Shown here piece after piece: positions 1-64,000 of a stretch of 64,000 nt of DNA (position 1 is the first letter of the stretch; each line of letters opens with the position of its first letter). A model generated the notes under the pieces. That model saw nothing but the letters and a program-made list of their open reading frames with translations. It searched no databases and was not told where the DNA came from. A program made the position numbers and the translations under genes. Source of the stretch: Petrimonas mucosa (GTDB lineage: Bacteria > Bacteroidota > Bacteroidia > Bacteroidales > Dysgonomonadaceae); the NCBI RefSeq assembly GCF_900095795.1, contig NZ_LT608328.1, forward strand, positions 2,721,001 through 2,785,000, given 5' to 3'.

Positions 1-2
1 AT

Positions 3-305
3 ATTGCCGGAGCGGACCACGCAGATGTAAAATACTGCGAGGTTACTGGAAAATTCCAGGCGATTCATACTGCCGACAGGATGAGCGAAAAGGGTTACCT
101 TGTGATCTGGGAGTCGGAAGACGGGTTGACCTTCAATAAGATCGGAGAGGTGAGAAAAAACCTGATGCCCGGCATTCACAACTGTGGATGGAGTGGTGAT
201 GGAAAAGGACACATCCGGAAAGGAACACCGCAATATCTCTCCTATGCCTATGGGATAGGCACATGGGGAAGGTGGAAGACAAGGTGGGTGGAGATTGAGT
301 GGTAA
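3..305 (+). CDS. C-terminal end of a secreted-enzyme-like protein (partial)
   Basis: The reading frame is open from the window edge to a TAA at 303-305, so this is the last 100 residues of a gene that starts outside the window. An internal Met codon at 81 is not a convincing start because the frame continues upstream with similar composition. The fragment is rich in Trp, Gly and Tyr and carries a WESEDGLTF segment resembling the repeated blade motif of sialidase or GH43-type beta-propellers; the family is a guess. It converges on the minus-strand lipoprotein gene, with a shared hairpin terminator between them. Its position next to the glycosidase cluster suggests another glycan-active protein. 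Confidence 0.6.
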   Translation: MAGADHADVKYCEVTGKFQAIHTADRMSEKGYLVIWESEDGLTFNKIGEVRKNLMPGIHNCGWSGDGKGHIRKGTPQYLSYAYGIGTWGRWKTRWVEIEW

Positions 306-308
306 AGA

Positions 309-331
309 CCTGGGGAATTACTTTCCCCAGG
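309..331. terminator. Bidirectional hairpin terminator
   Basis: A perfect 9-bp inverted repeat (CCTGGGGAA / TTCCCCAGG) with a 5-nt loop lies between two convergent genes. The loop contains the original stop codon (318-320 on the minus strand) of the lipoprotein gene, read past its premature stop. The poly-U tract is weak on both sides. Confidence 0.65.
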
Positions 332-458
332 TAAAAATTACCATATCACCAGGCCCGACCATTTCAACCGCTGGGAATTCCCTCGCAGAAGCCATGGTTC
401 CATCCTTCAACACCCGTTTCACCTTTTTTTCCGTCACGGCAGAAAGCGACATGGGCGA
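318..458 (-). pseudogene. C-terminal extension of the lipoprotein beyond a premature stop
   Basis: Reading through the TAA at 459-461 in the same frame gives 46 codons ending in TAA at 318-320. The extension (SPMSLSAVTEKK...VEMVGPGDMVIFTWGK, middle omitted) has the character of the closing beta-strands of a glycosidase C-terminal domain, and it ends inside the convergent terminator. A single C-to-T change (CAA to TAA) would explain the break; a sequencing error would look the same. Confidence 0.7.
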
Positions 459-1559
459 TTAAAAATCGCGGTTAACCACCACCAGGTAGTGCCGTTCACC
501 GTTTTTCAATAACGATACAACTGCGCCACCATCACCGGTATCCAGTCTTCTTATCTCCGCGGGTAACTGATCAATCGGCCGGGTCCCTTCAGGTATCTGA
601 CTGCCAGTGTGCCAAACCGATAGCAGTTCGGCTCCAAGAAATAGGTGAGAGAGCGAGTGTATCTCCCGGTTTACCTCCTGTATGCGGTCGTAAACAACCG
701 TCCGGGAACCATCCAGGTTAATGGGAGAGTCATGAAAATCCCAGGGCGTGTCATCTCCCGGATGCCAGTATGTGAAGTATTGCAATGCCTGTGCGCCGTA
801 TGCCAGGTTACTGAACATCTGAAGCCGCAACTCCGCAACCGTTGGAATTGGATAGGGTTTATGGGCGATGGCAAGAGCAAAGGCCCAGAAAGGTTTCGAA
901 GAGGTTCTGGAGGCTTCTGCAATGATCTCAAGATTTTTATACCAGCCCGGGCGCAGACTCCTCATCCCGTTCTCCTCCACCACCGGATAGTGATCAAACG
1001 AGATAAACTGGACCGGAACCTCAGCAAGAAACATCTCCACATGTTTTGCATATGGATCTTCACCGGGCGCCAACACCCCCTCCTTCCCTATCAATACCTC
1101 CTGTCCCGCATAATTGGGAAAGAGATTGATATAGCAGGGATGCCTGCTGTCTATCGCTTGAATCTTCCGCACCCACTCTCCCAGCATGGAGAAATCATCC
1201 GCGCCCGGTTCATCCCTCAGGTGATAGCCGGCCAAAGCGGGATGATTCATCAGCCGTTTGACGGCATTTTCGGTATCCATGCTCAATTCGGGACATGCTG
1301 GCATCAGTTTGACGCCGGTTTGCCGGGCAACCTCCAACGCCTTTTCCACCGCCTCGAGACTGGAATATACCGAAAAGTTGATGTTGATTCCCGACTCTTT
1401 CAACTCCTTGAACCGTTCAACGGTTGTCTTGCTTTCCGGAACCCCTATCCACGCCATTATCGGAAATTGGTCGCCACTATTCTCCGGCATTTCAGTTTTT
1501 TCACCGCTGCAACTGCATAGCATTGCAATAGCTGCTAATAAAAACAGATACTTTCTCAT
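459..1559 (-). CDS. Lipoprotein with glycosidase-like TIM barrel, cut short by an in-frame stop
   Basis: The 366-aa product begins with a lipoprotein signal (hydrophobic stretch followed by LCSC around residue 17), so it should be anchored in a membrane facing the periplasm or surface. The body looks like a (beta/alpha)8 glycoside hydrolase: a YHLRDEP motif puts Glu117 at the usual acid/base position of clan GH-A-like enzymes, and FDHYP and FTYWHPG segments follow. I do not recognise the exact family. The protein stops after VVNRDF, in the middle of what looks like its C-terminal beta-sandwich. The same frame continues for 46 further sensible codons after the TAA at 459-461. It is transcribed opposite to the large enzyme operon. 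Confidence 0.8.
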   Translation of the reverse strand: MRKYLFLLAAIAMLCSCSGEKTEMPENSGDQFPIMAWIGVPESKTTVERFKELKESGININFSVYSSLEAVEKALEVARQTGVKLMPACPELSMDTENAVKRLMNHPALAGYHLRDEPGADDFSMLGEWVRKIQAIDSRHPCYINLFPNYAGQEVLIGKEGVLAPGEDPYAKHVEMFLAEVPVQFISFDHYPVVEENGMRSLRPGWYKNLEIIAEASRTSSKPFWAFALAIAHKPYPIPTVAELRLQMFSNLAYGAQALQYFTYWHPGDDTPWDFHDSPINLDGSRTVVYDRIQEVNREIHSLSHLFLGAELLSVWHTGSQIPEGTRPIDQLPAEIRRLDTGDGGAVVSLLKNGERHYLVVVNRDF

Positions 1560-1791
1560 AAGTTTTTCAAATGTTTTAAATATATAAGTTCAAATTTCAC
1601 TGATGGTCGACTGTTTCCGCAAATATCGACGCTGCCAACCGGTTACGGTGAGATGGCATAACATGGCTTAGACAGAGTCCGGGGCGCTAAGGTAATGAAT
1701 TTGATCAATAGATCGCACTCATGCAAGCGTTATCGGTCATTTTTCTTACCTCATTTATCAATTCTATCAGTTATCATCTGGCCTGATATGT

Positions 1792-1799
1792 TACATTTG
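1792..1799 (+). promoter_or_regulatory. Candidate -7 box for the enzyme operon
   Basis: TACATTTG matches the Bacteroidota -7 consensus TAnnTTTG. No good -33 TTTG is visible 19-21 bp upstream, which fits a promoter needing an activator. The box sits in the 12-bp palindrome TTACATTTGTAA (1791-1802), and the 14-bp sequence at 1789-1802 recurs exactly at 39281-39294. The leader to the first operon gene would be about 220 nt. Confidence 0.4.
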
Positions 1800-1946
1800 T
1801 AAAAACTTTACAGGAGAGTGCAATCTGTATAATGTTATAATCTTCGCCTGAAGTAGATGCTCGTCACATCTGATCTACCCGATTGACGCCGGCAAACATA
1901 AATTACTGATATACTGCGACAGCAATAATCTTAAAAAAAGAAGGTA

Positions 1947-1982
1947 ATGAAAATAAAGATTCAAGACTTCAAAAACGCTTAA
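1947..1982 (+). other. Possible 11-codon leader ORF
   Basis: ATG with an AGAAGG sequence 3 nt upstream encodes MKIKIQDFKNA and stops with TAA, 42 nt before the first operon gene. A clear Shine-Dalgarno is unusual here. It could be a leader peptide, the remnant 5' end of a lost gene, or chance. Confidence 0.25.
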
Positions 1983-2024
1983 TGTTACCAAACGGGTTGA
2001 CAGGATCCTTAAATCACTTACAAC

Positions 2025-3494
2025 ATGCTGAATACAAATCATCTCCTCATCATCTACCTCTGCGCGACACTCTCTGTCGCCTGCACATCCGGCAAACCTG
2101 CCAATGGTACTGAAGATACCTTGCCGGATAAAGAGAGATCGATGCTCTACATCGAGAATGACCGGATAAAACTGGGAGTCGACCTTTCCCTGGGTGGAGC
2201 GGTCACCTACCTCTCCGACAAGGCAAATGGCGGGAAGAACATGATCAACAGTTATGACTGGGGCAGACAGATCCAGATGTCCTACTACAGCGGACCATGG
2301 CCATATATCGGTCCCAACGGGGAACGACCCGCACCTGAGTGGGAGGGGCTGGGATGGAACCCGATCCAGTCGGGCGACGCAGGTGGAAACCGTTCCAAGA
2401 TTGTTGCTTACGAAAAACGGGGCAACAATGCAATCTTCGTGAGCAGCATCCCGATGCAGTGGCCACACAAGAGTGGCGTACCGGGTGAGTGCCGGTTTGA
2501 ATGCCTCTATACCCTGACGGGCAACGTAATCACCATGGAGGCCACCCTGGTGAACCAGAGAGAGGACAAGAAACAGTATCGGGCCTGTCCGCAGGAGATG
2601 CCGGCAGTATATACCAACGGACCTTGGTACAAGCTGGTCACCTACCTGGGCGACAACCCCTTTGCCGATGAACCGGTTACCGTGATTGTCGACAAAAACA
2701 ACAAGAGAGGATGGCCCTGGGTCAACTTCTATACACCTGAAAACTGGGCAGCCTTACTCGACGACAACGGTTACGGAATCGGGGTCTTTCAACCGGAGGT
2801 GGTCAGGTTCAACGGCGGATTCCACCCCAACGATTCGTTCAAGGGGCATGGTGGTGAAAAAGATGGCCAGACAGGACATATTGCGCCTATCGGGAAAGAG
2901 ATCCTTGATCACAACATACGTCTGACCTATAAGACAACATTTATCCTCGGCACTCTCGACGATATCAGATCGTTTGTCCGGACCAACCGTACACGTCCCG
3001 ACAATCCCGTATGGGATTTCAGCCAGTCGCGCAACCACTGGTACTATCAGGGGGAAATCAGCGATAACGGCTTCCCGGTGAAGGAGGGCTTGGAGGTGCA
3101 ATTCGGGAAAGGGGGCTCACTCGTGGGCCCGGAGACCTTCTGGAAAGCAAGCAATGCAGCTTCTCTCGAGATCGAGGGCAGTTTTCTCACCACCAGCGGT
3201 ACCCTGGATATCACCGTTGAACTGCAGCCGGTAGGCAAGTCGGATTTCACCGACTGGTTAAACTGGAGCGAGGGGGAATTCAGCATGGAAGATGAAAAAC
3301 GGGAGAAGGCCGGACTATATCCCGAAAAACAGCCAATCGTAAAGCAGCAGCAGATCATCGCCGACGGGGTAAACCGGAGCTACCGGATCGGGCTGAACGA
3401 CATATCGGATTATCTTGAATCGATGAAGGGCATTAAGATCGCTTTCTCCGAAAAGGGAAACGCAACAATTAGAAGTATCCGGTTGACCCGGTAA
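2025..3494 (+). CDS. Secreted lipoprotein of unrecognised family, beta-sandwich type
   Basis: This is the first gene of the long operon, 489 aa, with a lipoprotein signal (LSVACTSG, Cys at about 20). Residues about 43-310 begin with NDRIKLGVDLSLGGAVTYLSD and continue with an NxxDWGRQIQMSYY segment. This resembles the opening strands of galactose-mutarotase-like beta-sandwich folds found in several lyases and glycosidases. From about 345 onward a second beta-rich domain (LEVQFGKGGSLVGPETFW) looks like a carbohydrate-binding module. I cannot assign a known enzyme family. It lies 31 nt upstream of the first GH99-like gene, so a role in binding or cleaving the same glycan is likely. The start gives a canonical signal peptide. 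Confidence 0.8.
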   Translation: MLNTNHLLIIYLCATLSVACTSGKPANGTEDTLPDKERSMLYIENDRIKLGVDLSLGGAVTYLSDKANGGKNMINSYDWGRQIQMSYYSGPWPYIGPNGERPAPEWEGLGWNPIQSGDAGGNRSKIVAYEKRGNNAIFVSSIPMQWPHKSGVPGECRFECLYTLTGNVITMEATLVNQREDKKQYRACPQEMPAVYTNGPWYKLVTYLGDNPFADEPVTVIVDKNNKRGWPWVNFYTPENWAALLDDNGYGIGVFQPEVVRFNGGFHPNDSFKGHGGEKDGQTGHIAPIGKEILDHNIRLTYKTTFILGTLDDIRSFVRTNRTRPDNPVWDFSQSRNHWYYQGEISDNGFPVKEGLEVQFGKGGSLVGPETFWKASNAASLEIEGSFLTTSGTLDITVELQPVGKSDFTDWLNWSEGEFSMEDEKREKAGLYPEKQPIVKQQQIIADGVNRSYRIGLNDISDYLESMKGIKIAFSEKGNATIRSIRLTR

Positions 3495-3525
3495 TAATTA
3501 ACAGAAAGCCAAAAAGAGATAGATT

Positions 3526-5340
3526 ATGAAACGGGCATTACAACGCAATTTACTCACTCTTTTCCTGATTTTGGGAACAACTTTTACCATCGCGGCACAA
3601 CAGGTAGACAGCGACCAGTGGTCGGCTACCGATGGACTTGGCAGAGGTGTCAGAACATACTCCGATGCCGGAGACAAACGGGAGAAGTTTGTCGCCATGT
3701 TCTATTGGACCTGGCACCAGGGAAAAGATGATACTACCACTACGGTAAAAAACATTACCGAGATTGTACGCAAGCACCCGGAAGCCATGAAGGACTATAA
3801 TCATCCGGCATGGGGGAAAGCAAAACCGGGCTTCTTTTACTGGGAGCAGCCATTGCTAGGTTACTACAAGACAACCGACCCGTGGGTACTGAGAAAGCAT
3901 GCTGAAATGTTGGCGGACGCCAAGGTTGATGTGGTCTTCTTCGACTGCACAAACGGAAGTCTCACCTGGATAGAGTCATATGAAGCGTTGATGAAAACCT
4001 GGGATCAGGCACAAAAAGAGGGTGTGAATGTACCGAAGATTGCATTTATGCTGCCTTTCGGCCCGGCTCCCCACTCGCTGGTATCACTGAGACAGCTCTA
4101 CCGGGACGTATACAAACCGGGAAGATATCAGAACCTATGGTTTATCTGGAAAGGAAAACCGGGAATCATGGCCTACCCCGACAACCTCACCGATTCGGAG
4201 GAGGATAAGGAGATTGCCAATTTCTTCACCTTCAGACCTGGTCAGCCGGACTATGTGGATGGTCCCAAACGGAAAGACCATTGGGCATGGCTCGAGAACT
4301 ATCCCCAGAAAGGATATGTGCCACAACCCGATGGCACGTTTGAACAGGTAGCCGTGGGAGTGGCACAGAATGCAGCTCCTGAAACCAACGGTCATTGCAG
4401 TGCTTTCAACCTGCCCGGCTCCCAGGGTAGGGACTTCTCCTTCAGGAACGGATTTGACCCAAGGGTCGACGGTTATCTCTACGGATGGAACTTTCAGGAA
4501 CAGTGGGATCGTGCCTTTGAGATTGATCCCGAACTGGTGTTTGTTACCGGATGGAATGAATATATCGCCGGTCAGTGGCTCCCCAAAGATGGCTGGACAG
4601 GAGATCCCTTCTCATTTGTGGATCAGTTTGACTGGAAACGGAGCAGAGATATCGAACCCAACAAGGGATGGGGAGACAAGGGGGATTCCTATTACCTGCA
4701 ACTGGTGGACAATGTAAGGAAATTCAAGGGGATGTCCCCACCTGCAAAAATCTCCGCCCCCAAGACCATCAAGATCGGAAAGCCCGGTCAGTGGGACGAT
4801 GTGGCTCCATCCTACAACCACTACAAAGGCAACACCTTCCATCGCGATCACCCCGGCAGGAACAACACCTACTATACCAACAATACCGGTCGCAACGACA
4901 TCGTCAAGGCTAAAGTGGCCAGGGATCAGGAATTTCTCTATTTCTACGTGGAGTGTGCCGAACCCCTTACCTCCAGAAAAGAGCGCAACTGGATGATGCT
5001 CTTTATCGATATCGACAGGGACAAATCTACCGGATGGAACGGTTACGACTACATCATCAACCGGCAGAGCCCGACCTCAAAGGAGGTGATCGTGGAAAAG
5101 AACGTCGGCAATCGATGGGAATGGGAAGAGGTGAAACGGGAGCGATATATTGTTGCCGGAAACCGGCTGGAGATCAAAGTAAATAGAGCAACCGTCGGAG
5201 TGAAGGGGAAAAGTCTCGACTTTGAATTCAAGTGGAACGACAACATGCAGGAGAATGGCAACATCATGGATTTCTACGTAAATGGTGATACTGCTCCTGG
5301 AGGAAGATTCAATTTTGTTTATTCGGAGAGCGCGAAATGA
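3526..5340 (+). CDS. GH99/GH71-like secreted protein with CBM9-like tail (paralogue 1)
   Basis: This 604-aa protein has a cleavable signal peptide (ends about IAAQ). Residues about 55-400 form a TIM-barrel module of the GH71/GH99-like superfamily, with MFYWTWHQG, DVVFFDCTN and FVTGWNEYIAGQW motifs. The WNE Glu is residue 345. In GH99 the second catalytic Glu stands three residues later, but here that position is Ala348, a change shared by paralogues at 20457 and 23692. Residues about 425-600 (FIDIDRDKSTGWNGYDY) resemble a CBM9-like sugar-binding domain. The stop overlaps the next start by ATGA, indicating translational coupling. The activity is unknown; an alpha-glycosidase acting on the rhamnose-rich substrate is my inference. 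Confidence 0.85.
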   Translation: MKRALQRNLLTLFLILGTTFTIAAQQVDSDQWSATDGLGRGVRTYSDAGDKREKFVAMFYWTWHQGKDDTTTTVKNITEIVRKHPEAMKDYNHPAWGKAKPGFFYWEQPLLGYYKTTDPWVLRKHAEMLADAKVDVVFFDCTNGSLTWIESYEALMKTWDQAQKEGVNVPKIAFMLPFGPAPHSLVSLRQLYRDVYKPGRYQNLWFIWKGKPGIMAYPDNLTDSEEDKEIANFFTFRPGQPDYVDGPKRKDHWAWLENYPQKGYVPQPDGTFEQVAVGVAQNAAPETNGHCSAFNLPGSQGRDFSFRNGFDPRVDGYLYGWNFQEQWDRAFEIDPELVFVTGWNEYIAGQWLPKDGWTGDPFSFVDQFDWKRSRDIEPNKGWGDKGDSYYLQLVDNVRKFKGMSPPAKISAPKTIKIGKPGQWDDVAPSYNHYKGNTFHRDHPGRNNTYYTNNTGRNDIVKAKVARDQEFLYFYVECAEPLTSRKERNWMMLFIDIDRDKSTGWNGYDYIINRQSPTSKEVIVEKNVGNRWEWEEVKRERYIVAGNRLEIKVNRATVGVKGKSLDFEFKWNDNMQENGNIMDFYVNGDTAPGGRFNFVYSESAK

Positions 5341-7460
5341 GACGAAGTTACCCAACCGCCCTTTTTCTCCTCCTGCTGACGCTAAGTGTAAGCTGCGGCA
5401 AGGAGAGTGGCAGATACTTGAGTTTCGACCGGCAGTCGGCCAATCACCTGGCCATTGACTCGCTCAATGGGAACCAGTTTGGCATTACCACCCTTGGAAA
5501 CGACCCCTATGTCACGCTGAAGGAGCAGGATCTGTCGCCCGCCGACGGAAAAACGGTGCTCACCTTTGAATACATCAGCGAGAAAGGGGTAAACTTCATG
5601 GAGATATATTTTCTCACACGGGAGACAGGCTCCGTTGGATCGAATGTGGCAGGCATGCTGAAATGCCCTGGATTGATACCGGCCGGTGAGATGACCAGTT
5701 ACTCGGTCGACCTGGGCGAGGCCGTTGCAAAGGCCAACTGGAACCCGGAGAAGGATCTGTTGCGGATCGATTTTGGAGATCAGCCCGATACCCGGGTCAC
5801 TATCCGGAATATCCACTTCCGTAGACGCAACAGGGCTGAAGATGCCATCTTCAAGGAGTGGGAGGCTTTCAGGGTATCCGACAGGCAACAGAACAACCGG
5901 TTGGAGGGTTACCTTTCCACTACCTATCCCGCATCGATTACCCGGGTAGAGGTGTACGATTCCACGATCCTCATCCAGGGAAATGTTGATGCCGGCAAAG
6001 GCAGCAGGCTGCTCTGTGCAGTAAGGCCCTGGGAGAGTCCCCTCAACGCCGGAGAGCTTGATGGTACGGAAATAACCGGGAAATCCTTCACCGTGGAGAG
6101 ACCCAGGTATGAGGAGATCGACGGATTCAACTATGATCACGCACTCTCCAGATGGATGATTGCCGGCAAAGAGGGGATCCTCTCATCGGCCCGTTATGCC
6201 GACAGCATCACCCCACGGGAGATGATGCCGAAAGGGGTCCTGAAGGGGAGAAAGGGCATCGGAGGATACCATATTTCAAGGGGACACAGCTCCGATCTTG
6301 TAGATATCCCGGTCACCAGTATCACGGTCAATGTCTGGCTCTCCCGTTTCCTCCATCTCGACAGGAAGGAGAACACCATCGAACACCGGTTCAATGGGAG
6401 GAGCTACTATTTCGATGCCAAGGTGGTGGATGGTTACGACAAGACACTTTTAGAGGCACTCAAACATGATATTGTAGTTGCCGCGATCATTCTGGTGAAT
6501 TCGGCAGATCAATCTGCCGACCCGAAGGTAGGCGAACTGCTTCAGGATGAGAACTTCGGTGGAGAACATGCATTCTATACAATGCCCAACATGGGCTCTG
6601 CCGAAAGCGTACACTGTTATGCGGCCGCACTGGATTTTCTGGCCAGCCGCTACAGCAGGAAGGACAACAAGTTCGGACGTATCCACCACTGGATTATCCA
6701 TAACGAAGTGGATGCCGGCAACGTATGGACCAATATGGGAGATGACAGGCCCCTGCAGGTCTTCCTGGATGCATACCACAGGTCGATGCGGCTCTGCTAC
6801 AACATCGCGCGCAAATACGATGCCAACAGCGAGGTGCTGGCCTCCTTCACCCACTCCTGGTCTGAACCGGTACCGGTAGATGGTGACTATGCCACACTCG
6901 ACCTGCTCAAGGGTTTGTTGAAATATTCGGCAGTAGAGGGTGACTTCCGGTGGGGCATTGCCTACCACCCCTACCCGGAAGACCTGAATGAGCCCAAAAC
7001 ATGGAACGACCGCTCGGCCACCTTTTCCATGAATAGTCCGATGATCACCTTCAAGAATCTTGAGGTGTTGGACAGATGGATCAAACAGCCGGAGAACCTC
7101 TACCTGGGCTCGCAGAAGAGAACGGTCTGGCTGTCGGAGAACGGCACCAACTCCCGCACCTATGGCGAACAGGACCTGAAGGAGCAGGCAGCCGGCTTCG
7201 CATATGCATGGAAGAAGATGAAGCATCTGGACGGGATTGATGCGTTTCAATGGCACAACTGGATGGATGGACGAGGTGAATTCGGCCTCCGGATCGGCCT
7301 TCGAAAATACCCCGACGATGAGAACGATCCAGCGGGCAAAAAGCCGGTATGGTACCTCTATCAGGCAGCCGACACTCCACAGGAAGATAAAGTTTTTGAA
7401 CCCTACAAATCGGTTATAGGAGTCAGTGATTGGTCTGAAGTGTTGCATGAAGTAAAATAA
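5337..7460 (+). CDS. DUF5722-like putative clan GH-A glycosidase, lipoprotein
   Basis: The 707-aa product has a lipoprotein signal (LSVSCGKE). The N-terminal part (about 28-165) is a beta-sandwich of carbohydrate-binding type. The C-terminal part (about 290-690) looks like a TIM barrel related to DUF5722: IIHNEVDAGNVW places Glu457 as the likely acid/base and WLSENGTN places Glu601 as the likely nucleophile, 144 residues apart as in clan GH-A retaining enzymes. The DUF5722 assignment is from memory of the family. The start overlaps the previous stop by 4 nt, and the next gene starts 4 nt after its end, so it is fully embedded in the operon. Confidence 0.75.
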   Translation: MRRSYPTALFLLLLTLSVSCGKESGRYLSFDRQSANHLAIDSLNGNQFGITTLGNDPYVTLKEQDLSPADGKTVLTFEYISEKGVNFMEIYFLTRETGSVGSNVAGMLKCPGLIPAGEMTSYSVDLGEAVAKANWNPEKDLLRIDFGDQPDTRVTIRNIHFRRRNRAEDAIFKEWEAFRVSDRQQNNRLEGYLSTTYPASITRVEVYDSTILIQGNVDAGKGSRLLCAVRPWESPLNAGELDGTEITGKSFTVERPRYEEIDGFNYDHALSRWMIAGKEGILSSARYADSITPREMMPKGVLKGRKGIGGYHISRGHSSDLVDIPVTSITVNVWLSRFLHLDRKENTIEHRFNGRSYYFDAKVVDGYDKTLLEALKHDIVVAAIILVNSADQSADPKVGELLQDENFGGEHAFYTMPNMGSAESVHCYAAALDFLASRYSRKDNKFGRIHHWIIHNEVDAGNVWTNMGDDRPLQVFLDAYHRSMRLCYNIARKYDANSEVLASFTHSWSEPVPVDGDYATLDLLKGLLKYSAVEGDFRWGIAYHPYPEDLNEPKTWNDRSATFSMNSPMITFKNLEVLDRWIKQPENLYLGSQKRTVWLSENGTNSRTYGEQDLKEQAAGFAYAWKKMKHLDGIDAFQWHNWMDGRGEFGLRIGLRKYPDDENDPAGKKPVWYLYQAADTPQEDKVFEPYKSVIGVSDWSEVLHEVK

Positions 7461-7464
7461 GAAG

Positions 7465-9864
7465 ATGAATATGCGATTGATATTTTTGACCTTAATTACC
7501 CTTTTTTCAACTGGCAGTCTCTTCGCAACCGACAGTAACACTCTCCCCATCGTGCCCAAACCGCAACAGGAGATGGTTACAGGCGAAGAGATCACGGTCG
7601 GCAGCCACTGGAAAATCTACATCGATCGGGAGGCGACGGGAAGTTCAACCTATATGACGGAGCTCCTGAAAGGGTGCGGCGTGGAGCCCTCCATTACTGA
7701 ACAGCGGAACGAGGCTAACCTGATACTTGCTATCGACAAGAAGATCTCAAAAAATCGGGAGGCTTACCGCATATCGGTTTCCGCCAGGGGAGAGATCCAG
7801 GTATCTGCAACCACACGCAATGGACTGCTCCATGCCCTCCAGACCCTCCGGCAGCTGATCAACTGTCAGGCAAACGGGATTACTATTCCCGTTTGCCGCA
7901 TCATCGACGAGCCGGCCTTCTCCTGGCGTGCATTCATGCTGGATGAGAGCCGGCACTTTCATGGAATGGAAATGGTGAAGAAGCTCCTGGATGAGATGAG
8001 CTACCTGAAACTGAACACTTTCCATTGGCACCTGGTAGATGATCCCGGATGGAGAATCGAGATCAGGAAATACCCGGAACTGACAACCATCGGATCGAAA
8101 CGCGATTTCTCGCACCGGGAGTTGACACCGGCCCAGTGGGATGAACAGTTTCCCGGGAAAAAGATGTACTATACACAGGACGAGATCCGCGAGATCGTGC
8201 AATATGCAGATGAGCGGGGAATCCAGGTTGTTCCCGAGATCGAGGTACCCGGCCATGCATCCGCCTCCATCGCAGCCTACCCTTGGCTCGGGGCAAGCAG
8301 CAAGCGTCAGGGAAAGGGTGTTTGGGGAGATCTTTACAACGTCACTAACCCTGAAGTAGAGGCTTTTATCCACGACATCCTGGATGAGATGATCACACTG
8401 TTCCCCTCGAAGATCATCCATATCGGCGGCGACGAAGCCAATTATACCCATTGGGCGAATAATCCGGAGATCGTACAGTTCATGAAGGATCAAAAGATAC
8501 CTACCTATGCCGACCTGCAGGTATGGTCGATTAACCGGCTCTCCAACTACCTGGCATCAAAAGGGGTCCGCACGATGGGATGGAACGAGATCACCGGAGA
8601 CAACATCCGCGGTGAGGCACATCTCGAAGCGAGCCAATCCGAAAAACTGGCCAAAGGGACATTGGTTCATTTCTGGGACGGAGACATCGGACTGATAAAC
8701 AAGGCCATCAACGAAGGATACAGTGTGGTGAACTCCAACCGACACTATACTTATCTCGACTACCCCTACGAGGTGACCCCGCTGGAGAAGGCCTACTCCT
8801 TCCATCCGGTACCGGACGGCATCGCAGGAGAGAAAGTGGGTGCAATTGTCGGACTCGGTTGCCAGATGTGGGGAGAGTACACCCCCAACCAGACCCGGAT
8901 CTACTATCAGACGTTTCCACGTATTGCCGCCTATGCAGAATGCGGATGGACAAAGGCCGAAGATAAAAACTACGACGAGTTCCGCCACCGCATGAAAAAG
9001 ACCGAACGCCGATGGCGGAAAATGGGTTACATCAACCAGCAACCGACCTACACCAGGCAGGACGACACCTTTACCTTGTGGCAGCTGCCATCACAGATCA
9101 ACACCATCGGCAATTCGTACATCATACGTACCGATGATGGCAAGGTGATTGTAATCGATGGCGGAGTCAAGGAGGAAGAGGGATACCTGCGCGGTTTTAT
9201 CGGAGCCTTGGGAAACATTGTCGATTGCTGGTTCGTCACCCATCCTCATCCCGACCATATCGGAGCCCTTACCCGCATATTGGAAAATCCCAAGGGAATA
9301 GGGGTGCGGCAAATCTGCCACTCCACATTTTCCGATTCACTGCTTAACGGTGAACCCAATTACAAGGGAGAGGCACTTAACTATTACGAAGCGGCAAAAA
9401 AATCGGGCGCTACCGTGACCGAAGCGACATTGGGCATGACCTTCGCATTCGGACAGACCACCCTCCGTATACTCGGCATCAAGAATGAAGAGCTGAAAAG
9501 TAACCCCTATAACAATTCGAGCATGGTCATCAAGGTCTGGGATCCGCTGAAATCGGTGCTCTTCCTCGGTGATCTGGGAAAAGAGTCGGGCGACAAGCTG
9601 CTCTATGGACCTTATCGCGATCAACTGGACTGCGATTATATTCAGATGTCGCACCACGGACAGAGTGGCGTATCGATGGATTTCTACCGTACGGTGAAGT
9701 TTCGCGCCTGTCTGTGGCCTACTCCCACCTGGGTATATGACAACGATGCCGGAAAAGGGTTCAACACCCATATCCTTACAACGATAGAGACACGCAATAC
9801 CATTGAAGCTCTGAATATTTCGGAAAACTACCTCAGTTTTGAAGGAGTGACAAGGATCGATTAA
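7465..9864 (+). CDS. GH20 beta-N-acetylhexosaminidase fused to a metallo-beta-lactamase domain
   Basis: This 799-aa secreted protein (signal peptide ends about SLFA) begins with the GH20b N-domain (about 28-145: PIVPKPQ, TTRNGLLHALQTLRQL). The GH20 catalytic barrel follows (about 150-520) with the HIGGDE signature; Asp323 and Glu324 are the expected substrate-assisted catalytic pair. After about residue 545 a complete metallo-beta-lactamase fold follows: IDGG, the metal-binding THPHPDH (His593, His595, Asp597, His598), LFLGDLG and MSHHG (His730). Normal GH20 enzymes end before this point. The reading frame is uninterrupted, so the fusion is not an annotation artefact. The barrel should release terminal beta-GlcNAc/GalNAc; the MBL part may hydrolyse an ester, lactone or phosphodiester on the same glycan. 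It precedes rhaM by 19 nt. Confidence 0.9.
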   Translation: MNMRLIFLTLITLFSTGSLFATDSNTLPIVPKPQQEMVTGEEITVGSHWKIYIDREATGSSTYMTELLKGCGVEPSITEQRNEANLILAIDKKISKNREAYRISVSARGEIQVSATTRNGLLHALQTLRQLINCQANGITIPVCRIIDEPAFSWRAFMLDESRHFHGMEMVKKLLDEMSYLKLNTFHWHLVDDPGWRIEIRKYPELTTIGSKRDFSHRELTPAQWDEQFPGKKMYYTQDEIREIVQYADERGIQVVPEIEVPGHASASIAAYPWLGASSKRQGKGVWGDLYNVTNPEVEAFIHDILDEMITLFPSKIIHIGGDEANYTHWANNPEIVQFMKDQKIPTYADLQVWSINRLSNYLASKGVRTMGWNEITGDNIRGEAHLEASQSEKLAKGTLVHFWDGDIGLINKAINEGYSVVNSNRHYTYLDYPYEVTPLEKAYSFHPVPDGIAGEKVGAIVGLGCQMWGEYTPNQTRIYYQTFPRIAAYAECGWTKAEDKNYDEFRHRMKKTERRWRKMGYINQQPTYTRQDDTFTLWQLPSQINTIGNSYIIRTDDGKVIVIDGGVKEEEGYLRGFIGALGNIVDCWFVTHPHPDHIGALTRILENPKGIGVRQICHSTFSDSLLNGEPNYKGEALNYYEAAKKSGATVTEATLGMTFAFGQTTLRILGIKNEELKSNPYNNSSMVIKVWDPLKSVLFLGDLGKESGDKLLYGPYRDQLDCDYIQMSHHGQSGVSMDFYRTVKFRACLWPTPTWVYDNDAGKGFNTHILTTIETRNTIEALNISENYLSFEGVTRID

Positions 9865-9883
9865 CAATTAAATAAAAAATAAC

Positions 9884-10198
9884 ATGAAACGCGTAGCTTT
9901 TAAAATGTATCTGAAACCGGGATTCAGCGAGGAGTATAGAAAGCGGCATGCCGAGATCTGGCCCGAGTTGAAAGCACTCTTATCGCAAAACGGAGTGGAA
10001 GATTATTCCATTTTCTGGGATAAGGAGACCAATGTATTGTTTGCAGTACAGAAGAACCATGGAGAACAATCCTCCCAGGAGATCGGCACCAACCCGATCG
10101 TGCAGAGATGGTGGGACTTCATGGCGGATATTATGGAGGTAAACGATGACAACTCTCCTGTCTCCATCGAACTGGAAGAGTTGTTTCACATGGATTGA
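9884..10198 (+). CDS. rhaM: L-rhamnose mutarotase
   Basis: The 104-aa protein matches the RhaM family over its whole length: MYLKPGFSEEYRKRHAEIWPEL near the N-terminus, VQRWWDFMADIMEV in the second half and an L..LFHMD end (first motif shown in part). RhaM interconverts alpha and beta anomers of L-rhamnose in the cytoplasm, feeding rhamnose isomerase. There is no signal peptide, unlike its neighbours. Placement between secreted glycosidases is the strongest clue that L-rhamnose is the main sugar released by this operon. Confidence 0.93.
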   Translation: MKRVAFKMYLKPGFSEEYRKRHAEIWPELKALLSQNGVEDYSIFWDKETNVLFAVQKNHGEQSSQEIGTNPIVQRWWDFMADIMEVNDDNSPVSIELEELFHMD

Positions 10199-10202
10199 AA
10201 AA

Positions 10203-10261
10203 CCTGCACGCTGCCTGTCCGCGCCGATCCGGACAAACAAGACAGGGTAAGTGGCGGCAGG
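10203..10261 (+). other. Potential RNA hairpin between rhaM and the next gene
   Basis: In an 88-nt gap, nested inverted repeats are visible: CCTGC (10203-10207) with GCAGG (10257-10261), and CCTGTC (10214-10219) with GACAGG (10241-10246). TGTCCG/CGGACA is an alternative inner pairing. No U-run follows, so this is not a clear terminator; it may tune mRNA stability between the short rhaM and the long downstream gene. Confidence 0.35.
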
Positions 10262-10286
10262 TTGGATACTTAAAAAAAATACCGAT

Positions 10287-13157
10287 ATGAAAGTGATAAA
10301 AAGAATTGTTTTGATCGCCATCTGTTCGCTCTTATGCGTACCGGCAATGGATGCGGCAGTAATTATACTGACCAGTGACCAGCAGTTATATGACCTGATG
10401 GATCCGGACAAGAAAATCGATATGTCACTGGGGTACAACAGCACCTTCATGAGCCTGCGCGAAGTTTGTGAATCAGCCAAACGGAGGGGCGACAAGGAAC
10501 TGACCATAGCCTTTGATGAATTCTTCAGGCAGTACCGCCCGCAAGCAGGTACGGAGAGACGGCTCACACCCGACATGGACGAGTATGTCAAAATGATCAG
10601 GTTCATCAGCAACTTTGCCGGAAAGTACGACATGGGAATCTGTCTGAGCCTGCTCTCCCCCCTTGAACTGGGTCCGGCATACAAGAACCAGACAAACGAG
10701 TCGGGCCGGTGGCTGGGATATAAAGTGGGCCTGATGAATGCCAGTGACGGCTCATTTTCGGTAGATATGTGGCAACAGATGTACTGGACCAACAACAAAG
10801 GCAAGTTCCAGATCAAGCTGAAAGGTGTAAAAGCGTATGCATTCCGTGAAAAACCGTTGAAATCGTCCCATCTGATTGCGGTCGATCCCGATGATATTGT
10901 GAAAATCAATGATGTACATTATGAAGGTGGAGATACCATTGATGTGGATGGTGGTGAGTATGGACTCAAGAATTCGCCTACTGACATGATCTTCCCCATC
11001 AGGAGGCTGAGGGTATATGGCAACAAGGATGAAAAAATGGAGGGTTACACCCGGGTGATGGTACTGCTTGAGTATGAGACCCCCGAGATGGACTACTTCA
11101 GCGACAAGGCTCCGGTTTTCCTTCACCGCCTCATCGACAAATACAAGGAAAACAACGTCAACCTGACATCATTCTACTCCGACGAGATGCATATACAGCA
11201 GGACTGGGCCTACTTCTCCCACCACGAGGGTGGACAGTTCAACATCCGGTTTCTCACCAGCGGTTTTTCGCAGAAATATCAACAGAGATATAATCAGCCG
11301 TTCGATGACAAGTACATGCTCTATTTTGTCTACGGTGCCCCCTACTACCAGGCAACAGCAAGTGCTGTTCGGAACGTGCAATATGTAATGGGTGAAACCC
11401 CTGAGGCAATTCATCGCACCTTTCTTCTCAGGGACCGCTACTATAAGATGTTGAATCACGGGGTGGTAGATCTCTTCAAGGATGCCAGGAGTTACGCCGA
11501 GAAGATCTACGGCCACGAAATGCCGACCAGCGCTCATGCATCTTGGGCAGAGAGTCCCACCATCGACTACTGGGATACGGAGAAACTGCACGCCAATGCC
11601 TACAAGTATGAGTTTACCTCAAATTATGTATGGGGCAACACGGTTCACCAGGCCGCGGCTGCCTGCTACGACTATTTCAAGTGGGGTGAATACCTGCAAC
11701 CTACCGGCAATGATTTTGCAGAGACCGGCTGGGGCGACCGGAACTACTACGGTGCGGCCATGGGCGCATCCATCGGTGTGGTTAACAGATACCCCAATGC
11801 ATATGCCGCCGCCTGGGGATTTCCAAAAGAGGCACTTCACTGGAAAAACAGGCTGAACGAGGCATTCGGTGCACAACCTTCACATCCCATGCGGCTCATG
11901 ACGGGGAACGTCCACCGCGACATCGAGGTATTGATCCTTTACCCCATGAGTCTGGTAGCTGTGGAAGAGCGGTTCGGAAGCTGGATGACACAATATGGCT
12001 ACGCAAACTACCTGACAACGGACAAGTTCGTGGAGATGGGCAAGGTGCTGGAGGATGGCTCTGTACAGGTAGCTGAAAAGAGATACCGGACGGTGGTTGC
12101 CATGTTCGAACCCCTGCCCCATGCCAAACTGCTGGAGATGATGGGCCGGATGGCCGAAAAGGGCGGCAATGTGATCTGGTTCAGCACCCCACCCCTGATT
12201 GATAGCGATGGGAACGATTGCCGCAGCAGCTGGCAACAACTCTTCGGTGTAGAATACCGCTTCGATCAATATTTGGGCGAGATTGCATCAGGCAAGAAGA
12301 TCGCGTTTCAAAACGCTTTTGTAGAGATCGGTGAGCAGACCATACTGACCGACTTTCTGGTCGACCGCATTTACCCCGTCACACCTCTGTCTGCCGACAT
12401 TGAAGTGGTGGCAAAGGTGGAGGAGAAGATTGTGGGCACCAGAATGAAAAAGGGGAACGGATACGTTTACTATTGCGGTTTTCGTCCCCGCGATGATCAG
12501 TCGGCCAGCCTTGGATATGAATCGAGGACACTGTTTGAAATCCTCGATGCCGCAGGTGCTTATCCCTCCAGCGGCAATTTCCCGGTGAACGACAATCCAA
12601 CCTACGTGTCGCGAACGACCGATTTTTTTGCAACAACATTTCCTAACGGTGCCACAGCCATTGTGAAACATTACCGCACACACCGTGAAAACTGGGAAGG
12701 CGGCTTCTCGCGGAACGAAGCAGCCGATGCAGCGGCACTTGCAGCCAATCCGATGCCCTCTGACCTGCTCGACATTCAGGATCTGAAGGTTAACGGCCAC
12801 GAAATCACCTACAGGGGGAGATTGAACATCTCATTCCGGACCGACAGGAACAAACGGCTAATAGCCTTTATCGGGAATAACTGTACAGATCTTATGCTGA
12901 ACCGGGTTCACTACCGGTTTGCCCAACAACCGGTCGATATCGACTATCTCCCGACAGGAGATAAGCCGAACCACTATATCCTCCGCATCACCGGAGAAGG
13001 AGAGATTTCCCTGCCTGCTCCGGACGGAGCAACCCGTGCAACGTTGAAAAACGGGAAACAGACAGTCAAGAACAGGATCGAGGCGGGCAACCTGATATTC
13101 CAAGTAGACAAATCCATGTCCGGCAGATGGCTCGAGCTTACCTACCGGCAGAAATAG
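10287..13157 (+). CDS. Large secreted protein, probable glycosidase of unrecognised family
   Basis: I chose the ATG at 10287 because it gives a clean signal peptide (MKVIKRIVLIAICSLLCVPA, cut near MDAA); an upstream in-frame ATG at 10251 adds 12 polar residues. The 956-aa product looks like a multidomain glycoside hydrolase. Residues about 60-430 may be a TIM barrel (FAGKYDMGICLSLLSPLE; FYSDEMHIQQDW with Glu300 as an acid/base candidate). Residues about 540-720 resemble a glutamine-amidotransferase-like domain of GH42-type enzymes (ILYPMSLVAVEE, VIWFSTPPL), and a beta-sandwich ends the protein. No standard family is evident to me. Its stop codon is the first three bases of the IS1595 target duplication, so the insertion left the coding region intact. 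Confidence 0.75.
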   Translation: MKVIKRIVLIAICSLLCVPAMDAAVIILTSDQQLYDLMDPDKKIDMSLGYNSTFMSLREVCESAKRRGDKELTIAFDEFFRQYRPQAGTERRLTPDMDEYVKMIRFISNFAGKYDMGICLSLLSPLELGPAYKNQTNESGRWLGYKVGLMNASDGSFSVDMWQQMYWTNNKGKFQIKLKGVKAYAFREKPLKSSHLIAVDPDDIVKINDVHYEGGDTIDVDGGEYGLKNSPTDMIFPIRRLRVYGNKDEKMEGYTRVMVLLEYETPEMDYFSDKAPVFLHRLIDKYKENNVNLTSFYSDEMHIQQDWAYFSHHEGGQFNIRFLTSGFSQKYQQRYNQPFDDKYMLYFVYGAPYYQATASAVRNVQYVMGETPEAIHRTFLLRDRYYKMLNHGVVDLFKDARSYAEKIYGHEMPTSAHASWAESPTIDYWDTEKLHANAYKYEFTSNYVWGNTVHQAAAACYDYFKWGEYLQPTGNDFAETGWGDRNYYGAAMGASIGVVNRYPNAYAAAWGFPKEALHWKNRLNEAFGAQPSHPMRLMTGNVHRDIEVLILYPMSLVAVEERFGSWMTQYGYANYLTTDKFVEMGKVLEDGSVQVAEKRYRTVVAMFEPLPHAKLLEMMGRMAEKGGNVIWFSTPPLIDSDGNDCRSSWQQLFGVEYRFDQYLGEIASGKKIAFQNAFVEIGEQTILTDFLVDRIYPVTPLSADIEVVAKVEEKIVGTRMKKGNGYVYYCGFRPRDDQSASLGYESRTLFEILDAAGAYPSSGNFPVNDNPTYVSRTTDFFATTFPNGATAIVKHYRTHRENWEGGFSRNEAADAAALAANPMPSDLLDIQDLKVNGHEITYRGRLNISFRTDRNKRLIAFIGNNCTDLMLNRVHYRFAQQPVDIDYLPTGDKPNHYILRITGEGEISLPAPDGATRATLKNGKQTVKNRIEAGNLIFQVDKSMSGRWLELTYRQK

Positions 13158-13162
13158 GAAAA

Positions 13163-14247
13163 AATGATTATCCGCAATAGTTCCTATTGTAAATTCTTGA
13201 CTTGAAATCAGGAGCATACGTTACAGCGGCTATCAACAGTCTTTCAAACTGGTTTTCCCCGAAGTAACGCCTGTTGAATTTATAACAGAACTGGTTGAGG
13301 TAATATTGCAAGTATTCTGGTTTTATCTTGTAATACACGCCCAGGAGCTGTCGTTTGGCATTGCTGATCGCGGTATGCACCCAGGGCAGCACCTTGGAAA
13401 GATCCTGGTGTGGAATAACAGATGCCGTATGTGAATGAACATGCTCTTTCAATTTAGTGTAAGATGTTGAGTCATCGGTGGTCAGATCCGCCGTGCTTTC
13501 AACGTGCTCTTTGACATTCCTTGTAATTGTACCGGACTTCAAGTCACTGATCACTTTCATTTTCAGGTATCTAACCTTCTTGGGTTTCTTACCCGGCTTG
13601 GGGTTTTCAACCGTTTTGCTTTCAGCCATTACCAGCACTTTGGTCTTTTTTTGGCTCCCGCGGCCGCGCTTCAACGGTTTGTCCCTCTCTTCAAGGGATA
13701 TTTCGGTGGAAAAGAAGGCGTCGTCCAACTCGATGGCTCCCTCGAGGGTGTACTCATCATCGCGTTTGCCCATCACGTCACGCAGTTTATTGACCATTTC
13801 CCATATGGGCTGGTAACGCTTGTGCCCCAGCTGGCGCTGCAGCTCCGCCGCGGAAAAGGAGCCCTTGGTCGCCGTGAGCAGGTGCATGGCCACGAACCAG
13901 TAACGGTAAGGCAGGTTGGAGTGCTGCATGACGGTGCCTGAACGCAAGGTTTGGCGTGCGCGACAACGCTTGCATTCATAGGCCTGCTTGTTTTCCAGCC
14001 AATAATGTTCTTTACAATTACAATGACGACAGGTTACTCCCATTTGGTCTCTTTGTTCTTTGAATTTTTTCCGACAGGATTCCTCATCGGGGTAATTTAT
14101 AGCAAAATCCAGGATATTCATAGTTTGAATCTTTATATCGTTAGCGATGTAAATATAATGAATATCAGTGAATTGTGCAAGTGTTTTTGAAACTTATTTA
14201 TAACTTTTTCCCGTTAAATTCTTTAGGAATAACTGCGGATAATCATT
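13163..14247 (-). mobile_element. IS1595-family insertion sequence, complete
   Basis: The 1085-bp element is bounded by imperfect inverted repeats of about 25 bp whose outer 14 bp (AATGATTATCCGCA) are identical at both ends (13163-13176 and the complement of 14234-14247). One transposase gene on the minus strand fills most of it. The perfect 8-bp duplication and intact transposase suggest a fairly recent insertion. It lies opposite to the operon's direction and separates the upstream genes from the first GH78 gene. Confidence 0.92.
13168..14121 (-). CDS. IS1595-family transposase (ISXO2-like)
   Basis: The 317-aa protein has an N-terminal zinc ribbon (CRHC...C.RC pattern at about residues 31-58), then the ISXO2-like DDE nuclease domain (IELDDAFFSTE, LTTDDSTSY) and a C-terminal FNRRYFGENQFERLL motif typical of the family. 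It catalyses movement of the surrounding element. The stop codon lies within the terminal repeat. It appears intact. Confidence 0.93.
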   Translation of the reverse strand: MNILDFAINYPDEESCRKKFKEQRDQMGVTCRHCNCKEHYWLENKQAYECKRCRARQTLRSGTVMQHSNLPYRYWFVAMHLLTATKGSFSAAELQRQLGHKRYQPIWEMVNKLRDVMGKRDDEYTLEGAIELDDAFFSTEISLEERDKPLKRGRGSQKKTKVLVMAESKTVENPKPGKKPKKVRYLKMKVISDLKSGTITRNVKEHVESTADLTTDDSTSYTKLKEHVHSHTASVIPHQDLSKVLPWVHTAISNAKRQLLGVYYKIKPEYLQYYLNQFCYKFNRRYFGENQFERLLIAAVTYAPDFKSRIYNRNYCG

Positions 14248-14257
14248 TAGGAAAAAT

Positions 14258-17107
14258 ATGAAAAACGAAAACAGATCTTCAATTATCAGATTCAGCCATA
14301 CGATACTTCTCCCTGTCGTATGCATGTTGCTCATGGTCGCATGTTTGCAGAATAACCGAAGTACATATGTCGATGAGCTGCAATGCAATAATATGAGTGA
14401 TCCGGAAGGGATCGATACACCCCTACTGAGCTGGAAAATCAAATCGTCACGATCGGGAGTGATCCAGACGGCGTGGGAGGTTGAGATAGCCTCGACCAGG
14501 AAACTGCTCAAGGAGGGGGCGGCAGACATCTGGAAATCTGGCAAGCAGGTATCGGACATCCAGTTCGGCATTCAACCGGCCACCGGTTTTACCGAAGGTG
14601 GCACCTATTTCTGGAGAGTCAGGATCTGGGACAACGACGATCAAAATACCCCATGGAGCGAACCGGCCAGGTTCTCCATGGGGCTTCTTCATGAGGAGTC
14701 ATGGAAAGCCAAATGGATCACCTTCCCCGATGCCGGAGCGCGTCCACTCCCCTACTTCAGGAAAACCTTTCTATCCGGAAAGGGAGAAGGGATCGAGAGA
14801 GCCTTGATCCATTTTTGCGGGCTGGGTGCAGGAGAACTCTACCTGAACGGACAGCCGGTAGATCCGACCCGGTTCCTCGATCCCGCGCAAACCAATTACG
14901 ACCAGTACGCACTTTACAGCACCTTCGACGTTACCCATCTCGTCAGACCGGGTGAAAACAGCGTAGGGGTGATGCTGGGTGACGGCTGGTTTGCCCAGGA
15001 TGAGGCATGGGGGGGCGCAAACTTCGCCTATGGTGATCCGATGCTTCGGCTGCAACTCGATATCTCCTACAGTGATGGGAGTCATATGCAGGTCTGCAGC
15101 GATGAAGAGTGGGAATGGGGTGAAGGGCCCATACGCAAAAGCAATATCTACCTGGGTGAGGTATATGACGCCAATTATGAGATTGATGGCTGGAACATGG
15201 CGGGCTCAGCCTCCGATAGGTGGCACAAAGCTCAACTGGCCACCACAAATACTCCGCCCCGTCTGGTTCCCCAGCAGATGCCCCCGATCAGGAAGCGGGA
15301 GACCATTACAGCAAAAAAGATATGGCAGGATTCACTGGGTAACTGGATCTACGACTTTGGAGTAAATGTGGCGGGAATTCCGTTGCTGAGAGTAAACGAG
15401 CCCAAAGGTACGACAGTGACCATCCGTTATGCCGAAGGGATCGATCAGTCGAACGGCCTCGACTTCCAGTCAACGGGATGGATACATCATGGTGCCATCT
15501 TCAAGGATCAATATATCTGTAAGGGAGAGGGGACCGAAGAGTGGTCGCCACGCTTCACCTACCACGGATATCGCTACGCCGAGCTGTCGGGAGTGACTGG
15601 AAAGCCCGATTCCGGGACGTTGAAGCTGATTGTGGTACACTCCGATCTACTCAACACGGGAGAGTTCGAATGTGCCGACGAACAGATCAACAAACTGCAC
15701 GAACTGGCCATCCGTACCGTAAAGAGTAACCTGCACGGCATACCGACCGACTGCCCCATCCGCGAAAAGTGCGGATGGCTGGGCGACGTACATGCCTACG
15801 TAAAGATGGCAAACGTCAATTTCCAGATGGAGAACTTCTGGCACAAATATCTCGAGGATATCCGTTCCGGTGCGGCCAGGGAAGAAGAGAACACCCTCTT
15901 TCACGAACGGTACAACAATACATTTTATTTCACCCGCAAGCCAGCCGGCATACCCTACATGATCGCTCCGGGAAAGCGGTTGTGTGGCGTTGCATCGCCC
16001 GATTGGGGAACAGTGCAGGTTCAACTTCCCTGGTGGCTCTATGTCTATTACGGCAAGGAGCAATATCTAGCTGAATACTACCCCCAGATGAGGCAGTGGG
16101 CACTCTATGTCAATTCACTGGCCAAGAGCAACGAGAGGAAGAAGGGATACAACATGGAGACCCAATCGATTGTCTACCAGGGTTTGGGGGACTGGTGCCC
16201 CCCAAAGTATGCCGTTGAGAAGAGAACCCCGGTAGAGTTCACCTCAACTGCTTTTCACTATCTCGATGTCAAGATCATGTCGGAAGTTGCCCGCATCCTT
16301 GGAATTGAGGAAGATGCTGCGCTGTTTACAAAGATGAAGGAGGAGATTGCCGAGGAGCTGGTCCGCACCATGTACGATCCGGTGAACAAGACATTCGGCA
16401 CCCAGACGGCAGATGCCATGGCGCTCGATCTTGGATTTGTCCCCGATGGGGATGAAGTTGAAGTAAGCAACTCAATTGTCAAGAATATGAACACCTTCAG
16501 CGAAGGGTTCATGAACTGTGGCATTTTCGGGTTAAGCAGAGTCGGAAGCATGCTTGCACGGCACGGAAATGCCGAAGCTGCATGGCTGCTCTATACCAAA
16601 AAGGGTGAGAACAGCTTTGAATGGATGTGGAAAGCAGCAGATGCCACCTCCCTTTGGGAAGGTTTGCCCGTCAACGAGATGAGCAGGAAAAACGCACTGA
16701 GTGCCTCCTACAACCATCCGATGCAGGCAGGTTACGATATCACATTCTTTGAGGATATTGCCGGTATCGCTCCCGATCCATCCGGTTTCGGATTCAAGGT
16801 TATCCGTTTTGAACCGCTCTTCTGCGACTACCTTCCCTGGGCCAAGGGCCGGATAGAGACGCCCTACGGCACGGTATCGAGCAACTGGACAAGAAGTGGT
16901 GAATCCCTGAAGTGGGAGATCTCCATCCCGCCCAACTCTTCCGGACTGGTAGTATTGCCCTATGGAGGAAAATGGAACGTGAATGGCAAGGAGATCGGAT
17001 CCTGTTCATTCCTGATGCTGGAAAAGCAGGAAGAGAAGGCACACTATATCTTTCCGTCAGGGAACTACCGGCTCACCCTCAACGATCAGGATGGTCTGGT
17101 CGGTTGA
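14258..17107 (+). CDS. GH78 alpha-L-rhamnosidase, lipoprotein
   Basis: The 949-aa product carries a lipoprotein signal (MLLMVACLQ). GH78 architecture is clear: N-terminal fibronectin-like domain (about 35-140), the two beta-sandwich Bac_rhamnosid domains (AYLNGxxV-type segment ELYLNGQPVDP, then IYDFGVNVAGIP), and the (alpha/alpha)6 catalytic barrel from about 450. The catalytic motif is DCPIREKCGW (Asp498, Glu503), the REK variant of the usual QRDER; Glu is the expected general acid. It inverts and releases terminal alpha-L-rhamnose. Its start now lies 10 bp inside from the IS1595 edge, so its original ribosome-binding sequence survives in the target duplication, but transcription from upstream has to cross the element. 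Confidence 0.92.
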   Translation: MKNENRSSIIRFSHTILLPVVCMLLMVACLQNNRSTYVDELQCNNMSDPEGIDTPLLSWKIKSSRSGVIQTAWEVEIASTRKLLKEGAADIWKSGKQVSDIQFGIQPATGFTEGGTYFWRVRIWDNDDQNTPWSEPARFSMGLLHEESWKAKWITFPDAGARPLPYFRKTFLSGKGEGIERALIHFCGLGAGELYLNGQPVDPTRFLDPAQTNYDQYALYSTFDVTHLVRPGENSVGVMLGDGWFAQDEAWGGANFAYGDPMLRLQLDISYSDGSHMQVCSDEEWEWGEGPIRKSNIYLGEVYDANYEIDGWNMAGSASDRWHKAQLATTNTPPRLVPQQMPPIRKRETITAKKIWQDSLGNWIYDFGVNVAGIPLLRVNEPKGTTVTIRYAEGIDQSNGLDFQSTGWIHHGAIFKDQYICKGEGTEEWSPRFTYHGYRYAELSGVTGKPDSGTLKLIVVHSDLLNTGEFECADEQINKLHELAIRTVKSNLHGIPTDCPIREKCGWLGDVHAYVKMANVNFQMENFWHKYLEDIRSGAAREEENTLFHERYNNTFYFTRKPAGIPYMIAPGKRLCGVASPDWGTVQVQLPWWLYVYYGKEQYLAEYYPQMRQWALYVNSLAKSNERKKGYNMETQSIVYQGLGDWCPPKYAVEKRTPVEFTSTAFHYLDVKIMSEVARILGIEEDAALFTKMKEEIAEELVRTMYDPVNKTFGTQTADAMALDLGFVPDGDEVEVSNSIVKNMNTFSEGFMNCGIFGLSRVGSMLARHGNAEAAWLLYTKKGENSFEWMWKAADATSLWEGLPVNEMSRKNALSASYNHPMQAGYDITFFEDIAGIAPDPSGFGFKVIRFEPLFCDYLPWAKGRIETPYGTVSSNWTRSGESLKWEISIPPNSSGLVVLPYGGKWNVNGKEIGSCSFLMLEKQEEKAHYIFPSGNYRLTLNDQDGLVG

Positions 17108-17166
17108 GAGAGTTATCGTTGAAATATGGAAATATTTGAAAACAACTAAACATAAGAGAAAACAGT

Positions 17167-20100
17167 ATGAGAATTAAGACATTGATGTTATTTGCCGTGA
17201 TCAGCATTATTCTGCTGGTCGGGTGCAAGCATGACCGGATGAATGCCCCGGTTCAGTTGTCGCAGGAGTTGGAAAAGGGATTTGTAACGCCACCCAGTTC
17301 CATCCAGACAAGCGTCTATTGGTATTGGATCTCCGACAATATCTCAAAAGAGGGTGCCGTGAGAGATCTTCATGCCATGAAAAAAGCAGGAATCAACCGG
17401 GCTTTCATCGGCAACATCGGGATTGAGGATCTCCCGTACGGTAAAGTAAAGATGTTCAGTGATGAGTGGTGGGAGATCATGCATACCGCTTTAAAAACCG
17501 CTACCGAGCTGGATATCGAGATCGGCATCTTCAACTCGCCAGGCTGGAGCCAATCTGGAGGTCCGTGGATCGAGCCGGAACAGTCGATGCGCTATCTGGC
17601 CTCATCCGAAACAAAGGTGAAAGGTTCTCGGACCGTCACCCTGACCTTGCCGAAGCCAAACGAGGATTTTCAGGATGTAAAGGTGATCGCCATCCCCGAC
17701 GTGACACGCGAAGAGTTGACGCTAACACACAAGAATGCGGTTATCGAAAGTGAGCCTCAGCTTCCTAACCTCGCAAGACTGACAGACAACGATCCAGAAA
17801 CGGGAGTCAACCTGCCCGGTGGGAATAGTGTGACCATCAGCTTCAAGTCGAAAGAGCCGTTTACGGCCAGAAGCCTTACTCTCCAATCAACCCGCTCTCC
17901 GCTTATGGCTGAAGCTGTGCTGGAGGCCAGGGAGGGAGAGAAGTTCAACACCGTTTCAAAATTTGTCATCAACCGGTCGAACCCTGCATTGAACGTAGGT
18001 TTCGATCCGTATGCACCCGTAACCATCGCCATACCTGCCACCACCTCCAGCGAGTTCAGGCTGCAGCTCAATTACCATTCAAGCGGGAGTGGAGTGGCAG
18101 AGATCAGCTTGAGCGGCATCCCCCGTATGGAACGTTACAGCGAAAAGACATTGGCCAAGATGCACCCCACCCCGCTGCCCTACTGGCACGATTACCTCTG
18201 GCCGGATCAACCGGAAGTGGACGACAATAGCCTGATCATCCAGGAGTCCCGGATTATCGACCTTACGGACAAGATGTCGTCCGACGGGGTTCTCAACTGG
18301 GACGTTCCCGAAGGGGCGTGGACAATCTTAAGGATGGGTATGGCCCCCACCGGCGTCACTAACGGTCCGGCCTCTCCCGAGGCAACCGGCCTGGAAGTGG
18401 ACAAGATGAGCAAAAAATGGACTGCCCTCCATTTCGACCGATTTATCGGCGAGATCCTCAGAAGGATACCTGAAGAGGAGAGGAAGACATTCAAGGTGGT
18501 TGTCCAAGACAGCTATGAAACTGGAGGACAGAACTTCACCGACGGAATGATCGAGGAGTTCAAGGAGCGCTACGGATACGACCCGTCGCCCTACCTGCCT
18601 GTCTTCAACGGATATGTGGTCAACAGCCGGATGGAATCCGACCGCTTCCTCTGGGACCTGAGAAGAATGATTGCAGACAAGGTGGCGTATGACTATGTCG
18701 GCGGACTGAGGGAGGTAAGTCATCAGCACGGTCTGACCACCTGGCTGGAAAATTACGGACACTGGGGATTCCCCAGCGAATTCCTGATGTACGGCGGTCA
18801 GTCGGATGAGATCGGTGGTGAATTCTGGAGCCAGGGCGATCTGGGTGATATCGAAAACCGGGCGGCCACATCGGCAGGACACATCTACGGGAAGACCAGG
18901 ATCTCGGCCGAGTCGAACACCTCGGGCGGACCGGCCTATTCGAGACATCCTGCGATGATGAAGCAACGTACCGACCGGTTCTTTGCGGAAGGAATCAACA
19001 ATACCCTCCTGCATGTCTATATCATGCAACCCTACGAGGATAAGAACCCTGGCGTGAATGCCTGGTTCGGGAATGAATTCGACCGGAAGAACACCTGGTT
19101 CACGCAGATCGATCTTTTCACCCAGTACCTGAAACGGGTCAACTTCATGCTGCAACAGGGCCTCAACGTGGCCGACGTGGCATATTTCATCGGCGAGGAT
19201 GCTCCCAAGATGACCGGAGTAGCAGATCCGGCTCTTCCGTTAGGCTACCAGTTCGATTATATCAACGCCGAGGTGATCCTGCGCGACATGACCGTCAAGG
19301 ATGGCATGTTGACACTGCCACACGGCACTCAATACCGGGTGCTTGTCCTCCCCAAACTGGAAACGATGCGTCCCGAACTGCTGGCAAAGATCAAGGATCT
19401 GGTTGCCGCAGGAGCCTGCATACTGGGTCCGGCACCCAAACGCTCTCCCAGCCTGCAGAACCAGCCGGAGGCCGATAACCAGGTAAAGCAGATGGCCAGC
19501 GAACTCTGGGGTGATATTGACGGTGAAACGGTCAAGGAAAGGAAATTTGGAAAGGGAGTCGTGATGAGCGGACTCACCATGGAGGAAGTTTTCGAAAAGA
19601 TTGCCCTTCTGCCCGACTGCAAATTGCCGGAGGAGAACTCCATCCACTACGGTCACCGGACAATGGCCGGAATCGAGATCTATTTCCTCTCTAACCAGAC
19701 CGATAAGGAGAGGATAATCCAGCCCCAATTCAGGGTAACCGGCAAACAGCCGGAAGTTTGGGATGCCACCAGCGGAACGATCAGATCGCTTCCGGCATTC
19801 GAAATCAGTGGAGAACAGACAACTGTTCCCCTGAAACTGGCACCTTATGAAAGCCTCTTCGTGGTCTTCAGGAACAAGGCGGGTAAAAGTGCCGGCAACG
19901 ATATCGCCCTCAACTATCCTTCACCCGACACCGTGAAAGTACTGCAAGGACCCTGGATGGTCACTTTTGATCCTGCATTCAGGGGACCTGCTGCTCCGGT
20001 ACTCTTCGAAACGCTGGTCGACTGGACAACCTCTTCCAACGACTCGATAAGATATTACTCCGGAACGGCACGTTATAACATTACGTTTACTTTGACGGAA

Positions 20101-20424
20101 GAGAATGGAGATAGATCAATCATGCTGGATCTGGGGAACCTGACCGCAATGGCCAAGGTGAAAGTGAACGGCAATTATGCCGGTGGAGTATGGACACATC
20201 CCTACAGACTCGATATCACCCAGTGGGTGAAACCGGGTCAGAATGACCTGGAGATCGAGGTTGTCAACAACTGGATGAACCGGTTGATCGGGGATCTCAA
20301 CCTACCTGAAGACCAACGGGAAACATGGTGTTACGTCAATCCCTATAACGCCAAGAGCCCGTTGCAACCCTCAGGTCTTTTCGGACCTGTCACCATCCAG
20401 TCGCTTCAATATCAAGGCAACTAG
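17167..20424 (+). CDS. GH106 alpha-L-rhamnosidase, lipoprotein
   Basis: The 1085-aa protein has a lipoprotein signal (ILLVGCKH). The GH106 signature runs from about residue 40: WYWISDNISKEG, IFNSPGWSQSGGPW at about 120-135, and the long barrel with QDSYETGGQNFT (Glu451) and AESNTSGGP (Glu582), which I take as candidate catalytic acids by motif position. A C-terminal jelly-roll (about 945-1080) with LDLGNLTAMAKVKVNG and ETWCYVNPY is typical of this family. GH106 enzymes remove alpha-L-rhamnose from complex pectic or other glycans by inversion with calcium. It is one of five rhamnosidase genes in the operon, suggesting several distinct rhamnosidic linkages in the substrate. Confidence 0.92.
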   Translation: MRIKTLMLFAVISIILLVGCKHDRMNAPVQLSQELEKGFVTPPSSIQTSVYWYWISDNISKEGAVRDLHAMKKAGINRAFIGNIGIEDLPYGKVKMFSDEWWEIMHTALKTATELDIEIGIFNSPGWSQSGGPWIEPEQSMRYLASSETKVKGSRTVTLTLPKPNEDFQDVKVIAIPDVTREELTLTHKNAVIESEPQLPNLARLTDNDPETGVNLPGGNSVTISFKSKEPFTARSLTLQSTRSPLMAEAVLEAREGEKFNTVSKFVINRSNPALNVGFDPYAPVTIAIPATTSSEFRLQLNYHSSGSGVAEISLSGIPRMERYSEKTLAKMHPTPLPYWHDYLWPDQPEVDDNSLIIQESRIIDLTDKMSSDGVLNWDVPEGAWTILRMGMAPTGVTNGPASPEATGLEVDKMSKKWTALHFDRFIGEILRRIPEEERKTFKVVVQDSYETGGQNFTDGMIEEFKERYGYDPSPYLPVFNGYVVNSRMESDRFLWDLRRMIADKVAYDYVGGLREVSHQHGLTTWLENYGHWGFPSEFLMYGGQSDEIGGEFWSQGDLGDIENRAATSAGHIYGKTRISAESNTSGGPAYSRHPAMMKQRTDRFFAEGINNTLLHVYIMQPYEDKNPGVNAWFGNEFDRKNTWFTQIDLFTQYLKRVNFMLQQGLNVADVAYFIGEDAPKMTGVADPALPLGYQFDYINAEVILRDMTVKDGMLTLPHGTQYRVLVLPKLETMRPELLAKIKDLVAAGACILGPAPKRSPSLQNQPEADNQVKQMASELWGDIDGETVKERKFGKGVVMSGLTMEEVFEKIALLPDCKLPEENSIHYGHRTMAGIEIYFLSNQTDKERIIQPQFRVTGKQPEVWDATSGTIRSLPAFEISGEQTTVPLKLAPYESLFVVFRNKAGKSAGNDIALNYPSPDTVKVLQGPWMVTFDPAFRGPAAPVLFETLVDWTTSSNDSIRYYSGTARYNITFTLTEENGDRSIMLDLGNLTAMAKVKVNGNYAGGVWTHPYRLDITQWVKPGQNDLEIEVVNNWMNRLIGDLNLPEDQRETWCYVNPYNAKSPLQPSGLFGPVTIQSLQYQGN

Positions 20425-20456
20425 ATCTTAATTTTATCACACAAAAAAAGCCTATT

Positions 20457-22487
20457 ATGAACAAGTTTACCCTATTGCTCGCCACCTCACTGCTGTTTCT
20501 CTCATGTGGTCTTTCACACAAGGCACAGAAAGAGGGAGCGGTGATTGAGAATGAGAGTTACTACAGGGATCTTTATAGCGACACCTGGGTGGCCACCGAT
20601 GGCGTAGGACGAGAGATGCCCGATTACGAAGAGGTTGGTCCCGTGAAAAAGGACCAACGGCGTGTGGTAGGCATCTTCTATATCACCTGGCATACCCAGA
20701 ATCTGGCCAACCAGCGGCAACCGTATGAAGCCGATGTTACAAAGATTCTGGCAAAAGATCCTACAGCCAGGTTCAAGGCAGATCACCCACTCTGGTATAC
20801 CGGTTCCTACCATTGGGGAGAACCGGAGATGGGTTACTTCCTGAGCCAGGATGAGTATGTCATCCGGAAAGACATCTCCATGCTTGCAGATGCGGGAGTG
20901 GACGTGCTGATCATGGATGTGACCAATGCCGTCAGGTATTGGGATGAATGGGATGTCACCTTCCGCATCATGCAGGAGATGAAAAAGGAGGGCAACAAGG
21001 TGCCCCAGTTTGCCTTCTGGTCGTTTAACGGACCGGCCATCACCGTTGTCCAGGATCTTTACGACAAGATCTATAAGGAGGGGAAATACAAGGAGCTCTG
21101 GTTCTACTGGGATGGCAAGCCCCTTCTACTCTATAACGGAACTCCGTCATTCGATGCCAACGGCTCGGGGATCAAGCACCCCAACCCCCATTATGATCCG
21201 GCCGCTGCAACCGATCCCAATCACCCACACTATAAGGATCCCGATTACGCTGAAGAGTTCTATGCCGATTATACCAAGGAGGTAAAGGAGTTCTTCACCC
21301 TTCGGACCATGTGGTGGGGATATTACGAATGGGGAGGCAAACGGTTTGTCGGCACGGAAGACAACTGGAGTTTCGGCTATAGCATGGCCGACGAGCGGGT
21401 AAAAAATCTCCCGCCGGATCAGTTGCTCTCGCTGCATAACGGCAAGCGGGAACAGGCCGCTGTGACCACAGCCCAGCATCCCGTCACCATGACCGACGAG
21501 AACATGGGCGTGGGTAAATCGTGGTCGCGTCAGTACGGAGAACCTGAACTGGATGAGTATGACATGCCCAAATCAGCCTATGTTCCCTGGTTGGACAAGG
21601 TGGTAGAGAATCCCACCGCCTACGGCATCTACTTCCAGGAGAGATGGGACGAGGCGCTGGCTGCAAATCCGGAGTTTCTCTACATCAACGACTGGAATGA
21701 GTGGACGGCAGGCAAATACCAGCCGAATAACGGAGGAACAACCCCATGGCTTGGAAGAGACAATCCCTTTTTCTTTGTGGACCAGTACAATGCCGAATTC
21801 AACCGGGGCATCCAGCCGATGAAGGGAGGCTATACCGACAACTACTACATGCAGATGGCTCAAAACATCAGAAGATACAAAGGGGTGCGTCCCATTCCGG
21901 TGCAGCGTGGTTACAACACTATCCGCATCGATGGGGAGTTTAACGACTGGGAGAAGGTGAAAAACGAGTTCCGTGACACCAGGGGAGATATCTGGCACAG
22001 GGATGCCATCGGTTACGCAGGCATCAGATATGTAAACCAGTCGGGCCGAAACGACATCATTACCGGCAAAGTGGCAGTTGCAAAGGATAAGATCTCATTC
22101 TACGTGGAAACAGCTTCGCCACTTACTCCCCACACCGACAAGAACTGGATGTTGCTGCTGATAGATGCGGACAACAATCCCGATACGGGATGGCATGGCT
22201 ACGATCTCCTTGTCAACGGCCGGGTCAAGAGCGAGACGCTGACTACACTCATGAAATTCCAGCAGGATGAATGGGTTGAAGTGGGAGACCTCGCATATCG
22301 CTACAACGGCAACAAGATGGAGATTGAAATTCCCGCCAGTCTGCTGCCGCTCGAGGGAGATCAATTGACCATCGACTTTAAATGGAGCGACAATCCCGAG
22401 AAGCTGGAAGATCCCATCTCATTTGCACTCAATGGAGATACTGCTCCCAACAGAAGATTCAACTACCGTTTAAAATGGAAAAGATAA
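20457..22487 (+). CDS. GH99/GH71-like lipoprotein with CBM9-like tail (paralogue 2)
   Basis: At 676 aa this is the longest of three similar proteins, with a lipoprotein signal (LLFLSCGL). The barrel region begins at VGIFYITWHTQN and contains DVLIMDVTNAV and INDWNEWTAGKY; Glu415 is the retained GH99-type Glu and Ala418 replaces the second one. An insertion rich in His, Pro and Asp (about 235-265) is absent from the other copies. A CBM9-like domain (LLIDADNNPDTGWHGYDLLVNG) ends the protein. The next gene starts 14 nt after the stop. The exact reaction is unknown. Confidence 0.85.
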   Translation: MNKFTLLLATSLLFLSCGLSHKAQKEGAVIENESYYRDLYSDTWVATDGVGREMPDYEEVGPVKKDQRRVVGIFYITWHTQNLANQRQPYEADVTKILAKDPTARFKADHPLWYTGSYHWGEPEMGYFLSQDEYVIRKDISMLADAGVDVLIMDVTNAVRYWDEWDVTFRIMQEMKKEGNKVPQFAFWSFNGPAITVVQDLYDKIYKEGKYKELWFYWDGKPLLLYNGTPSFDANGSGIKHPNPHYDPAAATDPNHPHYKDPDYAEEFYADYTKEVKEFFTLRTMWWGYYEWGGKRFVGTEDNWSFGYSMADERVKNLPPDQLLSLHNGKREQAAVTTAQHPVTMTDENMGVGKSWSRQYGEPELDEYDMPKSAYVPWLDKVVENPTAYGIYFQERWDEALAANPEFLYINDWNEWTAGKYQPNNGGTTPWLGRDNPFFFVDQYNAEFNRGIQPMKGGYTDNYYMQMAQNIRRYKGVRPIPVQRGYNTIRIDGEFNDWEKVKNEFRDTRGDIWHRDAIGYAGIRYVNQSGRNDIITGKVAVAKDKISFYVETASPLTPHTDKNWMLLLIDADNNPDTGWHGYDLLVNGRVKSETLTTLMKFQQDEWVEVGDLAYRYNGNKMEIEIPASLLPLEGDQLTIDFKWSDNPEKLEDPISFALNGDTAPNRRFNYRLKWKR

Positions 22488-22501
22488 TCCGATCAATCAA
22501 T

Positions 22502-23686
22502 ATGAAAAAATCTATTTATCCCCTGTTATGGGGCATGTTCCTTGCACTGTTCTCCGCCTGCAACTCCAGGACGGGAGAGGAGGCGAAGGAGGGGTATACA
22601 GTGGCTGCCTTTTATTGGCCTGCCTACCACTACGAACCGAGGTCAGAATTCCTCTTCCCCGAGAAAACCGGAGAGTGGGAGATTATCAGAAATGCCGTAC
22701 CCAAGGAGGAGGGACATCAACAACCCAAGGTTCCCCTTTGGGGCTACCTGGATGAAGCTGATCCGAAAGATATGGAGCTGAAGATCACTACTGCCCTCGA
22801 GTATGGTGTGAACACCTTTATTTTCGACTGGTACTGGTTCGAGAAGGCTCCCTTTCTGGAGAGGTGCATCAACGACGGATTCCTGAAAGCAAACAAGGGC
22901 AGGATGAATTTTTACCTGATGTGGGCCAATCACGATGCCACAACCTACTGGGATGTGAAGAATCCGAGGGTCGACTCCATCTACTGGGATGGTGAGGTGG
23001 ACAGGGAGCAGTTCGATATCGTGGTCGACAGGGTTATATCGCAATACTTCAAGGATCCTGCCTACCTGAAAATCGACGGGGAACCGGTCTTCTGCATCTA
23101 TGAGCTCAATACGCTCATCCAGGGACTTGGGGGAGCCGAGCCGACAAAGGACGCCCTCGATCATTTCAGAAAGAAAACGGTAGAGGCGGGATTTCCAGGA
23201 CTTCACCTGCAGGGCATACTGTGGGACGCGTTGCCTTCGAGCATTGAAGGGGTTCCGGGCGATCCCATTAAAAGCCAGGATGATGTATTGAGTTACTTCG
23301 GTTTCAAGAGTCTCACCAACTACTGTTGGGCACATCTCCAGAATCCCGACGGCGATTATGAGGTTTGGGGCGATGCCTCTACCGATATGTGGAACCAGTT
23401 CAGGGAAAGGTTCTCGATGACCTATTTCCCCAACGTAACCATAAGCTGGGATGCCAATCCCCGTTTTCCGTTCAAGACAGGATACATCAACAACTCTACG
23501 CCGGAAAAATTCAAGAAATACCTTTCTAAAGCAAAAAGGTATATCGACGACAACCAGATTGAGCCAAGAATTGTCACCATCAACGCCTGGAACGAATGGT
23601 CGGAAGGAAGCTACCTTGAGCCCGACACCACCTGGAAATATGGATACCTGGAGGCTGTAAGGGATATTTTTGAACCCATAAACTAA
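22502..23686 (+). CDS. WbsX/GH99-like lipoprotein
   Basis: I chose the ATG at 22502 because it starts a lipoprotein signal (MFLALFSACNS); an in-frame ATG at 22382 would overlap the previous gene by 105 nt and bury the signal. The 394-aa product is the WbsX type (PF14307): AFYWPAYHYEP, FIFDWYWFEKAPFLER, LMWANHDATTYW and INAWNEWSEGSYLEPD. Both acids of the GH99-type motif are present (Glu365, Glu368), unlike in the three larger relatives. WbsX was named from an O-antigen locus, but secreted forms in degradation loci are more likely endo-acting glycosidases. It is flanked on both sides by the larger paralogues. Confidence 0.88.
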   Translation: MKKSIYPLLWGMFLALFSACNSRTGEEAKEGYTVAAFYWPAYHYEPRSEFLFPEKTGEWEIIRNAVPKEEGHQQPKVPLWGYLDEADPKDMELKITTALEYGVNTFIFDWYWFEKAPFLERCINDGFLKANKGRMNFYLMWANHDATTYWDVKNPRVDSIYWDGEVDREQFDIVVDRVISQYFKDPAYLKIDGEPVFCIYELNTLIQGLGGAEPTKDALDHFRKKTVEAGFPGLHLQGILWDALPSSIEGVPGDPIKSQDDVLSYFGFKSLTNYCWAHLQNPDGDYEVWGDASTDMWNQFRERFSMTYFPNVTISWDANPRFPFKTGYINNSTPEKFKKYLSKAKRYIDDNQIEPRIVTINAWNEWSEGSYLEPDTTWKYGYLEAVRDIFEPIN

Positions 23687-23691
23687 AAAAA

Positions 23692-25467
23692 ATGAAAACA
23701 ATCCATTCCATTTTTATTATATTTGTCGCCATGCTTACCATGAGCGGCTCTTGCAAGGCAGGCAAGGAGGGGGAAAAGGCGATTTCCCCACCACAACCCC
23801 TGGCGGGCTGGGACGAACTGGGACGGGTATTGCCCCTCTACGACGAAGTGGGTGGGGTGAAAGAGAACCGGAATGTGGGCATCTTCTACTTTCTCTGGCA
23901 AGGAGATAATGCTTCAAAAACTTCGGAATACAAGTGGGATCTGAGCAAAATTATCCCGAACCACCCCGAAGTACTGGAAGATGGCGACCATGAAAACTGG
24001 GGATCCCGTGAGAGAGGACGCTATTACTTCTGGGGAGAGCCTATCTACGGATATTACCGGGGTGATGATTACTGGGTCCACCTCAAGAACATGCAACTGT
24101 TGACCGATGCCCAGGTAGACTTTCTGGTACTCGACGCGACCAACGCGTTGATCTACGAGAGACAGTCGCACGCACTGATGAAGGCGATTCGCACTCTCCA
24201 GGAGCAGGGAGCCAATCCTCCCAGACTGGTCTATTATACAAATACCGAATCGGGTAAAACGATGCAGAAGATCTACGACACCTTCTACCGGGAGGGTGCA
24301 CCTGTCAGGTTTCCCGAAACCTGGTACTACCTGGAGGGAAAACCCCTGATCATTGGCAGGACAAAAGAGGCACAAGATAAGGAGTATTGGTCGTTCTTCA
24401 CCTTCAGGGAGGCGCAATGGCCCAATGAGCCTAATCAGGATAACGGATGGCCCTGGATCGATTTTACCCGTCCCCAGCATGTTTTCAGCAACTTGAAAGG
24501 TGAAAGGGAGATCATCAATGTCTCCGTATGTCAACATCCCAATCCCGAGGCAGGGATGGGAGGATCAGCCTTCTACGGGAACATGGATAACTGGGGACGC
24601 AGTTACCGGAACGGTGAGATGGGGAATCCCGAAACCGATATTTTCTGGGGTTATAACTTCCAGGAGCAGTGGGATTATGCCCTTGAACAGGATCTTCCCT
24701 TCATCTTCATCACCGGTTGGAATGAATGGGTGGCCGGCAGATGGGGCAGTACCGACAACAATCCGGAGCACTCCTATTTCTGCGATCAGGCCAGTCCCGA
24801 GTATAGCCGCGATATCGAGCCTACCCTGACGGCAGGACTCAAGGATAACTACTACATGCAGATGATAGCCAATATCCGAAAATACAAAGGGATGAGTCAG
24901 ATACCCCAAGCCGGCGGAGAGCGGAACATTACAAAATGGGCCGACTGGAACAAGGTAAAGCTGCTCTATACCGATTACCGGGGAGACACTCAAATGAGGG
25001 ATCACCCGGGAGCTGAATCCAATCCGCCCAGACGCTATGTCAACAAGACCGGGCGGAACGACTTTGTAAACATGAAGGTGGCCCGAAGCAAAACCGAGAT
25101 CTTCTTCCTGGCCGAAACGGCAGAACCGATCGTACGTGGAGATGATGAAACCTGGATGAGGCTCTATATCAACCAGGACAGCGACCACACTACCGGGTGG
25201 CACGGCTACGACCTGCGGGTAAACGGTGGCAAGGAGCTCCAGAAGTTTACCGGCGAGAAATGGGAAACCCTCGCTCCGGTGAATCTGAAGATCGAAGGAA
25301 ACAGACTGATGTACACTATTCCGCTTGAAGTGATTGCCGGCAAGAACGGCACGATCAGTTTCGAGTTTAAATGGAGCGACAACATGCAACAGGAGGATCC
25401 CATGGATTGGTACATCAACGGGGATGTTGCGCCTGGAGGACGTTTGAACTTTATTTACAGGAATTAG
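23692..25467 (+). CDS. GH99/GH71-like lipoprotein with CBM9-like tail (paralogue 3)
   Basis: The 591-aa protein has a lipoprotein signal (MSGSCKAG) and the same plan as the proteins at 3526 and 20457. Barrel motifs are GIFYFLWQGDN, DFLVLDATNA and ITGWNEWVAGRW; Glu345 is kept, while Ala348 occupies the second acid position. The CBM9-like tail starts near residue 415 (LYINQDSDHTTGWHGYDLRVNG). It begins 5 nt after the WbsX-like gene and ends 20 nt before the PHP gene. Three copies with the same substitution suggest a defined subfamily rather than decay. Confidence 0.85.
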   Translation: MKTIHSIFIIFVAMLTMSGSCKAGKEGEKAISPPQPLAGWDELGRVLPLYDEVGGVKENRNVGIFYFLWQGDNASKTSEYKWDLSKIIPNHPEVLEDGDHENWGSRERGRYYFWGEPIYGYYRGDDYWVHLKNMQLLTDAQVDFLVLDATNALIYERQSHALMKAIRTLQEQGANPPRLVYYTNTESGKTMQKIYDTFYREGAPVRFPETWYYLEGKPLIIGRTKEAQDKEYWSFFTFREAQWPNEPNQDNGWPWIDFTRPQHVFSNLKGEREIINVSVCQHPNPEAGMGGSAFYGNMDNWGRSYRNGEMGNPETDIFWGYNFQEQWDYALEQDLPFIFITGWNEWVAGRWGSTDNNPEHSYFCDQASPEYSRDIEPTLTAGLKDNYYMQMIANIRKYKGMSQIPQAGGERNITKWADWNKVKLLYTDYRGDTQMRDHPGAESNPPRRYVNKTGRNDFVNMKVARSKTEIFFLAETAEPIVRGDDETWMRLYINQDSDHTTGWHGYDLRVNGGKELQKFTGEKWETLAPVNLKIEGNRLMYTIPLEVIAGKNGTISFEFKWSDNMQQEDPMDWYINGDVAPGGRLNFIYRN

Positions 25468-25487
25468 AAAAACCATAATAGATTATC

Positions 25488-26669
25488 ATGACAAATCGTC
25501 GCGAATTTCTAAAGAGAACGGCTGCCGCAAGTGCGGTGGCCTTCTCGCCCTCTTATATCATGGGGAAGAAGCCGGTCAAGCCGGTCACCAAAACCGCATC
25601 GTCCATTGAGAGTTATACGGTGAGCATGCGTTCGGCCATGCAGATACCGGTGATCACACCGCGGACAATCACCATACCCGATACCGCCGGATTCAAGGTG
25701 CTGAAAGGGGATTTTCACATGCATACCCTCTTTTCGGATGGGCAGGTGATGCCGGCCGACCGTGTCAATGAGGCGGTACAGAACGGGCTGGACGTTATTG
25801 CGATTACCGACCACATCGAAGTGCGTCCCTTCTTCAGCAACGTAGGCAGGTGGAGAATGACCGATGAAAAGGGAGGTAACTTTAACATCTCGTATGAAAC
25901 AGCCAAACCGGAAGCGGAGAAAAAGAAGCTGCTGCTGATACCCGGAACGGAGATTACCAAGTTCCAGATGCCACCAGGGCACTTCAACGCGCTCTTCACA
26001 CAGGATGCAACCCTTATCGCCAAAGCAGATACCTGGCAGAAGATGTTGGAGGTGGCAGCCGATCAGGGATGCTTTCTGATATGGAACCATCCCGGATGGC
26101 AGGCACCCCAAAACGGCGGGATAGAAAAAGGGGCCCCCCTGCGGTTTACCGATGCGCATGAGGATGTCCGCAAACGAGGCTGGATGCACGGGATCGAGAT
26201 CTTCAACAGTACCGAGTGTTACCCCATTGTCTCCGACTGGTGCAATGAACGTGACCTGGCCATCTTTGCCAACAGCGATATCCATGCCAGTGAACTGAAC
26301 CACTACGGCATCCAGAACCCTGCACGACCGATCACCCTGGTACTGGCCAAGGAGAGGAGCGTAGAGAGTGTAAGGGAGGCCCTGTTCGCAAAAAGGACAA
26401 TTGCCTGGGCGGCCAATATGATTTGGGGGCGCGACCCCTGGTTACCGAAACTCTTCAAGGCCTCGGTAATGATGAAAACGATCACTCCCGGCACCATCGA
26501 GCTGACCAACATCAGTTCACTGCCTATTACGGTCTCAATCGGAGGAGGTGCTGTTCAGCTCAACCAGAACATCGCGCAAATGGTCTATCGTGCCGAAGGC
26601 GTAAAGAAACTGACTGTCCTGAACTGGATGATCGGGACAAACCGGCAGTTGGAGATTCCACTCAAATAG
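25488..26669 (+). CDS. Exported PHP-domain metal-dependent hydrolase
   Basis: The 393-aa protein starts with a twin-arginine-like leader (NRREFLKRTAAASAVAF), implying export after cytoplasmic folding and metal loading. The PHP metal-binding motifs are in order: DFHMH (His77, His79), ITDH (Asp108-His109), a Glu in PGTEITKF, NHPGW and NSDIHAS. PHP proteins are trinuclear-metal phosphoesterases. A small beta-rich tail (about 330-393) follows. In this cluster a phosphoester substituent on the glycan is a reasonable but unproven target. It is 7 nt upstream of the GH78 gene. Confidence 0.85.
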   Translation: MTNRREFLKRTAAASAVAFSPSYIMGKKPVKPVTKTASSIESYTVSMRSAMQIPVITPRTITIPDTAGFKVLKGDFHMHTLFSDGQVMPADRVNEAVQNGLDVIAITDHIEVRPFFSNVGRWRMTDEKGGNFNISYETAKPEAEKKKLLLIPGTEITKFQMPPGHFNALFTQDATLIAKADTWQKMLEVAADQGCFLIWNHPGWQAPQNGGIEKGAPLRFTDAHEDVRKRGWMHGIEIFNSTECYPIVSDWCNERDLAIFANSDIHASELNHYGIQNPARPITLVLAKERSVESVREALFAKRTIAWAANMIWGRDPWLPKLFKASVMMKTITPGTIELTNISSLPITVSIGGGAVQLNQNIAQMVYRAEGVKKLTVLNWMIGTNRQLEIPLK

Positions 26670-26676
26670 AGCCATC

Positions 26677-29600
26677 ATGGAGATCGTCACAAGAAAATTG
26701 ATACTTCTGGCACTCCTGTTTGCCTCACTGGCCTGTTCAACCACCCGACTAGTTTCCCTGAGGGTCGAGTATGAGGAGAGACCGTTGGGGATCGATGTGG
26801 GAAAACCCCGCTTCAGCTGGCAGATGGTCTCCTCAAGAGATGGGGAGTCGCAAAGCGCCTATCAGATCATTGTCACCGACGAGAAGGGAGATGAGGTGTG
26901 GAACAGCGGCAAGGTATCTTCTACCCTGTCGCTCAACATCCCCTACGGGGGTAGACCGCTGCAGCCCAGAACAGGCTACAACTGGGAGGTTAAGGTGTGG
27001 ACCCGTCATGAGAAGGCAGTAACGGCATCTTCATGGTTCGAAACCGGACTCATGGATACCTCCATCAGGGCATGGAACGAGGCAAAATGGATCGGAGGAG
27101 GAGAAAAGGAGCTGGTTCTTTATCCCGACTATCTCCCCCTCTTCAACATCAGCTATACCCTCCGGATCGACCAGGCAAGCCTTTCGACAAAAGCCGGTTT
27201 CATATTCGGTGCAAACGACCCGCGGTTGCTGAACAGAAACAGGAATATCTATAACCTGCAGCTCGACAGGGATGAATCGTACGTGGAGGTGGAACTCGAT
27301 ATCTCGGGTCTGGAGAAGGGGGAGACAGCCCTCCTGAACATCTACCGGGTTGGTTATGCCCCGGGTGACCGGAAGGAGGTGCCGTTGCACCGGCTGCCTG
27401 TCTCCCGATCGCTGATCGGTCCCGATAACCGGTACGAGCCGCATACCATCACGCTCAAGACCATGTACGGTTCAACCGAATGCTATATCGACGGGCAAGA
27501 GGAGAACAACAGGTTGGGTAGTGCAATCATCAATCCCATCGGTAACGGCTGGGATTTCATCACTTTTCCCCAGCTTTGCGAGATCGGGCTATCGGTCGGG
27601 CCTAACCAGCAGGCAACATTCACGCAGATTGAGGTGGCAAACTACCGTGTTCCCAACCGTACCCTCTTTGCCACAACACCTGAGTACCGGGAACAGTGGG
27701 CTCCATTTTTGGAAAACAACCGGATAACCTTCCGCGACGGAATGTTTGAAGTTAAAGGAGGCGATTCGGGTTGCTTCGTCACTGCCAATATCCGGAGAAA
27801 GTCGATGCCCATGTTGCGGACTACCTTCCAGGCCCGCAAGTCGCCAATTGCCAAGGCGCGCCTCTACATCACCTCGCGCGGGATCTATCAGGCCTATATC
27901 AATGGAATACAGATCGGCGACGACCATTTCAATCCAGGGCTGACACAGTACAACAAGCATCAGATGTACCAGACCTACGACGTAACGGAACATCTCCGTC
28001 CCGGAGCCAACGCCATGGGGGTAATCCTGGGAGAGGGTTGGTGGAGCGGTGCCGTAACCTATATGGGCTACCTCTGGAATCTGTTCGGCGACAGGCAGTC
28101 GCTGCTCTCCATGCTGGTCATCACCTATACCGACGGCACGGAGGAGAGTGTGGTCTCGGATCCCCGCTCCTGGTCCTTTTATGATGAGGGACCGGTCGTC
28201 TACAGCAGCTTTTTCCAGGGAGAGGTGTATGACGCCCGTAAAGAGCCGTTGATTGAGGGATGGAGCGAAAGCCGATACGATGACTCTGCCTGGAAGAAGG
28301 CGGTCGAGATCACCCCGGAGGGAGAGATCACCCATGATGAGGTGATCGAACAGCAGCAGATGCCGGCAGTGAATGATTTCTCCGACTTGAAGCTGATCGG
28401 TCAGATGGGTCCAACCGTCAAGAAGGTAGCTGAACTTACCGCGATCGGGATGGAGGAGGTGAGACCCGGTCTCTTTGTATATGACATGGGACAGAATATG
28501 GCAGGGATACCCCATATCGAACTGAAGGGGCTTCCGGCCGGGAAAGAGATCCGTCTGCGCTTCGCGGAGGTGAGATATCCCAACCTGCCGGAGTTCCAGG
28601 AAAACGTGGGGATGGTCATGCTGGAGAACATCAGGGGAGCCATGGCACAGGAGATCTATATCACCCGGGGGGGAGACCACGAGGTAATTCATCCCCGCTT
28701 CACATTACACGGCTATCGCTATGTCGAGATCACCGGAACCGAACATCCGCTACCGCTTGAAGCCGTAAAGGGATGGGTACTCAGTTCGATCCATGAACCG
28801 ACTTCTAACTACAGGAGTTCCAACCCAAAAATCAACCGGTTGTGGGAGAACATTGTGTGGTCGAGCAGGGGAAACTTCATCTCCATCCCCACCGATTGTC
28901 CTCAACGTAACGAACGCATGGGATGGAGCGGAGATATCTCGGTCTTCTCCCGTACAGCCACCTACATGGGTTACCTGCCACAATTTCTGCGCCGTCATAT
29001 GGTGGCCATGCGCGACACACAACGGAAAGATGGGCGGTTTGCCGACGTAGCGCCGATAGGCGGCGGGTTCGGCGGAATCCTCTGGGGCAGCGCAGGCATT
29101 ACCGTAGCCTGGGAGAGCTACCTGCAGTACAACGACCGGGAGTTGCTCGAAGAACATTATGGGGCAATGGATGCATATATCGACTATCTGATGCGACATA
29201 TCGATCCGGAGACAGGCATCATGACCGAAGGGACCCTGGGAGACTGGTTAGGCCCGGAACAGGAGAAAAACGATAACTCCCTATTATGGGAAGCCTATTT
29301 TATTTATGACCTGCAACTGATGGAACGGATTGCTACCGTTCTGGGAAAACAGCAAGATGCAGCCCGGTTCCGGGAACTTCTCACAGCCAGGAAAGCCTTT
29401 TTCAACCGGACCTATATCGATCGGGAAAGTGGGAAAACGATACATTCCGGTTTCAGGGAGCCCCACCGGAAGGGGGAGACGATCGGGACACAGACCTCAT
29501 ATCTGCTTCCGCTCGCTTTTGACATCTGTAACGATACAGTAAGGGAGCGTATGGTAGACCAGCTGCTGGCCCGTATCGAGCATCCGGGGAAGGAGGAGTT

Positions 29601-30249
29601 TCCCCCCTACTCCCTGATGACCGGCTTTATCGGTACGGCGTGGCTCAATCGGGTCCTGTCGGACCTGGGACACTCCGAAACAGCCTACCGGATTTTTCAG
29701 CAGACCAGTTATCCTTCATGGCTCTATTCAGTTGACCAGGGAGCAACAACCATTTGGGAACGGCTCAACTCCTATACCCGGGAACACGGTTTTAGCGGAA
29801 ACAACTCCATGAACTCATTCAACCACTACTCTTTCGGAGCAATCGGATCATGGATGCTCAATCACTCGGCAGGTATTGAACGGGACGAGAACGAACCGGG
29901 CTTCAAACATTTCATTCTTCAGCCCGAGCCCGACCCCACTGGCGAAATGACCTGGGCAAAGGGGAGTTACGACTCGCCCTATGGAAGAATCGAGAGCGAA
30001 TGGCGCCTTACCGGTGACAGATGCAACTATCGCTTTAAGGTACCGGCAAATACAACCGCCACGTTATACCTCCCTGCCCCGGAACGCGCCGCGGTTCGGG
30101 TCGGGAACAAGGGCCTGACCTCCTCCCCTCTTCTTGAAGTAACAGGGGAAAAGGGGGGAAAGGTGATTATGGAACTTCAGCCTGGAGAGCACAGGTTCAC
30201 TGTCCGTTATCGGGCCGGGACTATTCTCAACCCCTCAATTTCCAAATAA
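26677..30249 (+). CDS. GH78 alpha-L-rhamnosidase with inserted LamG-like domain
   Basis: This 1190-aa lipoprotein (FASLACSTT) opens with the GH78 N-terminal domain (VEYEERPLGIDVGKPRFSW). Residues about 145-340 are an extra beta-rich segment (GFIFGANDPRLL, YNLQLDRDESYVEVELD, TECYIDGQE) resembling a laminin-G/concanavalin-like module, missing from the 908-aa GH78 at 36464. The usual beta-sandwiches then resume (ARLYITSRGIYQAYING) and the catalytic barrel carries TDCPQRNERMGW with Asp740 and Glu746. It should release terminal alpha-L-rhamnose. The inserted module may bind the polymer. Confidence 0.92.
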   Translation: MEIVTRKLILLALLFASLACSTTRLVSLRVEYEERPLGIDVGKPRFSWQMVSSRDGESQSAYQIIVTDEKGDEVWNSGKVSSTLSLNIPYGGRPLQPRTGYNWEVKVWTRHEKAVTASSWFETGLMDTSIRAWNEAKWIGGGEKELVLYPDYLPLFNISYTLRIDQASLSTKAGFIFGANDPRLLNRNRNIYNLQLDRDESYVEVELDISGLEKGETALLNIYRVGYAPGDRKEVPLHRLPVSRSLIGPDNRYEPHTITLKTMYGSTECYIDGQEENNRLGSAIINPIGNGWDFITFPQLCEIGLSVGPNQQATFTQIEVANYRVPNRTLFATTPEYREQWAPFLENNRITFRDGMFEVKGGDSGCFVTANIRRKSMPMLRTTFQARKSPIAKARLYITSRGIYQAYINGIQIGDDHFNPGLTQYNKHQMYQTYDVTEHLRPGANAMGVILGEGWWSGAVTYMGYLWNLFGDRQSLLSMLVITYTDGTEESVVSDPRSWSFYDEGPVVYSSFFQGEVYDARKEPLIEGWSESRYDDSAWKKAVEITPEGEITHDEVIEQQQMPAVNDFSDLKLIGQMGPTVKKVAELTAIGMEEVRPGLFVYDMGQNMAGIPHIELKGLPAGKEIRLRFAEVRYPNLPEFQENVGMVMLENIRGAMAQEIYITRGGDHEVIHPRFTLHGYRYVEITGTEHPLPLEAVKGWVLSSIHEPTSNYRSSNPKINRLWENIVWSSRGNFISIPTDCPQRNERMGWSGDISVFSRTATYMGYLPQFLRRHMVAMRDTQRKDGRFADVAPIGGGFGGILWGSAGITVAWESYLQYNDRELLEEHYGAMDAYIDYLMRHIDPETGIMTEGTLGDWLGPEQEKNDNSLLWEAYFIYDLQLMERIATVLGKQQDAARFRELLTARKAFFNRTYIDRESGKTIHSGFREPHRKGETIGTQTSYLLPLAFDICNDTVRERMVDQLLARIEHPGKEEFPPYSLMTGFIGTAWLNRVLSDLGHSETAYRIFQQTSYPSWLYSVDQGATTIWERLNSYTREHGFSGNNSMNSFNHYSFGAIGSWMLNHSAGIERDENEPGFKHFILQPEPDPTGEMTWAKGSYDSPYGRIESEWRLTGDRCNYRFKVPANTTATLYLPAPERAAVRVGNKGLTSSPLLEVTGEKGGKVIMELQPGEHRFTVRYRAGTILNPSISK

Positions 30250-30273
30250 GAGAATCAACCTATTCGATTAAAT

Positions 30274-31215
30274 ATGACCAGTATATCAAAACATATATTC
30301 CTCCTCTCCCTCCTGTTCATCTTTTCTCTCCAGGGCTTCTCCAGTTTTGTCGCCGTTGAGGGCAAAGGCCGGGGAAGCAGACCCGACAGGCCGGTGAAAC
30401 AGGCCACATTACCGCTCTTTCCTCCAGTAAAGGAGCAGATGGAGGAGGTTCATCGCAACGACTCCCTCTTCGGACTGCTGGTGAGCAAGGTGACCAATCC
30501 CACCCTCTCCCTCTTTATCCCCCAGGAGGGGGTCAAGCTGAAAAGTGCCGTGATCATCTGCCCCGGTGGTGGTTATCACACCCTGCTCATGGAAAGGGAA
30601 GGGAGCCAGGTGGCAGAGAGGTTTGCCCGGGAGGGCGTTGCCGCCTTTCTTCTCAAGTACCGGCTTCCGGGTGAAGAGACCGGAGTAACCGACCCCTTGG
30701 CACCCTTGAAAGATGCACAGCGTGCCATCCGGATGGTTCGGGAAAATGCCGACGCCTGGGGAATCGACCCGTCGAAGGTGGGGATCATGGGATTTTCTGC
30801 CGGCGGTCATCTGGCAGCCACGCTGGGAGTACATTACAACACTGGGATGGAGAGACCCGACTTTCTTATCCTAGTCAATCCCGTCATCAGCTTTGACAGT
30901 GAGACCGGCCATTCCGGATTGCGCAGCATCCTGCTGGGAGAAAACGAGTCGGAAGAACTGGTGCAGTTCTTCTCCAATCAACTCCACGTCAGCAGTAAAA
31001 CACCAAGAAGCATCCTTTTTCATACAGACGATGATCAGGTAGTTTCGGTCATGAACAGTTTTCTCTTTTACCGGCAACTGCACCACCATGGTATCCCTGC
31101 CGAGTTGCACATCTACTCCAGAGGTGATCATGGATTTATCCAGTTCCCGGAATTTGAAGAGTGGTTTCCACGTCTTATCCGATGGATGTCGATGGAGAAA
31201 TTAATAAATAGATAA
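30274..31215 (+). CDS. Secreted alpha/beta-hydrolase esterase (acetyl-xylan-esterase-like)
   Basis: The 313-aa protein has a signal peptide (FSLQGFSSFVA). It belongs to the BD-FAE/acetyl esterase branch of alpha/beta hydrolases: oxyanion motif CPGGGYH, nucleophile elbow GFSAGG with Ser175, acid within HTDDDQVV (Asp252-254) and His286 in GDHGF. It probably removes acetyl or other acyl groups that block the glycosidases. Lengths and motif spacing are normal for the family. Confidence 0.88.
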   Translation: MTSISKHIFLLSLLFIFSLQGFSSFVAVEGKGRGSRPDRPVKQATLPLFPPVKEQMEEVHRNDSLFGLLVSKVTNPTLSLFIPQEGVKLKSAVIICPGGGYHTLLMEREGSQVAERFAREGVAAFLLKYRLPGEETGVTDPLAPLKDAQRAIRMVRENADAWGIDPSKVGIMGFSAGGHLAATLGVHYNTGMERPDFLILVNPVISFDSETGHSGLRSILLGENESEELVQFFSNQLHVSSKTPRSILFHTDDDQVVSVMNSFLFYRQLHHHGIPAELHIYSRGDHGFIQFPEFEEWFPRLIRWMSMEKLINR

Positions 31216-31228
31216 CATATAACTAGCT

Positions 31229-34200
31229 ATGATGTACAGACAAGTAATGAAGAAATTATCAATCAAAGGCCACCGCCGGGTTGTCGGCTCCTTTTATCTC
31301 TGCCTGCTCACCCTGTTACTGGGAGGTTGTGCTGTAAACAACACAAAAAAACAGGAACCGGAGCAATTGATGCAGAAGGCAGTTCCTGTATGGGCCGAGG
31401 GGCGTGAGAAGGAGATGAACCTTACCCTGGGATTTCGCGGGGTCATTGAGACCACCCCGCAATCGCAAACTGTCCTGCAGATTGCTGCCTCCACCGTTTA
31501 CCGGGTCTTCCTCAACGGTGAATTTGTGGGATCGGGACCTGCCCGCGCCGGTCACGGCTATTACCGGGTAGACCGGTATGACCTTTCCGACCGGGTAAGG
31601 AGCGGCGAGAATATCGTGGCAATTGAAGTGGCCGGATACAACATCAACACCTTCTACACCATCGACCAGCCCTCCTTTTTGCAGGCCGAGGCAACGGTGA
31701 ACGGCAAGGTGGTGCTGCATACCGGCGACAACGACCAATTCGAGGCGACCGAGATCAGGGAGCGACTCCAGAAAGTGGAGCGTTATAGCTATCAACGGCC
31801 GTTTACCGAGTATTACCGGCTGGAAGAGGGATACGACCGGTGGAGATCGGATAAGGGTCAAGCCCTGAAAAAGGTCAAACTGACACAACAGCCAAAGGTT
31901 AATCTTCTGCCACGTGGTGTAGATCACCCCACCTATACCATGCTGAGACCGGTAAAGCAATACTCCAAGGGAACCTTTACCAAGCAAATTCCCAAGAGTT
32001 ACCGCAGAGACCGGTCGCTGGTCAATATCAGTGAAAAGCTCAAGGGGTATACCGTAGCAACATTGGAGGTAACTCCCTCACAACGGATCCAGGAGTTGCA
32101 AACGGTAACCCGGGAGCGGCTGAATACTCCCTATACCGGCTCCTCTCCGATTGTCGTTGGAGAGAGTGAATTTTCAATTCTCGATTTCGGCATCAACCAG
32201 ACCGGATTCATCGGTGCTGTAGTCCGCTGCAGCGAACCTACCGAGCTGTGGTTTCATTTCGATGAGATGTTGACCGACGACGATGTGATCAGCAAGAGAC
32301 GGATGTCGGATGTCAACAACCAGGTGGTATATGAACTCCAACCTGGGGAATATCACATCGAGTCGTTCGAACCCTACACCTTAAAATTCCTGAAGATCAT
32401 GGTAACCAAGGGTGCCTGTCAGGTAGCGGATATCTACCTGAGGGAGTTTGCTTCGCCTGAAAACCCGAATGCCACCTTCACAAGCAGCAATGAAAAGCTA
32501 AACCGGATCTACGATGCGGCCAAACAGACCTACCGTCAGAACGCCCTCGACATCTTTATGGACTGCCCCTCGAGGGAACGTGCCGGCTGGCTATGCGACA
32601 GCTACTTCACGGCAATCATGGAGAAGGAGTTCACCGGAGCATCCAAAGTGGCCTACAACTTTTATCAGAACTACGCACTGCCCGAGAAGTTCGAATTCCT
32701 TCCGGAAGGTATGCTTCCGATGTGTTATCCCGCCGATCACTACAATGGGGATTTTATCCCCAACTGGACGCTCTGGTTCATCATCCAGATCGACGATTAT
32801 GCTCAAAGGGGTGGCGACCCGAAACTGGTGGCCGACCTGCAGGAGAGGATCTCCGATCTGCTGAAATATTTCGAGAGGTTCGAGAATGAAGATGGATTAC
32901 TGGAGAAGCTAGAGAGCTGGATATTTGTGGAGTGGTCAAAAGCAAACAGCCTGGTACAGGATGTGAACTATCCCACCAACATGCTCTACAGCTCCGCGCT
33001 CGAGAGTGCCGCCCGTCTATACGGCCGCGAAGAGTGGAAGAGAAAGTCTGAACATCTCCGCGATCAGATACTGAAGCAGTCCTTTAACGGCGAGTTCTTT
33101 ATTGACAATGCCGTCAGGGAGAACGGCAAGTTGAAGGTGACCGACCAGATCACCGAAGTGTGTCAATATTACGCCTTCTTCTTCAATGTAGCCACTCCGG
33201 AGAGCCACCCCGCCCTGTGGAAAAAGCTGACGGAAGAGTTCGGACCCAACCGGGATACCGAGACCACCTATCCCCACGTTGCCATTGCCAATGCATTTAT
33301 CGGCAATTACCTCCGGGTGGATATCCTTTCACGGTATGGGCTTCAGGAACAACTGATCTCGGAGATTGAGGAGTATTTCTTCTATATGGCCGAACGGACC
33401 GGCACCCTCTGGGAGAATGTCCACAGCCAGGCCAGCTGCAATCACGGTTTTGCCTCCTATATCGCCCATGTGCTGTATCGCGACGTACTCGGCATCAGCA
33501 ATATCGACTATCTCGACAACAAGGTCACGATCAGGTTTACCGATCTCGATCTGGACCACTGCAGCGGCTCCATTCCCGTGGGAAGTGAAGTGATCAGGCT
33601 TGAATGGAGAAAAGCGGGAGAGCAGATCCTCTATCGCCTGCAGGTTCCCTCCGGTTACGAAGTGACGGTTGAAAACCGGAGCAAATACCGGCTGATCGAT
33701 CTGGAGAGCAAGGAGTATAAACAGACAAGGCTCTATCCGACGGAGCTGACCACCGAGTATCTGACCAATCCAACAGGCCTGGATGTCCGGGATCCGCGTT
33801 TCAGCTGGAAGCTAACCACTACAGACCGGCAGGCATTTGGACAGCTGCAAACGGCCTACCGTATTCTGGTGAGCACGTCGAAAGAGGATCTCGACAAAGA
33901 GAGGGGCAATGTATGGGATACCGGCTGGATCTCATCAGACAAGATGCAACTTGTCAGCTATCAGGGGAAACCGTTGCAGTCAGATCAGACCTACTTCTGG
34001 AAAGTGGCGGTCAAGGATGAAAAGGGAATTCCCTCAACATTCAGTGAAACGGCCTCATTTACTACCGGGCTGTTCAGCGAGACGGAGTGGAGGGCAAAGT
34101 GGATCGGCACCCGGGAGATCTACGATCCTGCAGCCGGTCCCAACAAGATCTATGATCCCTGGTTCAGGAAGTCGGTCAACCTGACCGGGAAACCTGCCAA

Positions 34201-36439
34201 GGCCACCCTCTTTGTGGCATCGGTAGGTTATCACGAAGTCTACGTGAACGGCCTGAAAATCGGCGACCATGTACTGGCACCCGCAGTAACCGACCATACA
34301 CAACGTGCACGCTACATTGCCTACGATATTGCACCGGCATTGGAAGAGGGGACAAATGTAATTGCAATCTGGCTAGGTACTTCCTGGTCGATCTTCGCAC
34401 CCTATGCAACCCCCGACAAACCCAGGACACCTATTGTGACGGCCCAGGGCGACATCTTCGGCAAGAGAGGTGAAAAACTGGCCAGCATCATCACCGACGA
34501 GTCGTGGAAAACACATCCTAGTCCCAACAAGCTGATCGGCAACTGGGGATTCGGCGTTGGCGGATATGGCGGAGAGATATGGGATGCCAACAAGGAGATC
34601 GAGGAGTGGAACCTGGCAAGCTACAACGACCAGTCATGGAGCAATGCAACGGTCTATAACCCAGCATTGAAGATCTCTGCCCAACGTGTGGAACCTAACA
34701 GACTCTCTGCCGAGATTAAACCTGTCGCAATAGAGAGCCGCCCCGACGGTACATACCGGATCGATATGGGAGTCAATTTTGCTGGATGGACCGAAATTGC
34801 CGTGGAAGGGAAGCCGGGCGACACGATCAGCTTCCAGTTCTCAGAGCGGCAACAGGATGATATGACCTTCGGCTTGCATAACCTCTACGTGGTTGGACCT
34901 TCAGGCAAGGGGACCTTCAGGAACAGGTTCAATTACAGTTCCGGAAGATGGATTACGGTAAAGGGACTCACATCGGCTCCTGCAATGGAGGATATCAAAG
35001 GGTGGATGGTACGGACCGACTATGCTGACGCCACCTCCTTCACATGCTCCGACCCGTTGCAAAACTGGATCTACAATACCGTCAACTGGACATTCGAGAA
35101 TCTCTCCCTTGGCGGGTACATCGTGGACTGTCCGCAGCGTGAACGGTTCGGGTATGGCGGTGATGCCCATGCCACCTCCGAAACCGGAATGCTCAACTAT
35201 AGCCTGGGCGCCTTCTACAACAAATGGCTTGAAGATTGGCGGGATGTGCAGGGAACCGAACCGATGGTTGGAAACATGAACGACCCCAGCTGGGCGAGGA
35301 GACAGGAGGGGAGTGGCAGGAAGCTCGGCGGAGGGATTCTCCCCCAGACAGCTCCCACCTACCATGGCGGTGGTGGACCGGCCTGGGGTGGAATTGTGGT
35401 CACCCTACCCTGGTTCATGTACCAGTATCAGGGCGACCTGCGTGTCCTGGAGGAGAATTTCGAGATGATAAAAGGATGGCTCGCCTTTCTGGATATTCAT
35501 GTCGAAAACAACCTGTTGAAACGCTATGGCGGACAGTGGGACTTTCTGGGCGACTGGCTCTGGCCAGGGGCAACGGCGCAGGGGATGAACAACTATTCCG
35601 ACGAAAACCTCTTCTTCAACAACTGTTACTGGATTTACAACCTGAAAACGGCGGCGAAGGTGGCCGAAACCATTGGGAGGAGGGCTGAAGCCGGAAAATG
35701 GAAACGTCAAGCCGAAATATCTTCCCAGGCTCTTCACGACAAATATTACCATGCCGATGACCATAACTATTCCGATCGGACCATGCGGAGTCTTTCGGCT
35801 GCGCTCTATGGAGATATCATGCCCCAAGAGATTCGTCCACTGGTGATGCAACGGCTGGAAAGAGAGATTCTGCTCAACCGGAACGGCCATATCGATGTGG
35901 GAATCACCGCAGGAGCGATGCTTTTCAAGGTGTTGCGCGAAGAGGGTCGTGACGACCTTATCTATGCCATGACCTCACAGACCACTTACCCCAGCTGGGG
36001 ATTCATGCGCGAGAACGGCGCCACCACCATCTGGGAGATGTGGGAAAAGGATCTTCCCGGACACTCCCTGCTTCACAGCTCCTACCTCTATCCCGGGGCA
36101 TGGTACATCGATGGCGTTGGCGGCATCAGGAGAAGGGACGATTCACCCGGATTCAGGAAGGTTGATATCCGTGTTCCGAAATTACCGGAAGAAAAGCTAT
36201 CTTGGGCAAAGACACGTTTCAACTCCCCGGCCGGCACGATCGAGTCGTACTGGAAAAGAGAAAACGGAAAAACCATGCTTGTAGTAACTGTTCCGCCCAA
36301 CTGCTCGGCTACGGTCTATTTCCCCGATGAAACAGGCAGGAGCATACGTGAAAACTCCGGTTTGGCAAAAGTGGCCGGCAAGAAGAATGGATACCGGCTG
36401 TTTGAAATATCTTCAGGAAACTATATCTTTGAGAATTAA
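31229..36439 (+). CDS. Tandem double GH78-type alpha-L-rhamnosidase, lipoprotein
   Basis: One frame of 1736 aa contains two complete rhamnosidase-like enzymes behind a single lipoprotein signal (LLLGGCAV). Module 1 (about 45-830) has a rhamnosidase beta-sandwich and an (alpha/alpha)6 barrel with MDCPSRERAGW (Asp445, Glu450); it lacks the fibronectin-like N-domain. Module 2 (about 835-1736) starts again with that domain (TTEYLTNPTGLDVRDPRFSW), has its own sandwiches (FVASVGYHEVYVNG) and a barrel with VDCPQRERFGYGGD (Asp1300, Glu1305). Both motifs are slightly different from the classic QRDERxGW, so the two sites probably have different specificities. Normal GH78 enzymes are about 900 aa. The start is one of several Met codons (31229, 31247); all precede the same signal. 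Confidence 0.9.
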   Translation: MMYRQVMKKLSIKGHRRVVGSFYLCLLTLLLGGCAVNNTKKQEPEQLMQKAVPVWAEGREKEMNLTLGFRGVIETTPQSQTVLQIAASTVYRVFLNGEFVGSGPARAGHGYYRVDRYDLSDRVRSGENIVAIEVAGYNINTFYTIDQPSFLQAEATVNGKVVLHTGDNDQFEATEIRERLQKVERYSYQRPFTEYYRLEEGYDRWRSDKGQALKKVKLTQQPKVNLLPRGVDHPTYTMLRPVKQYSKGTFTKQIPKSYRRDRSLVNISEKLKGYTVATLEVTPSQRIQELQTVTRERLNTPYTGSSPIVVGESEFSILDFGINQTGFIGAVVRCSEPTELWFHFDEMLTDDDVISKRRMSDVNNQVVYELQPGEYHIESFEPYTLKFLKIMVTKGACQVADIYLREFASPENPNATFTSSNEKLNRIYDAAKQTYRQNALDIFMDCPSRERAGWLCDSYFTAIMEKEFTGASKVAYNFYQNYALPEKFEFLPEGMLPMCYPADHYNGDFIPNWTLWFIIQIDDYAQRGGDPKLVADLQERISDLLKYFERFENEDGLLEKLESWIFVEWSKANSLVQDVNYPTNMLYSSALESAARLYGREEWKRKSEHLRDQILKQSFNGEFFIDNAVRENGKLKVTDQITEVCQYYAFFFNVATPESHPALWKKLTEEFGPNRDTETTYPHVAIANAFIGNYLRVDILSRYGLQEQLISEIEEYFFYMAERTGTLWENVHSQASCNHGFASYIAHVLYRDVLGISNIDYLDNKVTIRFTDLDLDHCSGSIPVGSEVIRLEWRKAGEQILYRLQVPSGYEVTVENRSKYRLIDLESKEYKQTRLYPTELTTEYLTNPTGLDVRDPRFSWKLTTTDRQAFGQLQTAYRILVSTSKEDLDKERGNVWDTGWISSDKMQLVSYQGKPLQSDQTYFWKVAVKDEKGIPSTFSETASFTTGLFSETEWRAKWIGTREIYDPAAGPNKIYDPWFRKSVNLTGKPAKATLFVASVGYHEVYVNGLKIGDHVLAPAVTDHTQRARYIAYDIAPALEEGTNVIAIWLGTSWSIFAPYATPDKPRTPIVTAQGDIFGKRGEKLASIITDESWKTHPSPNKLIGNWGFGVGGYGGEIWDANKEIEEWNLASYNDQSWSNATVYNPALKISAQRVEPNRLSAEIKPVAIESRPDGTYRIDMGVNFAGWTEIAVEGKPGDTISFQFSERQQDDMTFGLHNLYVVGPSGKGTFRNRFNYSSGRWITVKGLTSAPAMEDIKGWMVRTDYADATSFTCSDPLQNWIYNTVNWTFENLSLGGYIVDCPQRERFGYGGDAHATSETGMLNYSLGAFYNKWLEDWRDVQGTEPMVGNMNDPSWARRQEGSGRKLGGGILPQTAPTYHGGGGPAWGGIVVTLPWFMYQYQGDLRVLEENFEMIKGWLAFLDIHVENNLLKRYGGQWDFLGDWLWPGATAQGMNNYSDENLFFNNCYWIYNLKTAAKVAETIGRRAEAGKWKRQAEISSQALHDKYYHADDHNYSDRTMRSLSAALYGDIMPQEIRPLVMQRLEREILLNRNGHIDVGITAGAMLFKVLREEGRDDLIYAMTSQTTYPSWGFMRENGATTIWEMWEKDLPGHSLLHSSYLYPGAWYIDGVGGIRRRDDSPGFRKVDIRVPKLPEEKLSWAKTRFNSPAGTIESYWKRENGKTMLVVTVPPNCSATVYFPDETGRSIRENSGLAKVAGKKNGYRLFEISSGNYIFEN

Positions 36440-36463
36440 TAAATAATAAACTGTACTAATTTT

Positions 36464-39190
36464 ATGAGACACACCATTTTATTCACTGCAATCCTACTAT
36501 CCGTTCTCTTGGTCGGATGTAGCGGAGGGAAGTTAAAGGTAACCTCCCTCAAAGTAGAGATGCAGGAAAATCCGGTAGGACTGAACACCCTTGCACCACG
36601 GTTTTCCTGGCAAATAAGCTCAACAACACCCGATCTGGTTCAGCAATCTTACCAGATTCAGGTTGCCCTGACGGAAGAGGAGCTGAAAAAGGGTATCAAT
36701 CTGTTGTGGGATTCGGGAGTTGTCGATAGCGACCTATCTGTACTTATCCCCTACCGGGGAGAATCCCTCGTGTCGAGAGGCAAATATTACTGGCGCGTAA
36801 AAGTAAACAGCAACCAGGGCAGTAGCGACTGGAGCAAAATCGCTCATTGGTCGATGGCACTGCTGGACGATTCGGACTGGCAGGCCAAATGGATCGGTGA
36901 GGATTCACTCTCCAATCCCGGCGAGACAGCTGCGAAAAACACAAGATTGGCCGCACGCTACCTGAGGAAACCGTTCGAGGCGAACAAGGGTAACATTCAA
37001 AGTGCCGTCATCTATGTTTCGGGACTTGGATCCTATGAAGCCTACCTTAACGGAAAACGGGTTTCGGAAGATGTACTGGCTCCTACCGTCTCCTGGTATC
37101 CCAACCGTGTCTACTACAACACTTTCGACGTAACTCCCCTTGTGAAGAAGGGTGCGAATCTGCTGGCCGTCAAGCTGGGTAACGGCAGATTTTTCGGGAT
37201 GCGTGAATCTCCCACCCAGGTGTTTGGATTGCCCCGCCTGCTGGCTCAACTCGAGATTGAATATGCCGACGGTTCCAAAGAGGTGATCGTCAGTGATGAA
37301 ACCTGGAAAGTGACCTCAAAAGGTCCTATCGTTGCCAACAACGAGTTTGATGGAGAGGAGTACGACGCCCGCCTCGAACTTGCCGGATGGGAATCTGCAG
37401 GCTACGATGACTCCTCCTGGCTCCAGGCAGATATCATGGATGCGCCCGGAGGCAAGCTCACAGCCCAAACCAACCCCAATCTCAGGGTAATGGAAGAGAT
37501 CAAGCCGGTAAGCATCACCCCTCTTTCTGACGGCAAGTTTATTCTCGACATGGGACAGAACATGGTGGGATGGCTGAAGGTCAACAACCTGAACGGGAAA
37601 AAGGATCAGCCAATAACGTTCCGTTTTGCCGAGATACTGAATCCCGACAGCACCATCTATCTGGCAAATATCCGCTCTGCGAAGGTGACCGATATCTATA
37701 CTCCTGCCCGTGACGGAGCGTTCAGCTGGGAACCCTCTTTTGTATACCACGGCTTCCGTTTTGTTGAGATCTCGGGATTGGATGAAGAGCCCGCATTGAG
37801 CAACTTCACCGGGAAGGTGGTCTACGACAGGATGGAGACTACCGGATGGTTCGAAACCTCAAATCAGGTTATCAACCAGACCTTCAAGAATGCCTACTGG
37901 GGAATCAGGGGCAACTATCGTGGAATGCCCACCGACTGTCCGCAACGCGATGAACGGCAAGGCTGGCTAGGTGACAGGGCAACCGGATGTTTCGGTGAAG
38001 CATTCATTTTCGACAATGCTCACCTCTACAGCAAATGGACACAGGATATTGAGGATTCTCAAAGCCCAGAGGGAAGCATCTCGGTGGTTTCACCCCGCTA
38101 CTGGACCATCTATCATGACGACGTAACCTGGCCGGCAGCCTATTTCTACGCCGCAAAGATGCTCTACCACCAGTATGGCGATAGTGAACCGATCCGGAAA
38201 CATTACGCTTCGATGAAGCGCTATCTGGAGCGCGTTCAGGAGGTATCCATGCAGGATTTCATTCTTACCAAGGATGCTTATGGCGACTGGTGTATGCCGC
38301 CCGAAAGGCAGGAGCTGATTCACTCGCAGGATCCTGCACGCAAGACTGCCGGTGCGGTGCTGAGCACCACCATGTACTACAGTTTGCTCAATCTGATGGT
38401 GGAATTTGCACAATTAACAGGAAACGAGCAGGATATCCCCGGATTCCAGGAACTTGCAGGCAAGATAAGGGAGGCATACAATGCACGGTTCTTCAATGCG
38501 GACTCGGCAAAATATGACAACAACACGGTAACGGCCAATATCTTGTCGCTCCAGCTGGGTCTGGTTCCCGAAGGGAAGGAGCAACAGGTATTCGACAATA
38601 TCGTACAGAAAACCGAAGTTGACTTCGACGGACATGTAAGCACGGGAGTGCTGGGTATCCAGCAGTTGATGCGTGGGCTGACACAGCACGGAAACGTTGA
38701 TTTGGCTTACAAGATCGCCACAAACGAAACTTACCCGAGCTGGGGTTACATGATCAAGAAAGGAGCCACCACCATCTGGGAACTCTGGAACGGTGATACT
38801 GCAGACCCTGCGATGAACTCGGCCAACCATGTCATGTTGCTGGGCGACCTGATCATCTGGTATTACGAAGATCTGGCCGGAATCAAAAACTATCCTGGCA
38901 GCGTAGCCTACAAGAAATTGTGGATGGAGCCCAAGTTCCCCGAAGGCTTGAGTCATGTAAAAGCTTCGTACAAGTCGGCATACGGTGAAATACGAAGCGA
39001 ATGGAGCAGAGAGAACGGCAAGTTCAGCTGGAATATCACCATCCCGGGCAACTCCTCGGCCGTGGTTAAATTGCCAAAAGAGCTGCAGATCGCGACACCC
39101 GATCAACCCGGCGTAAGAAACGTAACGGAGACCGAATCGGGGATCGAGATAGTACTGGGATCCGGCAGCTATACATTAGTCTCCAAATAA
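36464..39190 (+). CDS. GH78 alpha-L-rhamnosidase, lipoprotein
   Basis: This 908-aa enzyme is the most canonical GH78 in the cluster and the last operon gene. A lipoprotein signal (VLLVGCSG) is followed directly by the fibronectin-like domain (LKVEMQENPVGL...APRFSWQI), the sandwiches (YVSGLGSYEAYLNG, FILDMGQNMVGW) and the barrel with TDCPQRDERQGWLGD (Asp491, Glu497). The C-terminal domain ends with a PGNSSAVVKLP sandwich. It hydrolyses terminal alpha-L-rhamnose with inversion. No strong hairpin terminator is visible after it. Confidence 0.94.
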   Translation: MRHTILFTAILLSVLLVGCSGGKLKVTSLKVEMQENPVGLNTLAPRFSWQISSTTPDLVQQSYQIQVALTEEELKKGINLLWDSGVVDSDLSVLIPYRGESLVSRGKYYWRVKVNSNQGSSDWSKIAHWSMALLDDSDWQAKWIGEDSLSNPGETAAKNTRLAARYLRKPFEANKGNIQSAVIYVSGLGSYEAYLNGKRVSEDVLAPTVSWYPNRVYYNTFDVTPLVKKGANLLAVKLGNGRFFGMRESPTQVFGLPRLLAQLEIEYADGSKEVIVSDETWKVTSKGPIVANNEFDGEEYDARLELAGWESAGYDDSSWLQADIMDAPGGKLTAQTNPNLRVMEEIKPVSITPLSDGKFILDMGQNMVGWLKVNNLNGKKDQPITFRFAEILNPDSTIYLANIRSAKVTDIYTPARDGAFSWEPSFVYHGFRFVEISGLDEEPALSNFTGKVVYDRMETTGWFETSNQVINQTFKNAYWGIRGNYRGMPTDCPQRDERQGWLGDRATGCFGEAFIFDNAHLYSKWTQDIEDSQSPEGSISVVSPRYWTIYHDDVTWPAAYFYAAKMLYHQYGDSEPIRKHYASMKRYLERVQEVSMQDFILTKDAYGDWCMPPERQELIHSQDPARKTAGAVLSTTMYYSLLNLMVEFAQLTGNEQDIPGFQELAGKIREAYNARFFNADSAKYDNNTVTANILSLQLGLVPEGKEQQVFDNIVQKTEVDFDGHVSTGVLGIQQLMRGLTQHGNVDLAYKIATNETYPSWGYMIKKGATTIWELWNGDTADPAMNSANHVMLLGDLIIWYYEDLAGIKNYPGSVAYKKLWMEPKFPEGLSHVKASYKSAYGEIRSEWSRENGKFSWNITIPGNSSAVVKLPKELQIATPDQPGVRNVTETESGIEIVLGSGSYTLVSK

Positions 39191-39283
39191 TGACAGAGCC
39201 ATTCTACAAACCGTTACGGATAAATTAACCGAAGAGGAAGATCGACTTTTAAAGGGGGGTTAGGCTTTTATATAAAATTTTGT

Positions 39284-39291
39284 TACATTTG
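39284..39291 (+). promoter_or_regulatory. Promoter -7 box upstream of the DUF3316 gene
   Basis: TACATTTG fits TAnnTTTG; no matching -33 TTTG is seen. A perfect palindrome overlaps the 3' end of this box and covers the expected transcription start, so the promoter is probably controlled by a repressor. Confidence 0.5.
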
Positions 39292-39313
39292 TAATTCGAA
39301 TGTCGAATTACAA
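39289..39313. promoter_or_regulatory. Perfect 25-bp palindrome, candidate operator
   Basis: The arms TTGTAATTCGA (39289-39299) and TCGAATTACAA (39303-39313) are exact complements around a 3-nt centre. The site overlaps the -7 box and ends 6 nt before the ATG of the DUF3316 gene. Dyad symmetry of this size at a start site is typical of a dimeric repressor operator. There is no U-run, so it is not a terminator. Confidence 0.65.
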
Positions 39314-39319
39314 GCAAAC

Positions 39320-40165
39320 ATGAAAAGGTTCCCCGAGGCGATCAGAATTACGGTCACTCTATTCGTAACGGTTTGTTCGATCTCACTTTTCGCACAGGAA
39401 GGTGAATTCAAATCGGTCAATCAAGCCACGCTTCTGGGGGTAGGCAAGGCTTTTCTGACCGACACCTATCTATCACCGCTGGAATATGCAGGGTTAACCA
39501 CTTCCCTGTTGCACGACCGCATCGGTCCCACCCGACACTTCAACAACAAGTTGCTGCTGCAGCAGCAGTTCCAGATTGATCTGGCATTTACCCGCAATCC
39601 CTCGGCATCCGCATCGGAATATGCCGGCGACGTTTCATACAACATCAATGCATTTTATCCCTTCTTCCGAAACGGCCGGTTCAGCTTTTTCGGCGGATTT
39701 GGAGGAGATGCCTCACTGGGCGGCATCTATAACGTACGCAACTCCAATAATCCGGGTTCACTCAAAACTTCCGTGAACCTCGATCTCTCCGCAATGGCAA
39801 TCTACTCCTTGCGGAAGGTCACTCTCCGCTGGCAGCTGACCACCCCGTTCACGGGCGTCTTCTTTTCACCTGCCTACGGGCAATCCTATTACGAGATCTT
39901 CTCCCTGGGCAACGACAAGGGGACGGTACGGTTTGCGTGGTTCCAGAACCAGCAGGCGCTACGCAACTATTTCACCCTCGATATTCCCTTCAACAACATT
40001 ACCCTCCGCGCCGGATACCTGGGTGATTACTACAGGACCGATGTCAGTGAGATTGTCACAACCATCGTTTCACACCAGTTTGTGGTAGGCATGGCCGTAG
40101 AGTCACTCAATTTTGGCGGAAAAAGGGCAAGAGACAACAGAGATATCAAAAGCAGTTTTTATTAG
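39320..40165 (+). CDS. DUF3316 outer-membrane beta-barrel-like protein
   Basis: The 281-aa protein has a signal peptide (VCSISLFAQ) and the DUF3316 hallmark DTYLSPLEYAG shortly after it. It consists of alternating hydrophobic beta-strands expected of an outer-membrane barrel and ends near an aromatic Tyr. Function is unknown across the family. It sits just behind a promoter with a perfect palindrome, so it is likely regulated separately from the rhamnosidase operon. The next gene starts 31 nt downstream. Confidence 0.85.
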   Translation: MKRFPEAIRITVTLFVTVCSISLFAQEGEFKSVNQATLLGVGKAFLTDTYLSPLEYAGLTTSLLHDRIGPTRHFNNKLLLQQQFQIDLAFTRNPSASASEYAGDVSYNINAFYPFFRNGRFSFFGGFGGDASLGGIYNVRNSNNPGSLKTSVNLDLSAMAIYSLRKVTLRWQLTTPFTGVFFSPAYGQSYYEIFSLGNDKGTVRFAWFQNQQALRNYFTLDIPFNNITLRAGYLGDYYRTDVSEIVTTIVSHQFVVGMAVESLNFGGKRARDNRDIKSSFY

Positions 40166-40196
40166 GTTATTACTCCAAGTTCAACGCAAATTGAAA

Positions 40197-41369
40197 ATGA
40201 AATATAATTTCGACGAAATCATCGACCGTTCAGCTTCCCACTGTGTGAAAATTGACAGACTGAAAGCGGTTTTCGGACGCGATGATCTCATTCCCCTCTG
40301 GGTAGCCGACATGGATTTCCTCTCGCCTCCAGCCATCGCCGAAGCGCTGATCGAGAGAACCCGGCATGGCATCTTCGGATATACGGTTCCCGACAACGGT
40401 TACTACAACTCTATCATCGACTGGCTCAGGCAGCGGCACAGTTATGAGGTACGCCGTGAAGAGATAACTTTCGTTCCGGGGGTGGTGAAAGGGATTGCTT
40501 TTGCCATCGACGCATTTACACGGAAGAACGATAAAATCATCATCCAGCCACCTGTCTACCATCCGTTCCGGATAGTTCCCGAGTCGCTTGGCCGTGAGGT
40601 AATCAACAATCCGCTCCTGTTCGATAACGGAAGATACTCCATCGATTTTGATGGATTGAGAAGAATCGTTGCAGAAAATGAGTGCAAGATACTGCTCCTC
40701 TGCAGCCCCCACAATCCTGCAGGAAGAGTGTGGCATGAAGATGAGCTGAAACAACTGGCCGAGATCTGTTACGACAACAATATCCTGGTTATTTCCGACG
40801 AGATCCACTCCGATCTCACCCTACCGGGATACAGACACCGTCCGTTTGCTACCGTCTCGGAGAAGGCCAGAAAGAACAGCATCACCTTGATGGCGCCAAG
40901 CAAAACCTTCAACATTGCCGGGATTGTCAGCTCTTTCGCCGTAACACACAATCCGGAAATCAGGAAGCAGTATCTGGGCTATCTGTCTCCCCGCGAACTC
41001 GATCAGCCCACCATCCATGCCTTGGTTGCCACCGAGGCGGCCTATCGTGAGGGCAGAGAATGGCTCGATGAAGCCATAGCCTACATTCAGAAGAATATCA
41101 CCTTTGTGGAGAGTTTCCTGAAGGAGCATATTCCGCAAATCAAGGTGATCAGGCCGGAGGCCACCTTCCTGCTCTGGCTCGATTGCAGGGAATTACATCT
41201 CACACAGAAGGAGCTGGTATACCTCTTTGTTCACAAGGCGGGGCTGGCCCTCAACAACGGCACAATCTTCGGGAAGGAGGGAGAGGGCTTTATGCGGTTG
41301 AACGTAGGCACTACCCTTTCGACCCTTGAAAAAGCCCTCGATAAATTGAGAAAAGCGATAAACGGCTAA
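40197..41369 (+). CDS. MalY/PatB-type PLP-dependent aminotransferase (cystathionine beta-lyase)
   Basis: I start at ATG 40197 (MKYNFDEIIDRSASHCVKID), the usual beginning of the MalY/PatB group; an upstream in-frame ATG at 40113 overlaps the DUF3316 gene. The 390-aa fold-type-I PLP enzyme shows PLWVADMDF, PHNPAGRVW, ISDEIHSDL and APSKTFNIAG, where Lys236 should bind PLP. These enzymes cleave cystathionine or cysteine S-conjugates to pyruvate, ammonia and a thiol. It is cytoplasmic and complete. Confidence 0.92.
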   Translation: MKYNFDEIIDRSASHCVKIDRLKAVFGRDDLIPLWVADMDFLSPPAIAEALIERTRHGIFGYTVPDNGYYNSIIDWLRQRHSYEVRREEITFVPGVVKGIAFAIDAFTRKNDKIIIQPPVYHPFRIVPESLGREVINNPLLFDNGRYSIDFDGLRRIVAENECKILLLCSPHNPAGRVWHEDELKQLAEICYDNNILVISDEIHSDLTLPGYRHRPFATVSEKARKNSITLMAPSKTFNIAGIVSSFAVTHNPEIRKQYLGYLSPRELDQPTIHALVATEAAYREGREWLDEAIAYIQKNITFVESFLKEHIPQIKVIRPEATFLLWLDCRELHLTQKELVYLFVHKAGLALNNGTIFGKEGEGFMRLNVGTTLSTLEKALDKLRKAING

Positions 41370-41427
41370 AACTATTTTTACCGCAGGTTGTTAAAAGACT
41401 ACATACTTAATTTAAAAAACAGACTAG

Positions 41428-42018
41428 ATGAAAATTACTGACAGCAAGTACGTAACCCTGACATACGATCTCAACGTAGGCGAAGGCGACGAGCGTGAAC
41501 TCATGGAACAGGCCACCCCCGAAAGGCCACTCGAATTTATCTTCGGGACAAATTCAATGCTGAAGGCATTCGAGGACAATATTTACGGACTTTCGGAAGG
41601 TGACAGTTTCAAGTTTTCCCTGACTCCAGATGAAGCGTACGGTGATTATGACGAAACAAGGATCATCGATCTTCCGAAAAGCATCTTCGAGGTGGATGGC
41701 AAGATAGATCACCAGATGCTTTTTGAAGGCAACACTTTGCCCATGATGGACTCCGACGGCAACCGGCTGACGGGATCGGTTGTCTCCATCACCGAAGATA
41801 CGGTTACCATGGATTTCAACCATCCGCTGGCGGGAGAGACCATGCATTTTGAAGGGGTTATACAGGGAGTCAGGGATGCTTCCCCCGAAGAGATCGCAGC
41901 CTTGTTCTCCGGCGGAGGATGTGGATGCGGAAACGACAGTTGCGGATGCGGCGATGAAGGCGATTCATGTGGTTGTGGAAGCGGAGACGGAGGCTGTGGA
42001 GGCGGTTGCAGCTGCTAA
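41428..42018 (+). CDS. slyD: SlyD-like FKBP peptidyl-prolyl isomerase with Cys-rich tail
   Basis: The 196-aa protein has the FKBP core split by an insert-in-flap domain, as in SlyD: LTYDLNVGEGD, FGTNSMLKAFEDNIYGL and SLTPDEAYGDYDE. The last 33 residues are Gly/Cys-rich with nine cysteines in CGCG-type pairs, equivalent to the nickel-binding tail of E. coli SlyD but richer in Cys than His. It should act as a cytoplasmic prolyl isomerase and metal-binding chaperone. A hairpin terminator follows. Confidence 0.92.
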   Translation: MKITDSKYVTLTYDLNVGEGDERELMEQATPERPLEFIFGTNSMLKAFEDNIYGLSEGDSFKFSLTPDEAYGDYDETRIIDLPKSIFEVDGKIDHQMLFEGNTLPMMDSDGNRLTGSVVSITEDTVTMDFNHPLAGETMHFEGVIQGVRDASPEEIAALFSGGGCGCGNDSCGCGDEGDSCGCGSGDGGCGGGCSC

Positions 42019-42038
42019 CCCTTTTCCGGCTGATATAT

Positions 42039-42080
42039 AAAAAATCACAGGTATGGATCATGCCTGCGATTTTTTTTTCA
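42039..42080 (+). terminator. Rho-independent terminator after slyD
   Basis: A long near-palindrome (AAAAAATCACAGGTATG pairing with CATGCCTGCGATTTTTT, two A-C mismatches) is followed by a run of about nine T residues. It separates slyD from aroC. Confidence 0.85.
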
Positions 42081-42093
42081 CGTTAATTGATCG

Positions 42094-42101
42094 TATTTTT
42101 G
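42094..42101 (+). promoter_or_regulatory. Promoter -7 box of aroC
   Basis: TATTTTTG matches TAnnTTTG and lies 17 nt upstream of the aroC ATG, directly after the slyD terminator. The -33 region is T-rich without an exact TTTG at the right spacing. Confidence 0.5.
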
Positions 42102-42118
42102 CATAAAAGAACTCAAAG

Positions 42119-43180
42119 ATGAACAGTTTCGGAAATATCTTCAGACTCACATCATTCGGAGAATCACATGGCGAGGCCGTGGGGGGTGTTATCGACGGTT
42201 TCCCTCCGGGCATCGAACTGGATATGGAATTCATCCAAAGCGAACTCGACCGGCGTCGCCCGGGTCAGTCGCGCATCACCACGCCCAGGGTTGAACCGGA
42301 CAAGGTGGTTTTCCTTTCCGGCATCTTCGAGGGCAAGACAACCGGCACACCTATCGGATTCATGGTAAAGAACGAGAACCACCATTCGGCCGACTACAAT
42401 AACCTGAAAGATGTTTTCCGACCATCACACGCCGATTTTACCTATTTCCAGAAATATGGCATCCGTGATCACCGGGGCGGCGGCCGATCTTCGGCACGCG
42501 AAACCATTGCCCGGGTAGTAGCAGGGGCTCTCGCCAAATTATACCTGAAACAGATTGGAGTATCGGTGACCGCCTATACATCGCAAGTGGGTGAAATTAA
42601 ACTGGAAAACAACTACACGAAATATGACCTGAATACGATCGAAGATACGCCCGTCCGCTGTCCCGATGCCCAGAAGGCAAACGAGATGATCAGTCTAATC
42701 AAGGAGGTCCAGTTCAACGGGGACACGATCGGGGGGGTGGTTACCTGTGTCATTCAGGGAGTACCGGCCGGGCTCGGCGAACCGGTTTTCGGGAAACTGC
42801 ATGCTGCCTTGGGTGCAGCCATGCTCAGCATCAATGCCGTGAAAGGGTTCGAATATGGACACGGCTTCGACGTGAGCCGCCGGGGATCTGAACTGAACGA
42901 TCCGTTCTTCAATGACAATGGTAAGGTCTCTACTCGGAGTAACTATTCAGGGGGCATCCAGGCAGGTATCTCCAACGGGCAGGACATCTACTTCCGGGTC
43001 GCCTTCAAGCCTGTCTCCACCATCCTGAAGGAGCAGCAGACCGTGGATATCCACGGAAACGAGACCACCATCAAGGCGCGCGGACGACACGATGCATGCG
43101 TCCTGCCACGTGCCGTTCCCATTGTTGAAGCAATGGCAGCCATGGTTATCCTCGACTATTACCTCCTGGCAAGAATGTAG
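42119..43180 (+). CDS. aroC: Chorismate synthase
   Basis: The 353-aa enzyme carries the AroC signatures [28 protein letters not shown] with [14 protein letters not shown], and a C-terminal [13 protein letters not shown]. It converts EPSP to chorismate with reduced FMN in the shikimate pathway. Length and motifs are normal. Confidence 0.97.
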
Positions 43181-43247
43181 CCACCCAACGTACTTTCGAA
43201 AACAACGCCGGTCAGTTGGACGGGAATGCAAAATCAGCAACCTTCCA

Positions 43248-43278
43248 TTTGGCTTAACAAAGATTTTTTGCATCTTTG
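43248..43278 (+). promoter_or_regulatory. Promoter of the truncated ECF sigma gene
   Basis: TTTG (43248-43251), a 19-bp spacer, then CATCTTTG (43271-43278), one mismatch from the Bacteroidota consensus. It lies 107-110 nt upstream of the probable sigma start, so the promoter of the disrupted operon survives. Confidence 0.6.
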
Positions 43279-43384
43279 CAGATAATTTCACAAAGCACGA
43301 CACAGATAATCAGGTTATACCAACCGATATGTGGCGAGGAAACTATCTTTTGGGGAGGTTGGAACATTAGATACCCTACCGTTA

Positions 43385-43576
43385 ATGATGAATACAGATT
43401 TGATTTGGAAGAAATTTATCGATGAAAAGGACGATCTCTCTTTCTCCATTGTATACGATACCTATGTAGAGGTATTGTATGCCTATGGAATCCACCTGGG
43501 TTTCCGTGACGAACTGTGTAAAGATGCCATTCAGGACGTTTTCTACAACATATTTATTAACGTGAGTTCGGGATAA
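43385..43576 (+). pseudogene. N-terminal fragment of an ECF sigma factor, truncated by IS982
   Basis: From ATG 43385 (or 43388) the frame encodes about 58 residues of sigma-70 region 2: WKKFIDEKDDLSFSIVYDTY, LYAYGIHLGF and the helix DAIQDVFYNIF that binds the -10 element. The last four codons and the stop come from the IS982 terminal repeat. Region 4 is missing, so no functional sigma is made. In Bacteroidota such genes usually precede FecR-type anti-sigma and SusC/SusD genes. Confidence 0.85.
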
Positions 43577-44592
43577 CATATTATCCCCAAATGGTTAATT
43601 GACTTGACTTTTCCACTTCAAGTTTGATTGAAGGCTTTTTGGGAAAGAAACAATATGCCACCAATGCAGCAATTATGTTCATGATGAAATTATGTGTGGA
43701 ACGATGCCTTGAATGTTCTATCTGGCAGATATTCTTCAGTTCATCATTGATGGACTCAATTACAGATCTTTTGCGTAAGAGAATCTTGTCGCGGAATGAC
43801 ATCAGGGAATTTTTCATATTTGAGCGTATACCGGTCACTAAATGAACTCCCTGGTCAAACAGCATCTCGAAGAGCTTTGTGCTGATGTAACCCTTGTCTG
43901 CATATAGTTTACCGAAAAGATCTTTGGTAAGAACATTGATTACGTCAGGGTTTCTATCGTCGACATTGCCTTTTGTGAGAGAGAAATTCAGCAATTCACC
44001 CTTTTCATTACAGACCAGATGAAGCTTGAATCCAAAAAACCAGCCCATCGTACTTTTCCCTCTTTGTGCCAGATCCCTGAATACTTTATTCGAGTGGATA
44101 CGCTTGTTATGACATACTTTGATTGGAGTGCTATCCACATATGTAATGCCTGTGCATTCACCAAATCCAAAGAGTTTGAGCAACAGCATGAAAGGTACAA
44201 TCACCCTGGGTTGCAACTCGACAAAACGGTTGTAGGAAACGGCATTTGGAAAATAGCTCTTCATGTGCTTGCAAATATAAAACAGGTAATAATTCTTGAA
44301 ATTATGAAAGGTTCCACAGTGGAAGCAGACCATCACGGCAATAATCTCGCTCTGAGACATTTGCGTTTTCCTGTTTCTCCTTTTCGTTATGTCACCTGCT
44401 TGAAGTTGGTGATTCCGGATTTCATTCTCATATTCTGCACAAAAATCGTCGGCAATACAAAATATTTCAATAACTTTGTCTGTTGTGATCATAGGGTTGA
44501 TGTTTGTTATTTGTTTGATTATCAGCTATAAATATACAAATAATCTCCCTATATCACAACTTTTTTTATGATTTTCTTATCCCGAACTCACG
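43561..44592 (-). mobile_element. IS982-family insertion sequence
   Basis: The 1032-bp element is bounded by perfect 16-bp inverted repeats (CGTGAGTTCGGGATAA at 43561 and its complement ending at 44592). The symmetry extends 6 bp further on each side (TATTAA), so the exact outer limit is uncertain. One complete transposase gene is on the minus strand. TTAA borders both ends, but the two flanks come from different genes, so this is not a simple insertion into one target. Confidence 0.88.
43581..44492 (-). CDS. IS982-family transposase
   Basis: The 303-aa protein shows the IS982 type DDE domain: YVDSTPIKVCHNKRI (first Asp), MGWFFGFKLHLVCNEKGE, LYADKGYIS and ESINDELKNICQIEHSRHRS near the C-terminus. 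It is full length. Lower GC content than the surrounding genes supports foreign origin. Confidence 0.93.
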   Translation of the reverse strand: MITTDKVIEIFCIADDFCAEYENEIRNHQLQAGDITKRRNRKTQMSQSEIIAVMVCFHCGTFHNFKNYYLFYICKHMKSYFPNAVSYNRFVELQPRVIVPFMLLLKLFGFGECTGITYVDSTPIKVCHNKRIHSNKVFRDLAQRGKSTMGWFFGFKLHLVCNEKGELLNFSLTKGNVDDRNPDVINVLTKDLFGKLYADKGYISTKLFEMLFDQGVHLVTGIRSNMKNSLMSFRDKILLRKRSVIESINDELKNICQIEHSRHRSTHNFIMNIIAALVAYCFFPKKPSIKLEVEKSSQLTIWG

Positions 44593-45618
44593 TTAATATA
44601 CTGGAATCAACGAACCGATTCCATCGTGATCAATGTTAACCGCACTCAAAGCGGACGCTTGCCGATGACCTATCAATTAGACGATCTAAGGGAAGGAAAT
44701 TATATTTTCGAATTCATCACCCGTGATAATGACGGACATTTTTCCCTTCCAAAAGAGGTTATTGTACTCGTATATGGCGAATTTTACAGAGAGTCATTAA
44801 GAAACAGAAAAATCTCCAGTATTGATCACAGGGATGACGGGACCATGCTGGTTCATTGGGAACCTATCTCCAGCATTGCCATTAAATATGTTACCATAAC
44901 ATATGAGAGCAATGGAGTAGAACAGAGTGTGAGAGTAGAAAACAGTGACAATGAAACAGTATTGACAGGTCTGGATTCAGGAGATGTAATTCGTGTATCT
45001 ACCACATATTTTCCCGAAAATTCATTGGATGAGATGCAAGCTCCCTTTAGTGAATATACCATGCCAAAATTTGAGAGAGAGATCAATAAAGCCAAATTCA
45101 CCACCACAGTACTGGCAGGGGATAATACCACCAATACCAACGGAAGGGACCTCTCGAAGATATGGGATGGAACTACAGCAAATCCAGGCATATTGCATAC
45201 GGTTGATAATGATCCGAATTTCAACTTTCCGCATCATTTCACCTTCGATATGAATGTGTTGGCTGAAGTCAGCCGTTTCAGGATCTGGCCGAGGACAGAT
45301 GTTGGTCCTTTCAATGGTCACAGTCCCAGATTTTTTGAGATCTGGGGCACAGATGAGTTGAAAAGGTCTGCCGATGATGCAAGTTACTGGACGACGGATG
45401 AGTGGAAAGCGGACTGGAAGTTGATGGGTGATCATGAAATTGTGAAACCCTCTTCAACTTCTGATCAGACTAAAGCATGGAATGAGGGATGGGAATTTCC
45501 GGTTAACGAATCAGTCGGTGATGTCAGGTACATTCGTTTAGTTATAAAAAGCCCCAACTGGCAAGGTTCAAATTGTGTGAATTTGGGCGAAATAACGCTA
45601 TGGGGTGATGATTTGTAA
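44593..45618 (+). pseudogene. C-terminal part of a DUF4998/DUF5000 lipoprotein, 5' end lost
   Basis: Just outside the IS982 repeat the frame reads LIYWNQRTDSIVINVNRT, which is the interior of a DUF4998 domain (xIYWN..TDS), not a protein start; a GTG at 44626 is only an internal codon. Fibronectin-like repeats follow (EGNYIFEFITRDNDGH; MLVHWEPIS), then a DUF5000-type F5/8C-like sugar-binding domain from about residue 160 (SKIWDG..., PHHFTFDMN, RYIRLVIKSPNWQG, NLGEITLWGD). Such surface lipoproteins are encoded downstream of SusD. About 60-80 N-terminal residues including the lipobox are missing. Confidence 0.85.
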
Positions 45619-45644
45619 ATAGGCATCTTTTTTTTACAGGTAGT

Positions 45645-45680
45645 GTGGCTCCGGCAACCCATTCGGGTAACCGGGGCCAC
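45645..45680. terminator. Hairpin between convergent DUF4998 remnant and parC
   Basis: GTGGCTCCGG (45645-45654) pairs with CCGGGGCCAC (45671-45680) with one mismatch, and ACCC/GGGT adds an inner stem. U-runs are weak on both sides, so termination efficiency is uncertain. Confidence 0.45.
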
Positions 45681-45695
45681 TCCTTTAATCTGGTA

Positions 45696-48413
45696 TCATA
45701 CTCCGTCAAAAAGGCTCATCTGCCCGGTAATCTCGTCGAGCAGGTCGGCCTCGTTGATGGTGAGCGGCTCTTCCGCCTCAATCTCCACCTTCGACGGCTT
45801 ATCGCTCTCAGGGGTCTCCGGCTCCGGAAAACGTGTCGGTTCCAACTCCTTCACCTCGCTCACCTCGTAATTGGAGATCCGCTTACCCTTGGCCTTATAG
45901 CTTTTGACACCGATAAACGACTCCACATCGATCTCCAGCGGTTCACGGAAAGCATCACCGCCACCAAAGATCGCTTCCACACGCGGGAAGACCGTATCGG
46001 TCAGCAAGAAGAGTCTTGAAGCCGGATTTTCGCCCAGGAAATTGGCTACCTTGTCGGTAGCATCCAGCGTGAAGCGTTTCAAATAGGCATACCCCTGGTC
46101 GGCATCAAAAAGAGCGGCAGACCATATCTTCTGTTCATCGTACTTCTCGATGCGGAGATAACCGGGTTCAAAATGGTTGCTCAGATCAAAATTACAGGTA
46201 TAGAAGTCGCCGTTTCGGTTAACCACCAGTATCCGGTCGGAGCCCAGAAACTCTCCCAGGTATATACCCTCTTCATCATAATTGAGCCGCAGCACGTCGG
46301 GGTCGAACCAGACCTTACGCCCACCCAATGTTGAAAGTCCCTTCTGCTTGAGCATGATGCGGTGCACATCGGCTTTTGTAAGGATATTTCCCATCGCTCC
46401 CCTACCCTTGATGGCTATCTCGCTGAAATCTTTCTCAAACTGCAAGATCCGCTGACGGGGCTTGGGTTTGAGAATCACACGCACCGTCTCGGCTTCGCCG
46501 TTGGGATTGGCACTGAAGTAGAGGATACGTGAACCCGGGTTACCCTTCGTCAGGTCATAATCCTTGTCCCGGGTAACTCCGGTTACCGGGAAACGTTTAA
46601 TATAGTTGGGGCCGTTTTTCCCATCACGGTAAACCACGTTGTAGATGGTTCTGTTATCGTTCTTCTTGAAGACGTTGGCATAGAGAATCCCTTTCCCTAC
46701 GAACATCTTGTCGCTCACCTTCACCACCTTGTACTTTCCATCCTTGAAGAAGACGATAATATCGTCGATATCGGAACAGTTGCAGACGAACTCATCCTTC
46801 TTAAGTCCGGTCCCTATAAATCCCTCTTCGCGGTTGATATACAACTTCTCGTTTGCCTCGGCAACCTTAACAGCCTCGATATTTTCAAAACTCCGGATCT
46901 CGGTACGTCTCGGATAGTTCTTGCCATACTTCTCCTTCAGCATCAGGTACCAGGCGATGGTATAGTCGGTCAGGTTGTTCAGGTTGTGGTCGATCTCTTC
47001 AATTTCACTCCGGAAACGGGCAATATTCTCCTCAGCCTTGTCGGAATTGAATTTCAGGATACGTGCCATCTTTATCTCCATCAACTTCAGGATATCTTCC
47101 GGAGTTATTTCACGGACGAATGATGGTTTATACCGCTCCAATCTTTTATCGATATGGGAGATGGCCTTCTCCATGTCCGGAGCATTTTCAAACTCCTTGT
47201 CCTTGTAGATGCGTTCTTCAATAAATATCTTCTCCAGTGAAGCAAAAAGGAGTGCCTCCTGTTTCTCCTGCTTGTCGATCTCCAGCTCCTGCCGGAGCAG
47301 CTCCCTTGTACGGTCGGTTGAGATCCGGAGCACATCGCTGACCGTAAGAAAATGGGGCTTGTCACCGTCAATGATGCAGCAATTGGGAGAGATGCTGATC
47401 TCACAATCGGTAAAGGCGTATAGGGCGTCGATGGTCCTGTCGGATGAAACACCGGGTGCCAGCTGTACATGGATCTCCACATTTTCAGCCGTGATATCAT
47501 CCACTTTCTTGATCTTGATCTTCCCCCGGTCATTCGCCTTGATGATCGAATCCACGACGGAAGCCGTTGTTCTTCCATAGGGCAGACTGGTAATGACCAA
47601 CGTCTTGTTATCCAGCTTTTTTATTGCAGCCCTGACCTTCACCGATCCGCCCCGCTCTCCATCGTTGTACTTTTCAACGTCGATATAGCCACCGGTTTGA
47701 AAATCGGGATAGAGCCTGAAACTTTTCCCTTGCAAGTATGCAACGGCGGCATCACACAGTTCATTGAAGTTGTGCGGCAATATTTTCGAGGTCAACCCCA
47801 CGGCAATACCCTCAGTACCTTGTGCCAACAGTAGCGGGAACTTGGCCGGGAGTGCTATGGGCTCCTTGTTTCTACCGTCGTAGGATGGTTTCCACTCGGT
47901 GGTTTTGGGATTAAAGAGCACCTCGAGCGCAAATTTGGTCAGCCTCGCCTCAATATACCTGGGTGCGGCCGCCCCGTCACCGGTGTGTACATTTCCCCAG
48001 TTACCCTGGCAATCGATCAGCAGATCCTTCTGCCCGAGCTGAACGAGAGCATCGCCGATGGAAGCATCCCCGTGAGGGTGGAATTGCATCGTAAAGCCGA
48101 TAATATTGGCAACCTTGTTGTATCTCCCGTCATCCATCCGCTTCATGGCATGCAGGATGCGTCGCTGCACCGGCTTCAGACCGTCAACCACATTCGGAAC
48201 CGCACGCTCCAGAATCACATATGAAGCGTAATCCAGAAACCAGTCCTGATACATTTTACTCAGGTTCATGGGCGAGTCTTCAGATAACCGTGTAATAATC
48301 TTCGGGTTGGAGTGTTGCGATGAACCGGTGAGAACGATATCCTCCTCCTCTACCGGATTCAATTGCATATCTTTTTCTTCAAATTCTTCTTCGTTGTGAT
48401 CTTTTGACGACAT
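45696..48413 (-). CDS. parC: DNA topoisomerase IV subunit A
   Basis: The 905-aa protein is a type IIA topoisomerase A subunit: NVVDGLKPVQRRIL, FHPHGDASIGDALV (quinolone-resistance region) and AAAPRYIEARLT with the DNA-linking Tyr153. The C-terminal half contains degenerate beta-pinwheel blades. With ParE it decatenates daughter chromosomes. An acidic N-terminal extension of about 45 residues precedes the core. The very end is an acidic tail closing with QMSLFDGV (residues 898-905), which matches the sliding-clamp-binding pattern QxxLF. GyrA versus ParC is decided on the absence of GyrA-type C-terminal box motifs, so the symbol is likely but not certain. Confidence 0.9.
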   Translation of the reverse strand: MSSKDHNEEEFEEKDMQLNPVEEEDIVLTGSSQHSNPKIITRLSEDSPMNLSKMYQDWFLDYASYVILERAVPNVVDGLKPVQRRILHAMKRMDDGRYNKVANIIGFTMQFHPHGDASIGDALVQLGQKDLLIDCQGNWGNVHTGDGAAAPRYIEARLTKFALEVLFNPKTTEWKPSYDGRNKEPIALPAKFPLLLAQGTEGIAVGLTSKILPHNFNELCDAAVAYLQGKSFRLYPDFQTGGYIDVEKYNDGERGGSVKVRAAIKKLDNKTLVITSLPYGRTTASVVDSIIKANDRGKIKIKKVDDITAENVEIHVQLAPGVSSDRTIDALYAFTDCEISISPNCCIIDGDKPHFLTVSDVLRISTDRTRELLRQELEIDKQEKQEALLFASLEKIFIEERIYKDKEFENAPDMEKAISHIDKRLERYKPSFVREITPEDILKLMEIKMARILKFNSDKAEENIARFRSEIEEIDHNLNNLTDYTIAWYLMLKEKYGKNYPRRTEIRSFENIEAVKVAEANEKLYINREEGFIGTGLKKDEFVCNCSDIDDIIVFFKDGKYKVVKVSDKMFVGKGILYANVFKKNDNRTIYNVVYRDGKNGPNYIKRFPVTGVTRDKDYDLTKGNPGSRILYFSANPNGEAETVRVILKPKPRQRILQFEKDFSEIAIKGRGAMGNILTKADVHRIMLKQKGLSTLGGRKVWFDPDVLRLNYDEEGIYLGEFLGSDRILVVNRNGDFYTCNFDLSNHFEPGYLRIEKYDEQKIWSAALFDADQGYAYLKRFTLDATDKVANFLGENPASRLFLLTDTVFPRVEAIFGGGDAFREPLEIDVESFIGVKSYKAKGKRISNYEVSEVKELEPTRFPEPETPESDKPSKVEIEAEEPLTINEADLLDEITGQMSLFDGV

Positions 48414-48439
48414 ATACTGTTTTAGGTTGAAAAAACACC

Positions 48440-48471
48440 CAAAGTTACCTTTTTTTTGCGTGATCTACAAA
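48440..48471 (-). promoter_or_regulatory. Promoter of parC
   Basis: On the minus strand TTTG (48471-48468), a 20-bp spacer and TAACTTTG (48447-48440) match the Bacteroidota consensus exactly. The start codon is 27 nt downstream of the -7 box. Confidence 0.8.
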
Positions 48472-48622
48472 CGAAAAAAGGGAGGCTTGCCGCAGCATAT
48501 AAAAATATCGGATCTCGGGTTAAACTACTTCAGCAAAAAAATGTTTATTAATAGAAACCATTCTGTTAAATTTAACGGCACAAAAAAGCAATTAAAAGCA
48601 AAATTTCTTCAAAACAACAACT

Positions 48623-49531
48623 ATGGAACTTAAAAGAACAGATCGACCAATGAAATTCTCCTTTGTGATGATCGTCACTCTCATTTTTCTGCAGGCATGC
48701 GGAAGCGTCCCGTTTACGGGTAGAAGCCAGTTAAGCCTGGTTTCCAACGAACAGGTGGTAGCGCTGAGTCTGCAGCAGTACCAAGACTTTATGCGCTCGG
48801 CTCCTGTCGAGAGGAACACAACCAATGCCCAGATGGTTCAAAGAGTGGGATCACGGGTGGCCAATGCCGTGGAAACCTTCTACAGAAACAATGGTTACGA
48901 ATCTGAATTGCAGTATTACCAGTGGGAATTCAATCTGGTGAAGGATAACAGCGTTAATGCATTTGCCATGCCTGGCGGCAAGATTGTCATCTACAGCGGG
49001 CTTCTGCCGGTGACACAGACAGAGGAGGCATTGGCCGTAGTGGTCGGACATGAGATTGCCCACGTCATTGCTCGCCATGCCCAGGAAAGGGTTAGTCAAC
49101 AGATGGCACTGGAATATGGAGGTGCCATTGCCGGTAGCTTGCTGGGTAGTTCGGTGGGCGGTCAGATCGGACAGCAGGTGTTCGGGCTCGGCGCACAATA
49201 TGGCGTAATGCTGCCATACGCACGCAAACAGGAGTACGAGGCCGATGAGATCGGTCTTATCGTCATGGCTATGGCGGGATATGATCCCCGGGCAGCCATC
49301 CCGTTCTGGACAAGAATGGCACAAAGCTCCCAGGGCACTGTTCCCGAATTTCTCAGCACCCACCCAACGGATGAAAAACGGATCGCCAGGTTAGAGCAAA
49401 TCATGCCCAATATCCTGCAATACTATAAAGGAAGCGGCATTCAGAACACCACAAACCAACCCATCAAAACCCAAACCTCGGTTCCTGCAAAAACAGAAGA
49501 GCCTAAAACCTCCAAAGAGTGGACATTTTAG
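48623..49531 (+). CDS. M48-family metalloprotease, lipoprotein
   Basis: The 302-aa product is a periplasmic M48 (BepA/LoiP-like) peptidase: lipobox LQACGS, MPGGKIVIYSGLL, the zinc motif HEIAH (His143, Glu144, His147) and the third ligand region ARKQEYEADEIG. A STHPTDEKRI segment closes the domain. The ATG at 48650 (MKFSFVMIV) gives a tighter signal peptide and may be the real start. The family handles outer-membrane protein quality control. Its natural terminator region is now separated from it by the group II intron. Confidence 0.9.
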   Translation: MELKRTDRPMKFSFVMIVTLIFLQACGSVPFTGRSQLSLVSNEQVVALSLQQYQDFMRSAPVERNTTNAQMVQRVGSRVANAVETFYRNNGYESELQYYQWEFNLVKDNSVNAFAMPGGKIVIYSGLLPVTQTEEALAVVVGHEIAHVIARHAQERVSQQMALEYGGAIAGSLLGSSVGGQIGQQVFGLGAQYGVMLPYARKQEYEADEIGLIVMAMAGYDPRAAIPFWTRMAQSSQGTVPEFLSTHPTDEKRIARLEQIMPNILQYYKGSGIQNTTNQPIKTQTSVPAKTEEPKTSKEWTF

Positions 49532-49601
49532 CATTTCGACACACCATAATCGAGTAGGATGCAAAGATAGGTAATTACTCCTAACTCTGCTATCCTCTCA
49601 C

Positions 49602-49634
49602 ACCACCCAACGTACGTCTCTCGTATTAGGCGGT
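49602..49634 (-). ncRNA. Group II intron domain V
   Basis: The conserved 34-nt-class hairpin can be folded by eye: lower stem ACCGCC/GGGTGGT, upper stem TACG/CGTA, a GAGA-type tetraloop and a short bulge on the 3' side. It is the catalytic core of the ribozyme and lies 12 nt downstream of the maturase stop codon. Confidence 0.75.
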
Positions 49635-49645
49635 TTCTTCAATGT

Positions 49646-51040
49646 TTAACCGTAATTGGCCGTTAAACTGTAAAGTCCCGTTTTCTTGAACCATTCAAGG
49701 TTCATTCCCTCGTGTGCAGCGTGGGTCATTGACAGTCTAAACCATCCCTTAGAACTTCCCGCCGTTGTCCAGCTCCGGTTCCAAGGAACGCCCAACTTGG
49801 TCAAGAACCTGGCTATGCCCAACGCCCGTTTGCATTGTTTTAAACGATAGCATCTTAATCTACGACGAAGCCAAGCTTCAAGGTTGCGAAGACGACTTTT
49901 CATCTTTGCGTGCTTGAAGTAGTTTAGCCAGCCTCGTAGAACGGGATTTAGCTCGCTTATTAACTGATCGAAGCTAATGCCCCTGTTGCGTTTGGTAAGC
50001 GATTTTAGTTTCGCCTTGAAGCGTTGTTCGCTCTTTCGGCTTAATCCTAAACTCCCGCCTTTTAAGATAGTATGACCGAGATAATTGAGTTGATGAGGAC
50101 GGACGATATGGCTCTTTTCCTTGTTTATTCTTAATCGCATCCGATTTTCGATAAACTTGGAGAGGCTTTGCATCGATCGCTCCGCGGCTGGTTCGCTTCC
50201 GACCATTATGATAATATCATCGGCGTAGCGTACAAAGCAGTGTCCTCTCCGCTCTAACTCCTTGTCCAGTTCGTCTAAGACGATATTCGACAACAGGGGT
50301 GATAGTGGGCTGCCTTGCGGTGTCCCTTTCACCCGTTGATTGGCCATCCCCCCGATTAGCATTCCTGCTCGAAGAAATTTACCTATCAACTTAAGTACGC
50401 GCTTGTCACCAACGCGAGTACTTAACTGCCAAAGCAATCGGTCGTGATTCACCTCGTCAAAGAATTTTGCCAAGTCTATGTCGATAACCCAATCCTTTCC
50501 TTCGGCCACGTATTCGCCCGCTTTACGTAATGCTTGATGAGCGTTACGCCGTGGACGAAAACCGTAGCTGTATTCGGAGAATATAGGGTCATAACGTTTC
50601 GACAGTACTTGGCTTATCGCTTGTTGTACCAAGCGATCTTTGACCGTGGGAATACCCAGTTGGCGTTTCCCGCCATCAGGCTTCGGGATTAATACCTCTT
50701 TAACTGCCGTAACTTGGTATGTGCCTGTCATTAACTGGCGTTGAAGTTCTCGTTGGTGGCTGTTAAGCCAATCTCTAAGTTCGTCAACGGTCATCCCGTC
50801 AATGCCCGCACTTCCCCTGTTACTGATTACTTGCCGCAATGCGGCATCAAGATTCTTTAAGTCCGTTATATCACTCATTAAATCTTGGGTTAAGGCTCGT
50901 TCCTCTTTGCAACCTGACAACCACTCGTCCCGTACCAAACCGCTTCCTGAACTGAATACGTCAGTCCCCTTCACCTTTTGGCCACGCTCCCATTCGTCAA
51001 AAAGACTCATCTGTAAGTTCCCGTGTTTACCTGGGTTCAT
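49646..51040 (-). CDS. ltrA: Group II intron reverse transcriptase/maturase
   Basis: The 464-aa protein contains RT blocks (RQLGIPTVKDRLVQQA, FFDEVNHDRL, GTPQGSPLSPLLSN, YADDIIIM with Tyr272-Asp275) and the GIIM maturase domain (LNPVLRGWLNYF, LRRRLRCY). No HNH endonuclease domain follows, so it belongs to the En-minus type that uses replication forks for mobility. Residues 10-14 (QMSLF, followed by DEW) match a sliding-clamp-binding motif. The coding region is intact. The symbol is used in its generic sense. Confidence 0.93.
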   Translation of the reverse strand: MNPGKHGNLQMSLFDEWERGQKVKGTDVFSSGSGLVRDEWLSGCKEERALTQDLMSDITDLKNLDAALRQVISNRGSAGIDGMTVDELRDWLNSHQRELQRQLMTGTYQVTAVKEVLIPKPDGGKRQLGIPTVKDRLVQQAISQVLSKRYDPIFSEYSYGFRPRRNAHQALRKAGEYVAEGKDWVIDIDLAKFFDEVNHDRLLWQLSTRVGDKRVLKLIGKFLRAGMLIGGMANQRVKGTPQGSPLSPLLSNIVLDELDKELERRGHCFVRYADDIIIMVGSEPAAERSMQSLSKFIENRMRLRINKEKSHIVRPHQLNYLGHTILKGGSLGLSRKSEQRFKAKLKSLTKRNRGISFDQLISELNPVLRGWLNYFKHAKMKSRLRNLEAWLRRRLRCYRLKQCKRALGIARFLTKLGVPWNRSWTTAGSSKGWFRLSMTHAAHEGMNLEWFKKTGLYSLTANYG

Positions 51041-51443
51041 AATGGTCGTTACAATTTACAAAATAACTGCTCCTTAATTGAAAATTCAGCCCTTCCCTGT
51101 ATTGACGTTACTCAATATTTATAGCGGTACTATGGCCTCTGCTGACTTCTCTGCCCCTTTCGGGTTAGAGACCTCCTACGTTAAGTGCATTATCTTCCTG
51201 TTAATACTACTGCATTTACTACCCCGGGTTACGGACGGCTTTAGGGCGTCTGTGTTTATTGCCACATTACCCCCCGGGTAAGCCTTAGTATGCAGTTTCT
51301 GTTCGTTAGTACCAACTTTTGTTTTAGGCTTCTTTCAGGTTATACCTCGCGGTAACACCCTTGCCATCAACTAACGGTTCTCGCCAAAATAAGCCCGCTC
51401 GGGACTTTAACCCTATAGATAATGAACATGCATAGCAAACAAG
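51041..51443 (-). other. Intron 5' ribozyme domains and junction
   Basis: This stretch holds no gene on either strand. On the minus strand it carries domains I-IV of the intron, with purine-rich paired segments, ending about 30 nt from the terminator of the neighbouring gene. Confidence 0.65.
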
Positions 51444-51483
51444 AAAGCAAGCTCTCATTTTTCGTGAGAGCTTGCTTTTTTTT
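51444..51483. terminator. Strong bidirectional terminator
   Basis: AAAGCAAGCTCTCA (51444-51457) and TGAGAGCTTGCTTT (51465-51478) form a perfect 14-bp stem with a 7-nt loop, followed by a T-run to 51483. It ends the minus-strand beta-lactamase-like gene and would originally have served the plus-strand M48 gene too. Confidence 0.9.
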
Positions 51484-51501
51484 CGGAATTGCCTGCAGGA
51501 A

Positions 51502-52722
51502 TTACTTCATCCTTCCAGTATATGCGTCAACGCCAGATTTGCCTAATGGCTGCGCGAAGAACTTCTCGGCCGCTTTGTCGACTTCGGCAAGCCAGGGCTG
51601 TCCCCCTCCGGCGGATTGAACCACCCAAAGCTTAAGCTGTTTCTTGTGCCAATTGACGGAGCAGTTGGTACCCCAGGCGCCACCGTGACCAAACCAAGCA
51701 TCTTCACTCTCCTCTTCAGGAGCTGACAAGCCGAGGGAGTACCCCCCCATACCCTTGGGACGGGTGGAAAGAGCGAGAAGATTCTTCACCGTTTCCTCTT
51801 TCAAGATGCGCACGCCATTCTCTCCCAAACCAAGATTCATCAGCATCTTATAGAATTTCAACTGGTCGCTGGCAGTGGTCCAGAGACCGGCACCGGCAGA
51901 TGGAAATACATGGGAGTCATTATAGGGCCGTTGTTGCCATTCCATCTCTTCACGCCACTCTGCTGGACCATTCTCTTTGGTCAGATAGAGTTCTATCTTG
52001 TTCTGGAGCTGTTTGTCGGTTGGCCAGAACGAAGTGGACTTCATTCCCAGAGGATCAAGTACCTCTTTCTTGAGATACTGTTCCCACTTCATCCCTGTAA
52101 CAACTTCGACGATAGCTGCACCAATGTCAATTCCCGTATTGGAATAGAGCTCGCGGGTACCGGGCTCGAACATGATGGGCGATGCGGCGGCAATGGAGGC
52201 CGTCTGGCGAAGAGGAGCCCCTCCTGACCATCCCCCACCCCTGACATCGGGGCGCTTGGCACTAATTTCGAATGGAAAACCTCCAGTATGGTTGAGCACC
52301 ATACGAACGGTAAGGACGTTCTTTGCCTTGCGAAGGGTCTTGACAGTGTCGTTTTCTCCATCCAGCACCCATAGTTCTGAAAACTCCGGAAGATACTTTG
52401 AAACCGGATCGTCGAGTGAAATCCGCCCCTCTTCCACCAGCTTGGCGATTGTGACACCGCAGAATCCTTTTGTCTGTGAACATTGCATGAATAGATTGTC
52501 CATCTTTATCGGACGTTTTTTGGAGACGTCGGCATAGCCTATGCAGCAGGTCTCCTGTACACCGTCCTTATAGAATACACTAATGGCACCTGCCAGCTGA
52601 CCACTATCCACGTAGGGTTGCAGTACTGTTTTTGCATAAGTTGTCCCGGACTCCTTCGGCCCATTCTTTACTGTGGCTGATATACACAACAGGGCAATCA
52701 GCAAAAAGATCGTTTTCTTCAT
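51502..52722 (-). CDS. Secreted serine hydrolase of the beta-lactamase class C/esterase family
   Basis: The 406-aa protein has a signal peptide (LIALLCISATVK). PF00144 motifs are in place: SxxK as Ser82-Gln-Thr-Lys85, Tyr193-Ser-Asn195 and the HGG motif at about 346-348. Proteins of this group are D-aminopeptidases, esterases or transacylases more often than true beta-lactamases; nothing here points to antibiotic resistance. It is monocistronic, with its own promoter-like box and terminator. Confidence 0.88.
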   Translation of the reverse strand: MKKTIFLLIALLCISATVKNGPKESGTTYAKTVLQPYVDSGQLAGAISVFYKDGVQETCCIGYADVSKKRPIKMDNLFMQCSQTKGFCGVTIAKLVEEGRISLDDPVSKYLPEFSELWVLDGENDTVKTLRKAKNVLTVRMVLNHTGGFPFEISAKRPDVRGGGWSGGAPLRQTASIAAASPIMFEPGTRELYSNTGIDIGAAIVEVVTGMKWEQYLKKEVLDPLGMKSTSFWPTDKQLQNKIELYLTKENGPAEWREEMEWQQRPYNDSHVFPSAGAGLWTTASDQLKFYKMLMNLGLGENGVRILKEETVKNLLALSTRPKGMGGYSLGLSAPEEESEDAWFGHGGAWGTNCSVNWHKKQLKLWVVQSAGGGQPWLAEVDKAAEKFFAQPLGKSGVDAYTGRMK

Positions 52723-52807
52723 GTTTTATGATTATTATTGGTTCAATCTGCAGAAGCAATCAATTTAGAGCAAACGTTTATCTTATTTTTATTTGATTGT
52801 GATTCTG

Positions 52808-52815
52808 CAAAGATA
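52808..52815 (-). promoter_or_regulatory. Candidate -7 box for the beta-lactamase-like gene
   Basis: TATCTTTG on the minus strand fits TAnnTTTG, 85 nt upstream of the start codon. No -33 TTTG is seen at the right spacing. Confidence 0.4.
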
Positions 52816-52949
52816 CTGTTTTTCCTAAAACTATTTTATTCTGCCTATTATTTTGAGCCAATTTGGTGCTACTTTTTCATAGTCTTGGGTATCACCGGAG
52901 GAACTGGTTGAAATGGATAGATGAGCGAAACTGTTTTTAGGCCCGATAA

Positions 52950-52982
52950 ATTGGCTTTAACCTGTAATAATGGCTAACTTTG
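52950..52982 (+). promoter_or_regulatory. Promoter of aspA
   Basis: ATTG at 52950-52953 (one mismatch from TTTG), a 21-bp spacer and TAACTTTG (52975-52982) fit the Bacteroidota consensus. Transcription would start near 52989, which excludes the in-frame ATG at 52980 and supports the start at 53019. Confidence 0.65.
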
Positions 52983-53018
52983 TACCATCTAACATCTATC
53001 TATCCTAATCTTATAGTT

Positions 53019-54446
53019 ATGAACAGGAAAACCTTTTCTCAGAGCGGGGAGACACGCACCGAACATGATCTGATCGGTGAAATGGAGGTTCCCTCAACAC
53101 ACTATTACGGCATCCAGACCCTACGGGCAGTTGAAAACTTCGGAATCAGCCGTTCAAAACTCTATCATTACCCTCAATTCATCAGGGGACTGGCCGATGT
53201 GAAAGCAGCAGCCGCAATGGCCAACAAGGAGTTGGGACTGCTGGACCCTGTCATCGCCGATGCCATTGTCACGGCCTGCAACGAAATCAAAGCTGGCCAT
53301 CTCCACGATCAGTTTGTGGTGGATATGGTACAGGGCGGTGCAGGCACCTCAACCAATATGAATGCCAACGAAGTGATTGCCAACCGGGCATTGGAGATCA
53401 TGGGATTCATGAAAGGAGATTACACCCATTGCCATCCCAATAACCATGTCAACCTCTCCCAATCGACCAACGATGCCTATCCTACGGCACTTAAGATTGC
53501 CCTCTACCGGAGTATCGGCGAACTGATCAATGCATTGAAGGAGCTGGTCGTTGCTTTCCGGAAAAAAGGGGAGGAGTTTGCCGGGGTCATCAAGATGGGA
53601 CGCACCCAATTGCAGGACGCAGTACCGATGACACTGGGACAGGAGTTTGAAGCGTTTGCCACCACACTGGAAGAGGAGGTCTCTCGCCTGGGCGAAAACC
53701 GTAAACTGCTGCTGGAGATCAATATGGGTGCAACCGCAATAGGTACCGGCATCAATGCCGATCCCGAATATACAGCCGTCTGTACCCGCTACCTGGCAGA
53801 AATATCGGGTATTGATGTAGTTCCGGCTGCCAACCTGATTGAAGCCACCGGCGATACGGGTGTCTTCATCATGAACTCATCGGTCATCAAACGGCTGGCC
53901 GTAAAATTGTCGAAGATCTGTAACGATCTGCGATTACTCTCATCTGGACCGAGAACAGGGCTGAACGAGATCAATCTGCCGCCCATGCAGCCCGGCTCCT
54001 CCATCATGCCCGGCAAGGTAAATCCAGTCATTCCAGAGGTAGTCAACCAGATAGCCTACAAGGTGATTGGTAACGACCTGACCGTCACCATGGCTTCTGA
54101 AGCTGGACAACTCCAGTTGAACGTGATGGAGCCGATCATCGCCTATTCGGTGATGGAGAGTATCGAGATGCTGATCAACGGCATCAATACGCTGCGCAGC
54201 AGATGCGTGACAGGGATTACGGCAAACAGGGATCGTTGCAGGGAGATGGTACTGAACAGTATTGGACTGGTCACTGCGCTGAACCCCTATCTGGGGTATG
54301 AAAACTCCACCCGGGTAGCTGCCGAAGCGTTGAGAACCGGCAAGGGAGTTTATGATATCGTACTGGAGAACAAGCTGATCGAGAAAGAGAGACTGGAGGA
54401 GATCCTGAAACCGGAAAAGATGATCCAGCCACGAAAAATAGAGTGA
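53019..54446 (+). CDS. aspA: Aspartate ammonia-lyase
   Basis: From ATG 53019 the protein is 475 aa. It has the fumarase/aspartase superfamily signatures: GGAGTSTNMNANEV, NNHVNLSQSTNDAYP and the flexible catalytic loop GSSIMPGKVNPV. The aspartase-type sequence around EVPSTHYYGIQTLRA favours AspA over fumarase C. It interconverts aspartate with fumarate and ammonia, feeding fumarate respiration in anaerobic Bacteroidota. Confidence 0.94.
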   Translation: MNRKTFSQSGETRTEHDLIGEMEVPSTHYYGIQTLRAVENFGISRSKLYHYPQFIRGLADVKAAAAMANKELGLLDPVIADAIVTACNEIKAGHLHDQFVVDMVQGGAGTSTNMNANEVIANRALEIMGFMKGDYTHCHPNNHVNLSQSTNDAYPTALKIALYRSIGELINALKELVVAFRKKGEEFAGVIKMGRTQLQDAVPMTLGQEFEAFATTLEEEVSRLGENRKLLLEINMGATAIGTGINADPEYTAVCTRYLAEISGIDVVPAANLIEATGDTGVFIMNSSVIKRLAVKLSKICNDLRLLSSGPRTGLNEINLPPMQPGSSIMPGKVNPVIPEVVNQIAYKVIGNDLTVTMASEAGQLQLNVMEPIIAYSVMESIEMLINGINTLRSRCVTGITANRDRCREMVLNSIGLVTALNPYLGYENSTRVAAEALRTGKGVYDIVLENKLIEKERLEEILKPEKMIQPRKIE

Positions 54447-54455
54447 GATAAAAAA

Positions 54456-54504
54456 TCAGGTTTCGCTTGCATGGGGAGCTATCTCCGTAGCAAACGAAAC
54501 CTGA
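54456..54504. terminator. Convergent terminator between aspA and the bamD-rpoZ operon
   Basis: TCAGGTTTCGCTTGC (54456-54470) pairs with GCAAACGAAACCTGA (54490-54504) with one mismatch; an inner GGAG/CTCC stem lies in the loop. On the minus strand it is followed by a T-run, so it chiefly ends the DUF4293 transcript. Confidence 0.85.
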
Positions 54505-54525
54505 ATCAATATCTTATTGAGCGCG

Positions 54526-54981
54526 CTATTTTCGCAGCCGGTGGAACGACCTGACCATCATCTCATCTGCACCGATCCTGCGAATGGCAAGATAGGTCAG
54601 GATGATGGCAATGACCGGCATGATTGATCCGATCCCGATCGTCTGAAACTGTAACCCGGCCTCGGGATTGATCCTGTAAATCAGGAAACCGAAATAGAGG
54701 TAAAACCCAATCATCAGAAAAATATTGAAGACGGAAAACCTGATTTGCAGGATACGGGTTTTGTAGAGGAAGAGCGTTACGAACGGCAAAAGGGAGCCAA
54801 TCGCACCTATGGCAAACAGCGCCCAGGTTGAACTTTCAAGACCACCGTTCCGATAGATCCCCATCGCTTCAAAAACTACGGTTTCACCATTATAGAGGAA
54901 AGATGCCAAAGGAGTTACCGTAGCTACCAGCATACAGATAGAGGCAAGCAGCAAATAGAGGGTCTGAATTCTCTGCAACAT
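54526..54981 (-). CDS. DUF4293 integral membrane protein
   Basis: The 151-aa protein starts MLQRIQTLYLLLA and has four predicted transmembrane helices (about 6-26, 53-72, 80-100, 116-134), the layout of DUF4293. Function is unknown. It is 9 nt downstream of rpoZ and is the last gene before the terminator. Confidence 0.88.
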   Translation of the reverse strand: MLQRIQTLYLLLASICMLVATVTPLASFLYNGETVVFEAMGIYRNGGLESSTWALFAIGAIGSLLPFVTLFLYKTRILQIRFSVFNIFLMIGFYLYFGFLIYRINPEAGLQFQTIGIGSIMPVIAIILTYLAIRRIGADEMMVRSFHRLRK

Positions 54982-54990
54982 ACTGTATTG

Positions 54991-55323
54991 TTAAAACTGT
55001 TCCTTTTCTTTTGCCGGATTTCGGTAATATATCTCTCCCTCTTTCCACTCTTGCAGGGCAATCAGGCTTGGCTTGGGTAGTTTTTCATAAAAACGGGAGA
55101 TCTCTATCTGCTCATGATTTTCAAAAACCTCCTCCAAGTTGTCCGTATAAGAAGCAAATTCCTGCAGTTTGGCGTCCAGATCCTGCTTCATTTCAACAGA
55201 GAGCTGATTGGCTCTCTTGCTGATGATGCGAACCATCTCGTAGACATTCCCAACCGGCTCGGCAAGTTTCATCACATCGCGCGTTTCGGTGTTTTGAGGT
55301 GCATTTGTTTTTCTGTAATCCAT
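54991..55323 (-). CDS. rpoZ: RNA polymerase omega subunit, Bacteroidota type
   Basis: The 110-aa protein matches Bacteroidota omega: GNVYEMVRIISKRANQLS with the conserved alpha-helix that wraps the beta' C-terminus, then an acidic linker and a PSLIALQEW segment. It supports RNA polymerase assembly. It lies between bamD and DUF4293 in a three-gene operon. Confidence 0.88.
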   Translation of the reverse strand: MDYRKTNAPQNTETRDVMKLAEPVGNVYEMVRIISKRANQLSVEMKQDLDAKLQEFASYTDNLEEVFENHEQIEISRFYEKLPKPSLIALQEWKEGEIYYRNPAKEKEQF

Positions 55324-55374
55324 CTTATATATTATGTAATTCTAAATTATATTTATCAATCTCAACCAGCCATT

Positions 55375-56187
55375 TTATGAAGGTAACGCTTCAATCTTGC
55401 TTTGCGCCCTCTTGTAGTACCTTTCGGCTTCAGCCATATATTTCCCGTCCGGGAATGTATTCTTATAGTTGTAGTACTCATCAAGCACCATGCGGTACCT
55501 TTCGGGCTGGGTTTCCAATGTACTCCGCTCAGCATATTCAAAGCGTGCTCGCAGAATAATCATCTGATACTCCTCGTTGTATTTCGAAAAGGGATAACTT
55601 TTCATCGCTTCACGGGCAGTAATGACAGCCGCCTCGTAGTTGTTACCCATGTAGTTTCCCAAGTTGAGGTAGAGCTGTGCCGACAGAAGCTCCTTGTATG
55701 CCAGTTTCTCCTGCAGTTCAAACATATACTCCTTGGCCTGTTCCGATCGTTCGCTTTGAGGATACTCCTCAATGTAACGTTGGAATTCAGCAATCGCCTT
55801 GTAGGTCTTGGACTGGTCCAGCTTGGCATCGGGCGAATCGAGATAGAGGCCATAGGCTGCGTAGAAGAGGGCTGGCTCGGCATATTCACCTTTGGGGTAA
55901 GTATTGTAATATGTAGTGAACATCTCTGTCGCGGAGAGATAGTCTTTTGAATTGTAATAGCTTTGACCCAACAGATATAACGACTCCTCAGCCTTGTCGG
56001 TTCCCTTGAAAAAGGGTACCAGCTCCTCGAGCAGGGTTATTGAGCGACTGTATTTACCTTCTTCGAAATACTTCTTTGCATACGTGTATTTCATCTCTCT
56101 ATCGGTACTTTTCAATATCTTGTTATATTCACCGCAAGAGGCCATCAATACAACAAGCAATAAAAAACATACAGGTTTTGCTCTCAT
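55375..56187 (-). CDS. bamD: Outer-membrane assembly lipoprotein BamD
   Basis: The 270-aa lipoprotein (LMASCGEYNK) is built of TPR-like repeats: YAKKYFEEGKYSRSITLLEEL, ESLYLLGQSYYNSKDYLSA and IAEFQRYIEEYPQSE (each shown in part). It is the BAM-complex member that, with BamA, folds outer-membrane proteins. Length is typical. It is the first gene of the bamD-rpoZ-DUF4293 operon. Confidence 0.93.
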   Translation of the reverse strand: MRAKPVCFLLLVVLMASCGEYNKILKSTDREMKYTYAKKYFEEGKYSRSITLLEELVPFFKGTDKAEESLYLLGQSYYNSKDYLSATEMFTTYYNTYPKGEYAEPALFYAAYGLYLDSPDAKLDQSKTYKAIAEFQRYIEEYPQSERSEQAKEYMFELQEKLAYKELLSAQLYLNLGNYMGNNYEAAVITAREAMKSYPFSKYNEEYQMIILRARFEYAERSTLETQPERYRMVLDEYYNYKNTFPDGKYMAEAERYYKRAQSKIEALPS

Positions 56188-56210
56188 TTCGTACTATCCA
56201 TTTTAGTGCG

Positions 56211-56218
56211 CAAATTTA
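56211..56218 (-). promoter_or_regulatory. Candidate -7 box of the bamD operon
   Basis: TAAATTTG on the minus strand matches TAnnTTTG, 23 nt upstream of the bamD start. No clear -33 box at the expected distance. Confidence 0.45.
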
Positions 56219-56266
56219 CGGAAACTTTCTCAGTTTTAGTTCACCCGAGGCCAATTTTATTCTATT

Positions 56267-57778
56267 TTAGGATTTTAAATCCAACGCTTCCAGGATGCTA
56301 TCAACATACTTCCTGTCGTTCGACAATTTAGGCACCTTGTTTTGTCCACCCACTTTCTCCCTGTATTTCATCCACTTATAAAAACAACCCTGTTCCAGAA
56401 CCCTAATCACCGGCATGCCGAGCGACAGGTTATAGGATCGTTTGGCTTCATAATCGGAGTTCAATTTTTTCAACTGCTCATCCAGAACCATTTTGAACTG
56501 GTCCATATCGGCTGGGCTCTCCTCGAATTCGATCAGCCATTCGTGCGCGCCACCATGTTGGTCGTCGAAATAGATCGGTGCAGCCGTATATTCGGTCACT
56601 TTTGCCCGGGTAATCCGGCAAGCCTCCGCCATTGCCCGGTCGGCATTATCTACAATCAGTTCTTCGCCAAAAGCATTGATATACTGTCGCGTTCTGCCCG
56701 TAATCCTGAACAGGTAAGGGTTGGTAGAGGTAAATTCGATGGTATCGCCAATTTTGTAACGCCACAAACCACCGCTCGTTGAGATGACCAGGGCATATTG
56801 CTTTCCAACCTCTACCTCCGAGAGTGTCACGGTCTGCGGGGAGACCTTATCCCACTCCCCTACCGGCAAAAATTCATAATACACCTCGTTATCCAGCAAG
56901 AGCAACATCTCATTGGACCTGTCCGAGAACTGGACTCCGAAAAAACCTTCCGAGGCGTTGTAAGTTTCCCAGTAGCGCATCCTGGCTGAAGGAATCAGTC
57001 TCTCATATTGCTGGCGGAACGGGGTGAAACTTACTCCGCCGTGAAAGAATACTTCCAGATTTTTCCACAGTTCGGGTAACTCCTTTCCGGTCTCCTCTGA
57101 AATCTTCTTCAACAGAACCAGCATCCAGGAGGGAACCCCGAGGAGGGCACGGATATCTGCTCCTTTTGCGTATTCAGACAGCCTCTTCAACTTCTCCTCC
57201 CAGTCGGGCAGCAGGGCGATCCTCTCCGGCGTGCGGGCCAACTTGACAATAGCGGGGAGGTTCTTCATCAGGATGGCCGAAATATCACCGGTAAATGTGC
57301 TGTTCCCGATGCTGTTGACCTGCTTGCTCCCACCCAGTACCAATGTCTTTCCCAGAAAAAATTCCGTATCGGGATAGCTGTTGGCGTAGAGACCCAACAT
57401 ATGGTACCCGCACCTGTAGTGGCAATGTTGTAACGACTCCCGTGTAACGGGAATATATTTACTCTTGTCCTCGGTAGTCCCGCTCGACATGGCAAACCAC
57501 TTCACGGGCGAGTCCCAAAGCACGTTCCGCTCTTTTTCCCTGATGATCTTATTGAGGTAGGGCCGTAAATCTTCATAGGTTGTAACGGGAACTCTCCTTT
57601 GAAAATCGGAGACAGAACGGATCTCATCAAATTGATGTTCCGAACCGTAACGTGTATTTCTCCCGTGCTCCAGCAGGTAATTCAGAATTTTCTCCTGCGT
57701 GGCGTGGGGATGGTCGATAAACTTCTCGACCGAATTATAATAAGATCTGAAAACAGCTCTCGTAATTTGCTTGATCAT
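56267..57778 (-). CDS. GH3 auxin-responsive-promoter-like acyl-adenylating enzyme
   Basis: The 503-aa protein belongs to the bacterial branch of the GH3 family of the ANL superfamily. The ATP-binding motif SSGTTEDKSKYIPVT, a YNASEGFFG motif and TSGGLWRYKIGDTIEF are present. Plant members conjugate amino acids to acyl acids after adenylation; the bacterial substrate is unknown. I start at 57778 because the ATG at 57808 lies inside the promoter -7 box. It is cytoplasmic and complete. Confidence 0.88.
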   Translation of the reverse strand: MIKQITRAVFRSYYNSVEKFIDHPHATQEKILNYLLEHGRNTRYGSEHQFDEIRSVSDFQRRVPVTTYEDLRPYLNKIIREKERNVLWDSPVKWFAMSSGTTEDKSKYIPVTRESLQHCHYRCGYHMLGLYANSYPDTEFFLGKTLVLGGSKQVNSIGNSTFTGDISAILMKNLPAIVKLARTPERIALLPDWEEKLKRLSEYAKGADIRALLGVPSWMLVLLKKISEETGKELPELWKNLEVFFHGGVSFTPFRQQYERLIPSARMRYWETYNASEGFFGVQFSDRSNEMLLLLDNEVYYEFLPVGEWDKVSPQTVTLSEVEVGKQYALVISTSGGLWRYKIGDTIEFTSTNPYLFRITGRTRQYINAFGEELIVDNADRAMAEACRITRAKVTEYTAAPIYFDDQHGGAHEWLIEFEESPADMDQFKMVLDEQLKKLNSDYEAKRSYNLSLGMPVIRVLEQGCFYKWMKYREKVGGQNKVPKLSNDRKYVDSILEALDLKS

Positions 57779-57805
57779 CAACAACGATGTTTTGATTTGC
57801 CGGCA

Positions 57806-57837
57806 CAAAGGTAAGAAGGAGTTTCGGAACCCGCAAA
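57806..57837 (-). promoter_or_regulatory. Promoter of the GH3-like gene
   Basis: On the minus strand TTTG (57837-57834), a 20-bp spacer and TACCTTTG (57813-57806) match the consensus exactly. It overlaps no upstream stop codon and fixes the start of the GH3-like protein at 57778. Confidence 0.8.
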
Positions 57838-57839
57838 AG

Positions 57840-58472
57840 TCATTGCCCCTTTTTCAGTTCCAGGTCAAATCCCAGCAACATTCCATCATACAGATCGGCC
57901 ATGGCAGCCAACACTTCAACCGAGTTATTTTTTGTAAACATGCTGGCTGTTTTCATCATCTGTAGAAACCCGTCGGCATCAAACAACAGTTTCAGTCCCG
58001 AACGCGACCGGATCGGATATGCCTTCACACTGCCCAGACCTTGCAGGTAGCTCATGGAGAGGATCTTCCCTTTTTCATCCACCCTGAACTTTCCCGAGAA
58101 CTTCAACAAACCAAGTTTTGCAGTATAGGTACTGTCTTCCTTGAAAGTAAATTCGCACTTGCCGTCCTTGATTCCGATCCGGGTGCAATATTCGTCGAAT
58201 GTTTTTTCAACTTGCGATGCCACTACCGCACCTCCGGCCTTCTTCAACAGGTTTTCGGTCTCGAACATGCAGGCTGTCCTCCTGTATTCCCAACCACCCA
58301 CAAGATCCCTCTCCAATAGCGAAGAGCCTGAAAAGAGATCCCTCATCTGCTGGAGGATACCCCTATTCTCCACCTTCTCCTGGGCCGATACGCCGAACAT
58401 CAGAGTCGACAGCATAAAAACCAGAACAACGGCATCAATCTTTTTCAGGAATGGCATATCGGGTACATTCAT
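57840..58472 (-). CDS. DUF4923 lipocalin-like secreted protein
   Basis: The 210-aa product has a signal peptide (MLSTLMFGVSAQ) and the DUF4923 pattern: GGWEYRRTACMFETENLLKKAGG (in part) and the FTFKEDSTYTAKLG strand pair. The fold is thought to be lipocalin-like; function is unknown. It starts 7 nt after the Crp/Fnr gene and is likely co-transcribed. A start at 58457 (MPFLKK) is also possible. Confidence 0.82.
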   Translation of the reverse strand: MNVPDMPFLKKIDAVVLVFMLSTLMFGVSAQEKVENRGILQQMRDLFSGSSLLERDLVGGWEYRRTACMFETENLLKKAGGAVVASQVEKTFDEYCTRIGIKDGKCEFTFKEDSTYTAKLGLLKFSGKFRVDEKGKILSMSYLQGLGSVKAYPIRSRSGLKLLFDADGFLQMMKTASMFTKNNSVEVLAAMADLYDGMLLGFDLELKKGQ

Positions 58473-58479
58473 CTTATTT

Positions 58480-59181
58480 CTATCCTATTTTGCTTATTTT
58501 CAATAACTTATCCTCGTCAATTATTTTAATCTTCCTTCCGTCGAGCGATATGATCCGCTCGTTTACAAAGTTGGCAAGCGTCCTGATGGCATTTGCTGTA
58601 GTCATATTAGAGAGATTGGCCAGGTCTTCGCGTGCGAGATAGATGTTTATTGTTGCCCCATCCTCTTCCAGCCCATAGCTCTCTTTCAGGAAGATCAGCG
58701 ATTCGGCAAGACGTCCCCGGACATGTTTCTGTGTAAGATTAACCACACGGTTATCGGCCACTCCCAGATCGCAGGATAACATTTGAATGAAAAGGAGGGC
58801 CAGGTTACCGTTTTTCCTCAGCATCTCCTCGATAAGCTCCATCGAGATCAGGCAGACGGTAGAGGGTTCAAACGCCGATGCTGCCGTAACATACGGTTCA
58901 CGCGCAAAATAGGCCCGATACCCGAAATACTGGATGGGGCGTATCATTCTGATAATTTGAACTCTACCCCCCACCCCATTTTTAAAGATCTTCACTTTTC
59001 CCTTCAGCAAACACATCAGGTCCTGCGGTTGCTCCTCTTCAATATAAATAGCTTCATTTTTCTTATAATGAACGAACCTGGCATTTTTCCTGATCAAATC
59101 TCGCTCCTCTTCCGACAACACACGCCATATGTCCGCCAACGAGGATGATAAATCGATAATTTCTTTTGCTTTTCTGCCCAT
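58480..59181 (-). CDS. Crp/Fnr-family transcription regulator
   Basis: The 233-aa protein has a cyclic-nucleotide-binding-type beta-roll (about 25-125: HYKKNEAIYIEEEQPQDLMC, IQYFGYRAYFA) and a C-terminal winged helix (YLAREDLANLSNMTTANAIRTL, in part). No Fnr-type Cys cluster is seen, so the signal is unknown. The start at 59181 is used because the upstream in-frame Met at 59211 lies inside the promoter. It heads an operon with DUF4923. Confidence 0.88.
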   Translation of the reverse strand: MGRKAKEIIDLSSSLADIWRVLSEEERDLIRKNARFVHYKKNEAIYIEEEQPQDLMCLLKGKVKIFKNGVGGRVQIIRMIRPIQYFGYRAYFAREPYVTAASAFEPSTVCLISMELIEEMLRKNGNLALLFIQMLSCDLGVADNRVVNLTQKHVRGRLAESLIFLKESYGLEEDGATINIYLAREDLANLSNMTTANAIRTLANFVNERIISLDGRKIKIIDEDKLLKISKIG

Positions 59182-59210
59182 CACATGTTTGAAAACTATG
59201 TTATAGAACA

Positions 59211-59243
59211 CAAAAATAAGAAATTATTCACTTTAAAATCAAA
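59211..59243 (-). promoter_or_regulatory. Promoter of the Crp/Fnr gene
   Basis: TTTG (59243-59240), a 21-bp spacer and TATTTTTG (59218-59211) on the minus strand match the Bacteroidota consensus. Confidence 0.75.
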
Positions 59244-59338
59244 AAAAGGAGAAAAACTTGACAATAATGGGATGGGAAAAAATCGGCGTGTCAAAAAACT
59301 GTTCTCTTTTGAAAATTAATTAGATTTGTAGTCCGAAA

Positions 59339-61498
59339 ATGAAAATCAGAGAAGCCATATTGATATTGTCGGTTTTTTTCGTTTCAAGCTTGTCGGGTCA
59401 GACGGTGATCCCGCTTGATACCATCTTGAAAAGATCGATGAGTGCAGCAGAGAAATACAACGGTCTGGTTGAACAGTACACGGCCGATGTCTACATGCGT
59501 ACTTATGTAGAGACTTTAAAAAAGAACTTCCTCTATAAGTATACGCACCTCGTGCCACGTTTTGTGCTTCATGATCCCAAATCTGACGAGGCGGTGATTG
59601 AGACCCTCAGTACCCTGAGATTCGATTATCCAAACAACTACCTCCAGGATATCAAAAACGTAACCGGGACACTAACCAGCAAGAAAGAGATCGACATGAT
59701 TCCCTTCTACATGCTGAATATCAACGTATACGGCGAAACGACAAATACCGAAAGTTTCTTCATGCCTCTCAGGTTCTCCACTGCAAGATACTACACCTAT
59801 CACCTGAAACAGGTAGAGTCTGACAATAACAGGACCTATTACACCATTGGATTCGACCCGATCTACAGCAATCAGAAACTGCTGAAGGGCAATTTTGTGA
59901 TCGAGAGCGGCACCTGGCGTATTGTCCATTTCAGCGCGGAGGGGGTAGAGTCTTTTTCCGATTTCTCGTTCGAGATAACGATGGGCGATACATGGATAAC
60001 CAACTATCTGCCGGTCCATTTTGTCATCTACCATACCGCCAGCTACCTGGGAAACGTGGTGGCCAGCCGGCACCTTGCTACCCTGAATTACCGTGACGTC
60101 AAGTTACGTGAAAAGCAGAAAAAGGAGAAAATACTGAACATCAGCGATTTTTTCAGGGTTAGACTGGATTCGGTTCCGGTCAACAACGATTCGGCCTTCT
60201 GGGCCCGGCACAGGACAATACCATTGCAAGCCAGGGAAGCGGAGGTTATCCGGAACTTCAAACTAGCAAACCAACAAAAACCGGTCGGCGATACGGTGAA
60301 CAGCTCACAACAAAACGGAAAGAGGGTTCAGTTGTTTGCTCAACGGATGGCTTTGAACTCGAAATATAAGGTTAAGTCCACCATGATCGGGTACAGCGGC
60401 CTATTGAATCCGCTCATGTTGGGCTACTCATCGATCGACGGCGTCACCTACAGGCAGAAACTCTCGTTCAACTTCGATCTGAAAAAAAGCAGGACATTCA
60501 ATGTAAATGCCTTTGCCGGTTACATGTTCAGACGTAAGGAGTTTTTTACCGACGTGACCAGCACCTGGAATTACGAACCTTTCTATCAGGGGAACGTCTC
60601 CTTGTCGGCAGGAATAGGGAATCCCACCTACAGCTCACTCTTTATCGATGAAATCGAAAAAAATCTGGAAAACAGCACCATTCAATTCGAGGACATCGCA
60701 GTAGATTACTTCAAGGACTATTATGTGAAACTGTTCAACGATTATGAACTGTTCAACGGTTTTGTCTCCACCATCGGTGTCGAATACCACATCCGGCAGC
60801 CACTAAAAAACAACCGCCCTGCAGCCTCTCCTGTCTCAAGAGAGGAAAATCCCATTGAGGATATCCTGGTAACCAAAAAAGCATTTGCCCCTTACCTGAG
60901 GCTCAGCTGGACTCCGGAACAGTACTACCGGTACGAAGGCCGACAGAAGATCTATGTCCGCTCCCGTTTCCCCACATTCAAGATTGAGTTGTCAAGAAGT
61001 TACCGGGATGTTTTCGGCAGTACGTCACAATACAACCGGATAGAGTTTGACATGAGTCAGAACATCCCACTTGGCCCCATGAGTTCGTTCCAGTATCACG
61101 TAGGTGCGGGACGGTTTATCAATCAGAGCACCGAGTATTTTGCCGACTTCACCTTTTTTGCCAAGAACAACTTCCCCGACAACTGGCAAGACGGGATCGG
61201 AGGCACATTCAGCCTGCTGAACCGCCACCTCTACAATGCGTCAGACTCCTATATCCAGGGGCACATCATGCTTGAAACCCCATTCCTGATAGTACGTAAT
61301 ATTCCGTTGATTTCCGACTACATCAACCGGGAACGGCTCTACGCAAGTCAGTTATACACTCCCAACATCGGTTCCTACACCGAGTTTGGGTATGGCGTTG
61401 GCAACCGTTTTTTCAAGACGGCCAACGCCGCAATCTTCTGTTCATTCCATAGGACCAATTTCAGGGAAGTAGGGTTCAAGGCATCGTTCGAGCTGTAG
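59339..61498 (+). CDS. DUF5686 outer-membrane protein
   Basis: The 719-aa protein has a signal peptide (VSSLSGQT) and matches DUF5686. Residues about 25-270 form the periplasmic part (EQYTADVYMRTYVE, GFDPIYSNQKLLKGNFVIES shown in part), and the rest is a beta-barrel with repeated Tyr/Phe-rich strands, ending in a terminal aromatic-leucine strand (FKASFEL). Many family members carry an N-terminal carboxypeptidase-regulatory-like domain, which is absent here. Function is unknown. Confidence 0.85.
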   Translation: MKIREAILILSVFFVSSLSGQTVIPLDTILKRSMSAAEKYNGLVEQYTADVYMRTYVETLKKNFLYKYTHLVPRFVLHDPKSDEAVIETLSTLRFDYPNNYLQDIKNVTGTLTSKKEIDMIPFYMLNINVYGETTNTESFFMPLRFSTARYYTYHLKQVESDNNRTYYTIGFDPIYSNQKLLKGNFVIESGTWRIVHFSAEGVESFSDFSFEITMGDTWITNYLPVHFVIYHTASYLGNVVASRHLATLNYRDVKLREKQKKEKILNISDFFRVRLDSVPVNNDSAFWARHRTIPLQAREAEVIRNFKLANQQKPVGDTVNSSQQNGKRVQLFAQRMALNSKYKVKSTMIGYSGLLNPLMLGYSSIDGVTYRQKLSFNFDLKKSRTFNVNAFAGYMFRRKEFFTDVTSTWNYEPFYQGNVSLSAGIGNPTYSSLFIDEIEKNLENSTIQFEDIAVDYFKDYYVKLFNDYELFNGFVSTIGVEYHIRQPLKNNRPAASPVSREENPIEDILVTKKAFAPYLRLSWTPEQYYRYEGRQKIYVRSRFPTFKIELSRSYRDVFGSTSQYNRIEFDMSQNIPLGPMSSFQYHVGAGRFINQSTEYFADFTFFAKNNFPDNWQDGIGGTFSLLNRHLYNASDSYIQGHIMLETPFLIVRNIPLISDYINRERLYASQLYTPNIGSYTEFGYGVGNRFFKTANAAIFCSFHRTNFREVGFKASFEL

Positions 61499-61513
61499 AT
61501 GACCGCCTTCTGC

Positions 61514-62866
61514 TTATTGCACCTCATCGAAATAGGTAAGTACTTCCGCTTCTTCCAACCGGCTTTTGAGCCACTCTGCTATCTTCTTCTTATCGGCAGC
61601 ACGCAACGTGTTCCGGGGCAGGGTGAAAACAACGAGCGGAATTCTCTCGCTGCGACGAATGGTATCCTTTTGAAGAGAGTAAGAGAAAGTTTCCGTATAG
61701 GAACAACCGCTTATCTGAGGATAGAGCGGCTCAATCTCCGATAATAACCTCTTACCCAGGGAAGGAATATTTCTTATGCTGTCTACCCTGGCTTCGGCCT
61801 GCTTCAGGGCAAAGGTTACAGCATTCAGTCTGTTACTAAGCAGTTCGGTTTCAGACTGATATCTCCTTGTATTTTCCTGCACGAACGAGGCATCAAATCC
61901 CTGACTGATTCTCAATTTCGCAGTATCAATCTTGTTAAGAAATGCGACCATCTTGATGGAATCGATGATTTTAGTTGAAAGCCCGTAACCGCTATATACC
62001 AAATCTACATGTTTATTCGACGGGGTTACGCTGCTTTTTTGGAGGTAGTTTCCCTCCACTACCGAAACTTGACTGATAAAATTTTCGGCGTGCTGGCTAA
62101 ATTTTTCGTTCTGCACAAGTTGATATCCGAAATAGACACTTGGGATTGCGGTAATCAGCATTACAGCCGATAGAGCCTGATTTACACGCTTCTTTCTGTC
62201 GGGATCAACAATACTTCTGATGGGAAATTTCAGGTACTGGCATACGAGCAATGCCGCAAATGCAATAAAAACCGTATTGATCGTGAAGAGATACAATGCG
62301 CCGAAGAAGAAGTTGAATTGCAAGGTAGCCAATCCATACCCGGCAGTACAGATAGGGGGCATAAGCGCTGTAGCAATGGCTACTCCGGGGATGACGTTGC
62401 CTTTTAGCTTGCTGCTGATGGCAACAATGCCGGCTAATCCGCCGAATAGCGCTATCAAGACATCGTAGATTGTGGGACTGGTACGTGCGAGCAATTCAGA
62501 GTGCGCCTCATTTAACGGGGATAGTAAAAAATAGAGGGCGGATGTGAGCAGGCTTACTCCCACAGCATAGACAAGATTCTTAAGTGAACGCCTGAAAAGG
62601 TAAAAGTCATAAGTTGCCAAACTATACCCCATCCCGTTTATCGGACCCATCAGCGGCGAGATAAGCATGGCTCCAATAATTACAGCTGTGGAGTTCATGT
62701 TCAACCCCACCGATGCTACAACGATGGCAAACATCAGGATCCAGAGGTTGGTACCTTTGAACTGGATCCCTTTTTCGATTTCGTTGTGAATGGTTTCGTA
62801 ATCCTCCAATTCCGAATGAAGGTTGAAAATTGAAATAAGTTTCCGGACCTGTTTTTCCATAATCAT
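61514..62866 (-). CDS. DUF389 multi-pass membrane protein
   Basis: The 450-aa protein has the DUF389 core (about 40-260) with the signature GLNMNSTAVIIGAMLISPLMGPI (in part), GNVIPGVAIATALMPP and about six membrane helices. The C-terminal 190 residues are soluble and partly coiled-coil (LSNRLNAVTFALKQAEARVDS). The role of the family is unknown. It converges on the DUF5686 gene with only 15 nt between stops. The start could be Met1 or Met3. Confidence 0.88.
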   Translation of the reverse strand: MIMEKQVRKLISIFNLHSELEDYETIHNEIEKGIQFKGTNLWILMFAIVVASVGLNMNSTAVIIGAMLISPLMGPINGMGYSLATYDFYLFRRSLKNLVYAVGVSLLTSALYFLLSPLNEAHSELLARTSPTIYDVLIALFGGLAGIVAISSKLKGNVIPGVAIATALMPPICTAGYGLATLQFNFFFGALYLFTINTVFIAFAALLVCQYLKFPIRSIVDPDRKKRVNQALSAVMLITAIPSVYFGYQLVQNEKFSQHAENFISQVSVVEGNYLQKSSVTPSNKHVDLVYSGYGLSTKIIDSIKMVAFLNKIDTAKLRISQGFDASFVQENTRRYQSETELLSNRLNAVTFALKQAEARVDSIRNIPSLGKRLLSEIEPLYPQISGCSYTETFSYSLQKDTIRRSERIPLVVFTLPRNTLRAADKKKIAEWLKSRLEEAEVLTYFDEVQ

Positions 62867-62879
62867 GCTATCGTTTCTA

Positions 62880-62887
62880 CAAAACTA
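62880..62887 (-). promoter_or_regulatory. Candidate -7 box of the DUF389 gene
   Basis: TAGTTTTG on the minus strand fits TAnnTTTG, 13 nt from the start codon. The -33 element is not evident. Confidence 0.35.
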
Positions 62888-62921
62888 CAAAAAAAGGTGA
62901 TTTTTTCCCTTTTTTGACAAA

Positions 62922-62951
62922 ACAACAGCCGGAAATCTATCCGGCTGCTGT
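62922..62951 (-). terminator. Terminator of the PspC-like gene
   Basis: ACAACAGCCGGA and TCCGGCTGCTGT pair over 12 bp with one mismatch around a 6-nt loop; on the minus strand a T-rich tract follows. Confidence 0.75.
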
Positions 62952-62986
62952 CTGAACACATGAAATTATTAATGCAAAAGTAGAAT

Positions 62987-64000
62987 TTACATAGAGTCTT
63001 CAAATCTTACCGTTTTGTGCAATCCCCCATTTTCGAGGATATACTCTTCATCATAATCCCAATCGAGCACCTTATTCTTCCGGTTTTTTCTCAATTTCCG
63101 GTAGACAGAGGAGTTTGTTTCAAAATCATCGTAATCGTCCAGTCTCTCATCAATCTCGATCTTCTTGCCCTGAGGCACCTCGATCTCCACAATCATTCCC
63201 TGTTGGCGAAAACCTTGCGAAATTGGCACTGAGAAAAATTCAGGCAACAAAAGCAATGAGTCTCTCAATTGCAACGGATAGGTGAACGATTCGGTATTCT
63301 TTCTGGCAACCTTAAGATCCTTGCCCGCGCTCGAGGAGATTGTCCTCACCCGATACAACGAGTCTGGGCTCTGCACGATCAACAACTCAATGTTTGAAAA
63401 CAACAGTGAATCTTTGTTGATGGTGTAGTAGGGAAAGTCGTCCAGGTCGAAATCAGATCCGATTCCACGGTTGAAAGAGTAATAATCATTGGGATAGACA
63501 GCCATGTCCACATAAAGTTTGTTGCCGTTGAATCCGGCAAGTGTCTCAACTTTCTCGGTCGACGACTCCACACTAAATTTTTCGGCAACCTTGAATCCAA
63601 GAAGCGAAGCTGTTATAACGCCACCGATCCAGAGTATGATTGCCACTATTCCGATGAGGGGACGCGACTTTGCTTTTACCGACCGGCGTATGATCCATAC
63701 GACAACTGCAATCAGGGGCACCGCAAACAGAAGCCCTGCAGAGAGCCACATCAGGCTGTTCTCATAACCGTGATCGATAAAGAGTGATTTCAAGGGGATA
63801 AAGCTGGTACCTGCAACCAGGAAAGCAATCACGATCCCGATCATTGTCAAGGCAAAGATTCCTGCAAACGCAAAGAAGAGAATTTTAAAAAGGATTCCCA
63901 ACGCATTCAGACACCCCCCACTTCCGGATCCGACAACTGCTCCGTTTGAGGCACTTTTTGCCACGCGCTGTTTCGGAGGCTCGGGCGGCATTGATCCCAC
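62987..64000 (-). CDS. C-terminal part of a PspC-like membrane protein (partial)
   Basis: The frame is open to the window end, so the 337 residues are the C-terminal portion of a longer protein. Three membrane helices (about residues 40-60, 80-105 and 115-140) are followed by an extracytoplasmic beta-rich domain (VETLAGFNGNKLYVDMAVYP in part; IVEIEVPQGKKIEID), a pattern seen in Bacteroidota PspC-domain proteins whose N-terminal PspC unit would lie outside the window. A GTG at the very edge is not a credible start. Assignment to the PspC family is by layout. Confidence 0.7.
   Translation of the reverse strand: MGSMPPEPPKQRVAKSASNGAVVGSGSGGCLNALGILFKILFFAFAGIFALTMIGIVIAFLVAGTSFIPLKSLFIDHGYENSLMWLSAGLLFAVPLIAVVVWIIRRSVKAKSRPLIGIVAIILWIGGVITASLLGFKVAEKFSVESSTEKVETLAGFNGNKLYVDMAVYPNDYYSFNRGIGSDFDLDDFPYYTINKDSLLFSNIELLIVQSPDSLYRVRTISSSAGKDLKVARKNTESFTYPLQLRDSLLLLPEFFSVPISQGFRQQGMIVEIEVPQGKKIEIDERLDDYDDFETNSSVYRKLRKNRKNKVLDWDYDEEYILENGGLHKTVRFEDSM

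Follow-up and report, generated by a model that had tools for sequence, protein, structure and literature searches.

The sixteen plus-strand genes at positions 2025-39190 of the window (the whole 64,000-nucleotide stretch analysed, bases 2,721,001-2,785,000 of the 3,717,632-bp chromosome of Petrimonas mucosa) are very probably, at about 0.9, the 3' two-fifths of one PUL extending over chromosome positions 2,663,966-2,760,190. The full same-strand locus measures 96.2 kb and contains 39 plus-strand genes, counting the interrupted SusC3 as one gene. It begins about 59 kb upstream of position 2025, so that the boundaries 2025-39190 given by the earlier note were too narrow. Four SusC/SusD pairs are present in the locus on the same strand, all of them upstream of the window. 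A SusD search of the genome located their SusD genes at chromosome positions 2687729-2707732 and gave no match within the window, whose first base lies 13.3 kb beyond the end of the nearest SusD. Therefore, the window is devoid of SusC/SusD only because its left edge was set 13 kb too far downstream, and the uptake genes, which the earlier note placed elsewhere while proposing to look for them in the 20 kb before position 1, belong to the same gene run. Gene calling took the longest open frame starting with ATG, GTG or TTG, frames of at least 80 aa were examined, and the Pfam scan covered each called locus gene of this size; for the genes before 2,663,966 the assessment was by eye only.

The assignment of both parts to one locus is based, first of all, on Proteiniphilum contigs in which upstream genes are followed directly by window genes. 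The order is U20-U21-U22-U23-W02-W03-W04 in contig L023 and U21-U22-U23-W02-W03-W04 in contig L025, W00 and W01 being missing in both. In addition, a genome of the same family (G016:C28) carries two SusC/SusD pairs directly joined to these enzymes, in the single run SusC3-SusD3-SusC4-SusD4-U17-GH99-like-CotH-DUF5722-GH127-GH130-like-W02-W09. The other two reasons are that SusD2, SusD4 and both DUF5722 enzymes have a domain in common, with no fifth copy in the genome, and that 9 of the 11 GH78 hairpin matches above the cut-off in the genome (12 matches in all) lie inside the locus. Furthermore, in P. acetatigenes (L024) GH20-MBL, GH78 and GH106 genes are followed by a SusC at 84% identity, and among the matches listed for G182 a W09-type gene adjoins a SusD, aligned with two SusC/SusD pairs.

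At the junction, U23 and W01 are separated by a 1.7-kb gap and by the minus-strand W00 (459-1559), a GH42-like lipoprotein-type gene (Pfam GH42, E 7.1e-5) lying inside the locus. W00 was considered as a divider of two unrelated loci and rejected, since its relatives adjoin the same enzymes in three genomes or contigs (G287, G105 and L033) and L023 and L025 cross this point without it. Stretches with a SusC/SusD homologue numbered 2 of 19, 2 of 7 and 1 of 20 in three surveys of related stretches, many of which are short. Among the matches listed, the G105 genome, which has a trio member (see below), gave no SusD match at E 1e-6 in its whole length; as a consequence, these enzymes can occur apart from SusC/SusD. 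Nevertheless, that the window genes form a separate enzyme operon downstream of an unrelated SusC/SusD locus, with its uptake genes elsewhere, is very improbable: the strand of W00, the gap, the many related stretches having enzymes without SusC/SusD and G105 speak for it, but L023 and L025 pass the same point with no minus-strand gene, in G016 W02 and W09 stand in one run with two SusC/SusD pairs, W03 has a domain in common with SusD2 and SusD4, and GH78 genes flank the SusC/SusD block on both sides.

The locus, read as one PUL, is of an ordinary kind, of which it is a large, IS-littered example. As in other Bacteroidota PULs, SusC/SusD pairs are accompanied by co-directional glycoside hydrolases, an esterase and sugar-catabolic genes, here interspersed with mobile elements and a single minus-strand gene. 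It differs from them in its length of 96 kb, in having four pairs, in the several mobile elements within it and in that no regulator was found, either among the scanned locus genes by Pfam or by a genome-wide Y_Y_Y search, in which the nearest HTCS-type domain match was about 335 kb upstream. The earlier note had held that a SusC/SusD pair and a regulator immediately upstream would make this an ordinary locus; the pairs were found there, whereas the regulator was not. A PUL-linked regulator is common but not required. The genome paper reports 39 PULs in the P. mucosa ING2-E5A genome and a linked regulator for about 46% of the P. mucosa PULs (PMC7768429). It must be said that the missing regulator, the minus-strand gene at 459-1559, the mobile elements and the interrupted SusC (at least one SusC of the locus is broken) count against one PUL, as does the observation that, in most of the related stretches, pieces of the enzyme cluster are found with no SusC/SusD homologue.

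Regarding the window genes, the sixteen plus-strand frames listed by the earlier note were recovered and its functional reading agreed with the Pfam results. The five rhamnosidase genes are the GH78 genes W07 (14258-17107), W13 (26677-30249), W15 (31229-36439) and W16 (36464-39190, the last gene of the locus) and the GH106 gene W08 (17167-20424; E 5.4e-230). W15 is the double GH78, with two six-hairpin stretches, the second and weaker one being in the N-terminal half, which resembles solved rhamnosidase sequences. Rhamnosidases were also the best solved relatives of W16, and W08 matched the solved GH106 sequences 6q2f, 5mqm and 5mwk. The remaining assignments that held are W04 (7465-9864), a GH20 fused to a metallo-beta-lactamase-fold (MBL) domain with a DE pair and an HPHPDH motif; W05 (9884-10198; E 1.1e-30), which is rhaM, encoding L-rhamnose mutarotase; W12 (25488-26669; E 1.8e-7), a PHP-domain protein that matched a CehA/McbA-type NCBIfam model below its cut-off; and W14 (30274-31215; E 3.4e-23), a BD-FAE esterase. 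The SusD search and Pfam likewise agreed with the lack of SusC/SusD, regulator, transporter and polysaccharide lyase in the window run, in which Pfam found no sulfatase either. W01 (2025-3494; 489 aa) and W06 (10251-13157; a 968-aa frame with its likely start at 10287) gave no Pfam or NCBIfam match. Across the order, W06 had matches in 3 of 393 genomes, its own included, and W11 had relatives in 15 of 295. PDB sequence searches with W03, W06, W09 and W11 gave nothing below E 0.3.

The short gaps described in the earlier note were verified for the window run, where they measure 59 bp at most, except for one of 1,100 bp between W06 and W07. This gap holds a minus-strand IS1595-type element (13162-14248) that had been missed, with its transposase at 13168-14121 by Pfam and a pair of inverted repeats (13162-13186 and 14224-14248). 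A search with the DNA of the element hit 20 sites of the genome, its own among them. Reading the flanks by eye, TAGGAAAA was found on both sides of the element and, therefore, W06 and W07 were almost abutting before the insertion.

A domain of about 150 aa is common to SusD2, SusD4 and the two DUF5722 enzymes, U21 and W03 (5337-7460; Pfam E 2.1e-125), with BLASTP E values from 5.5e-12 to 5.8e-5. In W03 it is N-terminal, at about 5394-5828. A profile built from these four places recovered the same four in the genome, all in the locus. The only two DUF5722 genes of the genome are those of the locus, and Glu457 and Glu601 (W03 numbering) were invariant in 5 of 5 aligned sequences. The predicted structure of W03 (pLDDT 49, pTM 0.42) was set aside. 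A literature search on DUF5722 found no paper.

W02 (3526-5340), W09 (20457-22487) and W11 (23692-25467) are mutually similar, in agreement with the GH99-like paralogues of the earlier note, and are accompanied by the WbsX/GH99-type W10 (22502-23686, start inferred, the frame being open from 22382; Pfam E 1.1e-52). W02 matched GH99 weakly (18.5 bits, E 0.0012), and when the trio and WbsX were compared by profile, the WNE motifs of both aligned (E 0.0011, probability 20%), which may be taken as no more than a hint of kinship. However, the score of W02 is below the Pfam cut-off of 33 bits, and W09 and W11 gave no Pfam match. The GH99 motif EWxE bears two Glu; in the trio, all 11 aligned sequences keep the first and have Ala at the second position, while W10 keeps the second Glu. 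An AlphaFold2 model of W11 built with 11 sequences (pLDDT 68, pTM 0.76) was compared with the PDB by Foldseek, which gave no match at E <= 0.001 and did not identify the catalytic part. The better-supported matches (probability 0.96-1.00, 120-170 columns), for example CBM9 and ethylbenzene dehydrogenase subunit chains, would probably fall on the C-terminal sandwich of the model. A literature search on WbsX and glycoside hydrolase found no paper.

In the full locus there are eight GH78-type genes (nine modules) and two GH106 genes, together with CotH, two GH127, GH43, two DUF5722, GH130-like, the GH99-like trio, WbsX, GH20-MBL, PHP, esterase, rhaM and sugar isomerase genes. From the family names only, the locus probably targets a branched, rhamnose-rich heteropolysaccharide also carrying HexNAc, which would favour a microbial or algal surface glycan slightly over pectin. 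Simple RG-I or homogalacturonan was rejected, as no polysaccharide lyase, GH28 or GH105 was found by Pfam among the scanned locus genes (W01 and W06 match no model), and so was ulvan, as Pfam found neither an ulvan lyase nor a sulfatase in the locus. The earlier note, which proposed rhamnose and hexosamine and argued against simple RG-I or ulvan, is sustained in this by the lack of lyases and sulfatases across the full locus, though it could not see the GH43 and the two GH127, which lie outside the window. On the other side, U19, one of the GH127 proteins, matches GH88 weakly as a secondary hit, W01 and W06 have no model match, and in G321 a GH88-family gene and a sulfatase-fold gene are close to related enzymes.

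Pectin side chains (RG-I, RG-II or arabinogalactan) are, nonetheless, a real possibility as the target, if not the favoured one. Like the Bacteroides PULs for RG-I and RG-II, the locus has GH78, GH106 and GH127; unlike them, it lacks GH28, GH105 and polysaccharide lyases in the Pfam scan and adds GH20-MBL, DUF5722, WbsX and the GH99-like trio. The two GH127, whose nearest solved relatives include beta-L-arabinofuranosidases, and the GH43 would fit pectin, and contig L023 has a gene that is GH140-like by sight. The families specific to RG-II are GH137-GH143; the presence of GH127 and GH106 does not by itself point to it. Against pectin, the GH20 suggests HexNAc, which pectins are not known to contain. 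Section 3.4 of the genome paper assigns the GH78, GH106 and GH43 of the PULs of P. mucosa ING2-E5A to pectin (PMC7768429).

It is unlikely that the target is a rhamnose/HexNAc bacterial surface polysaccharide with phosphodiesters, such as a Gram-positive rhamnose wall polymer, in which the MBL and PHP enzymes, and NAGPA in a relative, would cleave the phosphodiesters. The fusion of GH20 to MBL and the presence of PHP are consistent with this, as is contig L026, where a gene for the phosphodiester glycosidase NAGPA, carrying the extra domain of the SusD proteins, is beside WbsX, W11 and GH20. However, MBL and PHP folds have many other activities, the P. mucosa locus has no NAGPA gene and the arabinose enzymes would be left unexplained. 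Low probability was also given to the joint proposal that a private glycan-binding domain spread into two SusD lids and the DUF5722 enzymes, that the trio is a new glycosidase family and that such a phosphodiester-bearing polysaccharide, cleaved by MBL, PHP and, in a relative, NAGPA, is the target.

For the branched, rhamnose-rich heteropolysaccharide preferred here, the shared domain would bind the glycan on the SusD lids and the DUF5722 enzymes, and surface DUF5722, GH99-like and WbsX enzymes would open the polymer. Oligosaccharides would then pass in through SusC, after which GH78 and GH106 exo-enzymes would remove rhamnose, GH20 beta-HexNAc, GH127 and GH43 L-arabinofuranose, and the esterase acyl groups. 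In the cytoplasm, RhaM and the isomerase would handle the freed sugars.

P. mucosa is a common biogas-reactor bacterium. A literature search by title and start of the abstract found no description of this locus apart from the genome paper (PMC7768429). The assignment to one PUL removes a false anomaly, a locus without transporter, and ties to the rhamnosidases several uncharacterised enzymes: DUF5722 and the GH99-like trio, both kept in relatives, and the rarer W06. Finally, the domain shared by SusD proteins and enzymes offers a direct handle on the glycan taken up via the largest GH78 cluster.

The sixteen plus-strand genes between positions 2025 and 39190 of the window (W01 to W16) had been read in an earlier note as a rhamnosidase operon devoid of SusC/SusD and relying on uptake genes located elsewhere. 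The chromosome preceding the window did not bear out the second part of this reading, as four SusC/SusD pairs are encoded upstream on the same strand, with the nearest SusD gene ending at 2,707,738, 13.3 kb before the window. The apparent anomaly is therefore explained by the window edge. The window covers positions 2,721,001-2,785,000 of the single 3,717,632-bp contig of Petrimonas mucosa ING2-E5A (LT608328, family Dysgonomonadaceae). The same-strand run begins at 2,663,966 with U01 to U08, encoding, in this order, three full GH78 enzymes, an isomerase-like protein, a GH43, a GH78-like, a GH31-like and a GH106 protein. These are followed by SusC1-SusD1, SusC2-SusD2, SusC3-SusD3 and SusC4-SusD4, and then by U17 to U23, encoding an F5/8C protein, a CotH protein, a GH127, a DUF4832/GH42-like protein, a DUF5722 enzyme, a second GH127 and a GH130-like protein, the last of which ends at window position 305. 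By eye, the sequence starts of the genes before 2,663,966 are not glycan-enzyme-like. Sequence comparison grouped SusC1/D1 with SusC3/D3 and SusC2/D2 with SusC4/D4 as the closest pairs, as if a double SusC/SusD pair had been duplicated.

Contiguity in relatives, a domain common to SusD and DUF5722 proteins and the concentration of GH78 and DUF5722 genes, indicate that the window genes and the upstream SusC/SusD genes form one locus. In two Proteiniphilum contigs (L023 and L025), U21-U22-U23 pass straight into W02-W03-W04, and neither W00 nor W01 is present at the U23/W02 junction. In G016, a genome of another genus of the same family, downstream of SusC3-D3-C4-D4 come the F5/8C, GH99-like, CotH, DUF5722, GH127 and GH130-like genes, W02 and W09. 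Likewise, a single stretch of P. acetatigenes (L024) carries GH20-MBL, GH78 and GH106, followed by a SusC that is 84% identical. Of the 12 GH78 hairpin matches of the genome, 11 score above the cut-off, and nine of these 11 fall within the locus, as do the two DUF5722 genes of the genome; GH106 is less concentrated, with two of the nine open frames of the genome (11 matches). In P. mucosa, the strand run is interrupted by W00, a GH42-like gene on the minus strand (window 459-1559), whose relatives in G287, G105 and L033 are also neighbours of these enzymes.

In called length, SusD2 (760 aa) and SusD4 (747 aa) exceed SusD1 (596 aa) and SusD3 (632 aa) by 115–164 residues. Alignment showed that a stretch inside SusD2 and SusD4 shares homology with the domain at the N terminus of both DUF5722 enzymes (U21 and W03). 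This common domain, of about 150 aa, takes up about residues 384-542 of SusD4 and about residues 20-164 of W03. The four copies, for which there is no Pfam model, lie at window 5394-5828 and, in the P. mucosa regions L004 and L005, at L004 7884-8336, L005 1644-2120 and L005 10811-11269. A profile of these copies matched four places in the genome, all within the locus, of which only the absence of a fifth is informative since the profile was built from the four copies found. Among 30 other genomes, three had matches (G016, G008 and G010), those of G016 being a SusD4 relative and a DUF5722 relative. The same domain is also found in a phosphodiester glycosidase (NAGPA) protein of a relative (L026 2828-5098).

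The distribution of the enzymes argues against a tight link with SusC/SusD. Homologues of the import genes were found in two of 19 related stretches anchored on GH20-MBL (L024 and L029), in two of seven in a second set (G321 and G016) and in one of 20 in a third (G182), many of these stretches being short contigs; the SusD2 hits of L026 and G311 were left out of these counts, as the protein, encoded on a contig of equal length in the two, is a NAGPA with the extra domain. In G315, judging by coordinates only, SusD matches lie no more than about 9 kb from a gene of the W09 type. No SusD match was detected genome-wide in G105 at E 1e-6 among the matches listed, so that these enzymes can occur without SusC/SusD in some relatives, which is not the case in P. 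mucosa. The GH99-like paralogues are patchy: across the order, 15 of the 295 genomes searched had relatives of W11, while relatives of W09 were found in 10 of 61 genomes but in none of the nine others searched from the same genus. W06 occurs in three of 393 genomes; each of these counts includes the own genome. GH20-MBL matches covered both parts in Proteiniphilum-like contigs (L023, L024 and L032; L025 is cut by the contig end), ended at residue 519–536 in L026 to L031 and were restricted to MBL in L033, L034, L035 and L042.

Within the window, the gene content described in the earlier note was recovered. Pfam assigned GH78 to W07, W13, W15 and W16, with two six-hairpin stretches in W15, GH106 to W08, rhaM to W05, a GH20 plus MBL fusion to W04 (7465-9864), BD-FAE, the esterase of the note, to W14, PHP to W12, DUF5722 to W03 and WbsX to W10. 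The GH99-like paralogues W02 (3526-5340), W09 (20457-22487) and W11 (23692-25467) are mutually similar (32–36% identity) and have no Pfam family of their own, W02 giving a weak GH99 match. W01 and W06 had no family match in Pfam or NCBIfam. Intergenic gaps do not exceed 59 bp except between W06 and W07, exactly where an IS1595-type element (13162-14248) overlooked in the earlier note is inserted. This element encodes a minus-strand transposase (13168-14121, Pfam), is bounded by 25-nt inverted repeats (13162-13186 and 14224-14248) and matches 20 places in the genome, the window copy counted. Because TAGGAAAA flanks it on each side, the left copy beginning within the W06 stop codon, W06 and W07 nearly abutted before the insertion. 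A further copy lies between SusC1 and SusD1 (L004 about 674-1759, chromosome 2685674-2686759) and, from flanks read by eye, seems to fall within the first codons of SusD1, so that the called SusD1 start would be internal. SusC3 consists of two pieces with a Mutator-type transposase gene between them (L004 10750-15408, chromosome 2695750-2700408), and SusD2 and SusC3 are separated by an additional transposase gene. Consequently, two of the four import pairs, SusC1/D1 and SusC3/D3, may be out of action. A 303-aa open frame at window 43581-44492, whose first 45 residues are identical at chromosome 2610464, 2624750 and 2644391, is probably another multi-copy insertion element.

Pfam identified no regulator among the scanned locus genes, the nearest Y_Y_Y match lying about 335 kb away (2,329,154), and assigned no lyase or sulfatase, nor GH28 or GH105, anywhere in the locus; U19 gave a weak secondary GH88 match. 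According to PMC7768429, about 46% of P. mucosa PULs have regulator genes, by which a regulator-less locus would not be unusual. Section 3.4 of the same source attributes a pectin function to PUL-encoded GH78 and GH106. The GH20 suggests HexNAc, which argues against a purely pectic target, and the two GH127, whose nearest solved relatives are named beta-L-arabinofuranosidase or six-hairpin glycosidase, together with GH43 suggest arabinose. G321 has, between its SusC/SusD genes and its GH106/WbsX/W09/W11 genes, one GH88-family gene and one sulfatase-fold gene (L091 5405-6601 and 7002-8240) on either side of rhaM; by Pfam, the P. mucosa locus has neither. L023 encodes, in place of rhaM and W06, a 561-aa protein (12422-14107) that is GH140-like by sight. 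Candidate substrates range from bacterial surface glycans and microalgal walls to plant glycans.

Regarding catalysis, the DCPxR-E motif, which holds the GH78 general acid, was located in seven of the nine GH78-type modules of the whole locus and was not found in U01 and U06 with the pattern used. W04 retains the GH20 DE pair and the HPHPDH motif. NE (Glu457 of W03) and SENG (Glu601 of W03) were present in all five aligned DUF5722 sequences, motifs pointing to a putative clan-A-like retaining glycosidase, although its structure model is poor. The GH99-like trio has the motif NE[WYF]xAG, in which all 11 sequences aligned share Glu345 and Ala348 (W11 numbering), whereas the neighbouring WbsX protein W10 has NEWSEG, with a second Glu, a residue with a role in GH99, where the trio has Ala. 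Composition, gene order and the common domain are observed features of the locus; from what is known of these families, SusD lids and DUF5722 enzymes would bind one polymer through their common domain, DUF5722 or GH99-like enzymes would perform the endo step, the oligosaccharides would cross through SusC, and exo-enzymes would take off rhamnose, beta-HexNAc, L-arabinofuranose and acyl groups. PMC7768429 gives 39 PULs for the P. mucosa ING2-E5A genome and lists the SusC proteins of PUL_02, 10, 11, 24, 29 and 31 as present in metaproteomes from biogas reactors; the locus described here is of an ordinary kind, unusually large, littered with mobile elements and with a few uncharacterised parts.
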